From Gillisia hiemivivida (GTDB lineage Bacteria > Bacteroidota > Bacteroidia > Flavobacteriales > Flavobacteriaceae): a stretch of 64,000 nt of DNA. The stretch covers positions 1-64,000 of the forward strand of contig NZ_VORY01000005.1 of assembly GCF_007997295.1 (NCBI RefSeq), written 5' to 3'. The notes under the pieces were generated by a model. That model was not told the DNA's origin. It worked only from the letters and a program-made list of their open reading frames with translations, and searched no databases. The first letter of the stretch is position 1; every line of letters begins with the position of its first letter. Below are positions 1 through 64,000 of the stretch, piece by piece. The position numbers were made by a program, and so were the translations under genes.

Positions 1-544
1 TTCCCTCTACCACGTCCCGTAGTGAGGCCTGTGTGTTTTTGGACACCTCTATCCATTTATAGGATTCTTTTTCTTCTATGGGCAGTTTACCGTACTGTCT
101 TTCATGCTTTGATTTGAACTCTAAGGGCCTGTTCCAAACTTTAATATCAGAATAGCCGTAGGGGGTACCAGTCACGGCATCCAAGACCAAACTTGGATGA
201 ATAAAGAATCCCAATCCTTGGGAGCCCTTTGCATTGGTAGTGCCCACAAAGCTATCTTTATTGATCCTTTTACCATGGCTGCTTAAGTTGATTTCTGTGG
301 TATCTTGGATACAGACAACGAATCTGCCGGCACATGCCGTCCGGCAATTATGAATCAGATTTTCTATAATATCTTTTTCACTGACCCTGTCGTTCTGCAA
401 AAAACGGTAAACCGCTTTTGCCTCTGATTCATTCCTGCTAATCTGACGGATTGAATGGACGCTCTTACTGAATAAATCCGATAAAATCTTATTGCCTCTA
501 TAAACTAAACGTTTATCCTCTAGGTCTGTGAATCCCCTTTTCAT
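1..544 (-). CDS. IS4-type (Tn5-like) transposase, N-terminal part
   Basis: Reading leftward from the ATG at 542-544, an open frame of 181 codons runs off the window edge without a stop. It starts MKRGFTDLEDKRL and contains QDTTEINLSSHG (first Asp of a DDE catalytic core), then a glycine-rich stretch and KVWNRP. This order (short helical DNA-binding N-terminus, then a QDTTE block) is that of Tn5/IS4-group transposases, which cut and paste their own insertion sequence. The second Asp and the Glu lie outside the window, so activity cannot be judged. The family is fairly certain; the exact IS is not known. Confidence 0.85.
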   Translation of the reverse strand, partial: MKRGFTDLEDKRLVYRGNKILSDLFSKSVHSIRQISRNESEAKAVYRFLQNDRVSEKDIIENLIHNCRTACAGRFVVCIQDTTEINLSSHGKRINKDSFVGTTNAKGSQGLGFFIHPSLVLDAVTGTPYGYSDIKVWNRPLEFKSKHERQYGKLPIEEKESYKWIEVSKNTQASLRDVVEG

Positions 545-600
545 TTTATTAGCAAAACTATTATTAGTCAGCTAAAATATTAAAAAATTGTGTCCACACG
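1..600 (-). mobile_element. Right end of an IS4-type insertion sequence (partial)
   Basis: The transposase frame plus about 55 bases upstream of its start. The element seems to end around 590-603, because a dispersed repeat copy (R1) resumes abruptly at 604 and lacks its usual left half. This suggests the IS landed in, or deleted part of, that repeat. The other end and the target duplication are off the window, so the exact boundary is inferred. Confidence 0.55.
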
Positions 601-603
601 ATA

Positions 604-706
604 GGATGGTTCGGGAGGAAATTCTTTTAAAAATTCGAGGCAAGCCCGCCTGAATGAAATTCTTTTCGGGCAGGCCTCGGGGAATTGAACCCTCAATGAG
701 GGATTA
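604..706 (-). repeat. Dispersed repeat R, copy 1 (left-truncated)
   Basis: Carries the hairpin block GGTTCGGGAGG, the CGAGGC...GCCTCG stem and the terminal palindrome CCCTCAATGAGGG. Read on the minus strand it starts TTTAATCCCTC, and the TAA in that start is the stop codon of the small gene at 704-880. The half of the element that normally lies to the left is missing at the IS boundary. Confidence 0.85.
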
Positions 707-880
707 AACGAACATCGCCATTAAGCTACCACCAATAGCTCCAGAACTAACACCTGTAATAATTCCTAATACTGGAACACCAATTACATCTCCTAAAACA
801 TATCCTATGCATAATCCAAATATGCAGCCTATACACAAGCCAATAAAAATTCGAAGTTTATTCTTGTGAAACTTTTTCAT
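704..880 (-). CDS. Small glycine-rich membrane protein
   Basis: A 58-residue protein from the ATG at 878-880 (a TTG two codons upstream is also possible). A basic start (MKKFHKNKLR) is followed by two hydrophobic stretches rich in Gly, Ile and Val separated by a short polar turn (GDVIG), typical of a two-helix membrane hairpin. No family is recognised. Its TAA stop lies in the end of repeat copy R1, so the repeat may have trimmed the reading frame. It belongs to the run of small membrane proteins in the first 7 kb. Confidence 0.55.
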   Translation of the reverse strand: MKKFHKNKLRIFIGLCIGCIFGLCIGYVLGDVIGVPVLGIITGVSSGAIGGSLMAMFV

Positions 881-1109
881 AATCAATTAAATAATATAAA
901 TAAAGGGGTTGGTTAAACCTTTAATTAATACTATTAGATCACTTAATAAATCTTAGGGAACAATTTATTCTTAGGGAGACCTCAAAATATTAAACAAAAG
1001 CGAATTCCATAAATTCATCTTTTAAAAAATAATCTCGAAGGAAGGGCATTCGTGAATGGAAATTTAAAATTAGTTTATTTATTTTGACAAAAAAAATACA
1101 TTTAATTAT

Positions 1110-1559
1110 TTAAAGAGTTTTACAAAAACAAACACTGCTTTTTACTTCTGCGTACTGGCCGTAATTTTTAGAGATCTCATATCCATTTTTAAGATATAGC
1201 CCGACAGCCTCTTTAAAAGTTGTTCCCGTTTCTAAGATACATTTTTTGTAACCTAGCTCCTTTGACCATTGCTCCAACTCGGCTAACATGTTACTCGCTA
1301 TCTTCTTTCCTCTTCCTTCGGGCAACACAAACATTCGTTTTATTTCTAGGGTCTCTTCATCATACTTCTTAAAAGCTCCACAACCAAGTGGTTCCTCACC
1401 ATCATAAGCAACAATTACATGATTTATAGTATCAATTTTATTGAATTGAGCAAAAAACGCATGCTCATCTCCATCTCTTATCACCAGTTCTTTATCGAGC
1501 ATTTTATTCAGGAAATTAAAGTCTACATTCTCTGAGTTGGTTCTTTTTAATTCTATCAT
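1110..1559 (-). CDS. GNAT family N-acetyltransferase
   Basis: 149 residues. Acetyl-CoA-dependent acetyltransferase fold: the pyrophosphate-binding motif V-L-P-E-G-R-G-K-K-I-A lies at about residues 78-88, followed by the helix NMLAELEQWSKELGY and the strand KKCILETG, then the late LYLKNGYE block that closes the fold. Substrate unknown; small single-domain enzymes like this acetylate amines, amino acids or antibiotics. It is monocistronic in appearance, with another GNAT of a different subgroup just upstream in the same direction. Confidence 0.85.
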   Translation of the reverse strand: MIELKRTNSENVDFNFLNKMLDKELVIRDGDEHAFFAQFNKIDTINHVIVAYDGEEPLGCGAFKKYDEETLEIKRMFVLPEGRGKKIASNMLAELEQWSKELGYKKCILETGTTFKEAVGLYLKNGYEISKNYGQYAEVKSSVCFCKTL

Positions 1560-1590
1560 AATTTGATCTTAAGCTCAAAAATACTTTTAT

Positions 1591-1725
1591 CTAATTCTCT
1601 TCCGGTAAATTTTCATCTTTAAAAATTTCTCCAGAGATATCATGCAAAATGCAAGGTATTTTACTAGGACTAGCCAAATTGGCCATTAGTAATACAAGCA
1701 TACATTTAAATAATAGCTTCTTCAT
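1591..1725 (-). CDS. Possible small secreted peptide overlapping a GNAT gene end
   Basis: A 44-residue frame from the ATG at 1723-1725 to TAG at 1591-1593. It begins MKKLLFKCMLVLLMANLA, a good signal-peptide-like segment, then SPSKIPCILHDISGE. It overlaps the last 20 bases of the GNAT gene at 1706-2248 in another frame, an arrangement seen with translationally coupled genes. No family recognised and it may be a chance frame. Confidence 0.3.
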   Translation of the reverse strand: MKKLLFKCMLVLLMANLASPSKIPCILHDISGEIFKDENLPEEN

Positions 1726-2248
1726 ACCAATTCGCTTTCCATTTATAAAGCAATAAGGGCTCCTTGCTATTTGGCAGGCTAATTTCTTCTAAATACTTAA
1801 AATCCAGTTTTTCGAGTAATTTTTGTAAACCCAGATTCATCCTATTTGTTATAGCACAAAGCCTTTCCAACTTAAACTCCAATAAAGCGATCTCTTTAAT
1901 TTTAAAAGCACTTTCAAACGCATAACCTAGCTTTTCATATTCAGGTAAAAATGCGAATCCTATATCTATACCTTCCACCCCTTCCCTATCATACAATCCG
2001 CAACAACCAATCTTTATATTATCAGATTTTCTTGATACTGTAAAATTACAATAGCCATTTTTCTTGATCACGGGTAATATATCATTGTTAATATAGGTTT
2101 CAGCATCTTGTATATTACTAATATTTCTATCTCCAATAAATTTGCTCCATTTTGGAGTATTCAATAATTCGAAAATAAAAGCAGAATCATCCAAAGTGGT
2201 TTGTCTGAGTACTAACCGCTCAGTTTGGTAGGTTAAGTCTCGATTCAT
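1706..2248 (-). CDS. GNAT acetyltransferase, RimJ/RimL type
   Basis: 180 residues. The opening TERLVLRQTTLDD is the hallmark first strand of the RimJ/RimL subgroup (Acetyltransf_3), followed by FLPEYEKLGYAFESA in the acetyl-CoA-binding region and GLQKLLEKLDF near the end. Such proteins acetylate protein N-termini, amino sugars or small metabolites; the substrate here cannot be told. It shares no close similarity with the GNAT at 1110-1559, so the pair is not a recent duplication. Confidence 0.85.
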   Translation of the reverse strand: MNRDLTYQTERLVLRQTTLDDSAFIFELLNTPKWSKFIGDRNISNIQDAETYINNDILPVIKKNGYCNFTVSRKSDNIKIGCCGLYDREGVEGIDIGFAFLPEYEKLGYAFESAFKIKEIALLEFKLERLCAITNRMNLGLQKLLEKLDFKYLEEISLPNSKEPLLLYKWKANWYEEAII

Positions 2249-2287
2249 ATAGATATTTTAATCAGCTAAAGATCGAAAATATATAGT

Positions 2288-3166
2288 TTAAATCACAACT
2301 TGTTTTTCTAAGACCTTTATATTCCAATTCGCAAGTTCTGCAGCGTTAGTATAGGTGCTATGTAAAAAAGCTAGTAACATTTTAGATAGATCTTCAGATT
2401 GTTGGACGTCTTTATAAGGCAAAATAAATTCTCCCATATCTTTAAAATAATAACCGCTCTTAGGTCTTATATGTGCGCTATTAAAACCTTTTGGTTCTGG
2501 ATATATATTATTATAGATAGCGGCAAATGGCAACATTTCATTTCCAGGCCAAATTCCGCTAGTGCTTACTTCATGAGAGTATGCTTTATGGTTATCCCCA
2601 TCTGGTAAATTAGGAATTCCTGCAGGATGTTTAGGGGTCTCCTTCCCAGAAAAACGGGAAACAGCTAGATCAAAACAGCGCCAAAAGAAATATACAGGAC
2701 TTGATTTTCCAATAAATTCTGCACGAAACTAATTAAAAACCTCGGGGCAGGCCCACGAGGTATGTCCCGATGGTTCGGGAGGAAAATACTTTTAAAAATT
2801 CGAGGCAAGCCCGCCTGAATGAAATTCTTTTCGGGCAGGCCTCGGGGAACCTGCCCAGCCGGTCAGGCGGGTTAAACCCTCAATGAGGGATTAAAAACCT
2901 CATCTACATTTAACAACACGGTATACCAATTAGAAGCATGTACAGAATGAGATTCGTTATGCTTTTCATCTTTATCGAATGGGATGGGATCTACCATTTT
3001 ATTAGGAGTCCTATTCATTTTCTCCTCGATCCCAAATTCCTTCAAAAATTCTGCTACATTTTTCCAACAATTAACAACGGACATATTCTTTAAACTGAAA
3101 GACCTATTTTCTCCTTTACTTGTTACAAAAGTCGCCAGTTTTATGGATATAATAAAAAACTAGAAA
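2288..3166 (-). pseudogene. DUF5996 family protein, broken by a repeat insertion
   Basis: Two pieces of one gene lie on the minus strand. The piece from about 3166 to 2895 encodes ...TFVTSKGENRSFSLKNMSVV...FGIEEK...NWYTVLLNVDEVFN. The piece from about 2730 to 2288 continues FRAEFIGKSSPVYFFWRCFD...HEVSTSGIWPGNE and ends KVLEKQVVI. In DUF5996 proteins VDxVF is directly followed by xFRAxFIGK, so the 164 bp between the pieces (repeat R2) is an insertion. In-frame TAG codons occur at the downstream junction and near 3160, and the N-terminal third is absent: another repeat copy (R3) sits where it should be. The function of the family is not established. The gene is almost certainly dead. Confidence 0.8.
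2731..2894 (-). repeat. Dispersed repeat R, copy 2 (inside DUF5996 gene)
   Basis: The longest copy. It has all four hairpin blocks (CCTCGGGG...CCACGAGG; CCCGATGGTTCGGG; CGAGGC...GCCTCG; CCCTCAATGAGGG) plus an extra CCTGCCCAGCCGGTCAGGCGGG palindrome before the last block. It interrupts the DUF5996 frame between the Asn of VDEVFN and FRAEF, and adds NPSLRV and a stop to the first piece. Both junctions carry GAGGTTTTTAAT on the minus strand, which could include a target duplication. Confidence 0.9.
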
Positions 3167-3276
3167 TCAAGAACCTCGTGGCAGGCCCACGAGGTATGTC
3201 CCGATGGTTATGGAGGAAAATACTTTTAAAAATTCGGGGCAGGCCTTGGGGAATTAAACCCTCAATGAGGGATTAA
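3165..3276 (-). repeat. Dispersed repeat R, copy 3
   Basis: Starts AATCAAGAACCTCGTGG, which forms a perfect stem with CCCACGAGG ten bases on, and ends CCCTCAATGAGGGATTAA. It lies exactly where the DUF5996 remnant loses similarity, so it may mark the breakpoint that removed the gene's N-terminus. The central CGAGGC...GCCTCG stem is degraded here. Confidence 0.88.
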
Positions 3277-3572
3277 ATCAGTAAAAATTGAAATAATCGA
3301 GGATAAGAAACCTATTGAGTGATGTATTATCTACCTCTTAGCGTTTCTATTCTTTAGTCATCATAAATGCTGAAGAATAATTATAATAGTGTGAAACTGG
3401 GCAATTGTTTATAGCAATTCCTATGCATTGCCTTTTATAATCTGAAAAATCAAAAAAGGTTAAGGTGGCTGTTAATATTCGTTAAGCAGATAAATTATGT
3501 TTAAATTTTACTATAATTTTAATATAGAAAAAAATTAATGAACCCATAAAATACCGCACAGCGGAAAACGAT
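3277..3572. other. Intergenic, no gene seen
   Basis: Between repeat copy R3 and the hydrophilic protein gene. AT-rich, with no frame of note on either strand and no clear promoter box. It may hold the eroded remains of the DUF5996 5' end, but no recognisable residues survive. Confidence 0.4.
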
Positions 3573-3884
3573 ATGAAAGCAAAAGACAAAAACTCAGAAA
3601 AGAAAGAAAATTTAAAATACAATCCAGAAATTACCGAGCACGATAAGGACGTTCTTAACCAAGACAACATCCACGGCGATGGAGGCGATGACCAGGAATT
3701 GAAAGACAGAAAAAGAAAAGTAGATTTTGCTGGTGAAGATCTAGATGTTCCTGGACGTAATCGAGCAAAAAAAGGAAACGGACCCGGAGGTATTAATGAC
3801 GAGGAAAACAAACTCTTTAGCCAAGGTGGTGATTCTAAAGATAACTTAGAACGAGATGACGCTGCGAATCAAAAAAAGAAGTAA
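3573..3884 (+). CDS. Hydrophilic, disordered hypothetical protein
   Basis: 103 residues, with almost no hydrophobic core, no cysteine and many Lys, Asp, Glu, Asn and Gly. It begins MKAKDKNSEKKENLKYNPEI, has a central DVPGRNRAKKGNGPGG and ends in a lysine run. Composition suggests an intrinsically disordered, highly soluble protein of the kind induced by stress or desiccation, but this is inference from composition only. An antisense frame of similar length over it reads as low-complexity Ser/Phe/Leu and is taken as a shadow. Confidence 0.65.
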   Translation: MKAKDKNSEKKENLKYNPEITEHDKDVLNQDNIHGDGGDDQELKDRKRKVDFAGEDLDVPGRNRAKKGNGPGGINDEENKLFSQGGDSKDNLERDDAANQKKK

Positions 3885-4065
3885 TAGTTTAAAGAATTAT
3901 TTTTGATACTTCTCAAAAAGACATAAATCTATAGGAAATTACCAAAGCAGTAAAAAACCATTTCTGTTTTATCAATTGGAAACTCTTGTTGGAAATGAAT
4001 ATAGGAGATAAAACTAGACCAATTATAAAAATGATTTAAACTATTAAATGGATAACAAAGCTAGA

Positions 4066-4527
4066 TTAATTTATTTCAAGTTCTAATTGCTTGTTGTTTT
4101 CTAGTGATCTTTTATCCATTTCTGTACCAACAGCAAGACCTATTGCTAAGCCAATAGGAAGCCCTATTGCTATAGACGCTGTATTATCTAGGATTGCAGA
4201 GAGTATGATACCCAATGGAAGTCCAAATACAGACATTCCAAGAGCCGACCACAAATTGCGATAATAGTTCTTAGGTACGATCTCTAGATCGTTATGAAGT
4301 GTTTTTAAGACCTTCTTTTTAACCAGCCTAACATAGAAATTTAATTTAAGATCATGATCTGAAACAGCGTTTAGACGAAATATTTCCTCGTTTAATTCCA
4401 CGACTACTTCGGGAGGTAGCTCTCTATTTTGTAATTCTTGAACAAGTTGTTCAAGCGATGAATAATCCTTATTTAACGCCTCTTTCTTTTCAGAAAAACT
4501 GCGGATCTTTAAGCCTTCTAGTTCCAT
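4066..4527 (-). CDS. Hypothetical protein with C-terminal membrane hairpin
   Basis: 153 residues. The first 95 are charged and helical (EEIFRL, LVKKKVLKTLHNDLE), probably a cytoplasmic coiled or helical region. Residues about 97-135 contain two glycine-rich hydrophobic segments (GLPLGIILSAIL; SIAIGLPIGLAIGLAVG). The last 18 residues are charged. The Gly-spaced helices resemble the 58-residue protein at 704-880. No family recognised. Confidence 0.6.
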   Translation of the reverse strand: MELEGLKIRSFSEKKEALNKDYSSLEQLVQELQNRELPPEVVVELNEEIFRLNAVSDHDLKLNFYVRLVKKKVLKTLHNDLEIVPKNYYRNLWSALGMSVFGLPLGIILSAILDNTASIAIGLPIGLAIGLAVGTEMDKRSLENNKQLELEIN

Positions 4528-4775
4528 GCTCTAAAATTTTATCACTGTACTTGCAAATAAATTGTAGGGAACTTATTACTGCTTTAATTATATAAGACGT
4601 TAGTTTTAATTTTTGTTACTGCTAAATTCACACTTTTTGTGAAAAGAATTGAAATCTATTTCTAAATCATTGTGGATCTTAAAACTACAGCAAAAAAAAT
4701 TTGCCAGTTTATCCTTTTGGCGCGTAGGATTTACCATAAATACTTTTTCAAATAGAAGACATTTCGAAAGCTATG

Positions 4776-4804
4776 GGGAAGGGGAATTAAACCCTCAATA
4801 TGGG
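4776..4804 (-). repeat. Dispersed repeat R, copy 4 (short, degenerate)
   Basis: Only the terminal part survives: GGGGAATTAAACCCTCAATATGGG, with the palindrome damaged on one side. It starts one base past the stop codon of the membrane protein gene at 4805-5212; TAG of that gene occupies the same place as the TAA of intact copies. Confidence 0.65.
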
Positions 4805-5212
4805 CTATGCTTTTGCAACTTCTTTAATGTTCTTACTGATATAAAAGCTTAATAAATAATATGAGAATATCAAGATCAAGAACTCATAACTACTCTTCAT
4901 CTCGAACGAATCCCCTGAATAAAATATAGCCGATAAGGAGTCAAAAATTACTACAACTACTCCAAAACCCAAAGATTCAATTAATTTTTTAGCTCTTATT
5001 TTTTGTATTCGTGGAGTTTCAATTTTCTCTTTAGAAAAAACGAAAACAATTAATGATAGCAGTATGAAGTCTTTTAAAATCCAATTTAGTCTGATAACCT
5101 CTAGATTAATATAGTCTGCTATAGGATCAGAAAAAACGAGCCCAATAATTAAAAATAGCAGAATGGCGAGCACAATTTTTCTCAAAGAATTAGGCAATAG
5201 TTTTTCGTTCAT
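4805..5212 (-). CDS. Hypothetical multi-pass membrane protein
   Basis: 135 residues with four likely transmembrane segments: about 10-29 (IVLAILLFLIIGLVF), 43-59 (ILKDFILLSLIVFVF), 78-95 (FGVVVVIFDSLSAIF) and 105-125 (FLILIFSYYLLSFYI). The loop KEKIETPRIQKIRAKKL is strongly basic and should face the cytoplasm. No family recognised. The gene ends next to a degenerate repeat copy (R4). Confidence 0.6.
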   Translation of the reverse strand: MNEKLLPNSLRKIVLAILLFLIIGLVFSDPIADYINLEVIRLNWILKDFILLSLIVFVFSKEKIETPRIQKIRAKKLIESLGFGVVVVIFDSLSAIFYSGDSFEMKSSYEFLILIFSYYLLSFYISKNIKEVAKA

Positions 5213-5284
5213 TTTTTTGTTTTAAAATATGAGTTCTTTAGGATTTCTTATGCTAAGGATATTATTAAGTAAGAAATTTATCTA

Positions 5285-5461
5285 TTAATGGTTAAAGTAG
5301 TATAATGCTTCTCCCATGGCTTTGCCAAAAAAATAAATAGACCCAATACTAAATATCGAGGCATACATGCCTATAAATAATTTTCTAGCTCTTATTGATT
5401 TAGCATTTTTTATACTTGTATAAGCTGCAAATGCGAAGACAATGAAGAAAAAATAATTCAT
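5285..5461 (-). CDS. Small two-helix membrane protein (58 residues)
   Basis: Frame from ATG at 5459-5461 to TAA at 5285-5287. It begins MNYFFFIVFAFAAYTSIKNA, then a basic turn (KSIRARKLF) and a second helix GMYASIFSIGSIYFFGKAM. Membrane topology with a positive inner loop and an intact start and stop argue for a real gene, though it falls below common length cut-offs. No family recognised. It follows the 135-residue membrane protein in the same direction and belongs to the local cluster of small membrane proteins. Confidence 0.5.
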   Translation of the reverse strand: MNYFFFIVFAFAAYTSIKNAKSIRARKLFIGMYASIFSIGSIYFFGKAMGEALYYFNH

Positions 5462-5877
5462 AATTATGTTTAATTATTATGAGAAAAACACCCGCTCTAT
5501 TGGTAAGTATTTACTGATATTGTTACAAAAATATCCATTTTTGTTTCATCTATTAATTTCTTTATTGGAGTCATTTCACATAAGGGTCTAACTTAATAAT
5601 AAGCACAAAGTCTAGAGGTGATTTACAATAGCCTATAGCCTATAATTAAATACTTGTTGATTCTTTGTTAGACTTAGAACTTATTTTGCCTATTAAATTG
5701 ATAAAAAAGATAGCTCTTCTAATATCCTTGAAGTTTATAATCTGGTTGACTTCTTTTTATGTTCACTTTATCCTCCTAGAATATGAGATCCAATTGGGGT
5801 ATTTTAAAAACTCAAACACTAGAATACAAAACACTTTAAATTAAAATAATAGCGGAAAATTTAGATAATCAAGATAA
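5462..5877. other. Intergenic with a decayed gene fragment
   Basis: No intact gene. Minus-strand bases about 5690-5800 translate with stops as YSRRIK-KEVNQIINFKDI, clearly related to YSRRIRKSLKEVSQIIRF of the frame at 7183-7377. The two stretches also align at DNA level (TATAATCTGG.TGACTTCTTTT). This is the eroded end of a duplicated small gene. Confidence 0.5.
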
Positions 5878-6321
5878 TTAAGCAGGTAATATCCCTAGTC
5901 CATCTATAATAAAAACAAATAGAAACATCATTATAAAAGTTAATACTAATCCAAGTATAGAAATCCATATTATCCGTCCCCATCCAAACTCTTCACCCCC
6001 AGATTCGAGATGAGCCTCCATTCCGGGACCTTGGTAGTATTTTGAAAATAGATATGCGCCCATGCTATAAGTAAGCGGAATTAATAAGGATGGGAAATTT
6101 TCAAACTTTGGAATGATCAGGGCTAAAGAAAATATCAAAATAGTTATCGGGATGGTATACGTCCAGGTGGCTTTTGCATTTTCAGGATCGTTTAAGGCTT
6201 TATAATTCTCTGCTATAAAATACCCGGCAATTAATGGCCCGCCCAAAAAGGAACCTACCCAAATGGCTCTTTCCTTATAGATCTTATCTGTTGGTGTGGT
6301 AGTTTCTTTTAGCTTATCCAT
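5878..6321 (-). CDS. Hypothetical membrane protein
   Basis: 147 residues, with about four hydrophobic segments: GSFLGGPLIAGYFIAEN near residue 28, TIPITILIFSLALIIP near 57, LLIPLTYSMGAYLF near 78 and a long last helix IIWISILGLVLTFIMMFLFVF. A short soluble stretch (PGMEAHLESGGEEFGW) precedes the last helix. The GGPLIAGYFIAENYKAL block suggests a conserved Bacteroidota membrane family, but I cannot name it. Same direction as its neighbours on both sides. Confidence 0.7.
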   Translation of the reverse strand: MDKLKETTTPTDKIYKERAIWVGSFLGGPLIAGYFIAENYKALNDPENAKATWTYTIPITILIFSLALIIPKFENFPSLLIPLTYSMGAYLFSKYYQGPGMEAHLESGGEEFGWGRIIWISILGLVLTFIMMFLFVFIIDGLGILPA

Positions 6322-6435
6322 GTACGTAATTGAAAAAATTGAAGCTAACCGAATAATGCTCCTATTAAAGCGAGACCGGCAAACTGTAAAGCCGGCAAAA
6401 ATAAGGAAAAATGATAGAAATCTATGCCAATAGCT

Positions 6436-6591
6436 TTAGCTAAACTTTTTAGATATTCCGGTAATTATAAGAACTCCGCCAGAGCCCATAAGGGCGCCTA
6501 TCCAAAATCCATGTGTGTCTTTATCTATAAGATAATGTGCTGCAATTCCTGCAAGGAGGGTTATAATGCCAATTACTAATAGCTTATTCAT
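6436..6591 (-). CDS. Small two-helix membrane protein (51 residues)
   Basis: Frame from ATG at 6589-6591 to TAA at 6436-6438: MNKLLVIGIITLLAGIAAHY, a polar linker LIDKDTHGFW, then IGALMGSGGVLIITGI and a basic end. A Gly-rich two-helix hairpin. Directly downstream, in the +1 frame, an open stretch continues with hydrophobic residues (FSLFLPALQFAGLALIGALFG, split here by the frame change), so the original gene may have been longer and lost its end through a frameshift. No family recognised. Confidence 0.5.
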   Translation of the reverse strand: MNKLLVIGIITLLAGIAAHYLIDKDTHGFWIGALMGSGGVLIITGISKKFS

Positions 6592-6635
6592 TTTGTGCTT
6601 GAGATTAAAAAATTGATCAAAAACTGCTTCCAGCT

Positions 6636-7037
6636 CTATGTGGACTTAAATTGTATCCTATAAAACACAAACAGAAAGAAGAGGAAAAAGATAAGATCAT
6701 TTATTCCATATACCGAATAGAACAATCCGGCAAATAGGTCTTTTTTATAAACCTTGCTCACATCATTATTTACGATCCACATAAGCCAAGCTATCACGTA
6801 GATCAACTTTTCCACTACAAATACGCCTACTACCCATTTAGCTTTACTATAATTAACAGCTAAAGCAATGTAAGCAAGACCCCAAACCATGATCATTAAT
6901 AATCCGAAATTAGACATTACTGCAGGGTCTGTCTCGGGAATAACCTCATTGGTAAAAAACCTTGATAGTACTAAAACTGGGATAATATTCATGAGACCCG
7001 CAGCTATAAATCCATTGCGTAATGTTTTATCAGTCAT
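6636..7037 (-). CDS. Hypothetical four-helix membrane protein
   Basis: 133 residues with four hydrophobic segments: GFIAAGLMNIIPVLVLS (9-25), FGLLMIMVWGLAYIALA (44-60), VVGVFVVEKLIYVIAWLMWI (69-88) and the C-terminal LIFFLFFLFVFY. It is the first gene of the leftward run 7037-6436 (this gene and the 51-residue protein, 44 bp apart). This looks like a conserved Bacteroidota membrane family with GLAYIALA and KLIYVIAWL; function unknown. Confidence 0.7.
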   Translation of the reverse strand: MTDKTLRNGFIAAGLMNIIPVLVLSRFFTNEVIPETDPAVMSNFGLLMIMVWGLAYIALAVNYSKAKWVVGVFVVEKLIYVIAWLMWIVNNDVSKVYKKDLFAGLFYSVYGINDLIFFLFFLFVFYRIQFKST

Positions 7038-7182
7038 AAATTCTACTACTTAAAATATAAATTTGCACTTATTCAATCTAAAAACTCCATCTAATAGGGA
7101 AAGATAAGCCGAAAATTTCCGCCGCCTCACACTTAATTAAGATTATATCTTGACTATTAGAATAATTAAAGTTAGAAAATTT

Positions 7183-7377
7183 CTAATTAATAATTTTCCT
7201 GAAACGTATAATCTGGCTGACTTCTTTTAATGATTTCCTTATCCTCCTTGAATATGTCTGAGACCCATTTTGGGATGATTTAGCTAATGCCGCTCCAATC
7301 TCACTCAAACTGTCTGCCAGTAAACTGGAGACATCCCTTTTCCAGACTAAAGCAAGAATAATCCCAACGGCTTTCAC
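7183..7377 (-). pseudogene. Short remnant of an unknown gene
   Basis: 64 codons reading MKAVGIILALVWKRDVSSLL...SQTYSRRIRKSLKEVSQIIRF. A more damaged relative of its end lies at about 5690-5800, so both appear to be leftovers of one duplicated gene. It could also be an intact small protein of unknown function; no domain is recognised. The region just beyond (7378-7513) shows no gene. Confidence 0.4.
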
Positions 7378-7513
7378 CTTATTATTTTGGCCAAATTACT
7401 TACAAGGTTTAGTCGTTGTTAGACGACCTTTCCGGAAAAACAAGGCAATATCCTAAAACCCATCAATATCTCATAGGTGAAGCGAGTCCCCACTGAACGA
7501 GTGATGAATACCT

Positions 7514-8968
7514 TTAGATCGTGTTTTCTTGTTCTATAAATTGTTTATAGTGTTCGTAGCGCAGAAATATATCCCTTACATAGTTGTATGGTTCTGTTCC
7601 CCTCACAAAACCATGTCTAACCACTTCATCAAGGTAGTATTTCTTATCTGCCAATTTCAATATATACTCTTCTACATTATCGTCCCATATATTGGGATCT
7701 TTGCCATTCTTTTCTGCCAAGCGCATAGCATCAAAAACATGTCCTGCTCCGCAGTTAAAGGCAGCTAAAGTGAATTTTACTTTCTGGATTGAATCTTCTA
7801 CAGCTTCAAACTTATCGCGCATTCTATCTAAATACTCTACGCCCCCACTTACATTTTGTTCTGGATTGAAACTGTTGCTAACGCCAAGTTCTTTTGCCGT
7901 AGCTGGCATCAATTGTATCAGTCCGCCTGCTCCTGCCCAGGACTCTGCTTTAGGCTCAAACCTTGATTCTTGATACACTTGAGAACAAAGGAAACGCCAA
8001 TCCCATCCTATTTTAGACGCATTTTCTTTAATAATATCGTCGTATTTACTAATCTTATTGCCGTTTTTGCTGTAAAAGTCGCTTTGGACTCTAACCTTAT
8101 AAGACTTTGTGTTTTTAAAGTACTTATTGTAAATAACATAGTAATCGTCTGACTTCTTCTCTTTGGTTATCCACTTGTTTATTGCCGTAAGTAATTCAGG
8201 AGAATTCTGCCTTACCGCCCAGGCTATTCGTTGAGAAAACGAAATTCTGGTATCAATATGGAGTATAGGATAGTAGGTTTTATTGATAGCCGCAATATTA
8301 TAATCAGCGATTGTTCTATCAATTTCGCCATCCACTACCATTCTAATTATTTCATCTGTAGGAATATTTCCTTCAATATGTTCTATCGGAATTTCAGCAC
8401 CAATCTCACCCTGCAAATTTTTAAGCCTTTGGGCATAGGATGTGTTCTCTCTAACCCACACGGTATCGTTTATTAATTCTAGCGTATTTGAAATTACTTG
8501 TTTTTCAATTTTATAGCCGGGTAGCGAGCGCCAATTATCGGGCATTCGCTGTACTAAAGCCTGGTGTGTTACATAATGGTTTTCTGTAAAACTTACTAAG
8601 CTTTTTCTAGGCTTAGTTATCGTTAAACCAAAGGCAATTAAATCACCGTCGCCATTGTTCAACATATCGAAGAGATCATCAATATCTTCAGCTATTGTGA
8701 TTTTTAGCTTTAAGCCTAAGTTATTGGCCAAGCGCGATAACAACTCGTACTCAAAGCCCATTGGCATTCCTTTGTATAAAAAATAGCTAGTAGAACTGTA
8801 AATGGTTATGGCATGTAAAACGCCGTCTTCTTTTATGGCTTCTAAATCTTTAGAAACTTTATAAGGTAAGGGCGCCTGATCGACGCTTGCATTACTTTTA
8901 TTGCTTTGAGAACAGCTTGATAGAATTATTAAAACAGCAACAAAAAGGACATTTGTTTTTACATTCAT
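7514..8968 (-). CDS. MltF-like membrane-bound lytic murein transglycosylase
   Basis: 484 residues from the ATG at 8966-8968; this start is chosen because it gives a clean lipoprotein signal (FVAVLIILSSC, lipid-bearing Cys about residue 19), whereas upstream codons add 40 unlikely residues. Residues about 50-270 form a type 3 solute-binding domain (GFEYELLSRLANNLGLKL; FGLTITKPRKSLVSFTE). Residues about 310-440 form an SLT domain with the catalytic Glu334 in QESRFEP, then GAGGLIQLMPATAKELG and AAFNCGAGHV. This is MltF architecture: cleavage of peptidoglycan glycan strands to 1,6-anhydro ends at the inner face of the outer membrane. Convergent or isolated from its neighbours. Confidence 0.9.
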   Translation of the reverse strand: MNVKTNVLFVAVLIILSSCSQSNKSNASVDQAPLPYKVSKDLEAIKEDGVLHAITIYSSTSYFLYKGMPMGFEYELLSRLANNLGLKLKITIAEDIDDLFDMLNNGDGDLIAFGLTITKPRKSLVSFTENHYVTHQALVQRMPDNWRSLPGYKIEKQVISNTLELINDTVWVRENTSYAQRLKNLQGEIGAEIPIEHIEGNIPTDEIIRMVVDGEIDRTIADYNIAAINKTYYPILHIDTRISFSQRIAWAVRQNSPELLTAINKWITKEKKSDDYYVIYNKYFKNTKSYKVRVQSDFYSKNGNKISKYDDIIKENASKIGWDWRFLCSQVYQESRFEPKAESWAGAGGLIQLMPATAKELGVSNSFNPEQNVSGGVEYLDRMRDKFEAVEDSIQKVKFTLAAFNCGAGHVFDAMRLAEKNGKDPNIWDDNVEEYILKLADKKYYLDEVVRHGFVRGTEPYNYVRDIFLRYEHYKQFIEQENTI

Positions 8969-9601
8969 AACGGTCAAAATACAAAGAAATGAATGACCTA
9001 TACAATTATTTGTTAAAAAAATAAATATCTGATACTTTTTAGAAGAGCGAAATCGCTTCAGATAATTATACTTTTTAGTTATTTGCACCTAAAAAACCGG
9101 ACTGATTTTACTGCTTTTTAAGATTAAAAACATTTAGTATTTTTTAGTTCCAACATCGATTTTTAGCTGAATAAAAGCCCGAAAATGAAGCAAATAAAGC
9201 TCTAAGGGTTTTAGTTAATTCAAGTAAGGTGAAGTGTGAACGAGTCCCAAAAGCTATCGGGATTGGTGACTTTGTTTTTTGTTACTTGGTATCTAAACCA
9301 TCACTTTTAATCAATTGCGTGCTTTTCGCTGTTAACCGATGTTGTTATAAGTTTAATTTACTAATTATGTGGAGGAGGTGGAATCCTTTTCAATGGTTGG
9401 TCCCGAAACAGAATATTTAATGATAAGGTGTCTGGGTTTTGGTTAACTCAAAAGGTTGGGCTTAGGAATTTACTCATGTATGCGTAGTTAGTTTATTAGA
9501 TGGTGTCTAAAACATCACTTTCCACTGGAATACCAGCTATTTGCTTGTAACCGATAGTGGTAAGTAGCTTTTCACGTTTAATATTACTAGATAATTATTT
9601 A
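8969..9601. other. Intergenic with eroded coding traces
   Basis: No intact gene. On the minus strand at about 9500-9585 a fragment reads EKLLTTIGYKQIAGIPVESD, flanked by stops, and a weaker partly matching copy of the same DNA (CTAAACCATCACTTTTA...GTTAACCGATGTTGTTATAAG) lies at about 9291-9355. These look like two remnants of a duplicated gene. Upstream of mltF (8969-9090) I see no clear -7 box. Confidence 0.4.
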
Positions 9602-12187
9602 TCAGCGTATTAGTGAAAAATGCCCTTTAAAGGTTCTTCCATCACTTAAATTAACTATAAACCAGTAATCATTGGAAGGCATTAGATTTCCATTGAATGT
9701 ACCATCCCACCCCGTACTGTGTGAAGCTAGTTCTTTTAATAATTTACCATATCTATCATAAATTAATATTTTTGATTCTGGTAATTTATCTACTCCATCT
9801 ATTTGCCAGCTATCATTGTATCCATCATTATTGGGAGTAAAAACTTTGGGATAACCTATAACTGAGATATCAATAAGGCTAATACCACAGCCTTTTTTAT
9901 CTCTAACATATAGTGTATGAATACCTGAACTTACATTTTCAAAAAATGGAATATCTTGATAATTTGAAAACTCACTATCTAAAGAAAATTCATAATCTCC
10001 TTGCCCAAGACTTGAAGTATTAATTGCTATAGTATTATTATTAGAATTGTCAACCACTGATATATCATTTTGATTAATTTGAGCCATTTCTGATGTATTC
10101 ACAAAAATATCTCTTGTCCTAGAGCAACCTGATCCATCTGTTTTAGTTAATGTAATTGAATAAGTTCCTGGGGTAAAAACGGTTAAAGTTGGAGCATTAG
10201 ATAAAATTGTGCCGTCTTGATATGCCCACTCGTAATCATAAACCTCTAAAAGGTTTGTTTCAATTGGATCTAAAACTACTGTAAATGTTGGATCAGAAGA
10301 ACAAACTACCTGTGGAGTATCTATTGAAAAGTCTGGCAACGGGTCGACAATAAACACTATATCTGTTTTAGCAATACAAGACCTGTTCATTGGGTTTATA
10401 ACTTCTACTGTAATAGTTTGTGTTCCAGAAGCAAATGGATTTGGCAGTGGACTTGGTAATTCTATATCTGATTCGCTATAATAATGTACTTCCATACCTG
10501 TTTGTCCATTTAAAACATCACTCTCAATTTGTGAAGTATCAAAGTCATGAAATCCATCGGTATCATCGGCACCATCATCGCAGGATATTTGATTTGCTAC
10601 ATGATTAGCTAAAGGTTGTTTATCTACAATAAATTCTAGAGCAGTTTCAGCAAAGCAACTTCCATCACTTATATTATTATTAGTTACTCTGACTGTCACA
10701 ACTTGACTAGTTGTAAAAAAAGGGTTCGGCAAAGGATTCTGTAAAAGATTATTATTCTCATCTAAGTAGGTTAGCGTAACATTTGATAATGATTGCCCTC
10801 CAATAATAGTTGATTCTACAAGAGATACATCAAAAGGGAATTCCCCATCTTGATCATCATCACATTGTCTATCAATAGTAACTGGATTTGCTACTGGAAT
10901 TGGCTCTACATATAAATTTATATATGCTCCTAAACCTAAACAATCATTATCTAGTCCCCCGTCTACTCTAATATATACTTGTTGCGTATTTGGATAGCCG
11001 ATATTTCTGTGATTTGAAGTATCCATAATTGGATTCTCTTCTGCTAAAGCATCGGCTTCATTTCTGTAATAATTAATTATTAATTGTTGTCCTATAGGAA
11101 ACATAGCTTCTATTTCAGCATGTATACTACTAAAATCAAATTGTGAAATCCCATCAGTATTATCATCACATACATAGAAGTTTTTGGTAAATGTATTAGG
11201 TATTTGTGTTGTAGTAACAATCAATTTAACCTGACTTGTTCTGTAACAAGCATTATTATTCTCTACTCTTGCCCAAACAATGTCTTTGCTAACAGTTTGA
11301 TTGGTATAAACTGTTCTATTTGTAATAGGATTATTATTGTTTTCTGCATCTATTTGAGATTCAAAAAAAGAAATGGTTTCATTTGCTGAATTAGTTGTTA
11401 TTTCTGGAATAACTTCATCTAGATTAAATGCACTAAACCCATCTAAATCATCATCACATTGTTTAAGTTCAACTATTGATGATATTTGTGGAAGATCATA
11501 AATTGTGACAGTCGTAGTTTCGATAGCAGTATCTGTACCAACTGTTGGAGTAACACTAACTTCATAAGTTCCTGGGTTAGAAAACACATGTGTTGGTTCT
11601 ATATCTGTAGATTTATTATTTACTCCAGAAGAAAGGTCATCAAAATCCCAAACTGCTGAATCTACAACATCTGAAAGCAAAAATTTTGTAGTATCTCCAA
11701 AACAAGTATTCTCAAAAGTTATTCCTTCAATATAAAAAAGTGAAGACACAAAAGTTGGTAGTCCTAAACCACTTTTTCTTCCTTCGAGATACATTTCATT
11801 ATATTTATAATTACAGCCAATTCCTAAAACATTAGGGTTTTCTATAATATCTATATACGATCTACCAGATTTGGCAACATAAATCTTAGCATCTGGACCA
11901 AGTTGTAAAGAAGAATATGGCTCTCGTGTTGAAGATTGTAATACTACACCTGAATTGTAAATATCAATTGGCGCACCTGCCAATAAATTATACTGACTAA
12001 CCCCTGGGTAATATGAAACATATAACAAATCACTATTAGGAGAAAATTCAATTCCATATGGGTTTCCTGGCGGATTTAGATCAGTAATAAGACTTACAAC
12101 TTTTCCTGTATTAATATTAAAATTCATTGTCGTCCGACAAAAGATATAAGATCGCTGCGCTGCTAGATTCAAGATGTAAGACTTCAT
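9602..12187 (-). pseudogene. T9SS type B exported protein, 3' part cut off by a MITE
   Basis: Codes for the body and C-terminus of a large cell-surface protein. Up to about 12124 the frame reads FNINTGKVVSLITDLN...GIEFSPNSDLLYVSYY (beta-propeller-like). Next come a PKD-like domain (TWD-type DFDDLSSGVNNKS), about four repeats starting QCDDDxDGxxxFD, and a final gliding-motility/CHU_C type sorting domain, PKVFTPNNDGYNDSWQIDG...KILIYDRYGKLL...WDGTFNG, recognised by the type 9 secretion system. The first 20 codons (12128-12187) come from the inserted MITE and are not native. Without the signal peptide, which sits in the other part, this piece cannot be exported. Confidence 0.85.
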
Positions 12188-12349
12188 TTCAACTAATTGA
12201 AAATCAATATTTTAATCTGCGTGAATTTTTCAAAAAGGAAAAAATAATTCTGTGTTCCAATAGCAAGCTCCTAAACATTGAAAACAGTCTTAATCCACGT
12301 TACTTCTAGCCTCACCGAAATCCAGAATTTTTTTTACCGGACAATACTA
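12125..12349. mobile_element. 225-bp MITE, copy 1 (9-bp target duplication ATTAAAATT)
   Basis: Begins CATTGTCGTCCGACAAAAG and ends TTTACCGGACAATACTA; the ends are imperfect inverted repeats (ATTGTCGTCCG against ATTGTCCGG). Flanked on both sides by ATTAAAATT (12116-12124 and 12350-12358). A second copy of exactly the same length lies at 37952-38176, about 90 percent identical by eye. It contains no gene of its own, so it must depend on a transposase elsewhere. It splits the T9SS protein gene. Confidence 0.92.
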
Positions 12350-13060
12350 ATTAAAATTAAAAACTTCAACACCAATCCCAGTCCAAGCGACCGCTAACTT
12401 TGTACCATCTGGGGATATTTTTATTTGCCCAGTAGTTCTCAAACTACGAATAAATCCAACGGAACTAACTATTGGAGTACTACTAATTCCAGAAGCTGAA
12501 ACATTATATGTAATAAATTCATTACTATCATATTTGTGAGCAACAACCCAGTACTCATCTGAATTGGGCCTTTTTATAGCAGTTACTTTTTCGTTGACAG
12601 GTGTGTGTAATAATTTATTCTTAGATATTACTGCGCCAATACCTCCATTTAAAGACATATCAACTTCTGAGAATTGCAAACCGTTGACACCACCTCCATA
12701 AAGGTGAAGCGAATCAAGGGTGAAAACATAATAAATGTTTGTTGTCCCTGGTTTTGGTATTATAATAGCAGAATGAGTACTGGAAGAGTCTCCCTTTAAG
12801 CCAGTACCATTTTGCATAATGGAATGATTCTTATTATAAACAGTAATTCCATCTGTATAAAACAACAGATTCCCATCACTATCTGAAATGGAAGCACAAC
12901 CTTCATTAGTCGACAATTGTCCGTCTAATAAAACAACTGGAGTACCACTATTAAAATCCAAACCTCCATTATACCCAAAATACCAAATATTTGCTTCATT
13001 CTGGGCAAAATTAGAAATAGTAAAACAAAAGAAAAAAAATGTCAACAAAATACTTTTCAT
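12347..13060 (-). pseudogene. T9SS type B exported protein, 5' part (signal peptide and propeller start)
   Basis: 237 codons. Signal peptide MKSILLTFFFFCFTISNFAQ with cleavage after NFAQ, then NEANIWYFGYNGGLDF, typical of the flavobacterial proteins that pair a WD/propeller-like region with PKD repeats and a C-terminal sorting domain. The frame runs to ...GIGVEVFNFN and then meets TAG formed by the first MITE bases. Joining FNFN to INTGKVV in the 3' part restores one continuous frame over 3.2 kb, so the gene was intact before insertion. The truncated product would be secreted to the periplasm without the T9SS signal. Confidence 0.85.
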
Positions 13061-13365
13061 AAAAGTTAGTATTTCAAAGGTTTTGATATTATTATTATTA
13101 TTATTATGCTTACTAACAAGGTATTATATACTTATTCATAAATACTTCAAGCCTGAAAAATCTCAGGATAAAATATTCTTTCAATAAAAAAGGAGAAAAT
13201 CTAAATAGGTACGGCATCTGGAATTTCTTAATTTCAAACTTACATTTTAAAATTCATTAAGACCAATGGTTTAGTTCTGTAATTATTAACAGTTATTAAC
13301 ACGGTTAAGGCTATTAATATATAGCAATCCAAAACCACCTCCCTCCTCTTTTCGTATATTCCAGT
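13061..13365. promoter_or_regulatory. Divergent intergenic region
   Basis: Separates the divergently transcribed T9SS protein gene and the lpxR-like gene and should hold both promoters. It contains a short ATT trinucleotide run (TTATTATTATTATTATTATG at 13088-13107) about 30 bases upstream of the T9SS gene start, which could vary in length by slippage. No clear TAnnTTTG box is seen. Confidence 0.4.
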
Positions 13366-14328
13366 ATGAAGTCAATTCTTTACCCATTCTTCTTTTTCCT
13401 TTTATTACCAAGCCTATCGCTAGGTCAAAAAATAGATAATCTAGCATCTTTTCGGGATATAAAGAGTGATTCCTATTTTAGATACCACTACGATAACGAT
13501 TATTTCTCGGGCACCGATGAGAACTATACCCAAGGCTACAGCTTAGAATTAGTTGCTCCATTTTTAAAAAAGAATCCTGCCAATTACCTTTTCTACAAAC
13601 CTAGAAAATCAGAAATTAAATTTGGTTTAGCTGTAGAGCATATCGGCTTTACACCACCTACTATTGGGAGTCCGGAAATTCAGTTTGGAGATCGTCCCTT
13701 TGCCGCAGCTATTATGCTAAAAAGTTTTCTGATCGCTACTGATACGATTGCTAAGTCCAGATTACTTTCTTCCCTTAACATCGGACTTATAGGTCCAGGT
13801 GCTTTTGGAAAGGAAATGCAGGTTGGCATCCATAAGATCACCGGAAATATTATTCCTCAAGGTTGGCGAAACCAGATCAAGAACGATGTTGTAATTAACT
13901 ATGAAGTCAGCTATGAAAAACAACTTTATCGAGCTGGAAATTACTTCTCACTGCAAACAAATTCTACAGCACGAGTAGGTACATTACTCACCAACGCATC
14001 GGTTGGACTCAATACTACGGTGGGGCTTATAAACTCGCCATTTTCAGCAATAAATAAGAAGAAAAAATTTCAATTCTATGCGTATTCTCAGATTTTAGGA
14101 AATCTAATAGCTTATGATGCTACGCTGCGAGGTGGAGTTTTCAATAAAACGAGTCCGTATACAATTCCTTCCGAAGAGATAGAACGTTTTACCGGGCAAT
14201 TCAACTATGGTCTGGTTTTAAAAACAAAGACTTTATATTTTGAATATTCCAGAACGGTACTTACCCGAGAATTTGAGTCTGGAACACCAACAAAATGGGG
14301 AGGAATTAGAATTGGGCTTACATTTTAA
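13366..14328 (+). CDS. LpxR-like lipid A deacylase (DUF2219)
   Basis: 320 residues with signal peptide MKSILYPFFFFLLLPSLSLG. An outer membrane beta-barrel family that removes 3'-linked acyl chains from lipid A. Family hallmarks visible: NDYFSGTDENYTQGY (Asn44, Asp45 of the calcium/active site), FGDRPFAA near residue 108, and GIHKITGNIIPQGW with the catalytic His156. Alternating short strands follow to an aromatic C-terminus (GIRIGLTF), as expected for a barrel. LPS remodelling is a known way to alter envelope permeability. Monocistronic. Confidence 0.85.
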   Translation: MKSILYPFFFFLLLPSLSLGQKIDNLASFRDIKSDSYFRYHYDNDYFSGTDENYTQGYSLELVAPFLKKNPANYLFYKPRKSEIKFGLAVEHIGFTPPTIGSPEIQFGDRPFAAAIMLKSFLIATDTIAKSRLLSSLNIGLIGPGAFGKEMQVGIHKITGNIIPQGWRNQIKNDVVINYEVSYEKQLYRAGNYFSLQTNSTARVGTLLTNASVGLNTTVGLINSPFSAINKKKKFQFYAYSQILGNLIAYDATLRGGVFNKTSPYTIPSEEIERFTGQFNYGLVLKTKTLYFEYSRTVLTREFESGTPTKWGGIRIGLTF

Positions 14329-14375
14329 GTATCGGGTTTCAGATCTAATTTTTTTTTTAAAAGTCTCAAGTAGTT

Positions 14376-15029
14376 TTAAATACCCTTACCATTCAATAAC
14401 GCGATTAAAGCTATAAATCCTAATAAAGCTCCTCCAATTACTAAAATGGGTAAAACAATATTTAATATAGCTCGGCCAATTGAGAAATTTTGAATAAAAG
14501 CTACTCCTATTACAAGAATTACAAGTGCCCATAAATCTAGGATAGAGGTTAGAACAGTAAATATTACCAGACCTGTGCTGCTCATGGAAAATCCGGTTTC
14601 CCAAACTGCATTATTAGAACCAGCTCCATAAATGAAGTATTGTGGTATCAATATAAATAATGAAATTATTACTGGAACTAAAGACCAAGCGAGTACTCTT
14701 TTATATTGAGACAAAGTTGCTTTTCCTTTTAATAGCCCGCCAGCAAATTCCAAAAACCAAGCAATTATATAATAGGAAATCCATCCTAAGGCACCACCTA
14801 ATATAATTCTAATAGCTAATTGCCCAACATCAAAAGGATTATTTACAAGTTCCTTATCCAGTAATCTATCCACGGCTTTTGCAATACCCGCTAAAACGAA
14901 AAAGATAAATACACTTTCCTTAGATATATGTTCAAAAATATACTTGAAAGTTTCTTTGGGTTGAAACATTATATTCTTCCATAGCGTAGAGGAATCTATT
15001 TTGGTGATAGTTTCATAATTGTTTTCCAA
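14376..15029 (-). CDS. YIP1 family membrane protein
   Basis: 217 residues. The start ENNYETITKIDSSTLWKNIMFQPKETFKYIFE is the usual soluble lead-in of bacterial Yip1-domain proteins, followed by five to six transmembrane segments (FVLAGIAKAV; LAIRIILGGALGWISYYIIAWFLEF, seen here as two parts; VPVIISLFILIPQYFI; GLVIFTVLTSILDLWALVILV; LNIVLPILVIGGALLGF). GGLLKGKATLSQYKRVLAWSLVP is the conserved central loop motif. The role in bacteria is not established. Convergent with the lpxR-like gene. Confidence 0.75.
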   Translation of the reverse strand: MENNYETITKIDSSTLWKNIMFQPKETFKYIFEHISKESVFIFFVLAGIAKAVDRLLDKELVNNPFDVGQLAIRIILGGALGWISYYIIAWFLEFAGGLLKGKATLSQYKRVLAWSLVPVIISLFILIPQYFIYGAGSNNAVWETGFSMSSTGLVIFTVLTSILDLWALVILVIGVAFIQNFSIGRAILNIVLPILVIGGALLGFIALIALLNGKGI

Positions 15030-15109
15030 ATCTTTGAGTGTTTGAAGTTAAAGTTTGAATTATCTTTTAAATTTTCTCTAAAGTAAATAAAAAAAATCAA
15101 AACCAGATG

Positions 15110-15130
15110 GCGCGGAATTGCATTCCGTGC
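15110..15130. repeat. REP-like palindrome upstream of RAYT
   Basis: GCGCGGAATTGCATTCCGTGC, a 9-bp stem around TGC, similar in form to the palindromes downstream of the RAYT gene at 15774-15922. It lies about 75 bases before the RAYT start, so the gene is bracketed by palindromes on both sides. Confidence 0.6.
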
Positions 15131-15206
15131 CCATAAAGTGACGCAAATACAAAAACTACTGTAGTGATATGTTAGTTTTTTATAACTTCAAATAAAAAGC
15201 ATTACT

Positions 15207-15761
15207 ATGTCAACAAAATATAAAGCTACAACAACTGAAGAAGCTTTTTTTATAACCATCACTACAGTAGGTTGGATTGATATTTTTACCAGATTAAATC
15301 AAAAACAGGTCATCATCAAAGCATTGCAGTATTGCCAACAGAACAAAGGTTTAGAAATATATGCCTATTGTATCATGTCTAGTCACATTCATTTGCTTTG
15401 TAAGGGTACAAAAGGCTTTGTTTTGTCGGATATCATTAGAGATTTTAAAAAATTCACATCCAAGAAAATTATTCAAACCATAAATGAAGAACCTGAAAGT
15501 CGACGCGAGTGGATGTTAGATTATTTTAAAAAATCCTGTGAACATCTAAAAAGAGAACAACAATACAAAGTTTGGCAAGATGGATATCATGCAGAAATTG
15601 TGGAAACCAATTGGTTTATAAAGCAAAAAGTAAATTATATCCACAATAATCCTGTAAAAGACAAAATTGTAGCTTTGCCAGAAGATTATTATTTCAGTTC
15701 CGCAAGAAATTATGCTGATTTAGAAAATGATCTAGCAGTTGTTTTGTTAGATTTATTTTGA
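15207..15761 (+). CDS. REP-associated tyrosine transposase (RAYT)
   Basis: 184 residues. Single-strand DNA nuclease of the HUH Y1 superfamily (IS200/IS605-related). It shows the metal-binding HUH pair in MSSHIHLLCKG (His60, His62), the YKVWQDGYHAEI strand (about 120-131) and Tyr144 in NYIHNNPVKDKIV, the expected nucleophile, followed by the conserved DYYFSSARNYA tail. RAYTs are domesticated transposases that bind and cleave REP palindromes and are thought to spread them. Here REP palindromes flank the gene on both sides, as expected for the family. Its start is the ATG after AAAAAGCATTACT. Confidence 0.92.
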   Translation: MSTKYKATTTEEAFFITITTVGWIDIFTRLNQKQVIIKALQYCQQNKGLEIYAYCIMSSHIHLLCKGTKGFVLSDIIRDFKKFTSKKIIQTINEEPESRREWMLDYFKKSCEHLKREQQYKVWQDGYHAEIVETNWFIKQKVNYIHNNPVKDKIVALPEDYYFSSARNYADLENDLAVVLLDLF

Positions 15762-15773
15762 TAGTGGTTGCTA

Positions 15774-15922
15774 GCACGGATTGTAGGTCTGCGCTGTCGG
15801 GGCTGTCGTAGATGCACGCGCGGATTACAAATCCGCGTTGTCGGGAGGCAGGCACGATTGCAAACGCTGTAAGCACGGATTACAAATCCTCGCTGTCGGG
15901 TTTACAAATCCGCGCTGTCGGG
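15774..15922. repeat. REP palindrome array downstream of RAYT
   Basis: Four units of the form GCACGGATTACAAATCCGCG followed by CTGTCGGG, at about 15774-15801, 15814-15845, 15873-15900 and 15901-15922, plus a worn unit at 15852-15872. Each has the inverted pair GCGGATT...AATCCGC and the constant foot TGTCGGG. The array starts 13 bases after the RAYT stop. It is too irregular and its spacers too short for a CRISPR. Confidence 0.88.
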
Positions 15923-15932
15923 AACCATGCAC

Positions 15933-17354
15933 CTAGTATAAACCGACTTTCCCTTGCACCGATGAGAATAGTTTTTTAGAATCGAAACCGACTCCATCTT
16001 TAAAGACCAATTCCATTTTTCGAATATTCTTGATGTCTTCTCGTAGATCGCCATCTATTAAAATCAAATCTGCTTTCTTCCCTTTTTCTATGCTTCCTAT
16101 CTCTTTTTGTCTGTTTAGGAATTGAGCACCATTCAACGTTCCTATCTTAATAGCATCTGGCAATGAGAATCCGGTTTCCACGAGAATTTCTATAGTCCGC
16201 TGATTGGCATATCCGGCTACGGTTCTCCCCGCACCTGTAGGATCTGTTCCTGCAACCAATTTCCCTCCTTTTTCATAAAAGCGCTTGGTCCATTCCAAAT
16301 CTTTTTTAAATAAAACAATGGAAGTAGAATCATTATTTACAGATCGATCGTATTTATTTTGAAGGTCTTCTTGTAATTGTGGAATCATTGCGCTCAGTCC
16401 GCCACCAGGAACTACCTCATAACCCGTATATGGTTCAAAGACCACTGGTGTTGTGGTTAGGGTGGTATTATTTTTTATTAGTAGATCCATTAATTCTTCC
16501 ATTTTTGGATCATCTTTATCTGTATCTATCAAACTTTTTCGTGCTTTAAAAGGATCGCATATTTCTTCCATTTTATCTGAAATAAAATCGCTGGAAGCCA
16601 TAAATCCATGCTCCAGATTGTCTATTCCTAGATTTGAAGCTTCCGCATAGGTAAGAGAACATAAATGCCCTGTAACTTTGAGTCCGCGCTTATGAGCTTC
16701 TGCCACAGATATTCTAAGATCCTCTTTGGTAATATGGTTATATACTTTAAAAGAAGTCACTCCTTTATCGGCCCAGTAGTTCACCAATTTAGCAACCTCA
16801 GCAGTGCCATCTATAAAGCCAAGTTCTGGGATGTTATAGCCTTCTCGTTCTATAAAAGGTCCTGTAACATCAATTTTTGGACCTGTCATTTTTCCTTCTT
16901 CGATCCACTTTTTTACATTAAGATCTGTTTGTGGCTGAATACTACCGCCGGTTCGCATCGTAGTTACCCCACCGGCCAGGTATAATCTTGGAAAAGTAAA
17001 GGTCATTTGGCTCACACTAAACCAATTCTCAAACGGTTTGCTATAAAATAAATGTTCGTGTAACATGACCAACCCAGGAATCACCGTTTTGCCGGTTCCG
17101 TTAATGATCAAGGCATTTTTAGGGATTACTACAGAAATTGCATTTCCAATATCTTGAATAATTCCATTGCTTATCACAATAGTTTGCCCCTCTTTCACAT
17201 CTCCACCAGTGCCATCTATCAAGGCAACATTTGTAATGGCGATGCTGGAAGTGTCTACGGCTATAAAGGCTTTTACTTGTGGGGTAAATTCTTGTGCAAA
17301 ACTTCCAAAGCTAATTAGAAAAGTTAGTATCCATATATGTGAGGTTTTTATCAT
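15933..17354 (-). CDS. Secreted amidohydrolase family protein
   Basis: 473 residues with signal peptide MIKTSHIWILTFLISFGSFAQ. Metal-dependent TIM-barrel hydrolase of the imidazolonepropionase/prolidase-like group: His99 and His101 in VMLHEHLFY, the strand SFKVYNH with the bridging Lys, GHLCSLTYAEA and NLEHGFMAS with the next two His, and AGTDPTGAGR with the metal Asp. The N-terminal small beta domain (NVALIDGTGGDVKEGQTIV) and C-terminal KADLILIDGDL complete it. Substrate unknown; periplasmic members cleave dipeptides or cyclic amides. Its end abuts the REP array. Confidence 0.85.
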   Translation of the reverse strand: MIKTSHIWILTFLISFGSFAQEFTPQVKAFIAVDTSSIAITNVALIDGTGGDVKEGQTIVISNGIIQDIGNAISVVIPKNALIINGTGKTVIPGLVMLHEHLFYSKPFENWFSVSQMTFTFPRLYLAGGVTTMRTGGSIQPQTDLNVKKWIEEGKMTGPKIDVTGPFIEREGYNIPELGFIDGTAEVAKLVNYWADKGVTSFKVYNHITKEDLRISVAEAHKRGLKVTGHLCSLTYAEASNLGIDNLEHGFMASSDFISDKMEEICDPFKARKSLIDTDKDDPKMEELMDLLIKNNTTLTTTPVVFEPYTGYEVVPGGGLSAMIPQLQEDLQNKYDRSVNNDSTSIVLFKKDLEWTKRFYEKGGKLVAGTDPTGAGRTVAGYANQRTIEILVETGFSLPDAIKIGTLNGAQFLNRQKEIGSIEKGKKADLILIDGDLREDIKNIRKMELVFKDGVGFDSKKLFSSVQGKVGLY

Positions 17355-17407
17355 CTAATTTTATTTTTTTAAAGGTTTGTGGCTATAAACATTAAATTTA
17401 GAGGGGG

Positions 17408-17441
17408 TAAAATGACATCTCGACTACGCTCGATGTGACTT
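17408..17441. repeat. Small palindrome of a common flavobacterial type
   Basis: GACATCTCGACTACGCTCGA followed by TGTGAC, in the gap between two leftward genes. It can fold as ACATC...GATGT around TCGA arms. Only one copy in this window; probably a transcription-related hairpin or a dispersed repeat. Confidence 0.35.
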
Positions 17442-17506
17442 TAAATTGATAATAGCGAGATAACTCTAATTTACAAAAGGAATCCTTCGCACCAATTTGT
17501 GTACTA

Positions 17507-18973
17507 TTAATTCTCTTGAGTTTTTTTCAGCATATCTTTCCCATTTTCATTATTAGGATCCATTTCTATGGATTTCTTATAATTAAGAATTGCTAATTCC
17601 TTATTTCCCGTTTCCATATAAGCTTCTCCCAAACTGTCGTACACATTAGAAGATTCTGGAAATTCAGCCACATTAAGTTTAAAAACGGCAATGGCTTCAT
17701 TCATTTGTCCAGCCTGTAAAAATTGATATCCCAAGGCGTTCATGTCATTTTCCCTCAGGATATATTCCTTAGAACCTTTTTGTTTTTCAAATGACTTCAG
17801 GCCATTTTCCAATCCGTTTTTATTGATCTCATCCATCAGGAAATTTGCGAGCGTTTTCTGCGGAAGATCATAAGGCAGATCGTTCAGGATGTTGATAATG
17901 TTCCGGCTCATTTCTCCCAGATTCGTTCTGCCGGTATTATTAAGCAACACAACTAGTTCCTGATTGGCAGGTATTCTATTAATAAGGGTGTTAAAGCCAT
18001 TTATTCCTCCTCCATGCCCGATTACAACTAAACTATCTCTTGAACCATTTGCCATCTTATTAGTTCCCCAGCCATAGCCATAGGTTCCACTTCCAGATTT
18101 AATGTGCGGTGCAAATAAAAGATCTTTATTTTCCTTGGAAAGTAATTTATTTTCTGCAAGTGCTCTATCCCATAGATAAAGATCTTCTACTGTAGAATAA
18201 AGAGACCCTGCCGCATACGGAATAGACATATCCAGATAAGGTGCATTGGAATATGAATTTCCGCGCTTTTCGTAACCAGAAGCTCTATTTTTAAGGATCA
18301 CATCATGATTATCGAAGCCTGTATCTTTCATATTTAATGGCTGAAAGATCTTTTCTTGTAGGTTTTCTTCATAAGATTTACCAGTAACTTTTTCTATGAT
18401 CACCCCCAATAAGAAATAGCCTGAATTGCTATAAGCGAATTTTTCTCCGGGAACAAATTCCAACTCCATATCCTTAAATAGAGAGATAAAATCGTTTGGC
18501 GTATATGGATTTCGACTGGTCTCCTCGAAAAATTTAGGAAAGGAAGTATAATTAGGAATTCCCGAGCTATGCGTGAGTAAATGATGCAACGTGATCTTAT
18601 CTCCGGTAGCTTTAGGGTAGTTAGGAAGATATGTAGTGATAGGAACATCCAATTTCAAATTCCCTTTCTCAACCAATTGAAGGATCAACATGGCTGTAAA
18701 TTGTTTGGTGATAGATCCAAGCCTGTGTTTTGTAGTTGGAGTATTAGGAATATCCCATTCCATATTTGCCTTTCCAAATCCGTTCTTATAGATAACTTCA
18801 CCATCTTCGGCTACCAATAAAGAACCATTGAACTGCCCATATTCTGTATACAAGCTCATAAGGTCTTCTATTTGTGCCGCTTTAGATTGGGCATTTACTT
18901 GATTAGAGCTTATTAACCCAATAAAGTAGAAAACGAAAAGAGTTCTTAGTAAAAAGCTTGATTTTCGGAACAT
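17507..18973 (-). CDS. Secreted serine hydrolase (beta-lactamase/class C fold) with TPR tail
   Basis: 488 residues with signal peptide ending NQVNAQ. Serine-acyltransferase fold of the AmpC/DD-peptidase/esterase family: SxxK is Ser87-Ile-Thr-Lys90 in LGSITKQFTAM, YxN is in FAYSNSGYFLLG, and the third element is the HGGGINGF block. Residues about 425-485 hold tetratricopeptide repeats (NVYDSLGEAYMETGNKELAI). Flavobacteria carry many such proteins; most act as D-aminopeptidases or esterases rather than resistance enzymes. Substrate unknown. Monocistronic, same direction as the amidohydrolase. Confidence 0.85.
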   Translation of the reverse strand: MFRKSSFLLRTLFVFYFIGLISSNQVNAQSKAAQIEDLMSLYTEYGQFNGSLLVAEDGEVIYKNGFGKANMEWDIPNTPTTKHRLGSITKQFTAMLILQLVEKGNLKLDVPITTYLPNYPKATGDKITLHHLLTHSSGIPNYTSFPKFFEETSRNPYTPNDFISLFKDMELEFVPGEKFAYSNSGYFLLGVIIEKVTGKSYEENLQEKIFQPLNMKDTGFDNHDVILKNRASGYEKRGNSYSNAPYLDMSIPYAAGSLYSTVEDLYLWDRALAENKLLSKENKDLLFAPHIKSGSGTYGYGWGTNKMANGSRDSLVVIGHGGGINGFNTLINRIPANQELVVLLNNTGRTNLGEMSRNIINILNDLPYDLPQKTLANFLMDEINKNGLENGLKSFEKQKGSKEYILRENDMNALGYQFLQAGQMNEAIAVFKLNVAEFPESSNVYDSLGEAYMETGNKELAILNYKKSIEMDPNNENGKDMLKKTQEN

Positions 18974-19174
18974 TACAAGAAGTTTTAGAACGATTAATTT
19001 AAATTATAATTGATTAACTATCAACAGACTAAAATAACGAATATTTAGATAGTCCTGCTTTTATCTTAATATTGAATGTAGATTTTTGATTTAATCCTAT
19101 AAAAAAGCGACTCAAGTTTTTACTTGAGCTCAATGACTAATGCATGAGATTTTGAAATCACTTCTTTAATAATT

Positions 19175-20002
19175 CTAATTTAAGATGGCAACGATCCTCA
19201 AGGGAGCACCACTTCCCCCCTTTATTTTCATTGGTAAGGCTATAATTTGAAAATCTTTACTTGGTAATTTATCTAGATTCGTTAAATTTTCGAAAGCTGG
19301 GATGTTCTTGGACAGCAGAATAATATGACTTTCAAAAGTTTGAGATTGTCCATAATCTATACTGGGTGTATCTAAACCAATCGCATGAATATTTCTGTTT
19401 TCCACTAGCCAATTTGCAGCTTCCGGAGCTAATCCTGGAAAATGTAATTTTTTAATAGCTTCTTCTCCCCTCTCATTGGTTCCCAAATATTTCATTTTAT
19501 CTGGATAAAATTTTGAGAAACCTGTTTCCAGCAATACGATAGCTCCTTGAGGAATCTCCATATTCTGCTCTTTCTCCCATTTTTTAAGGTCTTCTATACT
19601 AATAAGATAGTCAGGATTTTTTATGGCATTTTCTGAAACATCGATTTTAATAGCATTCCCAATTAAATTTTCTAAAGGTATTTCATCTACTGTTTGTTTG
19701 TTGTTTGCAAAATGGATGGGCGCATCTATATGCGTGCCCCCATGCTCTGCAGTTGCAAAATTATTAGCCGAGTAATAAAAGCCTTGATCTGTTTTGCCTT
19801 TTGAAACAACTTCCAATTCAAATTCTTTAGCAGTAACCCAGTAAATAGTTTCTTCTGAAAAAACATGGGTGAGATCTATAATTTTACCTTCTAAACCTTG
19901 ACCTGTTTTACTTTCAAGGCCATCGTTAGATGTACTCGGATTGTTATTACATTCAACTAAGAATAAAAAGGAAACTAAAATTTTTAATACAGTACTTTTC
20001 AT
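19175..20002 (-). CDS. Cyclase family lipoprotein (kynurenine formamidase-like fold)
   Basis: 275 residues. It starts MKSTVLKILVSFLFLVEC with a probable lipid-bearing Cys18, so it is likely membrane-anchored. The metal-dependent cyclase signature HGGTHIDAPIHF lies at residues 87-98 with its metal-binding His and Asp residues, preceded by IIDLTHVFSEETIYW and followed by IVLLETGFSKFY and HAIGLDTPSIDYG. Cytosolic relatives hydrolyse N-formylkynurenine or act on polyketides; exported lipoprotein versions have no assigned substrate. Confidence 0.82.
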   Translation of the reverse strand: MKSTVLKILVSFLFLVECNNNPSTSNDGLESKTGQGLEGKIIDLTHVFSEETIYWVTAKEFELEVVSKGKTDQGFYYSANNFATAEHGGTHIDAPIHFANNKQTVDEIPLENLIGNAIKIDVSENAIKNPDYLISIEDLKKWEKEQNMEIPQGAIVLLETGFSKFYPDKMKYLGTNERGEEAIKKLHFPGLAPEAANWLVENRNIHAIGLDTPSIDYGQSQTFESHIILLSKNIPAFENLTNLDKLPSKDFQIIALPMKIKGGSGAPLRIVAILN

Positions 20003-20109
20003 GATACTAATTTAGATTCATTTTTCAATTAAGAAGCTCTGTGCAACTCCACGAGATATATCCCAAGCTATCAGTAGGATTATAATTTCAAAACGCGACA
20101 TTTCAATAG

Positions 20110-20661
20110 CTATTTGGTCGGGGAATTAGACCCTAATGATGGATTGAATTTTTCAAAAATTATATTTTTAGGGTTACTTTCATCAAATCTGTCTGTATTC
20201 AGAACAAACTCGTTCTTTCTCAATAATTTTGTTGAAGCCTCGTTATTTTTTTGCGTGAAGGCTTCAATTTTATTAAAACCCAAAACATTGAAACCAAATT
20301 TTAAAACTACTGTCATTGCTTCATTCATGATTCCCGTATTGTGAAATATTGGATCTAGATCGTAACCTATTTCAGCAGTTTTTCTATCTTCAGAAAAATT
20401 CCACAAGCAAATAGAACCAATCATTCCAAAATCATTTTTAAGAGAAATAGTCCACTGAATTGTTTCTGAATTTTTGATACCTAGTTTTGTTCTTTCTATA
20501 AAATCTATCGCTTTCTCCTTCGTATCTGCATTCGGCCGTTTTACAAATTGATTCACAATAGGATCTGTTCGCAAATAGGAAACTCGTTTCCAATCTGACT
20601 TCAATAATTCTCTTAAAACCAATCTTTCTGTTTTTAACTGAGGAAAAGGTTTAAACTTCAT
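20110..20661 (-). CDS. GNAT acetyltransferase, RimJ/RimL type, with repeat-derived tail
   Basis: 183 residues. KTERLVLRELLKSDWKRV is the RimJ/RimL opening, GSICLWNFSEDRKTAEIGYD and FHNTGIMNEAMTVVLKFGF form the acetyl-CoA site, and NNEASTKLLRKNEF is the conserved late helix. The last dozen residues, FNPSLGSNSPTK, are coded by a degenerate copy of repeat R (R5) rather than by acetyltransferase sequence; the native protein probably ended at about FEK. This is the third acetyltransferase of the window; substrate unknown. Confidence 0.85.
   Translation of the reverse strand: MKFKPFPQLKTERLVLRELLKSDWKRVSYLRTDPIVNQFVKRPNADTKEKAIDFIERTKLGIKNSETIQWTISLKNDFGMIGSICLWNFSEDRKTAEIGYDLDPIFHNTGIMNEAMTVVLKFGFNVLGFNKIEAFTQKNNEASTKLLRKNEFVLNTDRFDESNPKNIIFEKFNPSLGSNSPTK
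20119..20148 (-). repeat. Dispersed repeat R, copy 5 (short, degenerate, within a gene end)
   Basis: CGGGGAATTAGACCCTAATGATGGATTGAA matches the end of intact copies with several changes. The stop codon normally present (TAA) has become TCTAAT in frame, so translation of the GNAT gene reads through it as FNPSLGSNSP. Confidence 0.7.
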
Positions 20662-20859
20662 ATTTGATCGAATTTTTTATTTCTTCTTCAAAAGTATATC
20701 AAAATAATTGATAGTTTTCTTAAAGGTCTTTAGGTATTATTTCTAAAGTTCTTTATTTGCTTGGTCTTTGCCAGAGTTATAGGGAAGATGTTGAACAATT
20801 TTAAATATCCAGGCATCCTCTAAAATGTTGCATTTATACAACTGTTATTATGCATAAAT

Positions 20860-21825
20860 TTAAGCTTCTCCATCTTTCAACTTTAAAATAGTTTGTCGTT
20901 CTCGATTTACCATAAGCTGTGTGACATCTGGTCTTGAATAATGCCCGGAAGGATCAAAATTCTGGCGTTCCTCTAAAACCCGATTAAAATCTAATGTAGC
21001 TGTTAGAATTCCTTCTTTATCCACTACCGGTTCTAGTACCCATTCCCCATCTGGACCCGCAATACAAGAACCTCCATTAGCTAGAACCTCAGGAGCATTT
21101 TCTAGTATTTTCGAAATATGCGGAGTTGCTGCTGGAAAATCATTTTTGCTCATTAAGCTAGACACCGAGATTACATAAGACCTAGATTCTCTGGCTATAA
21201 AACGGGTGATATCTTTGGTGTTTTCAATGGTTCCCGGCCATACTGCAATATGTAAATTCTCTCCTTGTCCATATAATGCCGCGCGCGGTAATGGCATCCA
21301 ATTTTCCCAGCAGTTTAAACCGCCCACAGTAAATTCCTTTAGTGAATGCACTTGCAATCCATTTCCGTCTCCGGGAGACCATGTTAAGCGTTCTTCATAA
21401 GTTGGCTGGAGTTTTCTATGCACAGAGCATATTTCTCCGTATTGATCTATATAGACCAAAGAACAATACAAACTATGTCCACCTCTATTCTTTGGGCGCT
21501 CAATAATTCCAAGATAGATAGCTATTTTGTTTTCCCTTGCGAGGGTACAAATCTCATTTAAATCTCCAGCTTCAATCTGAATTGCATTTCTAAGATAATG
21601 TGCATGGAGCTCTTTTTGAACTTTCGAATTAAATTCGGCTCCATTGGTTAACGATACCCAAAACGGATAACCGGGGAGCAAGCCCTCTCCAAACACCACT
21701 AATTCGCATTTTTTTGCTGCAGCATCGACTATAGAAGACTTAATCTTTTCAATAGTTTTCAGCTTATCCAGCCAAATTGGAGAAATTTGAGCCATTCCCA
21801 CTTTTAATATATTAGTATTTTTCAT
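20860..21825 (-). CDS. Nitrilase (carbon-nitrogen hydrolase)
   Basis: 321 residues. It shows the nitrilase superfamily triad: Glu47 in VVFGEGLLPGYPFW, Lys138 in HRKLQPTYEERLTW, and nucleophile Cys172 in LNCWENWMPLPR. The CWExxxPL context and the PGYPxW block place it with true nitrilases (branch 1, nitrile to acid plus ammonia) rather than amidases. Cytosolic, no signal peptide. It may detoxify or use aldoxime- or plant/algal-derived nitriles; the substrate is not shown by the sequence. Gap upstream (21826-22052) contains the inverted repeat ATCTCTGAAAATTCAGAGAT. Confidence 0.88.
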   Translation of the reverse strand: MKNTNILKVGMAQISPIWLDKLKTIEKIKSSIVDAAAKKCELVVFGEGLLPGYPFWVSLTNGAEFNSKVQKELHAHYLRNAIQIEAGDLNEICTLARENKIAIYLGIIERPKNRGGHSLYCSLVYIDQYGEICSVHRKLQPTYEERLTWSPGDGNGLQVHSLKEFTVGGLNCWENWMPLPRAALYGQGENLHIAVWPGTIENTKDITRFIARESRSYVISVSSLMSKNDFPAATPHISKILENAPEVLANGGSCIAGPDGEWVLEPVVDKEGILTATLDFNRVLEERQNFDPSGHYSRPDVTQLMVNRERQTILKLKDGEA

Positions 21826-22052
21826 GATATTTTTTTAAAATTAATTTTAGGTAAAAGCCAGAAGATCATATAAAAATGGACTTTTTAACTAGTTTAGAAT
21901 TATGTTTTTTTCTTATAATGATCAGCGATCTGTTCTTTAAAAATTATATTTCAATCTCTGAAAATTCAGAGATAAAATTAGGGGAGTTGATTGCTGAAAT
22001 TTTTGCACTAAAATGATATATAGTTTTTATAGGGGTCACCCTAAGGGTTTTA

Positions 22053-22256
22053 TTAAATATCTATTGCGGTTAAGTCGCAAACATTTTTAAATAACTGCTC
22101 TGAAAGATAAGAAATATCTTGTTTCACGCTGTAATTACTAATATGGAGGTATGCTAATCTAAAGTGTTCTTCATATATAAATAGAGAATCACCTAATTTC
22201 GTTGATGTAAATTGCTGCTTAGACCCCAAGTCTGTATATTCAAAATAAGAGTTCAT
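22053..22256 (-). CDS. Hypothetical 67-residue protein
   Basis: Starts MNSYFEYTDLGSKQQF and is mixed hydrophilic, with a central EEHFRLAYLHISNYSV and no signal or membrane segment. No family recognised. It stands alone between the nitrilase and ftsK, transcribed away from ftsK. The frame is open from a plausible ATG and has normal amino-acid composition, so it is probably real but small. Confidence 0.45.
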   Translation of the reverse strand: MNSYFEYTDLGSKQQFTSTKLGDSLFIYEEHFRLAYLHISNYSVKQDISYLSEQLFKNVCDLTAIDI

Positions 22257-22431
22257 AGAGATGTATTTATTCTATTAAAGAGGTTAAAAATATTAAATAT
22301 AACAAATAGGCTGTAGAATATACTTTCAGAATTTTAAAGAATAAAATCCTTAGATTTGAGTTTATAAAAGTTAAAGTTCCTAATTGTTAATATTGAAGCC
22401 TGATTCTTTATTTTAGAATCTTGCTAAATTG

Positions 22432-22439
22432 TATTTTTG
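22432..22439 (+). promoter_or_regulatory. -7 promoter box of ftsK
   Basis: TATTTTTG fits the Bacteroidota consensus TAnnTTTG and ends 21 bases before the ftsK ATG, leaving a short leader. No strong -33 TTG is seen at the ideal spacing. Confidence 0.6.
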
Positions 22440-22460
22440 CCCAAACTCCTTTGAGAATTT

Positions 22461-24836
22461 ATGCCCAAGAAAAAAGCCTCAACCAGAAAAACTAAAAGTA
22501 CGAAGATCAATAAACCGGTATTTAAGCTTAACAGGCAGCAAAAAGTGGTTTTAGGCAGCTTCCTAATGTTATTGGGGGTTGGCTTGCTAATTGCTTTTAT
22601 TTCATTTTTATTTAACTGGCAAGCAGATCAAAGTACGCTTCAGGATTTTGGAAACCGTGAACTAGTTGCTAAAAACTGGATGAGCAAGTTTGGAGCAAGT
22701 ATCAGTGATTTTTTTATATACAATGGTTTTGGGCTCGCTGCTTTTATATTAGCCAGTTTAGTAACACTTACCGGAGTTTATCTTTTCTTCGATTTTAAAC
22801 TGAAAAATCTTTTCAAATTTTGGTTCTGGGGATTATTAATGATGATCTGGTGGGCAGTCTTCTTCGGTTTTTTCGCTGAAAAGAATGCAATGCTGGGAGG
22901 CCGTGTAGGTTTTGAGATCAATGATTATTTACAAGATTACATCGGGCTAATTGGAACAGCTTTATTGCTAACTTTTATGCTCATTTCATATCTGGTTTTT
23001 AGACTGAAGATCACTCCAGAACTTATAGGTTCGTTTATCAGTTCTAAAAAGAAGGAAATAAGAGATGACTTCGAGACGACTTCAACATCTTCAACAAATT
23101 CAACACCAGCGAATAAAACTTACGAAGAAGAAGATTGGGTTTCTGAAGTTGTACCGAAAAAAGGATCTTCCAATATTGAAGATAAATCCGCTCCTACTCC
23201 ACTTACAATTAATAAAGATATTCCAAAGCCAACTCCAGTTGCAATAGAGGAAGATTTAAAAATGGAAGTAGAAACTGTAGAAGAGGAAGAAGTTGAAGAC
23301 ACTCTTAGTAGTAAGTTAGTCAAAGATTTTGGGGAATTCGACCCAACCTTAGAGCTTAAAAATTACAAATGGCCTACTATAGATCTACTGAAGGATTATA
23401 ACGCAGGAGGTGGCGGAATAACTGTAGATCAAGAAGAGTTAGAAGAAAACAAAAATACCATTGTCTCTACTCTTAAGAATTATAAGATCGAAATAGCACA
23501 CATAAAAGCCACAGTAGGACCAACTGTTACCTTATATGAGATAGTTCCCGAAGCGGGAATTCGTATCTCGAAAATCAAGAACTTAGAAGATGACATCGCA
23601 CTTTCTCTTGCGGCCTTAGGTATTAGAATTATTGCGCCTATCCCAGGAAAAGGAACCATTGGTATTGAAGTGCCTAATAAGAATGCAACTATCGTATCTA
23701 TGCGTTCTGTGATCGCTTCTCCAAAATTCCAAAATGCCGAAATGGAACTGCCAATGGCACTAGGAAAATCTATTTCCAATGAGACCTTTGTGGTAGATCT
23801 TGCCAAAATGCCTCACCTGCTAATGGCTGGTGCTACAGGACAAGGAAAATCTGTTGGTTTAAATGCAATTCTAACCTCCCTACTCTACTGCAAGCACCCG
23901 GCAGAAGTGAAGTTTGTGTTAGTAGATCCAAAGAAAGTAGAACTTACTCTTTTCAATAAGATTGAACGTCATTACCTGGCGAAACTTCCAGGCTCGGAAG
24001 ATGCGATTATCACCGATAATTCTAAGGTAATTGCTACGCTTAATTCTCTATGTATAGAAATGGATGACCGTTATAACCTTTTAAAGGATGCAATGGTTAG
24101 AAACATTAAAGAATACAATGTAAAATTCAAAGCGAGAAAACTAAATCCGGAGAACGGACATAAGTTTCTTCCTTATATCGTACTAGTGATTGATGAATTC
24201 GCAGATCTTATTATGACGGCTGGAAAAGAAGTGGAAACCCCTATCGCGAGATTGGCTCAGTTAGCTCGTGCTATTGGTATTCATCTAATTATTGCAACCC
24301 AAAGACCTTCTGTAAACGTTATTACAGGGATCATCAAAGCTAACTTCCCTGCCAGAATTGCTTTTAGAGTAACTTCTAAAATAGATTCAAGAACAATTTT
24401 GGACTCCCAAGGAGCCGATCAGTTAATTGGTCGTGGAGATATGTTATTTACTCAAGGGAATGAACTGGTGCGTATTCAATGTGCATTTGTGGACACTCCA
24501 GAGGTAGATAAAATTACCGAATTCATTGGTTCTCAAAAAGCATATCCTGATGCTCATTTACTCCCAGAATATGACGATCCTGAGAGTGGCACAGGACTTG
24601 ATATAGATGTAAGCGAGCGAGATAAATTGTTCCGGGAAGCTGCAGAAGTTATAGTGATTGCACAACAAGGTTCTGCATCTTTACTACAACGAAAATTGAA
24701 GTTAGGATATAACCGCGCCGGTAGAATTGTAGATCAATTAGAAGCCGCCGGAATTGTGGGTCCTTTTGAAGGAAGTAAAGCCCGCCAAGTTTTAGTGACA
24801 GATCTCGTCTCTTTAGACCAACTATTAAACAATTGA
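22461..24836 (+). CDS. ftsK: DNA translocase FtsK
   Basis: 791 residues. Septum-located motor that pumps the chromosome termini apart at division. The N-terminus has four transmembrane helices between residues 30 and 190 (VVLGSFLMLLGVGLLIAFIS is the first), followed by a short acidic linker, about 190-300, much shorter than in Escherichia coli. The motor has Walker A GATGQGKSVGL (about 455-465), Walker B YIVLVIDEFADLI, and IIATQRPSVNVITG. The C-terminal gamma winged helix (LLQRKLKLGYNRAGRIVDQLE) reads KOPS-type sites. First gene of the ftsK-lolA-lptF/G cluster, 23 bp ahead of lolA. Confidence 0.96.
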   Translation: MPKKKASTRKTKSTKINKPVFKLNRQQKVVLGSFLMLLGVGLLIAFISFLFNWQADQSTLQDFGNRELVAKNWMSKFGASISDFFIYNGFGLAAFILASLVTLTGVYLFFDFKLKNLFKFWFWGLLMMIWWAVFFGFFAEKNAMLGGRVGFEINDYLQDYIGLIGTALLLTFMLISYLVFRLKITPELIGSFISSKKKEIRDDFETTSTSSTNSTPANKTYEEEDWVSEVVPKKGSSNIEDKSAPTPLTINKDIPKPTPVAIEEDLKMEVETVEEEEVEDTLSSKLVKDFGEFDPTLELKNYKWPTIDLLKDYNAGGGGITVDQEELEENKNTIVSTLKNYKIEIAHIKATVGPTVTLYEIVPEAGIRISKIKNLEDDIALSLAALGIRIIAPIPGKGTIGIEVPNKNATIVSMRSVIASPKFQNAEMELPMALGKSISNETFVVDLAKMPHLLMAGATGQGKSVGLNAILTSLLYCKHPAEVKFVLVDPKKVELTLFNKIERHYLAKLPGSEDAIITDNSKVIATLNSLCIEMDDRYNLLKDAMVRNIKEYNVKFKARKLNPENGHKFLPYIVLVIDEFADLIMTAGKEVETPIARLAQLARAIGIHLIIATQRPSVNVITGIIKANFPARIAFRVTSKIDSRTILDSQGADQLIGRGDMLFTQGNELVRIQCAFVDTPEVDKITEFIGSQKAYPDAHLLPEYDDPESGTGLDIDVSERDKLFREAAEVIVIAQQGSASLLQRKLKLGYNRAGRIVDQLEAAGIVGPFEGSKARQVLVTDLVSLDQLLNN

Positions 24837-24859
24837 GACACAAAATTAAAAAACTAAAG

Positions 24860-25504
24860 ATGAAAAGATTAAGTATTGTAATGATTGCCTTATTCAGCAT
24901 TTTCGCTATGAATGCTCAGGAATCTACAAAAGCAAAAAAATTATTAAGCGAGGTATCTTCTAAGGTAAAAGCCTATGATAATATGGTGATCGACTTTAAA
25001 TACTCTCTAGAAAACACTGCAGAGAGCGTAAGCCAGGAAACACGTGGTGATGTTAGTATTAACGGAGATAAGTATTTATTGAATTTAATGGGTACCACTC
25101 AGTTATTCGATGGTAAGAAAATTTACACCATCATCCCAGAGGATCAAGAAATCAATATATCTGATTATGTAGAAGAAGATGCTAATAATATTACACCTTC
25201 TAAAATGTTTTCTTTTTACGAAGAAGGATACACTTACAAATGGGATATTTCTCAGGATGTAAAAGGTAGACAGATCCAATATATTAAGTTAACACCAATG
25301 GATAGTAATGCCGATGTGAAAAATATTTTATTAGGTATAGATAGCCAGACCAAACATATCTACAACTTAATTCAAACGCAGGATAATGGAACAAAGATCA
25401 CTATTACTGTAAAGAGTTTCAAAACTAATCAGCCATTAGCGAAGAATTTGTTCAGCTTTAATGAAGGACGATATAAAGATTTTTATATCAATAGATTAGA
25501 CTAA
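24860..25504 (+). CDS. LolA-like outer membrane lipoprotein carrier
   Basis: 214 residues from the ATG at 24860; this start gives the signal peptide MKRLSIVMIALFSIFAMNAQ, while nine upstream codons reach back into ftsK. LolA fold: NMVIDFKYSLENTAESVSQE, then GDVSINGDKYLLNLMGTTQLFDGKKIYTI (split by strand turns) and a C-terminal LFSFNEGRYKDFYINRLD. In Bacteroidota these periplasmic beta-half-barrels ferry lipoproteins to the outer membrane. It sits between ftsK and an LPS/lipid permease gene, with only one base before the latter, so it is co-transcribed. Confidence 0.85.
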   Translation: MKRLSIVMIALFSIFAMNAQESTKAKKLLSEVSSKVKAYDNMVIDFKYSLENTAESVSQETRGDVSINGDKYLLNLMGTTQLFDGKKIYTIIPEDQEINISDYVEEDANNITPSKMFSFYEEGYTYKWDISQDVKGRQIQYIKLTPMDSNADVKNILLGIDSQTKHIYNLIQTQDNGTKITITVKSFKTNQPLAKNLFSFNEGRYKDFYINRLD

Positions 25505-25505
25505 A

Positions 25506-26948
25506 TTGAGAATCCTAGACCGGTACATATTAGTAAGTTATTTAAAAACATTTTTAGTAGTTTTTATCATCTTGATGTTCATTTTTGTACTTCAAACCAT
25601 TTGGTTGTACATAGGTGAACTTGCCGGAAAAGATATAGATGCAGGAATTATTCTAAAATTCCTGCTTTATTTTTCTCCAAAACTAGTACCGCTTGTTCTA
25701 CCCCTTACCATTCTACTTACTTCTATAATGACCTTTGGAAGTTTTGCAGAAAATTACGAATTCGCCGCCATGAAATCAGCAGGAATTTCCCTGCAAAGAG
25801 CGATGCGAAGTCTTACTGTTTTTATTATTTTTATAAGCCTTGTTGCTTTTTTCTTTTCGAACAATGTGATTCCCGCTGCAGAATTTAAATCTATCAATCT
25901 AAGAAAGAACATTGCGCAGCTAAAGCCTACCATGGCAATTTCTGAAGGGGTCTTTAATGATATTCAAGATTTTAATATTAAGGTTGATGAAAAAACTGGT
26001 GACAATGACCAGTATCTAAAGAATGTGATTATTCATCAAAAATCTGCAAGAAGTGAAAATCTCACGGTCATAAAAGCTACTGAAGGAGAGTTAGTAGGAA
26101 GCACAGATTCTGAAGTACTTTCCCTTATACTGAAAGATGGAAATTATTATGATGAAATTCCGCAAAAAGATCCTTCCAAACGGGACGATAAACCTTTTAC
26201 AAAGAGTTATTTCCAAGAATATATAATTAATATAGATATTTCTAATTTTAATAATGTAGACATGGATGACGAGAATTATAGAAATTCTCAAAACATGTTG
26301 AAGATTGGAGAGCTTTCGCAGAGTATAGATTCTTTCTCTACTTCCTACAACCAAGAATTAAATAAGTTTGCCGATGTTATTTATAGCCGTACCGGTGCAA
26401 GTTATTTTGCGTCTAATTACAAGGCTAAAGATTCCATTACCAATTTTGATGAATCTATTCTAGAATTATATGATAATAAGGATGCATTACAAATTGTAGA
26501 TCTTTCCTTAGGGACTGTAAATGCAGCGCTTTCCAGCGTATCTATTAAAAAACAGGAATTCCAGAATAGCACAAGACAACTTAATAAATTTGAAATTGCC
26601 CTTCATGAAAAATATGTTTTAGGTGTTGCCTGTATCATTTTGTTCTTCGTGGGAGCCCCTTTGGGAGCCATAATAAGAAAAGGGGGGATGGGACTTCCTA
26701 TGGTCGTTGCCATTTTAATCTTCCTTACCTATCACTTTATAGGGATCTTTGCTAAAAACAGTGCAGAAGATGGAAGTATGAGTCCGTTTCTGGCATCTTG
26801 GCTTTCCACTTTAATCATGTTGCCATTAGGAATCTTTTTCACATATAGAGCAACCACTGATCAAGGCCTATTGGCTTTCGGTAATTTTATGGCTCCAATC
26901 AATAAGCTTATTAAAAAACTCTTCAGGAGTAAGACGGAAACAAAATAG
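25506..26948 (+). CDS. LptF/LptG family permease
   Basis: 480 residues starting at TTG one base after the lolA stop; MRILDRYILVSYLKTFLVVF is the conserved first helix of the YjgP/YjgQ (LptF/G) family, which supports the TTG. Three N-terminal and three C-terminal transmembrane segments (C-terminal GVACIILFFVGAPLGAIIRKG) flank a periplasmic jellyroll domain, about residues 105-365. LptF/G pair with LptB to extract LPS from the inner membrane and push it to the outer membrane. Flavobacteria encode two such genes at separate loci; which of F or G this is cannot be told. Confidence 0.88.
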   Translation: MRILDRYILVSYLKTFLVVFIILMFIFVLQTIWLYIGELAGKDIDAGIILKFLLYFSPKLVPLVLPLTILLTSIMTFGSFAENYEFAAMKSAGISLQRAMRSLTVFIIFISLVAFFFSNNVIPAAEFKSINLRKNIAQLKPTMAISEGVFNDIQDFNIKVDEKTGDNDQYLKNVIIHQKSARSENLTVIKATEGELVGSTDSEVLSLILKDGNYYDEIPQKDPSKRDDKPFTKSYFQEYIINIDISNFNNVDMDDENYRNSQNMLKIGELSQSIDSFSTSYNQELNKFADVIYSRTGASYFASNYKAKDSITNFDESILELYDNKDALQIVDLSLGTVNAALSSVSIKKQEFQNSTRQLNKFEIALHEKYVLGVACIILFFVGAPLGAIIRKGGMGLPMVVAILIFLTYHFIGIFAKNSAEDGSMSPFLASWLSTLIMLPLGIFFTYRATTDQGLLAFGNFMAPINKLIKKLFRSKTETK

Positions 26949-26954
26949 ATTAAA

Positions 26955-26962
26955 TATCTTTG
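26955..26962 (+). promoter_or_regulatory. -7 promoter box of ribBA
   Basis: TATCTTTG matches TAnnTTTG exactly, 24 bases before the ATG at 26987. It overlaps an alternative TTG codon at 26960, which therefore lies upstream of the transcript and cannot be the start. Confidence 0.7.
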
Positions 26963-26986
26963 CAGCCTGAAAAAGAAACTATTATT

Positions 26987-28135
26987 ATGCCGCAAGCAAT
27001 CCAAAATAAACAACAATTAAAATTACATTCTATCCAGGAAGCCATAGATGACATCCGGGCTGGTAAGATTATTATTGTTGTAGATGATATAGATAGAGAG
27101 AATGAAGGGGATTTTCTTGCTGCAGCAGAAGCTGTAACACCAGAAATGATCAATTTCATGGCCACTCACGGTCGTGGTCTTATTTGCGCTCCTATTACAG
27201 AGGAGCATTGTAAAGAATTGAAGTTGGATATGATGGTTGGTAATAATACCGATCCATTGGAAACGGCTTTTACAATCTCTGTAGATCTTAAAGGAAACGG
27301 AGTTACTACCGGGATCTCTGCAGCAGATAGAGCAAAAACTATTAAAGCATTAATAGATCCAGCTACAAAACCTATCGATCTTAGTAGACCTGGACATGTT
27401 TTCCCTTTAAAAGCTAAAGAAGGCGGAGTATTAAGAAGAACCGGACATACAGAAGCTGCTATAGATTTTGCTAGATTAGCAGGTTTTCAACCAGCAGGTG
27501 TGATCGTAGAGATCATGAATGAAGATGGAACTATGGCAAGATTACCTCAGCTAATTGAGGTGGCCAATAAATTCGATCTTAAGTTGGTTTCTATAGAAGA
27601 TCTTATAGCTTATAGAATGCAACATGACTCTTTGATAGAGAAAAAAGAGGATTTCGATATTCAAACCAGGTTTGGAACTTTTAGAATGAGAGCCTATAAA
27701 CAAACCACCAATAATCAGGTTCATATTGCACTTACAAAAGGTGTTTGGAAGACCAATGAAGATATCATGGTTAGAGTAAATTCTACACTTATCAATAACG
27801 ACATCTTAGGAACTCTTACCAATAATGCCGATAAGAAATTGGACGATATGTTCAAAGCGATAAATGATGAAGGACGTGGAGCAATAGTCTTTATTAATCC
27901 TGCAAACCAATCCCTTAATTTGCTAAGCAGACTTTCAGAATTGAAGGAGCGTCAGAAAAAAGGAGAGGTAAAAGCACCGCCAATAATAATGGATTATAAA
28001 GATTTTGGAATTGGCGCACAAATTCTGCACGATCTTGATATTCACAAAATTAAATTATTATCTAACTCGAAACAAGCCAAGCGAGTGGGAATGATTGGTT
28101 ATGGATTAGAGATCATGGAATATGTAAATTATTAA
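26987..28135 (+). CDS. ribB: RibBA-type protein: DHBP synthase with a degenerate GTP cyclohydrolase II domain
   Basis: 382 residues from ATG 26987. Residues about 10-205 are 3,4-dihydroxy-2-butanone-4-phosphate synthase with the acidic loop [16 protein letters not shown] and [27 protein letters not shown]. This step turns ribulose 5-phosphate into the four-carbon unit of riboflavin. Residues about 210-382 have the fold of GTP cyclohydrolase II, but the zinc-site block (normally DxxGSxRCDCGxQL) reads [15 protein letters not shown] with no cysteine at all, so the second activity is almost surely lost. A separate ribA must exist elsewhere. Own promoter; follows the lptF/G gene. Confidence 0.92.
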
Positions 28136-28139
28136 GCTA

Positions 28140-28772
28140 TTATTCCAGCTCGATAATAACATCTGAAATAGGTCTTCGCACCTTTTTGAATTCAGAAAAC
28201 ATATCATCTTTTGCTCTAAAGCCAACAGGCAATACCAATACTGATTTAAGATTCAATTTATCTAATCCAAGGACCTCATCGTATTTTTCGGGTTCAAAAC
28301 CTTCCATAGGGCACGCATCTATAGCTTCGGTTGCGGAAACTGTAAGCAAAGTTCCCAAAGCTAAAAATGCCTGGTTAGTGGCCCAAGATGTGATTTCATC
28401 TATATGTTTATTCTTAAAATCGTCTATTAAGAAATCTTTAAAAGGTGAAAGGATCTCGTTAGGGGTAGCACGGATCTTTTGAACATAGTTGAAGTAATTC
28501 TCTATAAAGTTTTTATCTATTTCCCGTTCTATACACAGTACCAATACATGAGACGCAGACCCAACCTGCTGCTGATTCATTGAATATTTCACGAGTTTAG
28601 ATTGAAGCGCCTTATTACGAACAATTACCATTTTAATAGGCTGCAAACCGTAAGAAGTTGCAGTTAAATTAAAGGCATGCTTAAGGATCTCTATTTTATC
28701 TTCTGAAAGAATTCTGTTTTCATCAAATTTTTTAGTGGCATACCTCCACTTTAAGGCTTCAATATTATTCAT
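28140..28772 (-). CDS. Nitroreductase family NAD(P)H-dependent oxidoreductase
   Basis: 210 residues, the length of NfnB/NfsB-type enzymes. FMN contacts visible: opening WRYATKKFDENRILSEDKIE, ATSYGLQPIKMVIVRN, and CPMEGFEPEKYDEVLGL, followed by LVLPVGFRAKDD. These homodimeric flavoproteins reduce nitroaromatics, quinones or flavins. Four bases separate its stop from the ribBA stop (convergent). Whether its real role is flavin-related cannot be told. Confidence 0.9.
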   Translation of the reverse strand: MNNIEALKWRYATKKFDENRILSEDKIEILKHAFNLTATSYGLQPIKMVIVRNKALQSKLVKYSMNQQQVGSASHVLVLCIEREIDKNFIENYFNYVQKIRATPNEILSPFKDFLIDDFKNKHIDEITSWATNQAFLALGTLLTVSATEAIDACPMEGFEPEKYDEVLGLDKLNLKSVLVLPVGFRAKDDMFSEFKKVRRPISDVIIELE

Positions 28773-28795
28773 TACTTCTCTTCAAATTAAGGATA

Positions 28796-28803
28796 CAAAT
28801 TTA
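28796..28803 (-). promoter_or_regulatory. -7 promoter box of the nitroreductase gene
   Basis: On the minus strand TAAATTTG, an exact TAnnTTTG match, 23 bases upstream of the ATG at 28772. Confidence 0.6.
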
Positions 28804-28900
28804 GACATAACTATTTGCAAGAAAAAGTAACTATAGATGTTATTCTTATTTTGCAGAATTATGGACTAGCAATATACAAATCAATCAATGATAAAAATAC

Positions 28901-28908
28901 TACATTTG
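28901..28908 (+). promoter_or_regulatory. -7 promoter box of the SanA-like gene
   Basis: TACATTTG, an exact TAnnTTTG match, 39 bases upstream of the ATG at 28948. Confidence 0.55.
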
Positions 28909-28947
28909 TCAAGCATCAGTTATCATCACATTCTACAAACTATATAG

Positions 28948-29592
28948 ATGAACAGGCTTAAGAAATATATAATTTACATACTAATTGTATTAGGAGGAGG
29001 TATCGCTTTTATTTGGGGACTTAGTTTCTACATAATCGACACTACTTCAGATGAAATTTATTCAAAAATATCTGATCTTCCAATATCCAATACTGTTATT
29101 GTTCTTGGTGCCAGTGTGCACTCAGATGGGAAACTATCACCAATATTAAGAGATCGTGTAGATACTGCACTGGATATTTATAGATCCGGGCGGGCGAAAC
29201 AGTTTCTTTTAAGTGGTGACAATAGACGAAATGATTATGACGAGGTAAGTGCAATGAAGAATTATTTACTGGAAAGAGATGTGCCAGAGAATTTGATTTT
29301 TACAGATCCTGCAGGATTGGATACTTATGATAGCATGTATAGATCAGACTACATTTATAAAATCCCAAATGCTATTGTAGTTACTCAAAAATTTCATCTT
29401 CCTAGGACTCTCTTTATAGCTGAAAGCTTAGGCTTAAATTATATAGGCTTTCCTGCCAAGCACAAATATTATGAGACCGAAAATAATTTGATAAGACGTG
29501 AAAAACTTGCGAACCTAAAAGCAATGTGGGAAATTCTAACAAAACAAACGCCTGAAAATATGGGTGAGGAGAATCCTGTAAATCGCTTTTAA
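28948..29592 (+). CDS. SanA/YdcF-like DUF218 envelope protein
   Basis: 214 residues. One N-terminal transmembrane anchor (YIIYILIVLGGGIAFIWGLS), then an extracytoplasmic DUF218 domain: VIVLGASVHSDGKLSPILRD, AKQFLLSGDN, YDEVSAMKNYLLERDVPE, GLDTYDSMYRS and TQKFHLPRTLFIAESLGL. SanA in enterobacteria supports the envelope barrier against vancomycin at high temperature; ElyC, a relative, affects peptidoglycan precursor use. It is followed by a small membrane protein gene 63 bases downstream. Confidence 0.88.
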   Translation: MNRLKKYIIYILIVLGGGIAFIWGLSFYIIDTTSDEIYSKISDLPISNTVIVLGASVHSDGKLSPILRDRVDTALDIYRSGRAKQFLLSGDNRRNDYDEVSAMKNYLLERDVPENLIFTDPAGLDTYDSMYRSDYIYKIPNAIVVTQKFHLPRTLFIAESLGLNYIGFPAKHKYYETENNLIRREKLANLKAMWEILTKQTPENMGEENPVNRF

Positions 29593-29655
29593 ATTTTGAT
29601 ATACATATTTTCTATTATTGTAATAGATTTTACTATCAACTAAAACCAAAGCAGT

Positions 29656-30012
29656 ATGTTACTTTGGTTACTACATATTATTATAGATGCGGGAGTTTTA
29701 CTACTTGCTGCAAAATTTATGAGCAAGGTTGAGTTAAAAGGCTTCAAATCTGCCATAATCGTCGCATTAATTATTGGTGTGTTCAGTTTTCTTTTAAGCT
29801 GGTTATTAACCTCCTTGCTAAATATTGCAACCCTTGGTATCTTCTATTTCTTAGGATTAGGATTTATAACTAGAGTAATTGCGTATGCTATCATCATCGA
29901 ACTGGCAGATCAAGTAAGTAAAGATTTTAAAACTATAGGTTTTATAACCTCGATCTGGCTTGCAATTATACTTGCGTTGGCTGGTGCGATAGTAGATGCT
30001 ATTCTATTTTAA
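29656..30012 (+). CDS. Phage holin superfamily IV-like membrane protein
   Basis: 118 residues, four transmembrane helices with short loops: LLWLLHIIIDAGVLLLAA, SAIIVALIIGVFSFLLSW, LGIFYFLGLGFITRVIAYAI, SIWLAIILALAGAIVDAI. The pattern and length match the widespread PF04020 four-helix family (named after phage holins but mostly chromosomal and of unknown role). No phage genes are nearby. The TAA stop is followed within three bases by repeat copy R6. Confidence 0.65.
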   Translation: MLLWLLHIIIDAGVLLLAAKFMSKVELKGFKSAIIVALIIGVFSFLLSWLLTSLLNIATLGIFYFLGLGFITRVIAYAIIIELADQVSKDFKTIGFITSIWLAIILALAGAIVDAILF

Positions 30013-30140
30013 AAACTTAAACCCTCATTTAGGGTTCAATCCCAGTACCGATAGCTATAGGGCTGACTCGAACTTTAAAAAGTGTTTTTTTTCCGAAGTA
30101 TCAGGACATACCTTTTGGGCTTGCTCCGAGGTTTGTGATT
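30013..30140 (+). repeat. Dispersed repeat R, copy 6 (diverged)
   Basis: Plus orientation: TTAAACCCTCATTTAGGG, then a diverged body (CCGAAGTATCAGGACATACC, GGGCTTGCTCCGAGG) and GTTTGTGATT. About three quarters of the positions agree with intact copies. It follows directly the stop of the holin-like gene. Confidence 0.75.
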
Positions 30141-30291
30141 TTTCTTTTCAATATTGCAAAGCGCATCAGGTATATCTTGAAGCGCTTTTTAATTGATATT
30201 ATTATTGTCTATCTCTAAAAAGTTAGAATTGATCTAATCTTAACTCTAACCGCGGGCATAAAGACTATATTTGGAGCTTTTATAAGCTACT

Positions 30292-31110
30292 ATGATAAAA
30301 TTGATTGTGACTGATATGGATGGAACTTTGCTCAATGATGAGCATCAAATACATCCAGATTTTTGGGATATTGAAAAGGAACTGTCCAATAAGGGAATTA
30401 TGTTCTCTGTGGCCAGTGGAAGACAATTTTATAATCTGGAAAGTAAATTTGAAAGGATTAAAGATCGTATGCTGTTTTTTGCTGAAAATGGCACCTATGT
30501 AGTTTATAAAGGGAAAGAGGTCTATCTGAATCCTTTAAAAAGAGAAGATGCCAATAAGTTTATTGAAATTGGCAGAAACCTTGAACATACTCAATTAATA
30601 TTGTGTGGAAAGAACGCGGCTTATATAGAAACTGAAGATAAAAACTTTTATAAAGAGATCAATAAATATTACGAGCGTTTAGAAATTGTAGAAGATCTTA
30701 CCAAGGTAGATGATACTGTCCTAAAAGTAACGCTTTGCAATTTTAATGGTGTAGAAGAAAATACCTTTCACCATTTTAACGATTATAAAAATGACTTCAA
30801 GGTAGCCATCGCAGCAAGTGTTTTTATAGATATCACTTCACTTTCAGCAAATAAAGGGAATGCTATTATAGGGATACAGAAAGAGTTGAATATTACTCCC
30901 GAAGAAACCTTGGTTTTTGGCGATTATTTAAATGATCTGGAAATGATGCAGAATGCTAAGTTTAGTTATGCTATGAAAAATGCACATCCCGATATTAAAA
31001 GTGCCAGTAAGTTTATGACAAGCTTCGATAATAATGAAAATGGAGTACTCCGAACTATTGCAGAATTAGGGCTTCTCAAGAACTTAGAAATAAAAAATGG
31101 ATTGTATTAA
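30292..31110 (+). CDS. HAD superfamily Cof-type phosphatase
   Basis: 272 residues. HAD motif I is VTDMDGTLLND (nucleophile Asp8, acid Asp10), motif II SVASGRQ, motif III the Lys in SANKGNAI, and motif IV FGDYLNDLEMM. The cap inserted after motif II is of the IIB type, as in Cof/YbiV/YidA proteins, which hydrolyse sugar phosphates, FMN or PLP. Cytosolic. Stands alone; convergent with the transpeptidase gene. Confidence 0.9.
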   Translation: MIKLIVTDMDGTLLNDEHQIHPDFWDIEKELSNKGIMFSVASGRQFYNLESKFERIKDRMLFFAENGTYVVYKGKEVYLNPLKREDANKFIEIGRNLEHTQLILCGKNAAYIETEDKNFYKEINKYYERLEIVEDLTKVDDTVLKVTLCNFNGVEENTFHHFNDYKNDFKVAIAASVFIDITSLSANKGNAIIGIQKELNITPEETLVFGDYLNDLEMMQNAKFSYAMKNAHPDIKSASKFMTSFDNNENGVLRTIAELGLLKNLEIKNGLY

Positions 31111-31142
31111 AGGTGATGATTTTAATTTATTCGAGGTCTCCT

Positions 31143-32108
31143 CTAATTATAAGTAACTATTGTTCCTTCATCTAAAGACAATTCCTTTTTCAAATCATTA
31201 CGATCTATCGTTTTGATATATTCGTTGTATTTAGCAACGTAATCTTTTAAGGTATCCATTTCTTCATCTATCAGGTTGTTATTTAACCTGTCTGTAGCCA
31301 GTTGTAACCATGGAGATTCATTCTCATAATCGTAAGTACCAAATACCATAAATGGAGTTCCTTTTCTCAGGACTTTTCGACCATTAGAATTCAATTCCCA
31401 TTGTTTTGCCCAGTCATAAATATATTGTGCATCATCCATATAAAGTCTAACGCAAGCATGACTGGCAGGATATCCTGGTAATGCATATTGGTGCACTCCT
31501 ACTCCTTCAAAATTCATGAAATTAAAATAATATGGTAAGATCCAAGCTTCATCTACCGAGCTAATTTTCCTTTTGGCTTTATAATTTCCATAATGTAAGC
31601 CATTTGGTGTTGGTGTAGATTTCTTTCCAGAACTCAAAGGGCCCCATTTTATAAGTTTTCCATTTTCATATAAAGCAAATCCTTGCACACGTTGAGAGAT
31701 TAGAACTGTTTTAGGTATATCCTTGAGTAGTTCCATATTCTTTGGGAAAGGTGAATAGTTAATTATATCATTGAACAACGTATCTGGTATCACAATACTT
31801 TTACCAATACTAACTTTGTTAGCTTCAATCCTATTAATAGCATAGATCACATTTTGATGAGCTTCAGAATATCTATTTTTAAAGCTATCTAATTCCACTG
31901 AAGTCTTTAGAGAATCTATTTTATAATTTATTACCAAAGGTGGATCTACCTTTTCTTCAGGAATCTCAAGGATACTATCCTTTTGTTTAGTCTTTTCATA
32001 TGTATTTTCCGACTTGTTAGATTTTTTGTCTTCACAGGAAACAGTACTGAAGACGATACTCAATACAAAAACAAATAATAAAGTAGGAGTTTTAAATGGG
32101 GGTTTCAT
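31143..32108 (-). CDS. L,D-transpeptidase (YkuD domain) lipoprotein
   Basis: 321 residues from ATG 32106-32108, chosen because MKPPFKTPTLLFVFVLSIVF followed by STVSC is a good lipoprotein signal; upstream codons only lengthen the start. The catalytic domain shows GVGVHQYALPGYPASHACVR (split as GVGVHQYAL and YPASHACVRLY), the canonical HxxxxxxxxxSHGC/ACVR motif with nucleophile Cys, so it should form 3-3 crosslinks in peptidoglycan or tether proteins to it. A charged linker precedes the domain and a 90-residue tail follows. Periplasmic, membrane-anchored. Confidence 0.88.
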   Translation of the reverse strand: MKPPFKTPTLLFVFVLSIVFSTVSCEDKKSNKSENTYEKTKQKDSILEIPEEKVDPPLVINYKIDSLKTSVELDSFKNRYSEAHQNVIYAINRIEANKVSIGKSIVIPDTLFNDIINYSPFPKNMELLKDIPKTVLISQRVQGFALYENGKLIKWGPLSSGKKSTPTPNGLHYGNYKAKRKISSVDEAWILPYYFNFMNFEGVGVHQYALPGYPASHACVRLYMDDAQYIYDWAKQWELNSNGRKVLRKGTPFMVFGTYDYENESPWLQLATDRLNNNLIDEEMDTLKDYVAKYNEYIKTIDRNDLKKELSLDEGTIVTYN

Positions 32109-32345
32109 ATTCATTTGGGCAAATTCGGTTTGCATAGAATTGTTGAACAAATTTCGTAGTATTGAGATTAAAGATCACGCTGTTTTTATATACTTTAACA
32201 AAAACTGAGGCCCACTTAATAATAAATTAATACTTGGATCTTTAATTTGTAAATGGCAAACCTCCAGATCACTAACATATTTTGGAGAAATATAAAGTTT
32301 TAGTAAAATAATTCTATCAAAGTGTGATTAGTCAATAAATAATCC

Positions 32346-32353
32346 TATATTTG
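32346..32353 (+). promoter_or_regulatory. -7 promoter box of the cold shock gene
   Basis: TATATTTG, an exact TAnnTTTG match, 21 bases before the ATG at 32375. It overlaps a possible TTG start at 32351, which is thereby ruled out. Confidence 0.7.
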
Positions 32354-32374
32354 CGTAAATTAAATTTATATATA

Positions 32375-32566
32375 ATGAATAGAGGTACCGTAAAGTTCTT
32401 TAACGACACTAAAGGATTTGGATTTATCACAGACGAAGAGTCAAACAAAGAATATTTTGTACATGCAAATGGTCTTGTTGATGAAATTAGAGAAAACGAC
32501 GAAGTAACGTTTGATCTTGAAGAAGGAAGAAAAGGATTAAATGCAGTAAATGTAAAACAAGCTTAG
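32375..32566 (+). CDS. Cold shock domain protein
   Basis: 63 residues from ATG 32375. Single OB-fold with both RNA-binding motifs: KFFNDTKGFGFI (RNP1) and YFVHANGL (RNP2-like). These bind single-stranded RNA/DNA and melt mRNA structure at low temperature or act as general RNA chaperones. The gene has its own promoter and a strong terminator, so it is monocistronic. Length is normal for the CspA family. Confidence 0.95.
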   Translation: MNRGTVKFFNDTKGFGFITDEESNKEYFVHANGLVDEIRENDEVTFDLEEGRKGLNAVNVKQA

Positions 32567-32601
32567 GCTTCGTTTATAGTATACTATACTTTGACAATTT
32601 T

Positions 32602-32633
32602 AAAGCTTCACACAATGTGTGAAGCTTTTTTTT
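32602..32633 (+). terminator. Terminator of the cold shock gene
   Basis: Stem AAAGCTTCACAC with GTGTGAAGCTTT around a two-base loop, running into eight T. A textbook rho-independent terminator 36 bases after the stop. Confidence 0.9.
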
Positions 32634-32710
32634 GTTCTAAACTTTTCTAAAATCTTTCTTGGAACGGTTTTAGAACATTATCTTTAAATCACTAAATTCA
32701 AAAAAGCACT

Positions 32711-33361
32711 TTGTTCAATATAAAAGCCAAATTCATTCTTTTTGCATTCCTTTCTTTTCTGCAAATCGGTGTTTTTAGCTCTACTCTTAATATGAAAGAT
32801 CTAGATACTTTTAAAGTTACCAATAAGATAATTCCAAAATCTATTGCCGAAGAAGTTGCTGTTGCATTATCTTATTACCCAGAATTAAAGGATACTCCCA
32901 TAGAGTTTAGATTCAAGAAAAAGATAAAGAAATCTTTTATGCAGGCGCAGCCAAAGTTTTTAGGAATATTTAAAAATAAAAAAAATCGTGCTTATTTTGT
33001 AATGATAAGTGAAAGTTTTCATATTGAAAATGAATCATTCACCATTTCAGAAGTACCATCAGATGTCCTTATTGGTTGGATAGGTCATGAATTAGGACAT
33101 ATTATGGATTACCAGAAGCGTAGCGGTTTTAATCTCATCCAATTCGCGATAGGTTATCTAACTTCTCATAAATTCATTAAAAAGGCTGAAAGAGCTGCAG
33201 ATACCTTTGCGGTAGGTCACGGAATGGGAGATTATATACTTGCTACTAAAGATTTTATTCTAAACCACGCGCATCTTTCTAAGGTGTATAAAGATCGTAT
33301 TAGGAAGTTATACTTATCTCCAGAAGAAATTCTATTATTAGTAGAAGAATTAAAAGATTAG
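32711..33361 (+). CDS. Putative secreted zinc metallopeptidase
   Basis: 216 residues from a TTG that gives the signal peptide MFNIKAKFILFAFLSFLQIG. Zinc motif HELGH (in WIGHELGHIMDYQ) with a downstream AERAADTFAVGHG, whose acidic residues can supply the third ligand as in gluzincins such as M48 enzymes. No other domain. I cannot assign a named family, and substrates are unknown. Monocistronic, convergent with the GH3 gene. Confidence 0.7.
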   Translation: MFNIKAKFILFAFLSFLQIGVFSSTLNMKDLDTFKVTNKIIPKSIAEEVAVALSYYPELKDTPIEFRFKKKIKKSFMQAQPKFLGIFKNKKNRAYFVMISESFHIENESFTISEVPSDVLIGWIGHELGHIMDYQKRSGFNLIQFAIGYLTSHKFIKKAERAADTFAVGHGMGDYILATKDFILNHAHLSKVYKDRIRKLYLSPEEILLLVEELKD

Positions 33362-33372
33362 TTGGGTTTCAG

Positions 33373-34893
33373 TTATAAGCTACTAATAAACTCTTCCCAT
33401 TCTCCGAACTTCTCTTCGTTCATTACACGTTCCATTTTCACTTGTCCACCTTTCTTTTTATTCAAGGCATTCCACTCATAAAAATAATTTGGAGGAATAG
33501 TAGTAACCTTTACACCTTTCAAGGCTTTAGATCTAGCCACCTTATAATTTTTATTAGCGTTTTTAAGAGACTCGTCTAAGGCCTCAGCAAGTTCTTCATT
33601 ATTCAATTTAGCCTCTGTACCTAAATACCAAGAATGATGAAATTCACCATCGATGCGAACCGCAGCCAAAGTAAATTCCGGGATTTCGATATCATACTTT
33701 TTCTCTAACTCCTGGATAGCATCGTTCATTTTATTCACAGAAAGCTGAGAACCAACTACATTTAGAAAAAACTTAGTTCTTCCCGTAATTTTGATCTCAT
33801 GTCTACTAACATCTGTAAATTTAATAGTATCACCTATCAAATACCTCCATGCTCCAGACACCGTACTAATAAGTAATATATAATCTTCCTCTTCTTTTAC
33901 ATCTTTAATTTGCACCACAGGTGCATTATCAGTAATAGAACCATCTTCATTTACGTACTCAGCTTTGAAAGGTACAAACTCAAAATAAATTCCATTATCC
34001 AAGACCAATTTCATAGAATGTGTTTCTGGACGCTGCTGATAGGCCATAAATCCTTCTGAAGCCAAATAGGTATCTATCACTGTCACCGGATGGGCCAATA
34101 ATGCATTGAAGCTTTTCTCGTAAGGCTCAAATGCTACCCCACCAGAAGTATAAACTTGGAAATTTGGCCATATATCATGGATGTTATTTACATTATGATG
34201 CTCAATTACTTTTTTAAACATCAATTCTATCCAAGATGGAATTCCGGAAATAGCTCCAATATCCCAAGTTTTAGCATTTGCTGCAATCATCTCTACACGC
34301 TCATCCCAGTCTTCAATTTTTGCGATTTCATCACCCGGCTTATAATATCCTTTAAACCAAAATGGAATTTTGCTTGCAGAAATCCCACTTATCTCCCCTT
34401 CTTCATGATCGCCCTCCTTTTGTAGATCTGTAGAACTACCTAGCATCATGATCTCCTTTTCAAAAAAATCTGTGGGAAGATCAAAATTAGTTAACGCACC
34501 AACTTGTTTTATTCCTGAGGTCCGTATTGCTTCTACCATATCATTAGAAACAGGGATGCGCTTACTGGTTTTACCAGTTGTACCGGAACTTAAGGCAAAA
34601 TAAGGCGGAGTTCCAGGCCAAACAACATCTGTTTCCCCTTCATGCATTTTGTACCACCATTCTTCATTGATCTTATTATAATCGAAATTTGGGATACGCT
34701 CTGCATAAGCCACACGGATATCCTCAGCTTCCAGAATCTCTTCAAAATTATAATGTTTCCCAAAAGCAGTATCTTTTGCTTTGTTCAATAAACCAGTCAG
34801 GACTTCCAATTGGGCTTCATCGGCATTCGGTTCAGAAACAATTTTATCTCTTAAATCTATTAAACCCTTTATAATTGATCCAACTATTGCCAT
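33373..34893 (-). CDS. GH3 family protein (acyl-adenylate amido synthetase fold)
   Basis: 506 residues, full length for bacterial GH3 proteins. ATP-site blocks of the ANL-like fold: FALSSGTTGKTSKRIP, VYTSGGVAFEPYEK, YLASEGFMAYQ and WRYLIGDTIKFTD. Plant GH3 enzymes join amino acids to jasmonate or auxin; bacterial members are thought to adenylate carboxylic acids, with substrates not known. Cytosolic. It is a stable single-copy gene in many Flavobacteriaceae. Confidence 0.9.
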   Translation of the reverse strand: MAIVGSIIKGLIDLRDKIVSEPNADEAQLEVLTGLLNKAKDTAFGKHYNFEEILEAEDIRVAYAERIPNFDYNKINEEWWYKMHEGETDVVWPGTPPYFALSSGTTGKTSKRIPVSNDMVEAIRTSGIKQVGALTNFDLPTDFFEKEIMMLGSSTDLQKEGDHEEGEISGISASKIPFWFKGYYKPGDEIAKIEDWDERVEMIAANAKTWDIGAISGIPSWIELMFKKVIEHHNVNNIHDIWPNFQVYTSGGVAFEPYEKSFNALLAHPVTVIDTYLASEGFMAYQQRPETHSMKLVLDNGIYFEFVPFKAEYVNEDGSITDNAPVVQIKDVKEEEDYILLISTVSGAWRYLIGDTIKFTDVSRHEIKITGRTKFFLNVVGSQLSVNKMNDAIQELEKKYDIEIPEFTLAAVRIDGEFHHSWYLGTEAKLNNEELAEALDESLKNANKNYKVARSKALKGVKVTTIPPNYFYEWNALNKKKGGQVKMERVMNEEKFGEWEEFISSL

Positions 34894-35006
34894 AATGCCT
34901 TGATATTTAATTTAAACTTATAATTTTGAAGTTAGGCAAAAGTGAAAAATAGCCTCAAAACATGGGCTATAATTATATAATTTTTAACCTTTCTGAGAGT
35001 TTGAAT

Positions 35007-36563
35007 TTAGGAATTCATCAACCTAATACAGCTCTCTACACACTTTTCACCATCTATAGCTGCAGAAATAATTCCACCCGCATAGCCAGCTCCTTCCCCA
35101 CATGGAAATAAGCCTTTTATTTGAATATGCTCAAAGGTTTTTGGATCTCTTGGAATTCTTACAGGAGATGAAGTTCTAGATTCTGGGGCATGTATGATTG
35201 CCTCATTGGTATAATATCCGCGCATAGCTTTACCAAATTCTTTAAAACCCTGCTGAAGGGTTGAATGGATGAATTCTGGAAAAACATTTTTTAGATCTAC
35301 GGAAGTTATTCCTGGTTTATACGAAGTTTCGGGTAAATTAGCTGAGATTCGACCTTCTACAAAATCTACCATTTTTTGAGCAGGAACACGTTGAGTTTTG
35401 CCACCATACAACCAAGCAGCTTGTTCTATGCTTTTCTGAAATTCCATTGCAGCCAGAGGAGAATCTCCGAAGGCTTTAAAATCATTCAGTCTTAATTCTA
35501 CCACTATTCCAGAATTAGAAGTGGGCTGATCCCGTTTGCTTGGAGACCACCCATTCGTTACTACTTCTCCCGGGCTTGTGGCGCAAGGGGCAATCACACC
35601 TCCAGGACACATACAAAAAGAGTACATTCCTCTTCCTCCAATTTGCTTAACAATACTGTATGGAGACGGAGGTAAAAATTCTCCTCTGTCATCACATTTG
35701 TATTGTATCTTATCTATTAATTGTTGTGGATGTTCTATCCTAACCCCCAAAGCAAATGGCTTGGCTTCAATTTTAATTCTTTTTCTATGCAGTAATTCAA
35801 AGATATCCCTTGCAGAATGTCCAGTTGCAAGGATGATATTCTTCGCATTGAAATGCTCCCCTTTTAAAGTCTTTATTCCCTTGATCGTATCATTTTCAAT
35901 TAAAATATCGGTTACTCTTGTTTCAAAAAGCACCTCCCCTCCCATTTCAATGATCTTTTCACGAATACTTGCAATTATTGCCGGTAGTTTATTGGTTCCT
36001 ATATGAGGATGAGCATCAACTAAAATTTCACTGGTAGCACCAAAGGCTACTAATAATTCTAATACCCTATTTACATCTCCTCTTTTTTTAGATCGGGTGT
36101 ATAATTTTCCGTCGCTATATGTTCCGGCTCCACCTTCTCCAAAGCAATAGTTGGAATCTTCATTAACAACATGTTCTATATTTAATGCCTTAAGGTCTCG
36201 TCTTCTATCACGAACATCCTTACCCCTTTCAATAATAACCGGCTTTTTACCTAATTCTATGCACCTGAGTGCTGCAAAAAGGCCAGCGGGTCCAGCGCCA
36301 ATTATAAACACTTCTTCTTTATCGCGTACATTAGGATATTCCGGCAATTCCAGAGGTGTTTCCTTCATAGATTCATTCACGTACACGTCAACCTTCAAAT
36401 TGATCTTCACAGCTTGCTGCCTGGCATCTATAGATCTTTTTAAAATTTCTATATGTCGAATTTCTTCCGTGGAAATTCCCGAATGCTTTGAAACCTCTCT
36501 CAATAAAAGTTCCTTCTTGGCTGCTTGTTCTGGGCTTACACGTAATTGATATTCGTATTTCAT
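35007..36563 (-). CDS. FAD-dependent oxidoreductase (COG2509 type)
   Basis: 518 residues. N-terminal 75-residue ferredoxin-like lead domain (LRVSPEQAAKKELLLREVSK), then the FAD-binding fingerprint FIIGAGPAGLFAALRCIELG, the family marker RGKDVRDRRRDLKAL, the loop CFGEGGAGTYSDGKLYTR and a C-terminal GLFPCGEGAGYAGGIISAA. This is the conserved uncharacterised flavoprotein family sometimes labelled a dehydrogenase; the substrate is unknown. Monocistronic with its own -7 box. Confidence 0.9.
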   Translation of the reverse strand: MKYEYQLRVSPEQAAKKELLLREVSKHSGISTEEIRHIEILKRSIDARQQAVKINLKVDVYVNESMKETPLELPEYPNVRDKEEVFIIGAGPAGLFAALRCIELGKKPVIIERGKDVRDRRRDLKALNIEHVVNEDSNYCFGEGGAGTYSDGKLYTRSKKRGDVNRVLELLVAFGATSEILVDAHPHIGTNKLPAIIASIREKIIEMGGEVLFETRVTDILIENDTIKGIKTLKGEHFNAKNIILATGHSARDIFELLHRKRIKIEAKPFALGVRIEHPQQLIDKIQYKCDDRGEFLPPSPYSIVKQIGGRGMYSFCMCPGGVIAPCATSPGEVVTNGWSPSKRDQPTSNSGIVVELRLNDFKAFGDSPLAAMEFQKSIEQAAWLYGGKTQRVPAQKMVDFVEGRISANLPETSYKPGITSVDLKNVFPEFIHSTLQQGFKEFGKAMRGYYTNEAIIHAPESRTSSPVRIPRDPKTFEHIQIKGLFPCGEGAGYAGGIISAAIDGEKCVESCIRLMNS

Positions 36564-36579
36564 GACTCTAAATATGAGG

Positions 36580-36587
36580 CAAATTTA
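36580..36587 (-). promoter_or_regulatory. -7 promoter box of the flavoprotein gene
   Basis: Minus strand TAAATTTG, exact TAnnTTTG, 16 bases upstream of the ATG at 36563. Confidence 0.6.
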
Positions 36588-36649
36588 AGTATTTCTAAAT
36601 TCTTATTAGTGCCACGTATTTTTAATCTTTCCTTGTGGTATTTATTATA

Positions 36650-36762
36650 AATTAAGAGCCTCGGGGGCAAGCATACCAGGTATGTCCCGATGGTTCTGGA
36701 GGAAAATACTTTTGAAAATTCGAGGCAAGCTTAAGGGAAAGAAACCCTCAATGAGGGATTAT
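36650..36762 (-). repeat. Dispersed repeat R, copy 7
   Basis: AATTAAGAGCCTCGGGGG start, TCCCGATGGTTCTGGAGG hairpin and the CCCTCAATGAGGGATTA end; the CGAGGC stem has lost its partner. On the minus strand it begins directly after the hairpin at 36762-36811, i.e. after the presumed terminator of the DsbA-like gene. Confidence 0.85.
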
Positions 36763-36811
36763 AAAGACTCAGCTCCATATCTATATACAAATATGAAGCT
36801 GAGTCTTTTAA
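36762..36811. terminator. Long hairpin, probable terminator
   Basis: AAAGACTCAGCT...CATAT pairs with ATATG...AGCTGAGTCTTT, about 17 pairs with one mismatch. It lies 100 bases beyond the stop of the leftward DsbA-like gene. T-runs on either side are short, so it may act in both directions or as an RNA 3' stabiliser. Confidence 0.6.
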
Positions 36812-36910
36812 AATTAAACTAATGTAAGCCGGATTAAATGAGGGTCTTTTTCTTATATAAAAATTAAAACTCTCTTTAATACCAAGGAGTTCAGCATTGC
36901 TTTTAATGGA

Positions 36911-37564
36911 TTATACATTTTTTTCTTGCAACAATTCAGTTAATAACTCTTTGAAAACAGCAACTGGTTGGGCCCCGGTAACAGCACTTTTTTGGTTAAA
37001 TACTATTGTTGGCACTGAGTTGACCCCTAAATTTTTCCAGTATGACTCTTCAGATTGAACCTGAAATCTAGCATCATCACTTTCTAATCTTGCCATCCCC
37101 TCATCTACATTTAGACCAACCTCTTTCAAGGCTAACTTTAGAATCTCTTTTGTAGAAACATCTTTTCTTTCACTAAAGAAAGATTCAACTAAACGCATTT
37201 TCAAATCTGTTTGTTTCCCATTTTCCTTTGCATAATCCAGCAAAATATGTGCATCCCTAGTATTAACCATTCTCATTTCTTCGAAATAGTCAAATTTAAA
37301 CCCTAGTTCAGCTCCAACTTCCGTCATATTCTTTTGGGAGCGTTTTTGATCTTCTAAACTTGCGCCGTACTTATTTGCAATGTGCTCTTGCACATTTTCA
37401 CCTTCTACCGGCATATTTGGATTAAGTTCAAAGGGATGCCATTCAATTTCTACTTTATTCTGAATTCCCATTTCAGAAATAGCCTTTTCTAAACGCTTGT
37501 ATCCAATGGTACACCAAGGGCACACCACATCTGATACTATATCTATTTTGATTTTATCGCTCAT
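36911..37564 (-). CDS. DsbA/FrnE family oxidoreductase
   Basis: 217 residues, cytosolic (no signal). Thioredoxin-fold with active site CPWC (Cys15, Cys18) in SDVVCPWCTIGYKRLE, then WHPFELNPNMP, and the cis-Pro loop VNSVPTIVFN. This is the FrnE/2-hydroxychromene-2-carboxylate isomerase-like subgroup, which acts in disulfide handling under oxidative stress or in polyketide metabolism. First of several redox genes with the EthD, AhpD-like and TetR genes upstream in the same direction. Confidence 0.9.
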   Translation of the reverse strand: MSDKIKIDIVSDVVCPWCTIGYKRLEKAISEMGIQNKVEIEWHPFELNPNMPVEGENVQEHIANKYGASLEDQKRSQKNMTEVGAELGFKFDYFEEMRMVNTRDAHILLDYAKENGKQTDLKMRLVESFFSERKDVSTKEILKLALKEVGLNVDEGMARLESDDARFQVQSEESYWKNLGVNSVPTIVFNQKSAVTGAQPVAVFKELLTELLQEKNV

Positions 37565-37600
37565 GTTATTTTTTATAAGTTGTTTTATTCAGAATCAAAA

Positions 37601-37912
37601 TTAGCTTACAATTTCACTAATTTGAAGTTCTCCTTCAACATTCGTATAGTTAGGAACATCCGCCGCAAATTTTTCAGCATGAGGTCCAAAAGACGATTGA
37701 AATGATTCTATTGAATCGAATGTTAAATGGGCTATTGCTACATAAGGTGCAAGTTCCCCAGGAACTCTTCCTCCAATCCCTATATTAAATTCAATCCCTT
37801 TTAGTGAATCTCCCAAGGTTTCAGCAATCATTGGTAAATGAGAGTTTTTATAATATTCTGAATCGAATTTTGTCTTTGGTCCGTTAGGATACATTACGCT
37901 TACTTTTATCAT
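37601..37912 (-). CDS. EthD family protein
   Basis: 103 residues. Dimeric alpha+beta barrel family: KVSVMYPNGPKTKFDSEYY and NSHLPMIAETLG carry the conserved N-terminal strand and the HxP motif, and AHLTFDSIESFQ the second half. EthD-like proteins support degradation of xenobiotics or act as small monooxygenase-like enzymes. It lies 36 bases before the DsbA-like gene in the same direction and is likely co-transcribed. The MITE copy 2 sits immediately upstream, so transcription from further upstream genes may be cut. Confidence 0.85.
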   Translation of the reverse strand: MIKVSVMYPNGPKTKFDSEYYKNSHLPMIAETLGDSLKGIEFNIGIGGRVPGELAPYVAIAHLTFDSIESFQSSFGPHAEKFAADVPNYTNVEGELQISEIVS

Positions 37913-37951
37913 CTTTATTTTATTACAAAAATCATGTTATTATTTATTTAT

Positions 37952-38176
37952 CATTGACGTCCGACAAAAGATATAAGACCGCTGCGCTGCTAGATTCAAG
38001 ACGTAAGACTTTATTCCAACTAATTTGAAAATCACTATTTTAATATGTATAAATTTTTCAAAAAAGAAAAAATAATTCTGTGTTCCAATAGCAAGCTCCT
38101 AAACATTGAAAACAGTCCTAATCCAGGTTAATTCTAGCCTCACCGAAATCCTGAATTTTTTTACCGGACAATACTA
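37952..38176. mobile_element. 225-bp MITE, copy 2 (9-bp target duplication TTTATTTAT)
   Basis: CATTGACGTCCGACAAAAG to TTTACCGGACAATACTA, flanked by TTTATTTAT at 37943-37951 and 38177-38185. Same length and same orientation as copy 1 with scattered substitutions. It lies between the EthD gene and the AhpD-like gene, right at the position expected for an intergenic promoter. Confidence 0.92.
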
Positions 38177-38206
38177 TTTATTTATTCTGAAAAATATGCC
38201 ATAACA

Positions 38207-38314
38207 AACTTATCAGAAAAACTCTGATAAGTTCTTGCAACTTGCTAAGCCATTTCAACTGGAAACAAATTAAATTCGTTCGTATTAATTACCTTCCGAA
38301 GTAATTCCGGAAGG
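38207..38314. terminator. Two hairpins downstream of the AhpD-like gene
   Basis: AACTTATCAGA with TCTGATAAGTT (38207-38233), and CCTTCCG with CGGAAGG (38292-38314). Both follow the stop of the leftward gene at 38358 and could end its transcript. T-runs are weak, so this is a tentative call. Confidence 0.45.
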
Positions 38315-38357
38315 CTTATTGATCATTTTACAATCTAGCGTGTTAAACCGTTTCATT

Positions 38358-38906
38358 CTATTTTTTCCAAGCGAATTTTTGAAATGGAGCATCTACTGGA
38401 GTTTTTGCTATATGATTAGTATAATTACTGATTACCTTTTGAGATAAGCCTAATATGATTTCCAAAACTTGTTTTTCACCATATCCTGCAGCATAAAATG
38501 CTTGAATTTCATTATCATTTACATTCCCTCTATTGCGAACTATAGATAATGTCATTTCTCTTAAGGCTTCTAATTTTGGGTTTTCAAGTGGCGATCTGTT
38601 GCGCAAAGCTTCTGTGATTTTTTCATCTACCTTCATCATCGCTGCAATACCTGTATGTGCCGGTACACAATAATGACATTCATGTTCTACGTTGATACTT
38701 TGCCATACAACAGTTAATTCTTCATTGTTAAAGGAAGAATCTACAAATAATTGATGAATGGTCTGATAAGCTTCTAGGATCCCTGGCGCACCAGCTAATA
38801 CACCATGCAAGCCTGGCACCATACCATATGCTTTTTGTGAGTTTTCTAATAATGATTTACTATCTGCTGGTGCAGATTCTATTGTGTAAACTTTTAATGT
38901 ACTCAT
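38358..38906 (-). CDS. Carboxymuconolactone decarboxylase/AhpD-like protein
   Basis: 182 residues. AhpD-type helical family with the redox motif ECHYCVPAHTGIA (CxxC followed by the His three residues on), in the first helix pair, and AAGYGEKQVLEIILGLSQ in the second. AhpD-like proteins reduce peroxides or act as thiol-linked peroxidase partners; others decarboxylate. The CxxC makes the redox role more likely. Upstream of the EthD and DsbA-like genes, downstream of the hypothetical and TetR genes, all in one direction. Confidence 0.87.
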   Translation of the reverse strand: MSTLKVYTIESAPADSKSLLENSQKAYGMVPGLHGVLAGAPGILEAYQTIHQLFVDSSFNNEELTVVWQSINVEHECHYCVPAHTGIAAMMKVDEKITEALRNRSPLENPKLEALREMTLSIVRNRGNVNDNEIQAFYAAGYGEKQVLEIILGLSQKVISNYTNHIAKTPVDAPFQKFAWKK

Positions 38907-39015
38907 AGTTTAAAATATTTAATAAATAATTGTTTATTTTCTCTAAGCAAAAGCTTAGTCCTAATTAAAAAATGTAAGCTTTTATAAATTTTAATTAATA
39001 ATTTCTATTCTAATT

Positions 39016-39441
39016 CTACCAATTTTCAATTAAATTTTGGATGTATGCATTAAATGTTCCCTTTCGAAATCTCTCATACAACAAATGCATTTCGTCATCT
39101 GAAAGAACTCTCAGGAACTTCGGATATGTATTCTCCAGTAATTCTTGAAATTCTTTATAGGTTCCCGATGATCTCGCACTTTTTCTTAGCAGTTTGGTAA
39201 GTTCTTTTTTAGTGAAAGTTTTACCATTTGAATAAAAATTAGCTTTCGAGGTTTTAGATTGCCTCAAAAAATCTCGATACTTAAACTCCTCGTTTAAAAG
39301 TATATCTGATGTAAATTGATTGAGTCCCTTTTCAATCTTAGATACTGTCCTGGAATTAGAATTCAAAGCTACCGCATAGTCTTGAGCAGAGAGCGATACT
39401 GAATAAACCAGTAAAGTAAATATTAGAATTAAATTTTTCAT
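39016..39441 (-). CDS. Secreted hypothetical protein
   Basis: 141 residues with signal peptide MKNLILIFTLLVYSVSLSAQ. The mature part is helical and basic (KEFQELLENTYPKFLRVLSDDE; split as needed) with no cysteine. No family recognised. It lies 98 bases after the TetR gene in the same direction and may belong to its regulon. Confidence 0.6.
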   Translation of the reverse strand: MKNLILIFTLLVYSVSLSAQDYAVALNSNSRTVSKIEKGLNQFTSDILLNEEFKYRDFLRQSKTSKANFYSNGKTFTKKELTKLLRKSARSSGTYKEFQELLENTYPKFLRVLSDDEMHLLYERFRKGTFNAYIQNLIENW

Positions 39442-39519
39442 ATCATTAAATTTTTAAAATTGTTATTAGTGCTTATCTAAGCAAACGCTTAGTTTAATAG
39501 TAAAAAAATATTACATTTT

Positions 39520-39562
39520 AATCAAGAACCTCGGGGAATTAAACCCTCAATGAGGGATTAAA
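39520..39562 (-). repeat. Dispersed repeat R, copy 8 (43-bp short form)
   Basis: AATCAAGAACCTCGGGGAAT followed by TAAACCCTCAATGAGGGATTAA: both ends of the element without its middle, as though the two CCTCGGGG boxes of a full copy had recombined. It codes for the last seven residues and the stop of the TetR gene. Confidence 0.9.
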
Positions 39563-40111
39563 TATCATTTCAATGTAATCTTCAAGTTCAGATTCATTTT
39601 GGATCCTGGAACCTAATGAAAGACCTAACATAGATGTAGTTAAATAATTGGCTTGCTTCTCTACTATTTCTTGTGATCTATTTTTATCTTGTTTTAAATT
39701 ATTTATAAATAAAGATCTTAGCTCCTCTGTAAATTTCATTAATTCCACCATAAGATCTGGTTCAGCTTTGTTCCCAAGTTCACTTACAGTATTACACACA
39801 AGACAACCTTTACCCTCTTCATTTTCTTTTGTGAATTCTAAAAAGTCATAGAAGAATTGCTTAATTCCAACAAGCCCATTATTAGAATTTTTTAAAATAT
39901 TTCTAATACTATTTAACTCACTTTTATAGGCCTTAATACTTTCAACAAAAACCCCATGTTTATTTCCAAAACTTGAATAAATAGAAAATTGGTTGATGCC
40001 CATTTCCTTTTCCAACATACGTACCGAAGTTGCTTCAAAGCCATTACGCCAAAAAAGGTTCATCGCCTTTTGGATAACATCTTCTTCTTTATATTGTTTA
40101 GTTCTTGCCAT
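39539..40111 (-). CDS. TetR/AcrR family regulator with repeat-derived C-terminus
   Basis: 190 residues. N-terminal helix-turn-helix: VIQKAMNLFWRNGFEATSVR then MLEKEMGINQFSIYSSFGNK. The ligand domain contains KGCLVCNTVSELG with two Cys, typical of the TetR_C subgroup that often controls CMD, EthD or oxidoreductase genes. The final FNPSLRV and the stop come from repeat copy R8, so the native end has been replaced. Likely regulates the leftward genes 39441-36911, which share its direction; no operator is proven. Confidence 0.88.
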   Translation of the reverse strand: MARTKQYKEEDVIQKAMNLFWRNGFEATSVRMLEKEMGINQFSIYSSFGNKHGVFVESIKAYKSELNSIRNILKNSNNGLVGIKQFFYDFLEFTKENEEGKGCLVCNTVSELGNKAEPDLMVELMKFTEELRSLFINNLKQDKNRSQEIVEKQANYLTTSMLGLSLGSRIQNESELEDYIEMIFNPSLRV

Positions 40112-40215
40112 TGTTTTTTATTCCTATGCAAAACTATGCAATTGCTTAGTTATAAAAAAATCCTTTAACTTTTCCTTAATAATACAACTGCTAAATCTTA
40201 ATCCCAATATGTTTA

Positions 40216-40357
40216 AATCAAGAACCTCGGGGCAAGCCCACAAGGTATTTCCCGATGGTTCGGGAGGAAAATACTTTTAAAAATTCGAGGCAAGCCCGCC
40301 TGAATGAAATTCTTTTCGGGCAGGCTTTGGGGAATTAAACCCTCAATGAGGGATTAA
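40216..40357 (-). repeat. Dispersed repeat R, copy 9 (full length)
   Basis: A complete 142-bp copy between the divergent TetR and DUF3820 genes, with all four hairpin blocks and both ends (AATCAAGAACCTCGGGG and CCCTCAATGAGGGATTAA). It is the reference for the element in this window. Unlike most copies it is not next to a gene end. Confidence 0.92.
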
Positions 40358-40459
40358 AATTTTATTCTTTTTTGTATCTGTTATACTCGGCGTTAAAATA
40401 AGTTTTCAATAAAAAATAAAAACGAGTTCTCTAAAATTTTTAGTTCTTATTTTAGCAGC

Positions 40460-40696
40460 ATGGAATTAAAGCCAGATAAAAAAGCGCTAATAGAATTAGC
40501 CTACGCTAAGATGTATTTTGGTAAATACAAAGGATTATTTTTATCTGAAATACCTGAATATTATCTTATCTGGTACAGGCAAAAAGGATTTCCAGAAGGA
40601 AAATTAGGAGATCAGCTTCAACAGGTCACTGAACTTAAAGTAAACGGGATGGAAAGCATACTTCGAAATATCCGCCTTAGATACCCTAATAATTAA
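40460..40696 (+). CDS. DUF3820 family protein
   Basis: 78 residues, normal for the family. Conserved block AKMYFGKYKGLFLSEIPEYY followed by LIWYRQKGFPEGKLGDQL. Function unknown; the family often occurs near nucleotide or DNA metabolism genes. Here it is 124 bases upstream of pyrG in the same direction, an arrangement shared among flavobacteria as far as I recall. Confidence 0.85.
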   Translation: MELKPDKKALIELAYAKMYFGKYKGLFLSEIPEYYLIWYRQKGFPEGKLGDQLQQVTELKVNGMESILRNIRLRYPNN

Positions 40697-40784
40697 GCAT
40701 CCCAACCAATTATTGTATTGATTTCTCACCTAAAATATTAGGCTTAAAATTGCGAGCTTTTTTCTATTCTTCTTTGTAATTTAG

Positions 40785-42464
<1,680 letters not shown>

Positions 42465-42532
42465 ACGGTCATTTTTTTGACTAACAATAACTCTAAGTGA
42501 TAGAGAACACTTAGTTTACTTTATATTTTAAC

Positions 42533-44386
42533 ATGGAAGAAAAAAAATTTGACGTACAATCCTTAATAGGATTTTTCCTTATTGGTGGACTTTTAATATG
42601 GATGTTGTACAACAATTCCTTTGAGAATAACGAAGCTGAAGATAAACAAGATACTATAGAACAGGTTGAGACTGTTCCTCAAGAAACTAATACTTCACAA
42701 AAAGATGTTGCTATCCAGGAGATGGATTCTACAGCAAGAGCTAGAGTGCAGGAATCATTAGGAACTTTTGGTTATTCTGCAACATTAGCTTCAGCATCAA
42801 ATGAAACTACTAAGTTAGCTAACGACGTTTTAGATTTAAACATCGATAATAAAGGTGGTTATATCTCTGAAGCAAGGATGACTCAGTTTAAAACCTACGA
42901 TTCTATTCCTGTTTATCTTATAAAGGATGGAAATGCATCTTTAAACTTAAATTTTACCACTTCTGACGGTCGCGTGATCAATACAAAAGATATGTATTTT
43001 GAACCTACTTTATCAGAAAGTGGAAACAATCAGGTGCTTTCTATGAAACTAAAGGTTTCAGAATCTGAATATCTAGAATATGTATATGTGATGAAACCGG
43101 GAGAATATATGTTGGATTTCAGCATTCGTTCTCAAGGTTTAAGAGATGTTATAAGTAGTTCTAATGCTGTGAATCTAGACTGGCAACTAAAAGGATATCG
43201 ACATTCTAAGAGTATTTCCTATGAAAACAGATATACCGAATTAGCATGGGAATATGAAGATGGGGACGATGACTATCTTGGACAAGGAGAATTGAAGGAT
43301 GATGAAGCAGATGATATATCCTGGGTTGCTTATAAACAACACTTCTTTTCTTCAATTTTATTAACCGATACTCCTTTTGCCACAGGTAAATTCATTTCTA
43401 AAAATCTTGTTGAAGATGAAGAAATAGATACCGTTTACACCAAGGAATTTGCAACTACGTTGCCATTAGAATTAAAAGGCGGAGAACTTAATTATAATAT
43501 GAATTGGTACTACGGACCAACAGATTATAAAATTTTAAACGATTACGATAGAAACCTAGACGAAGTTGTACCATTAGGTTGGGGAATTTTTGGTTGGATT
43601 AACAAATATGTATTTATTCCGTTTTTCGCGTTCTTATCAGGGTTTTTACCTAGTTATGGGATTGCAATTATTGTAATGACTATTGTAGTAAGAATTGTAC
43701 TCTCACCAGTAACTTACAAGTCTTATTTATCTCAAGCTAAAATGAAGGTTTTAAAACCTGAAATTAATGAGCTTAACGAGAAATATAAGGACAATGCAAT
43801 GAAAAAGCAGCAGGAAACCATGAAGCTTTATAGCAAGGCAGGAGCCAGCCCTATGAGTGGATGTTTGCCAGCATTAATGCAGATTCCGGTCTTTTATGCC
43901 TTATTTCAGTTCTTTCCTAGTGCCTTCCAATTGAGGCAAAAAGGATTCCTTTGGGCAGATGACCTTTCTAGCTACGATACTATAGCAGAATTGCCATTTA
44001 CCATTCCATTCTATGGAGATCACGTGAGTTTATTCCCGATTTTGGCATCTATTGCTATCTTCATTTACATGATGATGACAACCGGTCAAACAATGCAGAA
44101 CAATCAGCAACCAGGAATGCCTAACATGAAATTTATCATGTACTTATCTCCTATCATGATGTTGTTCTTCTTTAACAACTATGCCAGTGGACTTTCACTT
44201 TACTATTTTGTATCTAATTTAATTACAATCGGGATCATGCTTGTAATTAAGTATGCTATAATAGATGAAGAAAAGATCCATGCTAAAATCCAGGAGAATA
44301 AAAAGAAACCTAAGAAGCAAGGAAAGTTTGCTAAGAAAATGCAAGACATTATGGAGCAAGCAGAACAACAGAAAAATAAGAAATAA
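42533..44386 (+). CDS. yidC: Membrane protein insertase YidC
   Basis: 617 residues. First helix SLIGFFLIGGLLIWMLYNN, then a large periplasmic beta-sandwich (about 60-345) as in Gram-negative YidC, then the conserved insertase core of five helices: GFLPSYGIAIIVMTIVVRIV, CLPALMQIPVFYALFQFFPS, LFPILASIAIFIYMMMTTG, and MMLFFFNNYASGLSLYYFVS. A basic tail (KKPKKQGKFAKKMQ) may bind the ribosome. It inserts and folds inner membrane proteins with or without SecYEG. Probably an operon with pyrG, ended by the terminator at 44406. Confidence 0.96.
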   Translation: MEEKKFDVQSLIGFFLIGGLLIWMLYNNSFENNEAEDKQDTIEQVETVPQETNTSQKDVAIQEMDSTARARVQESLGTFGYSATLASASNETTKLANDVLDLNIDNKGGYISEARMTQFKTYDSIPVYLIKDGNASLNLNFTTSDGRVINTKDMYFEPTLSESGNNQVLSMKLKVSESEYLEYVYVMKPGEYMLDFSIRSQGLRDVISSSNAVNLDWQLKGYRHSKSISYENRYTELAWEYEDGDDDYLGQGELKDDEADDISWVAYKQHFFSSILLTDTPFATGKFISKNLVEDEEIDTVYTKEFATTLPLELKGGELNYNMNWYYGPTDYKILNDYDRNLDEVVPLGWGIFGWINKYVFIPFFAFLSGFLPSYGIAIIVMTIVVRIVLSPVTYKSYLSQAKMKVLKPEINELNEKYKDNAMKKQQETMKLYSKAGASPMSGCLPALMQIPVFYALFQFFPSAFQLRQKGFLWADDLSSYDTIAELPFTIPFYGDHVSLFPILASIAIFIYMMMTTGQTMQNNQQPGMPNMKFIMYLSPIMMLFFFNNYASGLSLYYFVSNLITIGIMLVIKYAIIDEEKIHAKIQENKKKPKKQGKFAKKMQDIMEQAEQQKNKK

Positions 44387-44405
44387 AAGATTTTAATATC
44401 ATTTA

Positions 44406-44437
44406 AAAGGTTCGATAAATTATCGAACCTTTTTTTA
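44406..44437 (+). terminator. Terminator of the pyrG-yidC unit
   Basis: AGGTTCGATA with TATCGAACCT around AAT, followed by seven T. Repeat copy R10 starts in the same T run. Confidence 0.9.
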
Positions 44438-44550
44438 TTTAATCCCTCATTGAGGGTTTAATTCCCCGAGGCTTGCCTCGAATTTTTAAAAGTATTTTCC
44501 TCTCGAACCATCGGGACATACCTCATGGGCTTCCCCCGAGGTTCTTGATT
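44438..44550 (+). repeat. Dispersed repeat R, copy 10
   Basis: Plus orientation, TTTAATCCCTCATTGAGGG to CCCCCGAGGTTCTTGATT. It follows the yidC terminator without a gap, the same relation as R7 to the hairpin behind the DsbA-like gene. Lacks the CCCGCC...GGCGGG part of the central stem. Confidence 0.9.
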
Positions 44551-44655
44551 TATTTAGTTCCCGAAAGTTGCCTTCATCATAATTTATAATAAAAACCTTT
44601 TTTCAAAGTTATATTTGAAATCCTATCTTTACAATCCAAATTAAAACCTATTGAT

Positions 44656-45081
44656 ATGAAAAAGATCTTTTTACTATTTTTTAGCTTAGCATTATTAACC
44701 TCTTGTAGTAGCGATGATGACGGAGGAACCTCGGGAGATGATAAAATTCTAGGTAAGTGGTTCGTTACAGAAATTAATAATACTGGTGCTTTCCCTATTG
44801 AAATAAATGATTGCAACAGACAATCATTTATCGATTTTAAATCCGATTTTACAGCTGACTCTGCATTATATGCTGAAGAAAATGGAGAATGTAATGTAGA
44901 TAATTCAGAAAATGACGATTGGAGTAGTTTAGGGGATTCTAGATATAGGTTTGTAATACCTTTTGAAGGAATTGGTGCTCAAGCAGGAAGAGCAGATTTC
45001 AATGCCGATCTTACTGAATTTATATTTTATCCTGATTTCCTTGCTGGACAGAACACCAATATCGTATTCGAAAAAAGATAA
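44656..45081 (+). CDS. Lipocalin-like lipoprotein
   Basis: 141 residues. Lipoprotein signal MKKIFLLFFSLALLTSC with lipid-bearing Cys17, then a Ser/Asp linker (SSDDDGGTSGDD), common in flavobacterial surface lipoproteins and possibly part of a surface-export signal. The body starts ILGKWFVTEI, the lipocalin-type first strand, and ends IVFEKR. Function unknown. Own terminator downstream. Confidence 0.75.
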   Translation: MKKIFLLFFSLALLTSCSSDDDGGTSGDDKILGKWFVTEINNTGAFPIEINDCNRQSFIDFKSDFTADSALYAEENGECNVDNSENDDWSSLGDSRYRFVIPFEGIGAQAGRADFNADLTEFIFYPDFLAGQNTNIVFEKR

Positions 45082-45104
45082 AATTTAATAACATAGAATC
45101 AAAA

Positions 45105-45130
45105 GAGGGTAGTTTTTACTACCTTTTTTT
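45105..45130 (+). terminator. Terminator of the lipocalin-like gene
   Basis: AGGGTAG with CTACCTT around TTTTTA, followed by seven T. Confidence 0.8.
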
Positions 45131-45149
45131 GTTAGCTTAAATTAAGAAC

Positions 45150-45420
45150 AAGGGCATCAAAAAAATCACGTTTTCGTCAAGCTGAGACCCGTGATAAATA
45201 AATTTATCTAACGTAGGAAATAGAGGTATGAAAGATGCTGAGCATGACGGAAGATAAAACCAGTATTGTCACCCTGAACTTGTTTCAGGGTCTCTTATTT
45301 CGGGCAACGAAAAATACGGTAATGTTAACTTGTTTCAGCTTCTAAGCTTTTAGACCCCAATCCGTTGAGATCCTGAAATAATTCCGATAGCTAATGGAAC
45401 AGGATGACGAATCATTTACT
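45150..45420 (+). repeat. Mosaic repeat B, copy 1 (upstream of mnmA)
   Basis: About 260 bp. Blocks in order: GTCAAGCTGAGACCCGTGAT, a stretch TTATCTAACGTAGGAAATAG, GATGCTGAGCATGACGGAAG, and GTCACCCTGAACTTGTTTCA with its completing GGGTCT (hairpin CACCCTGAA/TTTCAGGGT). The same order recurs at 46795-47046 on the far side of mnmA, so the gene is flanked by direct repeats. Confidence 0.8.
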
Positions 45421-45445
45421 ATTTAGAAAACCACTTATAATTTCG

Positions 45446-45453
45446 TAATTTTG
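45446..45453 (+). promoter_or_regulatory. -7 promoter box of mnmA
   Basis: TAATTTTG, exact TAnnTTTG, 68 bases before the ATG at 45522. The long leader suggests room for post-transcriptional control. Confidence 0.6.
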
Positions 45454-45521
45454 CAGACGGAAATCCGACAATTATAAGAATTATCAAACCTCCGATTTGT
45501 TGGAGTGAAGGAAGTTAAAAT

Positions 45522-46709
45522 ATGAAAAAAGTAGTGGTTGGTCTATCTGGAGGAGTAGATTCTAGTGTGACCGCATATTTATTGCAACAACAGGGATATG
45601 AAGTTATAGGCTTGTTCATGAAGAACTGGCACGATGATACCGTAACTATTTCTGATGAATGCCCATGGTTGGATGATAGCAATGATGCTATGATGGTTGC
45701 TGAAAAATTAGGGATTCCATTCCAAACAGTAGATTTAAGTGAGGAATACAAGGAGCGTATTGTAGATTATATGTTTCGTGAATATGAGTTAGGTCGTACT
45801 CCTAATCCAGATGTACTTTGCAATCGAGAAATAAAATTTGATGTCTTTATGAAGATCGCTCTTTCTTTGGGAGCAGATTATGTTGCCACAGGACATTATT
45901 GTAGAAAAGGTATTATAGAGAAAGATGGGGAAACTGTCTACCAACTTTTAGCAGGTAAAGATGATAATAAGGATCAGTCTTATTTCCTATGTCAGCTTAC
46001 TCAAGAGCAGCTTTCTAAAACGCTTTTCCCAATTGGAGAGCTTCTAAAACCAGAGGTGCGAAAAATTGCTGCTGAACAAGATCTTATCACTGCCGATAAA
46101 AAAGACTCCCAAGGGCTTTGTTTTATTGGGAAGGTTAGATTACCAGAATTTCTTCAGCAAAAACTGAAAGCAAAAGAGGGAGTAATTGTAGAAATAGATT
46201 CTCATAGAGAACAATATCAAGATCTACCAGTTCATTTCAACTCTAAAGCGGAGGAATTGGAGCTTCTTTCTAAGAAGTTTCAGTATGAACTAGCAGATGG
46301 AAAAATAGTTGGAAAACACCAAGGAGCTCACTATTTCACTAAAGGACAACGAAAAGGTTTGGCAGTGGGTGGAACGCCGGAACCTTTATTTGTGATAGAT
46401 ACAGATGTAGATGAGAATATTATCTATACAGGTCAAGGAAAAGAACATCCGGGCTTATTTAGAAAAGCGTTGTTTGTTAAAAATGAAGAAGTACACTGGG
46501 TTCGTAAAGATCTAGCAATTGCGCCAGATTCTGAACTTAAAGTTCAGGCCCGAATTAGATATAGACAAGAATTACAGGAAGCTACCTTGCATCAAACCGA
46601 AAACGGACTCTATGTGCTGTTCGAAAAAGCGCAATCGGCAATAACAGGGGGACAATTTGTTGCTTGGTATTTAGAAGATGAATTGGTGGGGTCTGGAGTG
46701 ATTTCATAA
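45522..46709 (+). CDS. mnmA: tRNA-specific 2-thiouridylase MnmA
   Basis: 395 residues. PP-loop [13 protein letters not shown] at the start, the catalytic cysteines in [12 protein letters not shown] and [11 protein letters not shown], and a C-terminal beta-barrel ([14 protein letters not shown]). It thiolates U34 of the tRNAs for Lys, Glu and Gln. The length is at the upper end for the family because of an insertion around residue 230 ([15 protein letters not shown] region), seen in Bacteroidota enzymes. Monocistronic, flanked by mosaic repeats. Confidence 0.96.
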
Positions 46710-46715
46710 ATTTGA

Positions 46716-46738
46716 TTTTATTTTATTTTATTTTATTT
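46716..46738. repeat. TTTTA microsatellite after mnmA
   Basis: Four to five TTTTA units directly after the mnmA stop. It could slip during replication but has no coding effect. Confidence 0.7.
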
Positions 46739-46794
46739 GAAGATTGAAATTGATTGAGAAATATGGGATATCCGCAATTAATATCAACGCGGGC

Positions 46795-47046
46795 TTGGTC
46801 ATGCTAAGACCCGTGATAAAAAAATTATCTAGCGGAGGAAATTGATTTATGTAAGATGCTGAAACTCCCGATGCTTCGGGACAGCATGACGGAAGTTAAA
46901 ACCAGTATCGTCACCCTGAACTTGTTTCAGGGTCTCTTATTCAGAGTAATTTTGAAATACGTCAATGGTAACTTGATTCAGCATCTCATCTCAATAACTT
47001 TATTATGAGCCCCTGAATCTCCAGATATTTCGGGACAGAGTGACGA
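46795..47046 (+). repeat. Mosaic repeat B, copy 2 (downstream of mnmA)
   Basis: Same blocks as copy 1, with GCTAAGACCCGTGATAAAAA, TTATCTAGCGGAGGAAATTG, and GTCACCCTGAACTTGTTTCA. It carries an extra CTCCCGATGCTTCGGGACAG hairpin. Its first block in reverse complement also matches the ends of the 454-bp tandem units at 55.4 and 55.85 kb. The gap 46710-47250 holds nothing else but the microsatellite and R11. Confidence 0.8.
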
Positions 47047-47127
47047 TAACAATATGATGCTTTGCTGACAATCAAAAGAAATATAATGCTTTATTAAAAA
47101 TTACCGCGAATTCACTAATTAGAAATC

Positions 47128-47168
47128 AATCAAGAACATCGAGGAATTAAACCCTCAATGAGGGATTA
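47128..47168 (-). repeat. Dispersed repeat R, copy 11 (short form)
   Basis: AATCAAGAACATCGAGGAAT followed by TAAACCCTCAATGAGGGATTA: like R8, only the two ends. It lies about 80 bases upstream of the nitronate monooxygenase-like gene, pointing away from it. Confidence 0.85.
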
Positions 47169-47250
47169 TATTGGAGGATTCGTGGCTTTTAAATTATGTT
47201 AAACTTGGTCTAGATGTTCCTAAAATTTGAATAAACCTGAATCATAAAAT

Positions 47251-48192
47251 ATGCAGAATAGAATTACCGAACTTTTCAATATTAAATACCCATTAATTCA
47301 AGCAGGAATGATTTGGGCAAGCGGATGGAAACTTGCAAGCGCAGTAAGCAATAATGGTGGATTGGGAATAATTGGAGCAGGTTCTATGTATCCGGAAATT
47401 CTAAGAGAACATATTCAGAAATGCAAAAAAGCAACCGATTTCCCATTTGCGGTAAATGTTCCTATGCTCTATCCAGATATAGATAAGGTTATTGAGATCA
47501 TTATTGAAGAAGGAGTCCAAATTGTTTTTACCTCTGCCGGAAACCCTAAAACTTGGACCAAGCATTTACAGAGCCATGGTATAAAAGTGGTTCACGTGGT
47601 GAGTAGCGTAAAATTTGCGTTGAAATCTCAAGAAGCAGGAGTAGATGCTGTTGTTGCTGAAGGTTTTGAAGCCGGAGGACATAATGGAAGAGATGAAACT
47701 ACTACGTTCACCTTAATCCCAATGGTAAAGGAACAACTTAAAATACCACTTATCGCCGCCGGAGGAATTGCTACAGGCAGAGGCATGCTTGCAGCGATGG
47801 TATTGGGGGCAGATGCGGTACAAATTGGCTCGAGATTCGTTGCTAGTAACGAAGCATCTTCACATCAAAATTTTAAAAATAGGGTAGTTGAAGCAAAAGA
47901 AGGAGATACCCAATTAACTTTGAAAGAATTGGCTCCTGTGCGCATGATTAAAAATAAGTTCTTTAATGAAATACAAGAACTGTATCAGACTGTTCCAACC
48001 AAAGAAGAACTAATGACCTTACTAGGGCGTGCTCGTGCCAAAAAAGGGATGTTTGAAGGGGACATGGAAGATGGCGAATTAGAAATAGGCCAGATCTCAG
48101 GACTAATTCATGATATAAAACCGGCAAGAGAAATTATTCAGGAAATTATTGCTGAATTTGATATAGCTAAGTTAGAAGTGGCTAATTTTTAA
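47251..48192 (+). CDS. Nitronate monooxygenase-like (FabK/2-nitropropane dioxygenase family) flavoprotein
   Basis: 313 residues. FMN TIM-barrel: YPLIQAGMIWASGWKLASAV at the start, SNNGGLGIIGAGSM, the flavin site DAVVAEGFEAGGHNGRDET, PLIAAGGIATGRGMLAAMVL and GADAVQIGSRF. Members either oxidise nitronates or reduce enoyl-ACP (FabK); the HN in GGHNG fits the family generally and does not separate the two. The TAA stop forms the first bases of repeat copy R12. Confidence 0.88.
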   Translation: MQNRITELFNIKYPLIQAGMIWASGWKLASAVSNNGGLGIIGAGSMYPEILREHIQKCKKATDFPFAVNVPMLYPDIDKVIEIIIEEGVQIVFTSAGNPKTWTKHLQSHGIKVVHVVSSVKFALKSQEAGVDAVVAEGFEAGGHNGRDETTTFTLIPMVKEQLKIPLIAAGGIATGRGMLAAMVLGADAVQIGSRFVASNEASSHQNFKNRVVEAKEGDTQLTLKELAPVRMIKNKFFNEIQELYQTVPTKEELMTLLGRARAKKGMFEGDMEDGELEIGQISGLIHDIKPAREIIQEIIAEFDIAKLEVANF

Positions 48193-48310
48193 GCCCTCAT
48201 TGAGGGTTTAATTTCTTGTTCCGATCCTATCGGAATGCCTCAAATTTTTGAAATTATTTTCCTCCCGAGCCCTCGGGACATACCTCCTGGGCTTGTCCCG
48301 AAGTTCTTAG
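48189..48310 (+). repeat. Dispersed repeat R, copy 12
   Basis: Plus orientation, TTAAGCCCTCATTGAGGG to CTTGTCCCGAAGTTCTTAG. Its first bases are the stop codon of the upstream gene. The CCCTCGGGACATACC and CCTGGGCTTG blocks are present, with a diverged central stem. It separates two convergent genes. Confidence 0.88.
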
Positions 48311-48859
48311 TTAACTAAATTCTTCAAGTTTAGTTAATTCGTCCTCAACAAATTTCTGCCATTTAAGTTCGGCTTCTGTGTTTAAGCTGTGATTGGATTC
48401 TTTATCGAAAGCTTTTTGCATAGCGCTTCGCTCTTTATCTATCTTCTCATAGAGTTTATTTAGATAGTCTCTGGAATCTTTATTTAATTTAGAACCGTCC
48501 ACATTTGCCAATAACTTCCTCAATTTTCTGGCGTGCAACTCAGAAATATCAAAATGTAGCTGTTCATGCTTTAGCAAATATTCGCTTTTTGAAGCTGGCT
48601 GTACCCAACTTTGTTCAGGATAAAAAAAAGTTTCTACTTTATAGTCCAATTCCATTCTCTGTGAAGTTCCTTTCAAACCCCAAGAGTAAGAAAGTCCTGT
48701 ATTCGTATTCGCGTGAAAAAGTGTTTTCTCTAGCGGAACTCCTTTAAAATCCTCCCATGTTAAATGAGTTTCTTCACTCCAATAAATTTTTAAGTCTTCA
48801 GATTGTGCAAATGCAAGGCTGGAAATAGATAGAACTAATAGGAAGAAAAGAGTCTTCAC
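48311..48859 (-). CDS. DUF922-like secreted zinc-peptidase-like protein
   Basis: 182 residues with signal peptide MKTLFFLLVLSISSLAFAQ. It opens with IYWSEETHLTWEDFKG, typical of DUF922 proteins, and contains HEQLHFDISELHARKLRK, a HExxH zinc motif with a downstream His. Peptidase activity is predicted for the family but not proven. Four bases after the osmC-like gene, so last gene of the guaA run. Confidence 0.8.
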   Translation of the reverse strand: MKTLFFLLVLSISSLAFAQSEDLKIYWSEETHLTWEDFKGVPLEKTLFHANTNTGLSYSWGLKGTSQRMELDYKVETFFYPEQSWVQPASKSEYLLKHEQLHFDISELHARKLRKLLANVDGSKLNKDSRDYLNKLYEKIDKERSAMQKAFDKESNHSLNTEAELKWQKFVEDELTKLEEFS

Positions 48860-48862
48860 TAT

Positions 48863-49261
48863 TTAATATTTAAAAATTATATTCTTGATAATATCCGGAT
48901 GAATACTCTGGATCACCGGGCATGTTTTAGCAGAGTTTTCTAATACAGTTTTATCCCTATCGGTTAGTTCGCCTTTTACAGTTACAAGAACATCGATCTT
49001 AGAGATTCTTCGAGGATTAGCTTCCATGTGTTTTGTAACCTCAGCAAAGGTCCCTTTTATATCTAGATCGTTTTCATTGGCTTTAATTCCCATAATAGTA
49101 AGCATACAAGAGGCCAATGCAGTAGCTACTGTGTCTGTTGGAGAAAATGCTTCTCCCTTTCCGTTGTTGTCTAAAGGAGCATCCGTAATAAATTTATTAC
49201 TACTCTGGATATGCTCACATTCTGTGCGGAGATCTCCTTTATAAATTACTTTTGAGGTCAT
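48863..49261 (-). CDS. OsmC family peroxiredoxin-like protein
   Basis: 132 residues. OsmC/Ohr fold with both redox-active cysteines: ATALASCMLTIMG in the central helix and AKTCPVIQSIHPD in the last helix. These reduce organic hydroperoxides in the cytosol. Between the LysM protein gene (6 bases) and the DUF922 gene (3 bases), so tightly coupled. Confidence 0.9.
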   Translation of the reverse strand: MTSKVIYKGDLRTECEHIQSSNKFITDAPLDNNGKGEAFSPTDTVATALASCMLTIMGIKANENDLDIKGTFAEVTKHMEANPRRISKIDVLVTVKGELTDRDKTVLENSAKTCPVIQSIHPDIIKNIIFKY

Positions 49262-49267
49262 GATTAT

Positions 49268-51283
49268 TTATTTTGCAACACTAAGGGTAAGATCTTTATT
49301 AAGCTGCATAATATAAATAGCATCATTATAAAAACCACCATTGGTTTTAGGCTTATAAAGGAATTTATTTTCTACGTATTCTGTGATAATATTTGCTTTT
49401 ACTGACTCTTCTATGGTTCCCATTGCAGCAAGTCTTAACAAAACATCTAAGGTAAGATCGTAACCACGTACTGTGTATTTATTAGGAATATAGCCATATT
49501 TGGTCTCGTAGGCTTCAATAAAACTATCTGTCACAGATTCGTCAAACTCCTTATATTCTGAAGGAAAATGGAAACGCAATTCCCCTAAATGTTCATTGAC
49601 AACTGCATCACTTTCAAAAGTGCTGTTTTTGTAGGTTGTAAATAAGGTGATCCTGTTATTTCTAGCCATTCTATTTAATGCTGAAGTTGCACTTCCAAGC
49701 AAACCAATACTTTCAGATTCCAAGATCACCCAATTCTCACGAGATTTATCAAGTACAGAAGCTATAGTAGATTCGGTAATATTATTAGCTTGTGGATTTA
49801 CGATTCTTGCTAAAGGCAAGGCACTTACCAACTTACTTTTTATTGCTGAAGAAGCTGCATCTGCTATTATAATTACATTTTTTCCTTGAGAATTGCTTTG
49901 AAGATACGCAATCATCCCTTCTCTCAACATATCATCACTTGGACGGGATTGGTACAAATTTGGGAGCGCTTTTAACTCTCTATTGGTCATCGGTGAGATC
50001 ACAGGTACTTTTAAATTCATTAAGCTAGATGCCGCTTCCTCAGAAGTCGCTTGCAATAACGGACCTATAACGGCATCTACATTTCTGAAATCATTAGCTG
50101 CTATAGTTTGCGAGACTTTTCCAGAATTATTCTGAGTGTCATAAACACGAAGGTTTGTAGAGATCCCCAATTCTTTAGCTCGTTCAATTGCCATTAAAGC
50201 ACCGCTATAAAAGTCTAAAGAGATACGCAAAACACGATCCTTCTGAATTAACTCTTTGGCATTAGAAATAGAATCCTTATTAATTTTGCTGAGATTATAA
50301 GGAAGCATCAAAACCAGATTTTTGGTCTCGAAGTTCTTTAGGTTCTTTGAAAGATCCATTTTAGATAATTCTGAAGTCGCTATTGGGTTTTCTGCTAAAT
50401 CCTCTACTTCTTCCAGTTTATTTCCTTTAGAATCTTTGGTTGGTACTTTCAATATCATACCCCATTTTAACCCATCTTTTAAAGCAGGATTCAGTGCGAC
50501 CAAAGAATCTTCAGCAACCTGAAATCTTCTGGTTAAACTGTACAGGGTCTCCTGTGGCTGCACTTCGTAAAATTCAAAAGCATCATCGGTAATTATCACC
50601 GGTTGGTCCAGAACATTAGTTCCAACTTTTAGCATTATTCCTGGTTGTAATACTCCAACCCTTGGGTTAAGAGCTTCCAATTCCTTTACCGTCATCCCAT
50701 ATTTACGGGCGATTCCATATTTTGTCTCTTTAGGAATAATAATATGCTCTCTCGTTTTTCCAATCTGAGAGGAAGGTTTGGAATTAAATACTTCAGGATT
50801 TCTTTCTTCTATTATCACTTTACCTGGAGCAGGTCTTTCTTTTTTTTCTGCAATTATAACTTTATCAGGAGCACTTTCATCTATAACAAAAACAGGGATC
50901 TGAATAATTTCTCCATTCTGAAGTTCTTTTGAATATAGCTGTTTATTATACTTTTTAATATCATCTACACTAACCCCATATTGCTTAGACAGACTATATA
51001 AGGTTTCCTTTTTCTGAACTTTATGTGAATTAAAACTCACTACTTTTTTAACAGAAGATTCACTTTGCTCCGAAGACATAGGAATAACCAACTTTGCATT
51101 TACTTGCAAACCTTCTTTGGCTTCGGGATTTAGTTTAAGTAGTGTTTCTTGGCTTATATCATATTTGTTAGAAATACTATATACTGTTTCCCCAGCGGCA
51201 ACCGTATGGTATTGATATGCCTGACCAAAGGCGCTAGTAGTAAGAACTTGAAAGAACAAGCATATAATAATTACAAACCTCAT
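49268..51283 (-). CDS. LysM protein with periplasmic-binding-protein-like domain
   Basis: 671 residues with signal peptide ending SAFGQ. Four LysM repeats (about 24-68, 88-132, 185-225 and 240-285), each with a variant of ETLYSLSKQYGVS. They are followed by a type 1 periplasmic-binding fold, about 320-665 (LVLMLPYNLSKI; IGPLLQATSEEAASSLMNLK; NVIIIADAASSAIKSK; TVRGYDLTLDVLLRL), as in amino-acid or amide receptors. LysM binds peptidoglycan; the receptor-like domain suggests sensing or binding of a cell-wall fragment, or a structural role. Between guaA and osmC, conserved in flavobacteria to my knowledge. Confidence 0.88.
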   Translation of the reverse strand: MRFVIIICLFFQVLTTSAFGQAYQYHTVAAGETVYSISNKYDISQETLLKLNPEAKEGLQVNAKLVIPMSSEQSESSVKKVVSFNSHKVQKKETLYSLSKQYGVSVDDIKKYNKQLYSKELQNGEIIQIPVFVIDESAPDKVIIAEKKERPAPGKVIIEERNPEVFNSKPSSQIGKTREHIIIPKETKYGIARKYGMTVKELEALNPRVGVLQPGIMLKVGTNVLDQPVIITDDAFEFYEVQPQETLYSLTRRFQVAEDSLVALNPALKDGLKWGMILKVPTKDSKGNKLEEVEDLAENPIATSELSKMDLSKNLKNFETKNLVLMLPYNLSKINKDSISNAKELIQKDRVLRISLDFYSGALMAIERAKELGISTNLRVYDTQNNSGKVSQTIAANDFRNVDAVIGPLLQATSEEAASSLMNLKVPVISPMTNRELKALPNLYQSRPSDDMLREGMIAYLQSNSQGKNVIIIADAASSAIKSKLVSALPLARIVNPQANNITESTIASVLDKSRENWVILESESIGLLGSATSALNRMARNNRITLFTTYKNSTFESDAVVNEHLGELRFHFPSEYKEFDESVTDSFIEAYETKYGYIPNKYTVRGYDLTLDVLLRLAAMGTIEESVKANIITEYVENKFLYKPKTNGGFYNDAIYIMQLNKDLTLSVAK

Positions 51284-51323
51284 CTGTTATTTTTTTTACT
51301 GATATTCAATTAGTGATCAATTA

Positions 51324-52856
51324 TTATTCCCACTCTATAGTTGCAGGCGGTTTAGAACTAATATCGTACACTACTCTATTAACGCCTTTTACTTTATTTA
51401 TTATGGTATTGGATATTTTTTGTAAGAATTCGTAAGGTAAATTTACCCAATCTGCCGTCATCCCATCGGTAGATTCTACCGCTCTTAATGCTACTACTTT
51501 TTCATAAGTTCTCTCATCACCCATTACTCCAACGGAATTTACGGGTAATAAAATCGCTCCCGCTTGCCAGACCTTATCGTACAACATCCATTCTTTAAGA
51601 CCATTGATAAAAATGGCATCAACTTCCTGAAGGATCCTTACTTTTTCTGCGGTAACGTCTCCTAAGATACGTATTGCCAATCCAGGTCCTGGAAAAGGAT
51701 GTCTTCCTAATAATTCCTTTGCAATCCCTAATTCTGCTCCTACCCTTCTTACTTCGTCTTTAAATAAGGCTCGTAAAGGCTCCACTATTTTAAGTTTCAT
51801 GAAGTCTGGTAAACCACCTACATTATGATGTGATTTGATAGTTGCCGAAGGTCCTCCTGTAGCAGAAATAGATTCTATTACATCTGGATAGATAGTTCCC
51901 TGCGCCAAAAATTTCACATCCTGGATCTGGTGTGCTTCATCATCAAATACTTCAATAAAGGCATTTCCAATCTTTTTCCTTTTTTCTTCAGGATCACTTA
52001 TTCCAGCCAAGGCATCCAAGAAACGTGCCGAAGCATCTACGCCTTTCACATTCAAGCCCATATCTTTATACTGGTCCAGAACACTATCGAATTCGTTTTT
52101 TCTTAGTAAACCATTATTTACAAATATGCAATATAGGTTCTTACCGATGGCCTGATGTAAAAGTACCGCAGCTACAGAAGAATCTACTCCTCCACTTAAA
52201 CCAAGAACCACTTTATCGTCCCCAATCTTTTCTTTCAATTCTGAAACCGTCATATCAACAAATGCTTCAGAAGTCCAAGTTTGTTCTACCCCAGCGATCT
52301 TAACAAGGAAGTTTTCCAAAAGTTGTTTCCCATCTGAAGTGTGATATACTTCAGGGTGGAATTGAATAGCAAATGTTTCTTCGCCATCAATCCTATAAGC
52401 AGCATTAAGAACATCTGCAGTACTTGCTAAACGCACAGCATTGGTTGGCAATTCCTTAATGGTATCACTATGACTCATCCACACCTGAGAATTTTCTGTG
52501 ATATCCTCAAACAATGCTTCCGCATCTTTTATAATAGAAAGATTTGCTCTACCATATTCTCTAGTTTCTGAAGGCTCTACTTTTCCACCATGAAAATGAG
52601 CGAGATATTGAGCGCCATAGCAAACGGCTAATAAAGGCATTTTTCCTCTGATTTCTGAAAGATCCGGATGAGGAGCATCTTCTGCTCTCACAGAGAAAGG
52701 GCTTCCAGAAAGAATAGTTGCCTTAAATCCTGAAATGTCTTTTGGAGGGTTGTTGTATGGGTGGATTTCGCAGTAGATGTTGAGCTCTCTAACTCGTCTT
52801 GCAATTAGTTGCGTATACTGGGAACCAAAGTCTAAAATAAGTACGTTTTGCTGCAT
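51324..52856 (-). CDS. guaA: GMP synthase (glutamine-hydrolysing)
   Basis: 510 residues from ATG at 52854-52856; a TTG two codons upstream is less likely. Amidotransferase: [16 protein letters not shown] (nucleophile Cys) and [11 protein letters not shown] (catalytic His, Glu). ATP-pyrophosphatase: [16 protein letters not shown], then C-terminal dimerisation domain to PATIEWE. It makes GMP from XMP. The -7 box ends only three bases before the ATG, implying a leaderless or nearly leaderless mRNA. First gene of a leftward run: guaA, LysM, osmC, DUF922. Confidence 0.97.
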
Positions 52857-52859
52857 GCG

Positions 52860-52867
52860 CAAAAGTA
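52860..52867 (-). promoter_or_regulatory. -7 promoter box of guaA
   Basis: Minus strand TACTTTTG, exact TAnnTTTG. It ends 3 bases before the guaA ATG, so the transcript should begin at or just inside the start codon. Confidence 0.55.
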
Positions 52868-52938
52868 AGAATTTGAACTAATAATGTCCTAGCAGATCTA
52901 TTATTTTATATCTTTAATTGCATATAAAATCACCTTTT

Positions 52939-53664
52939 ATGAAATACCTAGTTGCTATTATTTTCTCTATTGCTATTGTTTTGGCTTCATTCCTTCTTGG
53001 AAATGCTTATATAAAAAGAGCACAGCCGGTTGGGGTGATCTCTGTAACCGGATCTGGAAGCGAGAATTTTACCTCAGATCTTATCGTCTGGGAAGGGCAA
53101 TTTATTAGTGTCTTTCCAGTATTAAAACAAGCCTACGAGAATTTGAACTCAGATAAAGAAACCGTAAGAAACTATTTGGTTGAAAAAGGAATTCCTTCAG
53201 AAAATATTGTTTTTAATTCTGTACAAACCAATGAGCAGCGAGATAATCAATATCAAAACGGGAATTATGTTGGCAGCACTTTTAAAGCTTATGAATTGAT
53301 CCAATCGGTTAAAATTGAATCTGCAAATGTAGAATTGATAGAATCTGTTTCCAGAGAGATTACTGAACTACTGAATAAAGGAGTACAATTCAATTCCACT
53401 CCTCCAAGATATTACTATACAAAAATAGCCGACCTTTAAATTGAAATGATATCCAAAGCTACAGAAGACGCCAGAGTGAGAGCAGAGAAAATTGCAGAAA
53501 ACAGCGGCGGAAATCTGGGAGAGCTAAATAATGCTAGCATGGGTGTTTTTCAGATCACCGGCCAGAATAGTGGCGAAGATTATAGCTGGAGTGGCGCCTA
53601 TAACACGCAGGATAAAAAGAAAACCGCCTCTATTACTATGCGTTTGAAATATAAAATTGATTGA
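52939..53664 (+). pseudogene. SIMPL domain protein with an in-frame stop
   Basis: 241 codons plus stop. Signal anchor MKYLVAIIFSIAIVLASFLL, then SIMPL (DUF541) domain: GVISVTGSGSENFTSDLIVW, LVEKGIPSENIVFNSV. At 53437-53439 the codon TAA follows ...YYYTKIADL; the same frame continues IEMISKATEDARVRAEKIAE...SITMRLKYKID to TGA at 53664. In relatives a Lys (AAA) would fit at this spot, so one A-to-T change explains the break. The first part could still be exported but lacks the second half of the domain. Either a recent null or a base error in the sequence. Confidence 0.85.
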
Positions 53665-53665
53665 G

Positions 53666-54304
53666 TTAATCTTGGGATGTTTGCACTTGCTTAATAGTAG
53701 CATCCAGTTGTTCAAAAGGAACAAAGCCTTGCGCAATTAAATAATATTTATTTTCCTTTTTAAGAATTACTGAAGGAAATCCTGTAACTCCGAAATTGGT
53801 AGCTAGTTTAAAATCTTCTAAAGCTTTTTCTTTATAAATAGGGTCTTCAAATTTTCTTCTGAACTCTTCTTGGTCAATGCCATATGTTTCTAAATATGGG
53901 AAATATGCCTCAACTATGTTCCAATTGAAACCATCAAAATAAATAGCTTCTTGTATGGTGGCAGCAAAATTAAGTGCTTCTTTTGGCCTTAGATCCTTAA
54001 CTATGGATAAAGCTATCGAAGGTGGAATAGAATCTAGGATTCTCTCTCCATCTTCTAAAACCTTCATGAATTTATCGCCAAATTCCACCCCGGTTCGCTG
54101 AGTCACATCTTTGTAAGCCCCTTTTAAGTAATCTCGGATCGCACTTACAGGTTGTTTGCGCTCACCCGATTGCATCCCGCCTGAAATCACTTGGAAATCG
54201 AATTGGTCTTTATAAGTGGATTTTAACTTTTTTATTACCGGAGAGAACCCATAACACCAACTACAAAGTGGATCGTAAACGTAATATATCGTATCTTTAA
54301 TCAT
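53666..54304 (-). CDS. DsbA family protein
   Basis: 212 residues, no signal peptide. Thioredoxin fold with active site CSWC in YDPLCSWCYGFSPVIKK, then VISGGMQSGERKQPVSAIR, and the cis-Pro loop TGFPSVILKK. This resembles the cytosolic DsbA-like group of Bacteroidota (often called protein-disulfide isomerase), distinct from the FrnE-type protein at 36911. Its stop is one base from that of the SIMPL gene (convergent). Confidence 0.88.
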   Translation of the reverse strand: MIKDTIYYVYDPLCSWCYGFSPVIKKLKSTYKDQFDFQVISGGMQSGERKQPVSAIRDYLKGAYKDVTQRTGVEFGDKFMKVLEDGERILDSIPPSIALSIVKDLRPKEALNFAATIQEAIYFDGFNWNIVEAYFPYLETYGIDQEEFRRKFEDPIYKEKALEDFKLATNFGVTGFPSVILKKENKYYLIAQGFVPFEQLDATIKQVQTSQD

Positions 54305-54321
54305 CCTTTTTGTTTAAAAGG

Positions 54322-54329
54322 CAAAGATA
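54322..54329 (-). promoter_or_regulatory. -7 promoter box of the DsbA-like gene
   Basis: Minus strand TATCTTTG, exact TAnnTTTG, 17 bases before the ATG at 54304. It lies in the divergent gap to the PNPO-like gene. Confidence 0.65.
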
Positions 54330-54359
54330 CTTTTTCATTTCTAAAATTGAATTAAGCTT

Positions 54360-54905
54360 ATGTTAAACGACTTGTTTCAAGAGGCTTGGAAGTCTCTAAA
54401 TGATGCGGCATCTGGGAAAGAGCACCCCTTTAATTTTTGCACTCTGGCAACCATTGGAAAAAATGCATCCGTGCGACAACGCACTGTTATTTTAAGAGGT
54501 GTTACCGAAAATAAAAGTTTGCTGTTTTATACCGATCTAAGATCTAAAAAGATCAAACAGATCGAACATAATTCAAACGCAAATGGACTGTTTTATGATC
54601 CTAAAATTCAACTTCAATTAGTATTTAAGGGAAATATTTTAGTACATACCGATGATGAGGCCTGGGAGGAACATAAAGATAAAATAGATGGGAAGGCGGT
54701 GAACAACTACAATACCTTATTAGCTCCCGGGAAACCAATTAAGAATCCATTCTCTGTGGAACGCACCAAAAATTTAAATTTTGGACTATTGGAATTTAAA
54801 CCTGTGAAAATCGAGTTTTTAAAGCTCAAAGAAGATTCCAATCATCTCCGAGCTAGATACAAGATAGAGGAAGGGATTTGGAAACAGACCTTTTTGGTTC
54901 CTTAA
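54360..54905 (+). CDS. Pyridoxamine 5'-phosphate oxidase family protein
   Basis: 181 residues. FMN-binding split barrel: PFNFCTLATIGKNASVRQRT, VILRGVTENKSLLFYTDLRS, KKIKQIEHNSNANGLFYDPK. This group (length near 180-190) acts on B6 vitamers, flavins or haem in different organisms; it lacks the full C-terminal segment of true PdxH, so PNPO activity is uncertain. Divergent from the DsbA-like gene. Confidence 0.82.
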   Translation: MLNDLFQEAWKSLNDAASGKEHPFNFCTLATIGKNASVRQRTVILRGVTENKSLLFYTDLRSKKIKQIEHNSNANGLFYDPKIQLQLVFKGNILVHTDDEAWEEHKDKIDGKAVNNYNTLLAPGKPIKNPFSVERTKNLNFGLLEFKPVKIEFLKLKEDSNHLRARYKIEEGIWKQTFLVP

Positions 54906-54984
54906 TTTATCTTGATTAGATTTCTCTAGTCTAAAAATTCCGCGACTCGTTGCAATAGTAAAAGATTCTTCACTTCGCTGTTAT

Positions 54985-55399
54985 TCGATTAGAATGGCAC
55001 TTTTTGTTGTCATTCCGACGAAAGTAGGGATCTGGTTTATCTATTTCAATAAGAAGATCCTTCGACAGGCTACCATTGACGTAATTTCAAGAATCTGGAA
55101 TACTCTCCCTCTGGTCGGTAAAGATCTGTTTAATTTTTAAGATTGTTCATTTTTTTGCGTGTCCAAAAAAACGAACCAAAAAAAGGACACTTTTTTGTAG
55201 GTGTTTCCAATTATGCTAACGCATAATTAGAACCGTACTTCCACGGCTAAATTTTCTCCAAGGCTTCGAAAATTTTACGCCGTGGAACTACTACACTTGC
55301 AAAAAAGAAGTTCTTAAGAAGATAAATCAGCTAGAAACAATTATACGTCAAAAACCTACGCTAGATAATTTTTTTTATCACGGGTCTCAGGATGACGAA
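54985..55399. repeat. 454-bp tandem repeat C, unit 1
   Basis: Begins TCGATTAGAATGGCAC. Contains the hairpins GTGTCC...GGACAC (around 55157-55192), AATTATGCTAACGCATAATT, and CCACGGC...GCCGTGG with an inner AAATTTT/AAAATTT stem, and ends TCACGGGTCTCAGGATGACG. Non-coding on both strands. The copy at 55439 matches at all but about one position. Confidence 0.9.
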
Positions 55400-55438
55400 C
55401 TAAAGTAATACAATAGAAATTCTTTACTGTGCTGTTCT

Positions 55439-55853
55439 TCGATTAGAATGGCACTTTTTGTTGTCATTCCGACGACAGTAGGGATCTGGTTTATCTATTT
55501 CAATAAGAAGATCCTTCGACAGGCTACCATTGACGTAATTTCAAGAATCTGGAATACTCTCCCTCTGGTCGGTAAAGATCTGTTTAATTTTTAAGATTGT
55601 TCATTTTTTTGCGTGTCCAAAAAAACGAACCAAAAAAAGGACACTTTTTTGTAGGTGTTTCCAATTATGCTAACGCATAATTAGAACCGTACTTCCACGG
55701 CTAAATTTTCTCCAAGGCTTCGAAAATTTTACGCCGTGGAACTACTACACTTGCAAAAAAGAAGTTCTTAAGAAGATAAATCAGCTAGAAACAATTATAC
55801 GTCAAAAACCTACGCTAGATAATTTTTTTTATCACGGGTCTCAGGATGACGAA
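55439..55853. repeat. 454-bp tandem repeat C, unit 2
   Basis: Repeats unit 1 at a constant offset of 454 bases; the only difference seen is GACGACAG for GACGAAAG near the start. A third, partial start (TCGATTAGAATGACAC) follows at 55893 with more changes. The whole region 54906-56031 (1.1 kb) holds no gene. The near identity means the duplication is recent or kept alike by conversion. Confidence 0.9.
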
Positions 55854-55892
55854 TAAAAATGAAATAAAAGGGAGTCTTCACTGCGCTATTAT

Positions 55893-56000
55893 TCGATTAG
55901 AATGACACTTTTTGCTGTCATTCCGACGAAGGAGGAATCTCAATGAAACTAATCAGTTTTAAACAGAGATACCTCACTTTATTCGGAATGACAATTTTAT
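55893..56000. repeat. Tandem repeat C, partial third unit
   Basis: Begins like units 1 and 2 (CGATTAGAATGACACTTTTT, TTGCTGTCATTCCGACGAAG) then diverges to an inverted partner TATTCGGAATGACAATTTT, so the module ATTCCGA...TCGGAAT forms a stem. This suggests the 5' module of unit C existed as a separate hairpin element. Confidence 0.6.
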
Positions 56001-56031
56001 AAAAATTTTAAACTAGCCAAAAACCTAAAAC

Positions 56032-56060
56032 AAAAAAAACTCCTTAGTTTCCTAAGGAGT
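56032..56060 (-). terminator. Terminator of tRNA-His
   Basis: Minus strand ACTCCTTAGG with CTAAGGAGT and a short loop, followed by seven T. It ends nine bases past the tRNA. Confidence 0.88.
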
Positions 56061-56068
56061 TTAAAAAA

Positions 56069-56144
56069 GGGTGGAAGACCGGGTTCGAACCGGCGACCCT
56101 CGGTACCACAAACCGATGCTCTAACCAGCTGAGCTACAACCACC
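56069..56144 (-). tRNA. tRNA-His (anticodon GTG)
   Basis: Minus strand. D-arm GCTC...GAGC, anticodon stem TCGGT/ACCGA with loop TTGTGGT (GTG), T-arm GCCGG TTCGAAC CCGGT. The 5' extra G opposite C73 is the histidine identity mark. The acceptor stem pairs GTGG with CCAC but has two adjacent T-T mismatches (positions 5-68 and 6-67) before a closing G-C. No CCA tail beyond CC is encoded. Confidence 0.93.
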
Positions 56145-56203
56145 ATTTATTCGCGGATGCAAATGTATATTTTTTCTGTAATTCTGCAAAGAAAAAAATG
56201 AAA

Positions 56204-56920
56204 TTAAATTAGGTCAAAAATAGAATCCACTGCAGGATAACGTTCTACGGTAAAACCTTCTGCATGTTCAGTTCCAATAAGTCTTCCCAAGTCTCTTGCG
56301 CGATAGGTAATACTATCAAAAAAGTTGTCGCTAGAGATAGGTGTTGCAGGTTCGCTACTATCTTTATCAAAAAACTGTGTCTTATAAGCCTTCACAGAAT
56401 TCATCTTTATATCCATATAACCAGTAATATCTACTGCAATATCCGGAGTGATATTTTTCCATTGAATATAATGATATACATGCTTTGGCCTCCAAGGCTC
56501 CTGCACTACCCCATTATCTTTAGTTTCAATTTTTAAAAGTCCGCTCAAAAAGCAGGCATCGCTCACTAATTTAGAGCCTTTCCCATGATCTATATGCCTG
56601 TCATCTATCGCGTTGCAAAACACAATCTCTGGCTTATATTTCCTAATAATTCTTATAACCTCTAACTGATGTTCTTCATTATTGATAAAGAAGCCATCTT
56701 TGAATCCTAAATTTTCTCTTATTTTTAAGCCAAGTATCTTGGCCGCATCTGCAGCTTCTTGGTCTCGGGTTTCAGCAGTTCCCCGAGTACCCAGTTCTCC
56801 ACGAGTAAGATCTAGAACTCCGACTTTTTTACCTTTATCTACTTCCTTAGCGATTGTTCCTGCACAACTCAACTCAATATCATCTGGATGTGAGCCAATA
56901 GCCAAAATATCTAATTTCAT
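56204..56920 (-). CDS. bshB1: Bacillithiol biosynthesis deacetylase BshB1
   Basis: 238 residues. LmbE/PIG-L zinc deacetylase with DILAIGSHPDDIELSCAGTI (His, Asp-Asp of the zinc site), DLTRGELGTRGTAETRDQEA, and FCNAIDDRHIDHGKGSKLV with the HxxDH pair. The TRGExGTRGT block is specific for BshB1, which removes the acetyl group from GlcNAc-malate in the making of bacillithiol, the main low-molecular-weight thiol of many Bacteroidota. The PLP enzyme gene lies 26 bases upstream in the same direction, so they may share a transcript. Confidence 0.93.
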   Translation of the reverse strand: MKLDILAIGSHPDDIELSCAGTIAKEVDKGKKVGVLDLTRGELGTRGTAETRDQEAADAAKILGLKIRENLGFKDGFFINNEEHQLEVIRIIRKYKPEIVFCNAIDDRHIDHGKGSKLVSDACFLSGLLKIETKDNGVVQEPWRPKHVYHYIQWKNITPDIAVDITGYMDIKMNSVKAYKTQFFDKDSSEPATPISSDNFFDSITYRARDLGRLIGTEHAEGFTVERYPAVDSIFDLI

Positions 56921-56946
56921 ATATGTAATATTGTCTCTATTATTTT

Positions 56947-58110
56947 TTAAGCCTTTAATTCTTTAACAGCCTCCAAAGCCTGCTCTAAATCTGCAATAAG
57001 ATCTTCTTTCTCTTCAATCCCAACAGAAAAGCGCATCAGGTTATCTTTGATTCCCTCTGCCTCTCTTTCTTCGGCGCTTAACAATGCGTGAGAAGTTAAT
57101 GTTGGTAAAAGAATGGTAGACTCAACTCCTGCAAGACTCATTGAAGGCTTTATCATCTTTAATTGCTTCTGAAATAAAGAAGCATTTATACCTTCTTTCA
57201 ATTCGAAAGAAAGCATTCCTCCAAAACCTCGCATTTGAGATTTCGCTAGCTCATGATCTGGATGCGATTTTAATCCTGGATAGTATACTCGTTCCACATC
57301 CTCATGCTTTTCCAGGTACTTAGCCAGTTTTTTAGCATTCTTATTCTGAGCTTTAACTCGTAAGCCCATTGTTTTAATACTTCTTTCCAAAAGCCAAACG
57401 GTATAATCGCTTAAATTACCTCCAAAATTCTTAGCTAACTGAAAAATGGTATCAATATGTTCTTCCGTAGAAATAACAGTACCAGCCAGTATATCACTAT
57501 GACCACCCATGTATTTAGTAGCAGAATGAATAACAACATCTATCCCGAAATCTATAGGATTCTGATTCACTGGAGAAGCAAACGTATTATCTATCATACT
57601 TACAAGGCCGTGCTCCTTAGCGATTTTTGATATCGCTTTAAGATCTGTAATTGTAAGTAACGGATTGGAAGGCGTCTCTATATAAATAACCTTAGTACTC
57701 TTTTTGATCTCAGCTTCAAAACTTTTGGGCTTCAGATCTTTCGTGAATGAATAGGATATCCCGAATTTTTCAAACTCTTCCACTATCAGATTTCTGGTTC
57801 CGCCATAAAGGGTGTTTTGTAACACCACATGATCTCCACTACGCAAAAATGCCAACATAGACGTGCTTACTGCAGCCATTCCGCTCCCAAAGATCAAGGC
57901 AGCTTCCCCGTTTTCTAAAGCAGCCATTTTCTCAGCTAATGCAACCTGATTAGGGGTATTAAAATATCTTGGATATCGCTTTACCTCAACATCTTCAAAA
58001 GCATAGGAAGTAGACATATATAATGGGGAAATAGCCCCTTTAAACTGAGTATCATTTAATTCTCCTGCATGAGTGCAACGAGTGTTAATTCCAAGTTTTT
58101 TATCAATCAT
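56947..58110 (-). CDS. Trans-sulfuration PLP enzyme (cystathionine synthase/lyase, methionine gamma-lyase type)
   Basis: 387 residues. Cys/Met-metabolism PLP family: CTHAGELNDTQFKGAISPLY, FGSGMAAVSTSMLAFLRSGD, TLYGGTRNL, DNTFASPVNQNP, and the PLP lysine in HSATKYMGGHSDI. Near the end GVESTILLPTLTSHA. Members interconvert homocysteine, cysteine and methionine derivatives; which reaction cannot be decided from these motifs. Immediately upstream of bshB1, which fits thiol metabolism (cysteine is a building block of bacillithiol). Confidence 0.9.
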   Translation of the reverse strand: MIDKKLGINTRCTHAGELNDTQFKGAISPLYMSTSYAFEDVEVKRYPRYFNTPNQVALAEKMAALENGEAALIFGSGMAAVSTSMLAFLRSGDHVVLQNTLYGGTRNLIVEEFEKFGISYSFTKDLKPKSFEAEIKKSTKVIYIETPSNPLLTITDLKAISKIAKEHGLVSMIDNTFASPVNQNPIDFGIDVVIHSATKYMGGHSDILAGTVISTEEHIDTIFQLAKNFGGNLSDYTVWLLERSIKTMGLRVKAQNKNAKKLAKYLEKHEDVERVYYPGLKSHPDHELAKSQMRGFGGMLSFELKEGINASLFQKQLKMIKPSMSLAGVESTILLPTLTSHALLSAEEREAEGIKDNLMRFSVGIEEKEDLIADLEQALEAVKELKA

Positions 58111-58334
58111 AAGCTTTGCTATTTAAGTATTCTAAATTTTGCTCTAATGTAAAAAGAATTTATCTAAACTCTTTTCAACAAAAGCTAATATCATAAATTC
58201 TGAAACTATTTTTCAGAAATAATAACCTGTGTTAATATATAGAGTTAAACTTAGTTTAAAGTCCATGCATTCCACACTTCCACAATCGATAATCCGTATC
58301 TTGGTATCGTCAAATTAATATGAAAAAGAAAATT

Positions 58335-59387
58335 ATGAGCGAAGTTAAAGCATATGCTGCATCATCTAAAACTGCAGAACTGGAACCATTCAAGTTAGAA
58401 AGAAGAGATATCACTAAGGAAGATGTAGAAATAGATATTCTTTTCTGTGGAGTTTGTCACAGTGATATTCATACAGTGAAAAACGATTGGAAAAACTCTC
58501 AGTATCCCGTAGTGCCAGGTCATGAAATTGTTGGCCGTGTAACCAAAGTTGGTGATAACGTTCAGAATTTCAAAGAAGGAGATCTAGTTGGAGTTGGATG
58601 TATGGTGGATTCTTGCCAAACTTGCGATTCTTGTATGGAAGATCTGGAACAGTATTGTGAAAATGGTGCGACTTTCACTTATAACAGTAAAGACAAACAT
58701 TTAGGAGGACATACCTTTGGAGGATATTCAGAGAAAGTAGTAGTAGATAAAAAATTCGTACTTAACGTTCCTGAAAATCTAGATCTCGAAGCGGTAGCTC
58801 CCCTACTATGCGCAGGTATTACAACCTTTTCTCCTCTTAATCATTGGAATGTAAAAAAAGGAGACAAAGTCGGTGTAATTGGTCTTGGCGGATTAGGACA
58901 TATGGGAATTAAATTTGCTCATGCAATGGGTGCTCATGTTGTAATGATCACTACTTCCCCAGAAAAAAGTAAGGACGCTACAAAATTAGGAGCAGATGAA
59001 GTTTTGATCTCCAAAGATGAGGACGAAATGAAGAAACATGCTAATTCTTTTGATTTTTTACTGAATACTGTACCTGTTGGGCATGATACCAATCCTTATA
59101 TCGCATTACTTAAGAGAGATGCAACAATGGTGCTGGTTGGAGCAGTAGAACCTTTAGATCCAATTCATGGAGGTGGTTTAATTGCCAGTAGAAAAAGTAT
59201 TGCTGGTTCTCTTATTGGTGGAATCAAGGAAACTCAGGAAATGTTAGATTTTTGTGGGAAACACAATATAGTTTCGGATGTGGAGATGATAGATATCCAA
59301 AACATCAATGAAGCTTATGAAAGAGTTCAGAAATCTGATGTGAAATATCGATTTGTGATAGATATGAAGTCGCTTAAGGAGAGCTAA
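58335..59387 (+). CDS. Zinc-dependent NAD(P) alcohol dehydrogenase
   Basis: 350 residues from the ATG at 58335 (MSEVKAYAASS); an upstream ATG adds five basic codons and is less likely. Medium-chain dehydrogenase of the cinnamyl-alcohol dehydrogenase/YahK group: catalytic zinc CGVCHSDIHT and PGHEIVG, structural zinc cysteines in DSCQTCDSCMEDLEQYC, Rossmann GVIGLGGLGHMGIKFAHAMG. These reduce a wide range of aldehydes with NADPH. Monocistronic. Confidence 0.9.
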   Translation: MSEVKAYAASSKTAELEPFKLERRDITKEDVEIDILFCGVCHSDIHTVKNDWKNSQYPVVPGHEIVGRVTKVGDNVQNFKEGDLVGVGCMVDSCQTCDSCMEDLEQYCENGATFTYNSKDKHLGGHTFGGYSEKVVVDKKFVLNVPENLDLEAVAPLLCAGITTFSPLNHWNVKKGDKVGVIGLGGLGHMGIKFAHAMGAHVVMITTSPEKSKDATKLGADEVLISKDEDEMKKHANSFDFLLNTVPVGHDTNPYIALLKRDATMVLVGAVEPLDPIHGGGLIASRKSIAGSLIGGIKETQEMLDFCGKHNIVSDVEMIDIQNINEAYERVQKSDVKYRFVIDMKSLKES

Positions 59388-59520
59388 ACCCTTTTCCAAA
59401 ATAATTTATTGAGGTTGCTTTTAAAGTTCATACTTTAGGTCATCTGATTAACTTTCAGATTGTGCTGAATTGAGTTTTAAAAGCAGCCTCTTTTTAATTT
59501 AACAATTAACCAAATACAAC

Positions 59521-59898
59521 ATGGGAATATTTTCATCTTTATTAGGAAATGCAGGCAGCATAGAAACAGCTGTTCTGGAAAAGGATTATGGAAAATTATT
59601 AATTCCTTCGGAAACTATTGAAGCTGGATTCAAATTGATAAGAGACACTTTTATATTTACAGATAAAAGATTGATCTTAATAGATGTACAAGGCTTGACA
59701 GGTAGAAAAATGGAGTATTTCTCGGTAAGCTATCGAAGCATTTCTAGATTTAGTGTTGAAACCGCTGGAAGTTTCGATCTGGATGCCGAATTAAAGATCT
59801 GGATCTCCGGAGAACAAAACCCTTCCATTTCAAAAAGATTCAATAAGAGTGTGGATATTTATGAAGTCCAGAAGATCTTGGCGGAACATATCTTGTAA
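59521..59898 (+). CDS. PH-domain protein (bPH family)
   Basis: 125 residues. The pattern FKLIRDTFIFTDKRLILIDV, then GRKMEYFSVSYRSISRFSVE and LWISG-type strand LKIWISGEQNP, is that of the bacterial pleckstrin-homology family (YvbH-type). Function unknown; such proteins may bind membranes or partners. It is preceded by GAGGTTGCTTTTAAAG and followed by AAGCAGCCTC (59413-59487), which pair as an attenuator-like stem upstream of it. Confidence 0.85.
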   Translation: MGIFSSLLGNAGSIETAVLEKDYGKLLIPSETIEAGFKLIRDTFIFTDKRLILIDVQGLTGRKMEYFSVSYRSISRFSVETAGSFDLDAELKIWISGEQNPSISKRFNKSVDIYEVQKILAEHIL

Positions 59899-59960
59899 AA
59901 TACGCTTTCAATTTCTTAAATGTAGAGCGAAAAACCTACAGGCTTTTTTATCTTTACACT

Positions 59961-61199
59961 ATGAAATTACTTTTTACGAATATTAAAGAACTGCTTCAGG
60001 TTAGAGAAGCTTCTGTTTTAAAACTTTCAGGAAAAGAGATGAATATACTTCCAACAATCAAGAATGCTTGGTTATTAGTGGAAGATGATAAGATCTCCGA
60101 CTATGGAAAAATGGATGATCTTTCTGAGATTTCAGCAGATAAAACTATAGATCTTACCGGAAAAATGGTTCTTCCCAGCTGGTGTGATTCTCATACCCAT
60201 ATTGTTTACGCAGGGAACAGAGAACAAGAATTCGGACAGCGAATTAGTGGCCTATCTTATGAAGAGATCGCCAATAATGGCGGAGGAATATTAAATTCTG
60301 CTACAACTTTACAAAATACTTCTGAAGAGGATCTTTACGATCAATCTGCAAAAAGACTAGAGGAGGTCATTCAGCAAGGTACCGGCGCAGTAGAGATAAA
60401 ATCTGGGTACGGATTAACAAAAGATGCTGAGCTCAAAATACTTAGAGTGATAAAAAAATTACAGCAGAATTACAGCCTACCTATAAAAGCCACCTTTTTA
60501 GGAGCTCATGCCCTACCCTTAGAATATAAAAATAAGAAAGAGAAATACATAGATCATGTGATCAATGAAATTCTTCCTGCAGTTGCAGAGGAAAATCTTG
60601 CGGATTATATCGATATTTTTTGCGAACACGGATATTTTACGGTAGAAGACACCAATAAATTATTAAAAGCTGCAGCCAAATTCAATTTACGTCCTAAAAT
60701 TCATGTGAATCAGTTCAACGCAATTGGTGGTGTGCAGGCAGGAGTCGAAAACAATGCTCTAAGTGTGGATCACTTAGAAGAAATGAAACCAGAAGACATC
60801 CAGGCATTGAAGAATTCTGAAACCATGCCAGTAGCATTACCTGGATGCTCACTCTTTTTGAGCATTCCTTATACCCCGGCCAGAATGATCATAGATGCAG
60901 ATCTGCCGCTAGCCTTGGCCACAGATTTTAATCCCGGGAGTGCTCCAAGCGGAAATATGAATCTTGTAGTATCATTAGCTTGTATTAAAATGAAAATGAC
61001 CCCAGAAGAAGCAATTAATGCAGCAACTATAAATGGCGCCTACGCTATGGATTTAAGTGAAAAAGTAGGGAGTATTACCAGAGGTAAGCTTGCCAATTTA
61101 ATAATAACAAAGGCTATTCCATCTTACACATACATTCCGTATGCTTTTGGGAGTAATCCTATTGAAGCAATTTATATTAAAGGAAAATTGATCAAGTAA
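59961..61199 (+). CDS. hutI: Imidazolonepropionase
   Basis: 412 residues. Amidohydrolase with metal His pair in LPSWCDSHTHIVYAGNREQE, then GGILNSATTLQN, EIKSGYGLTKDAELK, HVNQFNAIGG, and DFNPGSAPSGNMNLV. It opens the imidazolone ring to N-formimidoylglutamate, the third step of histidine breakdown. First gene of hutI-hutG-GNAT; the hutG start shares the last base of its stop. hutH and hutU are not in the window. A weak -7 box (TATCTTTA) ends five bases before the ATG. Confidence 0.95.
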   Translation: MKLLFTNIKELLQVREASVLKLSGKEMNILPTIKNAWLLVEDDKISDYGKMDDLSEISADKTIDLTGKMVLPSWCDSHTHIVYAGNREQEFGQRISGLSYEEIANNGGGILNSATTLQNTSEEDLYDQSAKRLEEVIQQGTGAVEIKSGYGLTKDAELKILRVIKKLQQNYSLPIKATFLGAHALPLEYKNKKEKYIDHVINEILPAVAEENLADYIDIFCEHGYFTVEDTNKLLKAAAKFNLRPKIHVNQFNAIGGVQAGVENNALSVDHLEEMKPEDIQALKNSETMPVALPGCSLFLSIPYTPARMIIDADLPLALATDFNPGSAPSGNMNLVVSLACIKMKMTPEEAINAATINGAYAMDLSEKVGSITRGKLANLIITKAIPSYTYIPYAFGSNPIEAIYIKGKLIK

Positions 61200-62194
61200 T
61201 GGAGGGAATTAAAATATATAATTTAAAAGACGTCGAGAAGATTATAAAAACCCGGGATGGAGAAACCAAGTTTGGGGAGCGGGTACATTTTATAGAAGAC
61301 CTAGAGGAGCTTGTAACTATTGATGCCAAATATGTGCTTTTCGGGGTTCCAGAGGATATTGGAGTGCGTGGAAATCTAGGTAAAGCTGGAACTTCAGGCG
61401 CGTGGAAATGCTGTTTAAATTCGCTCTTGAATATTCAGGCAAATCAGTACACCAAACCAGAAAAAATGATTTTACTAGGTGAAGTGGATTGTGGAGAGGC
61501 AATGAAAAAGGCTTCGAACATAGATCCTGCAGATCCTAATTATCATTTAAAACTGGGAGATCTTATTAGCAAAATAGATGAAGTAGTAAGTGGAATTGTC
61601 GCTAAGATCATTTCCGCAGGGAAGATTCCAATAATAATTGGCGGCGGGCACAACAATGCCTTCGGAAATATTAAAGGGGCTTCTGAAGCTCTAAAAAAGC
61701 CGCTGAATGTTTTAAATATAGATGCCCATACCGATCTTAGAAGAACCGATTACAGACATAGTGGTAATGGCTTTAGCTGTGCAAGAAAAGAAAACTTTCT
61801 AGGGAAATATCGAATTTTCGGACTGCATCAAAATTATACTCCAGAATATATTTTCAATGAAATGAATCAATCTGCAAACGATGGCTATCGTCTATTTGAA
61901 CATTTAATTTTAATGCCTTCAGAAAAGATCGTTAAATCGTTTAGAGAAGAGATGGAATTTGTATCTCACGATAATTTTGGATTAGAACTAGATTGCGACG
62001 CAATAAAGGGCTTTCCCAGCAGCGCTCAAACTCCAAGCGGATTTGCCATAAATATGATAAGGAATTTTATCAGAATTGCTTCCGAAGAAGAACACATTAA
62101 ATATTTACACATTTGTGAAGCTGCACCTACAGAGGAGACAGAGAACAAAATAGGAAAAGCTTTAAGTTACTTTATAACAGATTTTATTAGATAA
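61199..62194 (+). CDS. hutG: Formimidoylglutamase
   Basis: 331 residues. Ureohydrolase (arginase) fold with the two manganese ligand blocks GGGHNNAFGN and NIDAHTDLRRTD, and the third, LELDCDAIKGF. It hydrolyses N-formimidoylglutamate to glutamate and formamide, the last step of the pathway with hutI. Overlaps hutI by one base at the start and the GNAT gene by one base at the end, so all three are translationally coupled. Confidence 0.93.
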   Translation: MEGIKIYNLKDVEKIIKTRDGETKFGERVHFIEDLEELVTIDAKYVLFGVPEDIGVRGNLGKAGTSGAWKCCLNSLLNIQANQYTKPEKMILLGEVDCGEAMKKASNIDPADPNYHLKLGDLISKIDEVVSGIVAKIISAGKIPIIIGGGHNNAFGNIKGASEALKKPLNVLNIDAHTDLRRTDYRHSGNGFSCARKENFLGKYRIFGLHQNYTPEYIFNEMNQSANDGYRLFEHLILMPSEKIVKSFREEMEFVSHDNFGLELDCDAIKGFPSSAQTPSGFAINMIRNFIRIASEEEHIKYLHICEAAPTEETENKIGKALSYFITDFIR

Positions 62195-62652
62195 TGGAAA
62201 TACTATCATACTCCCCAAAATATGCCGAAGACTTTAAAAATCTTAATATCGCGTGGCTAGAAAAATACTTTTGGGTAGAACCGCATGATGAAGATGTTCT
62301 TGGGAATCCAGAGAAATACATCATAACACCGGGTGGAAATATTTTCTTTGTGAAAGATAATGAAGAAATAATAGGGTGTGTAGCCTTAATGAAAATGGAA
62401 GACGATATTTTCGAACTTACAAAAATGGCCGTAATTCCTGCTGCCCAGGGAAAGAACATCGGGCAAAAACTAATGGAACATACCATTAATTTCGCCAAGG
62501 ATAAAAATTGGAAAAAACTGATAATTTATTCTAACAGGAAACTTGAAAACGCTATTTATATTTATAAAAAATATGGGTTTATTGAAATCCCTATCGAAGA
62601 AAACAATCCGTATTCCAGAGGAGATATTAAGATGGAGTTGAACCTTTCATAA
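62194..62652 (+). CDS. GNAT family N-acetyltransferase
   Basis: 152 residues. EILSYSPKYAEDFKNLNIAW start, then FELTKMAVIPAAQGKNIGQK (acetyl-CoA motif VxxxxQGxxIGQ) and NAIYIYKKYGFIEI. A MarR-associated GNAT subgroup that acetylates small amines or amino acids. Its start overlaps the hutG stop, so it may act on a product or side product of histidine breakdown. Terminator at 62716. Confidence 0.88.
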   Translation: MEILSYSPKYAEDFKNLNIAWLEKYFWVEPHDEDVLGNPEKYIITPGGNIFFVKDNEEIIGCVALMKMEDDIFELTKMAVIPAAQGKNIGQKLMEHTINFAKDKNWKKLIIYSNRKLENAIYIYKKYGFIEIPIEENNPYSRGDIKMELNLS

Positions 62653-62715
62653 ATATTTATTAATTGCGAGAGATTGCCTTGTAGCTTTCTTAACTTTATA
62701 AGATTGTTACTCTTG

Positions 62716-62738
62716 AAGCCCCATCTGGGGTTTTTTTT
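62716..62738 (+). terminator. Terminator of the hutI-hutG-GNAT unit
   Basis: AAGCCCC with GGGGTTT around ATCT, followed by eight T. Confidence 0.88.
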
Positions 62739-62777
62739 GGTTGACAAAATTTATACTAATTAACTAAAACATTCAAA

Positions 62778-63578
62778 ATGAAAAGATCAATAATTGCCAT
62801 ATTTTGCATGGGTGTATTGTTTAGCTCTTGTAAAAATGAAGAAAAAAATGAAGCGATTTCTGAAACTGAGCTTACAGCTGAAGTAGATCAGGAAATGGAA
62901 ACTTCAAATGCTACTTTGGAAATTGAACCTATCTCTCACGCTACAGCTTTGTTAAAATGGGGAGATGCAGTGATCTATACAGACCCTGTTGGCGGAGCTG
63001 ATGTTTTTGAAGGTAAAGCTGCACCTAGTTTTGTTTTGATCACAGATATTCACGGAGATCATATGGATGCTAAAACTTTGGAAGCACTTAATTTGGGGGA
63101 TACAAAGATCATTGTTCCACAAGCGGTTAAAGATCAATTACCAAAAGAGATGGAAGCTAATTTAATTGTGATGAACAATGGCGAAACCAATGAAATTATG
63201 GGATTTTCAATTAAAGCAATCCCAATGTATAATTTACCTGAAGCCAAAGATGCAATGCATACTAAAGGAAGAGGTAATGGTTATGTAATTGAAAAAGACG
63301 GTCAACGATTATATATTTCAGGAGATACTGAAGACATCCCAGAGATGAGAGACTTGGAGAATATAGACGTAGCATTAATTTGCATGAACTTGCCATACAC
63401 TATGACCGTGGAAGATGCAGCAGATGGAGTTTTAGCTTTTGCACCGAAAAAAGTATATCCATACCATTACAGAGGAAAAGATGGACTTGCAGACGTTTCT
63501 AAATTCAAGGAATTAGTAAACAAAGGGAATAAGGAGATTGAAGTGGTTCAATTGAACTGGTATCCAGAAATGAAGTAA
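62778..63578 (+). CDS. Metallo-beta-lactamase fold hydrolase, lipoprotein
   Basis: 266 residues. Lipoprotein signal MKRSIIAIFCMGVLFSSC (Cys18), then an acidic linker. The MBL-fold starts ISHATALLKWGDAVIYTDPV and carries the metal motif ITDIHGDHMDAKTLEAL (HGDH: DxHxDH variant, first His replaced by Asp). Later RLYISGDTEDIPEM and YPYHYRGKDGL supply further ligands. Similar to UlaG-like/YtkL hydrolases, but membrane-anchored and exported. Substrate unknown. Confidence 0.85.
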   Translation: MKRSIIAIFCMGVLFSSCKNEEKNEAISETELTAEVDQEMETSNATLEIEPISHATALLKWGDAVIYTDPVGGADVFEGKAAPSFVLITDIHGDHMDAKTLEALNLGDTKIIVPQAVKDQLPKEMEANLIVMNNGETNEIMGFSIKAIPMYNLPEAKDAMHTKGRGNGYVIEKDGQRLYISGDTEDIPEMRDLENIDVALICMNLPYTMTVEDAADGVLAFAPKKVYPYHYRGKDGLADVSKFKELVNKGNKEIEVVQLNWYPEMK

Positions 63579-63587
63579 AATGACAAG

Positions 63588-63983
63588 CTAAAAATAACCG
63601 GTCTTTGCTTGAAAATAGGTGAACAGGTTATAGATCACAAATAACCATAATAAAAGGATGATAAAAGCAACAATATAATTGTTCTTTTTCATCCTTTTTG
63701 GGTTTTTAAGCGCCGTTGCCCTAGCATCAGTAATTACAATTTCCGGTATCAGTTTTATGGATACCGTTATTAATAGTGGCACTAGAATTAGGTCATCTAG
63801 AATACCTAAAACGGGAATAAAGTCGGGTATTAAATCAATAGGACTTAATAAATATCCCACTGTTATACCTATTAGTAATTTTGCAGTCCATGGAGTTCGA
63901 GGATCGCTATAAGCGATAGATAAAACCTGGATCTCGTTCTTAAGCTTCTTAACCTTTGATTTAAGTTTATTAAAAAAATCCAA
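63588..63983 (-). CDS. YkvA family DUF1232 membrane protein
   Basis: 131 residues. The DUF1232 signature KLLIGITVGYLLSPIDLIPD, followed by FIPVLGILDDLILVPLLI, places it in the YkvA family of two-helix proteins. A basic, coiled-coil-prone N-terminus (NKLKSKVKKLKNEIQ) precedes it, and a C-terminal third helix (IVAFIILLLWLFVIYNLF) is extra. Role not established; linked by others to cell envelope behaviour. Convergent with the preceding lipoprotein gene. Confidence 0.9.
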   Translation of the reverse strand: MDFFNKLKSKVKKLKNEIQVLSIAYSDPRTPWTAKLLIGITVGYLLSPIDLIPDFIPVLGILDDLILVPLLITVSIKLIPEIVITDARATALKNPKRMKKNNYIVAFIILLLWLFVIYNLFTYFQAKTGYF

Positions 63984-64000
63984 TTTTTATTCTTTGGATA

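Follow-up and report, generated by a model that had tools for sequence, protein, structure and literature searches.

A palindromic repeat of Gillisia hiemivivida as a very probable palindrome-associated transposable element with IS200/IS605-type ends

The window analysed here, a stretch of 64,000 nucleotides from Gillisia hiemivivida (Flavobacteriaceae; contig NZ_VORY01000005.1), carries a short structured repeat, referred to as R, that often lies beside gene 3' ends and raises the question of what kind of element it is and what places it there. The initial annotation took R either for an element that targets gene ends or terminators, as some hairpin-recognising transposons do, or for a transcription or mRNA-end signal. 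Our analysis indicates that R is very probably a palindrome-associated transposable element (PATE), which has IS200/IS605 ends without a transposase gene and would be mobilised in trans by a Y1 (HUH) TnpA. Bearing on this are the directly observed exact empty sites, the target, the end sequences that R has in common with an autonomous element and a strand bias relative to GC skew.

Copies of R and their insertion sites

A profile search of the window bore out the twelve copies originally counted (Table 1). The genome-wide search that had been proposed found the R terminus CCCTCATTGAGGG 114 times without mismatch in the 3.73 Mb genome and never the same motif read backwards, which served as reversed control. 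The set analysed comprises copies near 100 listed of the 114 exact motifs plus five further copies; both ends were identified in 100 copies, and 15 of the 115 profile matches were dropped. With lengths of 19-183 bases, 98 of the 100 falling at 35-183, R is too short for a transposase gene; for a handful of these copies, 19-57 bases long, the element ends are uncertain. Folds place palindromes near both ends, CCCTCATTGAGGG and CGAGGCTTGCCTCG at the left and CCTCGTGGGCTTGCCCCGAGG at the right, and the 37-base ends-only forms, R8 and R11 in the window, retain the left palindrome only. DNA folds of three full copies gave z-scores of -2.5 to -3.2 against shuffles, while the one 37-base form folded did no better than shuffles (z -1.0).

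Table 1. Copies of R in the window, numbered R1 to R12 by coordinate order
Copy	Position	Strand	Form	Gene context	Relatives
R1	605..708	-	target with left end and core; right portion swapped for other sequence		replacing sequence also found after a broken R in L018
R2	2731..2895	-	full copy; hairpin modules M1 + M2L nested inside		
R3	3165..3277	-	full copy		
R4	4720..4809	-	decayed copy	at stop codon of ORF 4805-5212	
R5	20027..20149	-	decayed copy	overlaps end of ORF 20110-20661 (GNAT)	
R6	30016..30140	+	full copy	directly 3' of ORF 29656-30012	
R7	36650..36763	-	full copy		
R8	39520..39562	-	37-base ends-only form + target		empty site in G006, G008, G002, G015
R9	40216..40358	-	full copy with module M2L		empty site in G008
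R10	44438..44550	+	full copy	after terminator-like hairpin downstream of yidC (42533-44386)	missing in 5/5 aligned relatives; flank divergence too great for exact ends
R11	47128..47170	-	ends-only form + target		empty site in G005; G006 and G014 keep related R remnants
R12	48188..48312	+	full copy, target TTTAAG	at stop codon of ORF 47251-48192	common to G012; exact empty site in G006, G014, G004, G002

The putative transposon strand of R is the one that begins with TTTAAT, continues with CCCTC at the left end and closes with TTCTTGATT; TTTAAT is the host target, retained 5' of the left end without target duplication. The exact hexamer precedes the left end in 72 of 100 copies, with T at frequencies of 0.87-0.96 at positions -6 to -4, A at 0.94-0.95 at -3 and -2 and T at 0.97 at -1, and beyond it only AT-rich background is seen. 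Exact empty sites were found at eight loci, namely those of R8, R9, R11 and R12 and of one copy each in four loci of relatives (L050, L032, L038 and L024), and the empty sites already carry TTTAAT or a near hexamer. A host target conserved in front of the left end and a lack of target duplication, the latter seen at these eight loci, are both features of PATEs. In one locus (L041), an R has inserted into an older R at an internal TTTAAT of the latter. The TTAA of the target may pair with an internal TTTAA beside the left hairpin, which would serve as a guide.

An odder feature of R is the nesting of palindromic modules of 22-30 bases (CCTGCC...GGCGGG and kin) inside it. We tentatively consider it possible that these modules are mobile units in their own right, inserting without duplication into the R hairpin tip (GG/CTTGCC) and other places and remodelling PATE ends like the SMR-A repeats in Haloquadratum. 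If so, they would be among the smallest mobile DNAs.

An autonomous relative with the same ends

A genome that probably represents Gillisia limnaea (G001) contains a 551-bp IS200/IS605 element (557 bases with the target) in which a transposase gene lies between R-like ends. The longest exact matches between R and this element, found in the same order, are 27 bases at the left end (commonest 19) and 24 at the right (commonest 21), compared with at most 10 in shuffles over 25 copies, a control that covers the left end only. The ends of R are related to an IS200/IS605 element, as is typical of PATEs, and the two also share the target TTTAAT and the strand rule described below, which is obeyed by five copies of the element on scaffold C2. 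Unlike R, the element carries tnpA and is without the CCCTCATTGAGGG hairpin, and R has an extra left hairpin; the right terminus reads CTTGATT in R and TTTACT in the element. Two sequence versions exist among the four element copies compared, and the protein is identical in five further copies on scaffold C2. Its translation has HVH and Y motifs and matches NCBIfam NF033573 (116 bits, cut-off 55) as well as PDB entries labelled transposase, including ISHp608. R was presumably moved by a TnpA of the clade to which this element belongs.

In other genera, related elements show TTTAATC and the conserved left end in 19 of 27 loci and the right-end motif in 19 of 23; in three loci from other genera (G166) the left end differs. 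A search of the genome carrying the window (G000) for the cognate TnpA gave 0 matches at E<=1e-30. This genome has two IS200-type genes, both with ends unlike R, and the Y1 genes of G000 and of a further genome, G002, were rejected as partners because their ends differ. The four G002 Y1-element copies examined are also located after TTTAATT. Scanning the sampled loci for R ends 260-4000 bases apart returned 10 pairs, several of which are reverse-strand matches of the palindromic end. No close TnpA outside G001 was found in the sampled loci, excluding those retrieved for Y1 genes; the next-best proteins have 29-42% identity (L104, L169, L080 and L079). Y1 loci of Salegentibacter tibetensis, Galbibacter, Aquimarina and Gramella were likewise rejected, the R profile having no match within the 14 loci.

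Replication strand and gene 3' ends

The clear polarity of R is to DNA replication, not to genes. In G001, 46 of 54 copies fit a single strand switch, a result that none of 20,000 permutations equalled, and mean GC skew is -0.038 and +0.023 on its two sides; the count uses 54 of 57 rows on scaffold C2, three double-strand rows being omitted, and the permutation test allows for the replication arms having been drawn after data inspection. The hexamer itself, as strand control, is distributed 324:293. The favoured strand holds 55 of 78 copies in G002, or 53 of 78 when the arms are fitted more freely, and skew in this genome is noisy; these counts represent 78 of 98 matches, with double-strand matches among those omitted, and at one or two sites a CCCTCAATGAGGG centre makes the assignment ambiguous. 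In G000, 70 of 95 copies lie on the favoured strand (23 of 34 on strong-skew contigs only, p 0.06). The G-rich strand is the leading strand, and the favoured strand for R is apparently the lagging-strand template, the insertion template of IS200/IS605 elements; the replication arms behind this assignment were derived solely from sampled GC skew. R would insert into single-stranded DNA of this template.

Polarity to genes, on which the initial annotation had relied, is weak. Although all six named stop-codon neighbours are present, the 704-886 ORF beside R1 is short (~60 aa), and the gene at R8 continues for a few more codons in the relatives, which is why its stop codon (39539-39541) here falls within R. 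When distance and orientation were set against control hexamers, as had been suggested, closeness to 3' ends was confirmed but orientation was not: 41 of 89 intergenic copies have the 3' end of a gene no more than 30 nt away on either element side, compared with 74 of 406 controls, whereas between co-directional genes 27 copies run with and 25 against them (100 copies with both ends). A residual tilt is seen in the gene in front, which lies on the same strand in 49 of 89 copies as against 156 of 398 controls (p 0.009). Docking at <=30 nt involves the left-end side in 28 cases and the right-end side in 15, which is not significantly different from the controls (43 and 33; p 0.44). The controls were drawn from the same flanks, some being counted twice where flanks overlap, and gene calls came from a custom ORF scorer. 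A terminator-like hairpin in front of R holds for R10, but such hairpins are not in excess genome-wide (9/100 vs 40/406 controls), and terminator targeting was therefore rejected. Overall, the earlier guess of a transposon akin to hairpin-recognising ones is right in view of the empty sites and the IS200/IS605-type ends, but R follows the hexamer TTTAAT rather than gene ends or terminators in themselves, although a 3'-end excess over the supply of hexamers remains.

The closeness to gene 3' ends probably reflects the target, whose TTTAA provides or adjoins a TAA stop codon, together with the removal by selection of insertions near promoters and within genes. Because the enrichment is larger than the supply of hexamers would give (odds ratio 3.5, left-end side), target choice alone is insufficient as an explanation; a gradual loss through selection is not seen, since young and old copies are alike in this respect (23/50 and 24/50 near 3' ends). 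A true insertion preference, in which TnpA meets single-stranded DNA at gene 3' ends more often, for instance via transcription, so that docking is set at insertion, would account for the enrichment and for the finding that, among the 30 most conserved copies, 14 already have a 3' end close by. It would supplement rather than displace the identification of R as a PATE, and we regard it as rather unlikely: convergent spaces are also favoured over divergent ones (22:14 vs 56:113 in control hexamers), which a sparing of promoter regions would produce, and the same pattern is described for REP elements in the consulted sections of PMC3733652. That R is retained at gene ends as an RNA signal, a terminator or mRNA-end structure, appears very unlikely. 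The hairpins of the three full copies and the location of about half of all copies near 3' ends would suit such a role, but no Rfam family reaches its gathering score on R (the sole match is a tRNA), orientation to co-directional genes is about equal, sites are empty in relatives, and the exact terminus occurs in only 13 of 79 relatives and 9 of 15 within the genus.

REP elements have RAYT as their partner, and the window does encode a RAYT at 15207-15761 (NF047646, 106 bits, cut-off 80). An origin of R as a REP/REPIN moved by such a protein is nevertheless extremely improbable and was rejected: this gene, the RAYT to which the comparison applies, is flanked by palindromes of its own that differ from R, no R lies between 4809 and 20027, and the R ends match an IS200-type element instead. 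REP elements resemble R in being palindromic, intergenic and mostly downstream of genes, in unidirectional and convergent spaces; as characterized in the same sections of PMC3733652, they are 20-40 bases long with a GTAG or CGTC tag, whereas R is mostly longer. No relevant title on RAYT in Flavobacteriaceae was found in the literature searched.

R among known PATEs

The statement that no named element has these properties was overturned by the PATEs of Haloquadratum walsbyi, which, in the available sections of PMC3119063, have most of them. These PATEs are of transposase-less length with palindromes near the ends, IS605-type ends, no target duplication and a host target conserved at one end; other small repeats are inserted in their palindromes, and strain-specific insertions occur despite broken or missing transposase genes. 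R agrees in all these features. Ends-only forms arising through core deletion are also described there, and the 37-base R forms, which resemble them, may have originated in the same way. In contrast to the H. walsbyi PATEs, R is bacterial (Flavobacteriaceae) with its own sequence and its own target TTTAAT, its nested inserts are 22-30 bases compared with about 110, and its replication-strand bias was measured. A PATE-like sequence of Halanaerobium hydrogeniformans is, like R, an ends-only relative of an IS605 element but, unlike R, present as a single copy, and tnpA genes of that family show no leading/lagging preference (10/22), according to the relevant parts of PMC7290912.

R is thus mostly ordinary in that it belongs to a known kind, of which it is itself a new member; no title describing it in Flavobacteriaceae was found in the literature covered, which mostly excludes subscription journals. 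It represents a bacterial PATE family of more than 100 copies with an autonomous relative, a target and exact empty sites, and its copies in three genomes form a natural test of bias to one replication strand. Docking at gene ends can follow largely from a TAA-containing target together with the loss of harmful insertions, which calls for caution before a function is assigned to repeats that lie at gene 3' ends.

Copies, target and nested modules

The short gene-less repeat R is an insertion. A profile search of the window found 12 copies (R1 to R12 in coordinate order), bearing out the number and positions in the initial annotation. The whole-genome search it had proposed yielded 114 exact matches of the terminal motif CCCTCATTGAGGG (61 and 53 on the two strands) in the 3.73 Mb, 56-contig source genome G000, against none in the whole genome for the motif read backwards. 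Stretches around 100 listed motif places, together with five more, gave 115 profile hits; both ends were found in 100 of these, which constitute the R sample, and the other 15 were dropped from the R counts. In the direction first used, R follows TTTAAT, begins CCCTCATTGAGGGTTTAATTCCCCGAGG and ends CCTCGTGGGCTTGCCCCGAGGTTCTTGATT.

Comparison of loci showed that R-less sites are kept in relatives within the genus, with exact empty sites at eight R loci in all and no duplication of host bases. The R12 site is joined exactly across the insertion in G002, G004, G006 and G014, with R12 present in G012; the R8 site is empty in G002, G006, G008 and G015, and the R9 site in G008. At the empty sites of R9 and of locus L032, the relative's sequence is off by one or two bases. 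Since empty sites already hold the R-preceding hexamer or a near one (e.g. TTTAAT, TTTAAG, TTAAAT, TATAAT), TTTAAT, taken initially as the start of the repeat, is a host target. It precedes 72/100 R copies exactly, with an AT-rich background beyond the hexamer, and at L041 one R sits within an older R, at the internal TTTAAT of the older element. Three pairs of broken R copies close to contig ends carry common foreign sequence (R1 and L018, L004 and L051, L043 and L059), as if another repeat or IS had inserted in R, breaking the assembly.

R copies further vary by small inserted palindromes, M1 to M4. With up to three substitutions allowed, at least one module is present in 57/100 copies, four of which have M4 alone, and combinations are many. 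The 23-base M2 is matched at 34 places in G000 and at one each in G001 and G006; a search of the 13 remaining genus genomes gave no match. Around nine M2 sites of G000 away from the listed R motifs, the profile detected R at six and no R at three. R copies of G001 hold similar modules, some in tandem; a few modules lack a surrounding R (L253, L256, L259 and L260). The modules may be self-mobile, or they may spread with R and recombination.

Modules of R and other features of the window and compared loci
Feature	Sequence	Position	Remark
M1	R	after GGGTTTAA	22 bases
M2	R	between GAGG and CTTGCC	23 or 30 bases
M3	R	between GTGGG and CTTGCC	23 bases
Palindromic modules at R hairpin tips (examples)	L049; L236	10770; 14286 (minus strand)	22-30 bases; in G000 and G001
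Foreign sequence beside broken R1	window	574-604	shared with L018
REP-associated transposase gene (NF047646)	window	15207-15761	own GC-rich palindromes flank it (15085-15920), unrelated to R
Repeat pair	window	12124-12334; 37951-38162	~210 bases, 91-93% identity, unrelated to R
Three tandem 454-base units	window	54965-55930	90-98% alike over parts; beside tRNA at 56070
IS200-type element	L169 (G002)	9780-9660	within a few bases of R right end
Broken Y1 transposase gene	L197 (G002)	433-1352	between two R copies of same direction
TnpA-like gene fragment	L104 (MAG)	5-388	42% identity to G001 TnpA
Exact R left end	L104 (MAG)	608-637	~220 bases from the fragment, opposite strand

An autonomous relative and replication strand

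Genome G001 holds a Y1-transposase element (seven equal-score matches, 172-aa frame) of 557 bases including the target, beginning TTTAATCTCTATTGGGTTTAATTCCCCGAGGCTTGCCTCG and finishing CCTCGTGGGCTTGCCCCGAGGATTATTTACT, with two sequence versions among four copies compared. Proteins from five copies on scaffold C2 are identical; the protein was assigned to the IS200/IS605 transposases (NF033573) and resembles solved transposase structures, ISHp608 among them. R and this element have both ends in common, in the same order and strand, with exact identity reaching 27 bases at the left end (most often 19) and 24 at the right end (most often 21), while shuffled left ends have at most 10 exact bases in common with it. 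Relatives of the transposase at E<=1e-30 were found in 14/299 family genomes searched. Among 30 loci from these 14 genomes, TTTAATC and a matching left-end design are present in 19/27 loci with enough left flank and a matching right-end design in 19/23; three loci of this clade, all from one genome, have a different left end. Based on the shared ends together with the TTTAATC and end designs of the clade, R is read as its gene-less relative. G000 now returns no G001-type transposase gene at E<=1e-30, and its own two IS200-type genes were rejected as R partners, their ends differing from those of R.

G002 carries an IS200-type element (four copies seen, at L170, L179, L187 and L193) also located after TTTAATT, ending TTTTTACT and with hairpins unlike those of R. 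A different one, found at L169, is directly preceded in two copies by TTGATT, matching the R right end.

Members of the IS200/IS605 family recognize their target through an internal guide. In minimum-energy DNA folds, the target TTAA of R pairs with an internal TTTAA across the left hairpin in 4/4 R-sense sequences tested, and the centroid fold of a 37-base R form is without this pairing; the predicted pairing may resemble such guided recognition.

On a 3.56-Mb scaffold of G001, 46/54 R copies fit a single change of direction (27/33 minus, then 19/21 plus), matched by 0/20,000 permutations, and the five transposase copies located there follow the same rule. Sampled GC skew averages -0.038 on one side and +0.023 on the other, individual stretches having the opposite sign; hexamer strands are nearly balanced (324:293). 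R direction agrees with GC skew in 55/78 copies in G002 (53/78 under a freer fit) and in 70/95 in G000 (stricter subset 23/34, p 0.06). The G-rich strand is usually the leading strand and, if so here, R lies on the lagging-strand template. Under the same condition, R would be similar to IS608 and ISDra2, for which PMC6006769 describes lagging-strand template placement.

Location relative to genes

The initial annotation described R as docking on gene 3' ends with a defined polarity. With genes called on joined flanks after removal of R, and hexamers without R in the same flanks as controls, the closeness to 3' ends was upheld: R lies within genes in 11/100 cases (controls 947/1341), and of the intergenic copies, 41/89 (74/406) have a gene 3' end no more than 30 nt away and 9/89 (81/406) a 5' end. 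Left ends face a stop codon within 30 nt in 28/49 (43/156, p 2.5e-4) and right ends lie as near to one in 15/47 (33/185, p 0.04). Convergent spaces are favored over divergent ones (22:14, controls 56:113). Eight left ends lie exactly one base beyond a stop codon, as the TAA contained in TTTAAT would predict.

Genome-wide, polarity was weak. A same-strand gene in front of R is commoner than for control hexamers (49/89 versus 156/398, p 0.009), but R shows no preferred direction between co-directional genes (27:25), and its left/right docking tilt (28:15) is statistically indistinguishable from the hexamer's (43:33, p 0.44). Most of the polarity in the window therefore comes down to local sampling and to the TAA carried by the target. 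Closeness to 3' ends is alike in young and old R copies, leaving room for a true insertion preference for gene 3' ends. The location of R at gene ends has a good though incomplete explanation.

R represents a family of PATEs (palindrome-associated transposable elements) belonging to the flavobacterial IS200/IS605 elements and adds a new member to a kind already known; its set of nested mini-hairpins is unusual.
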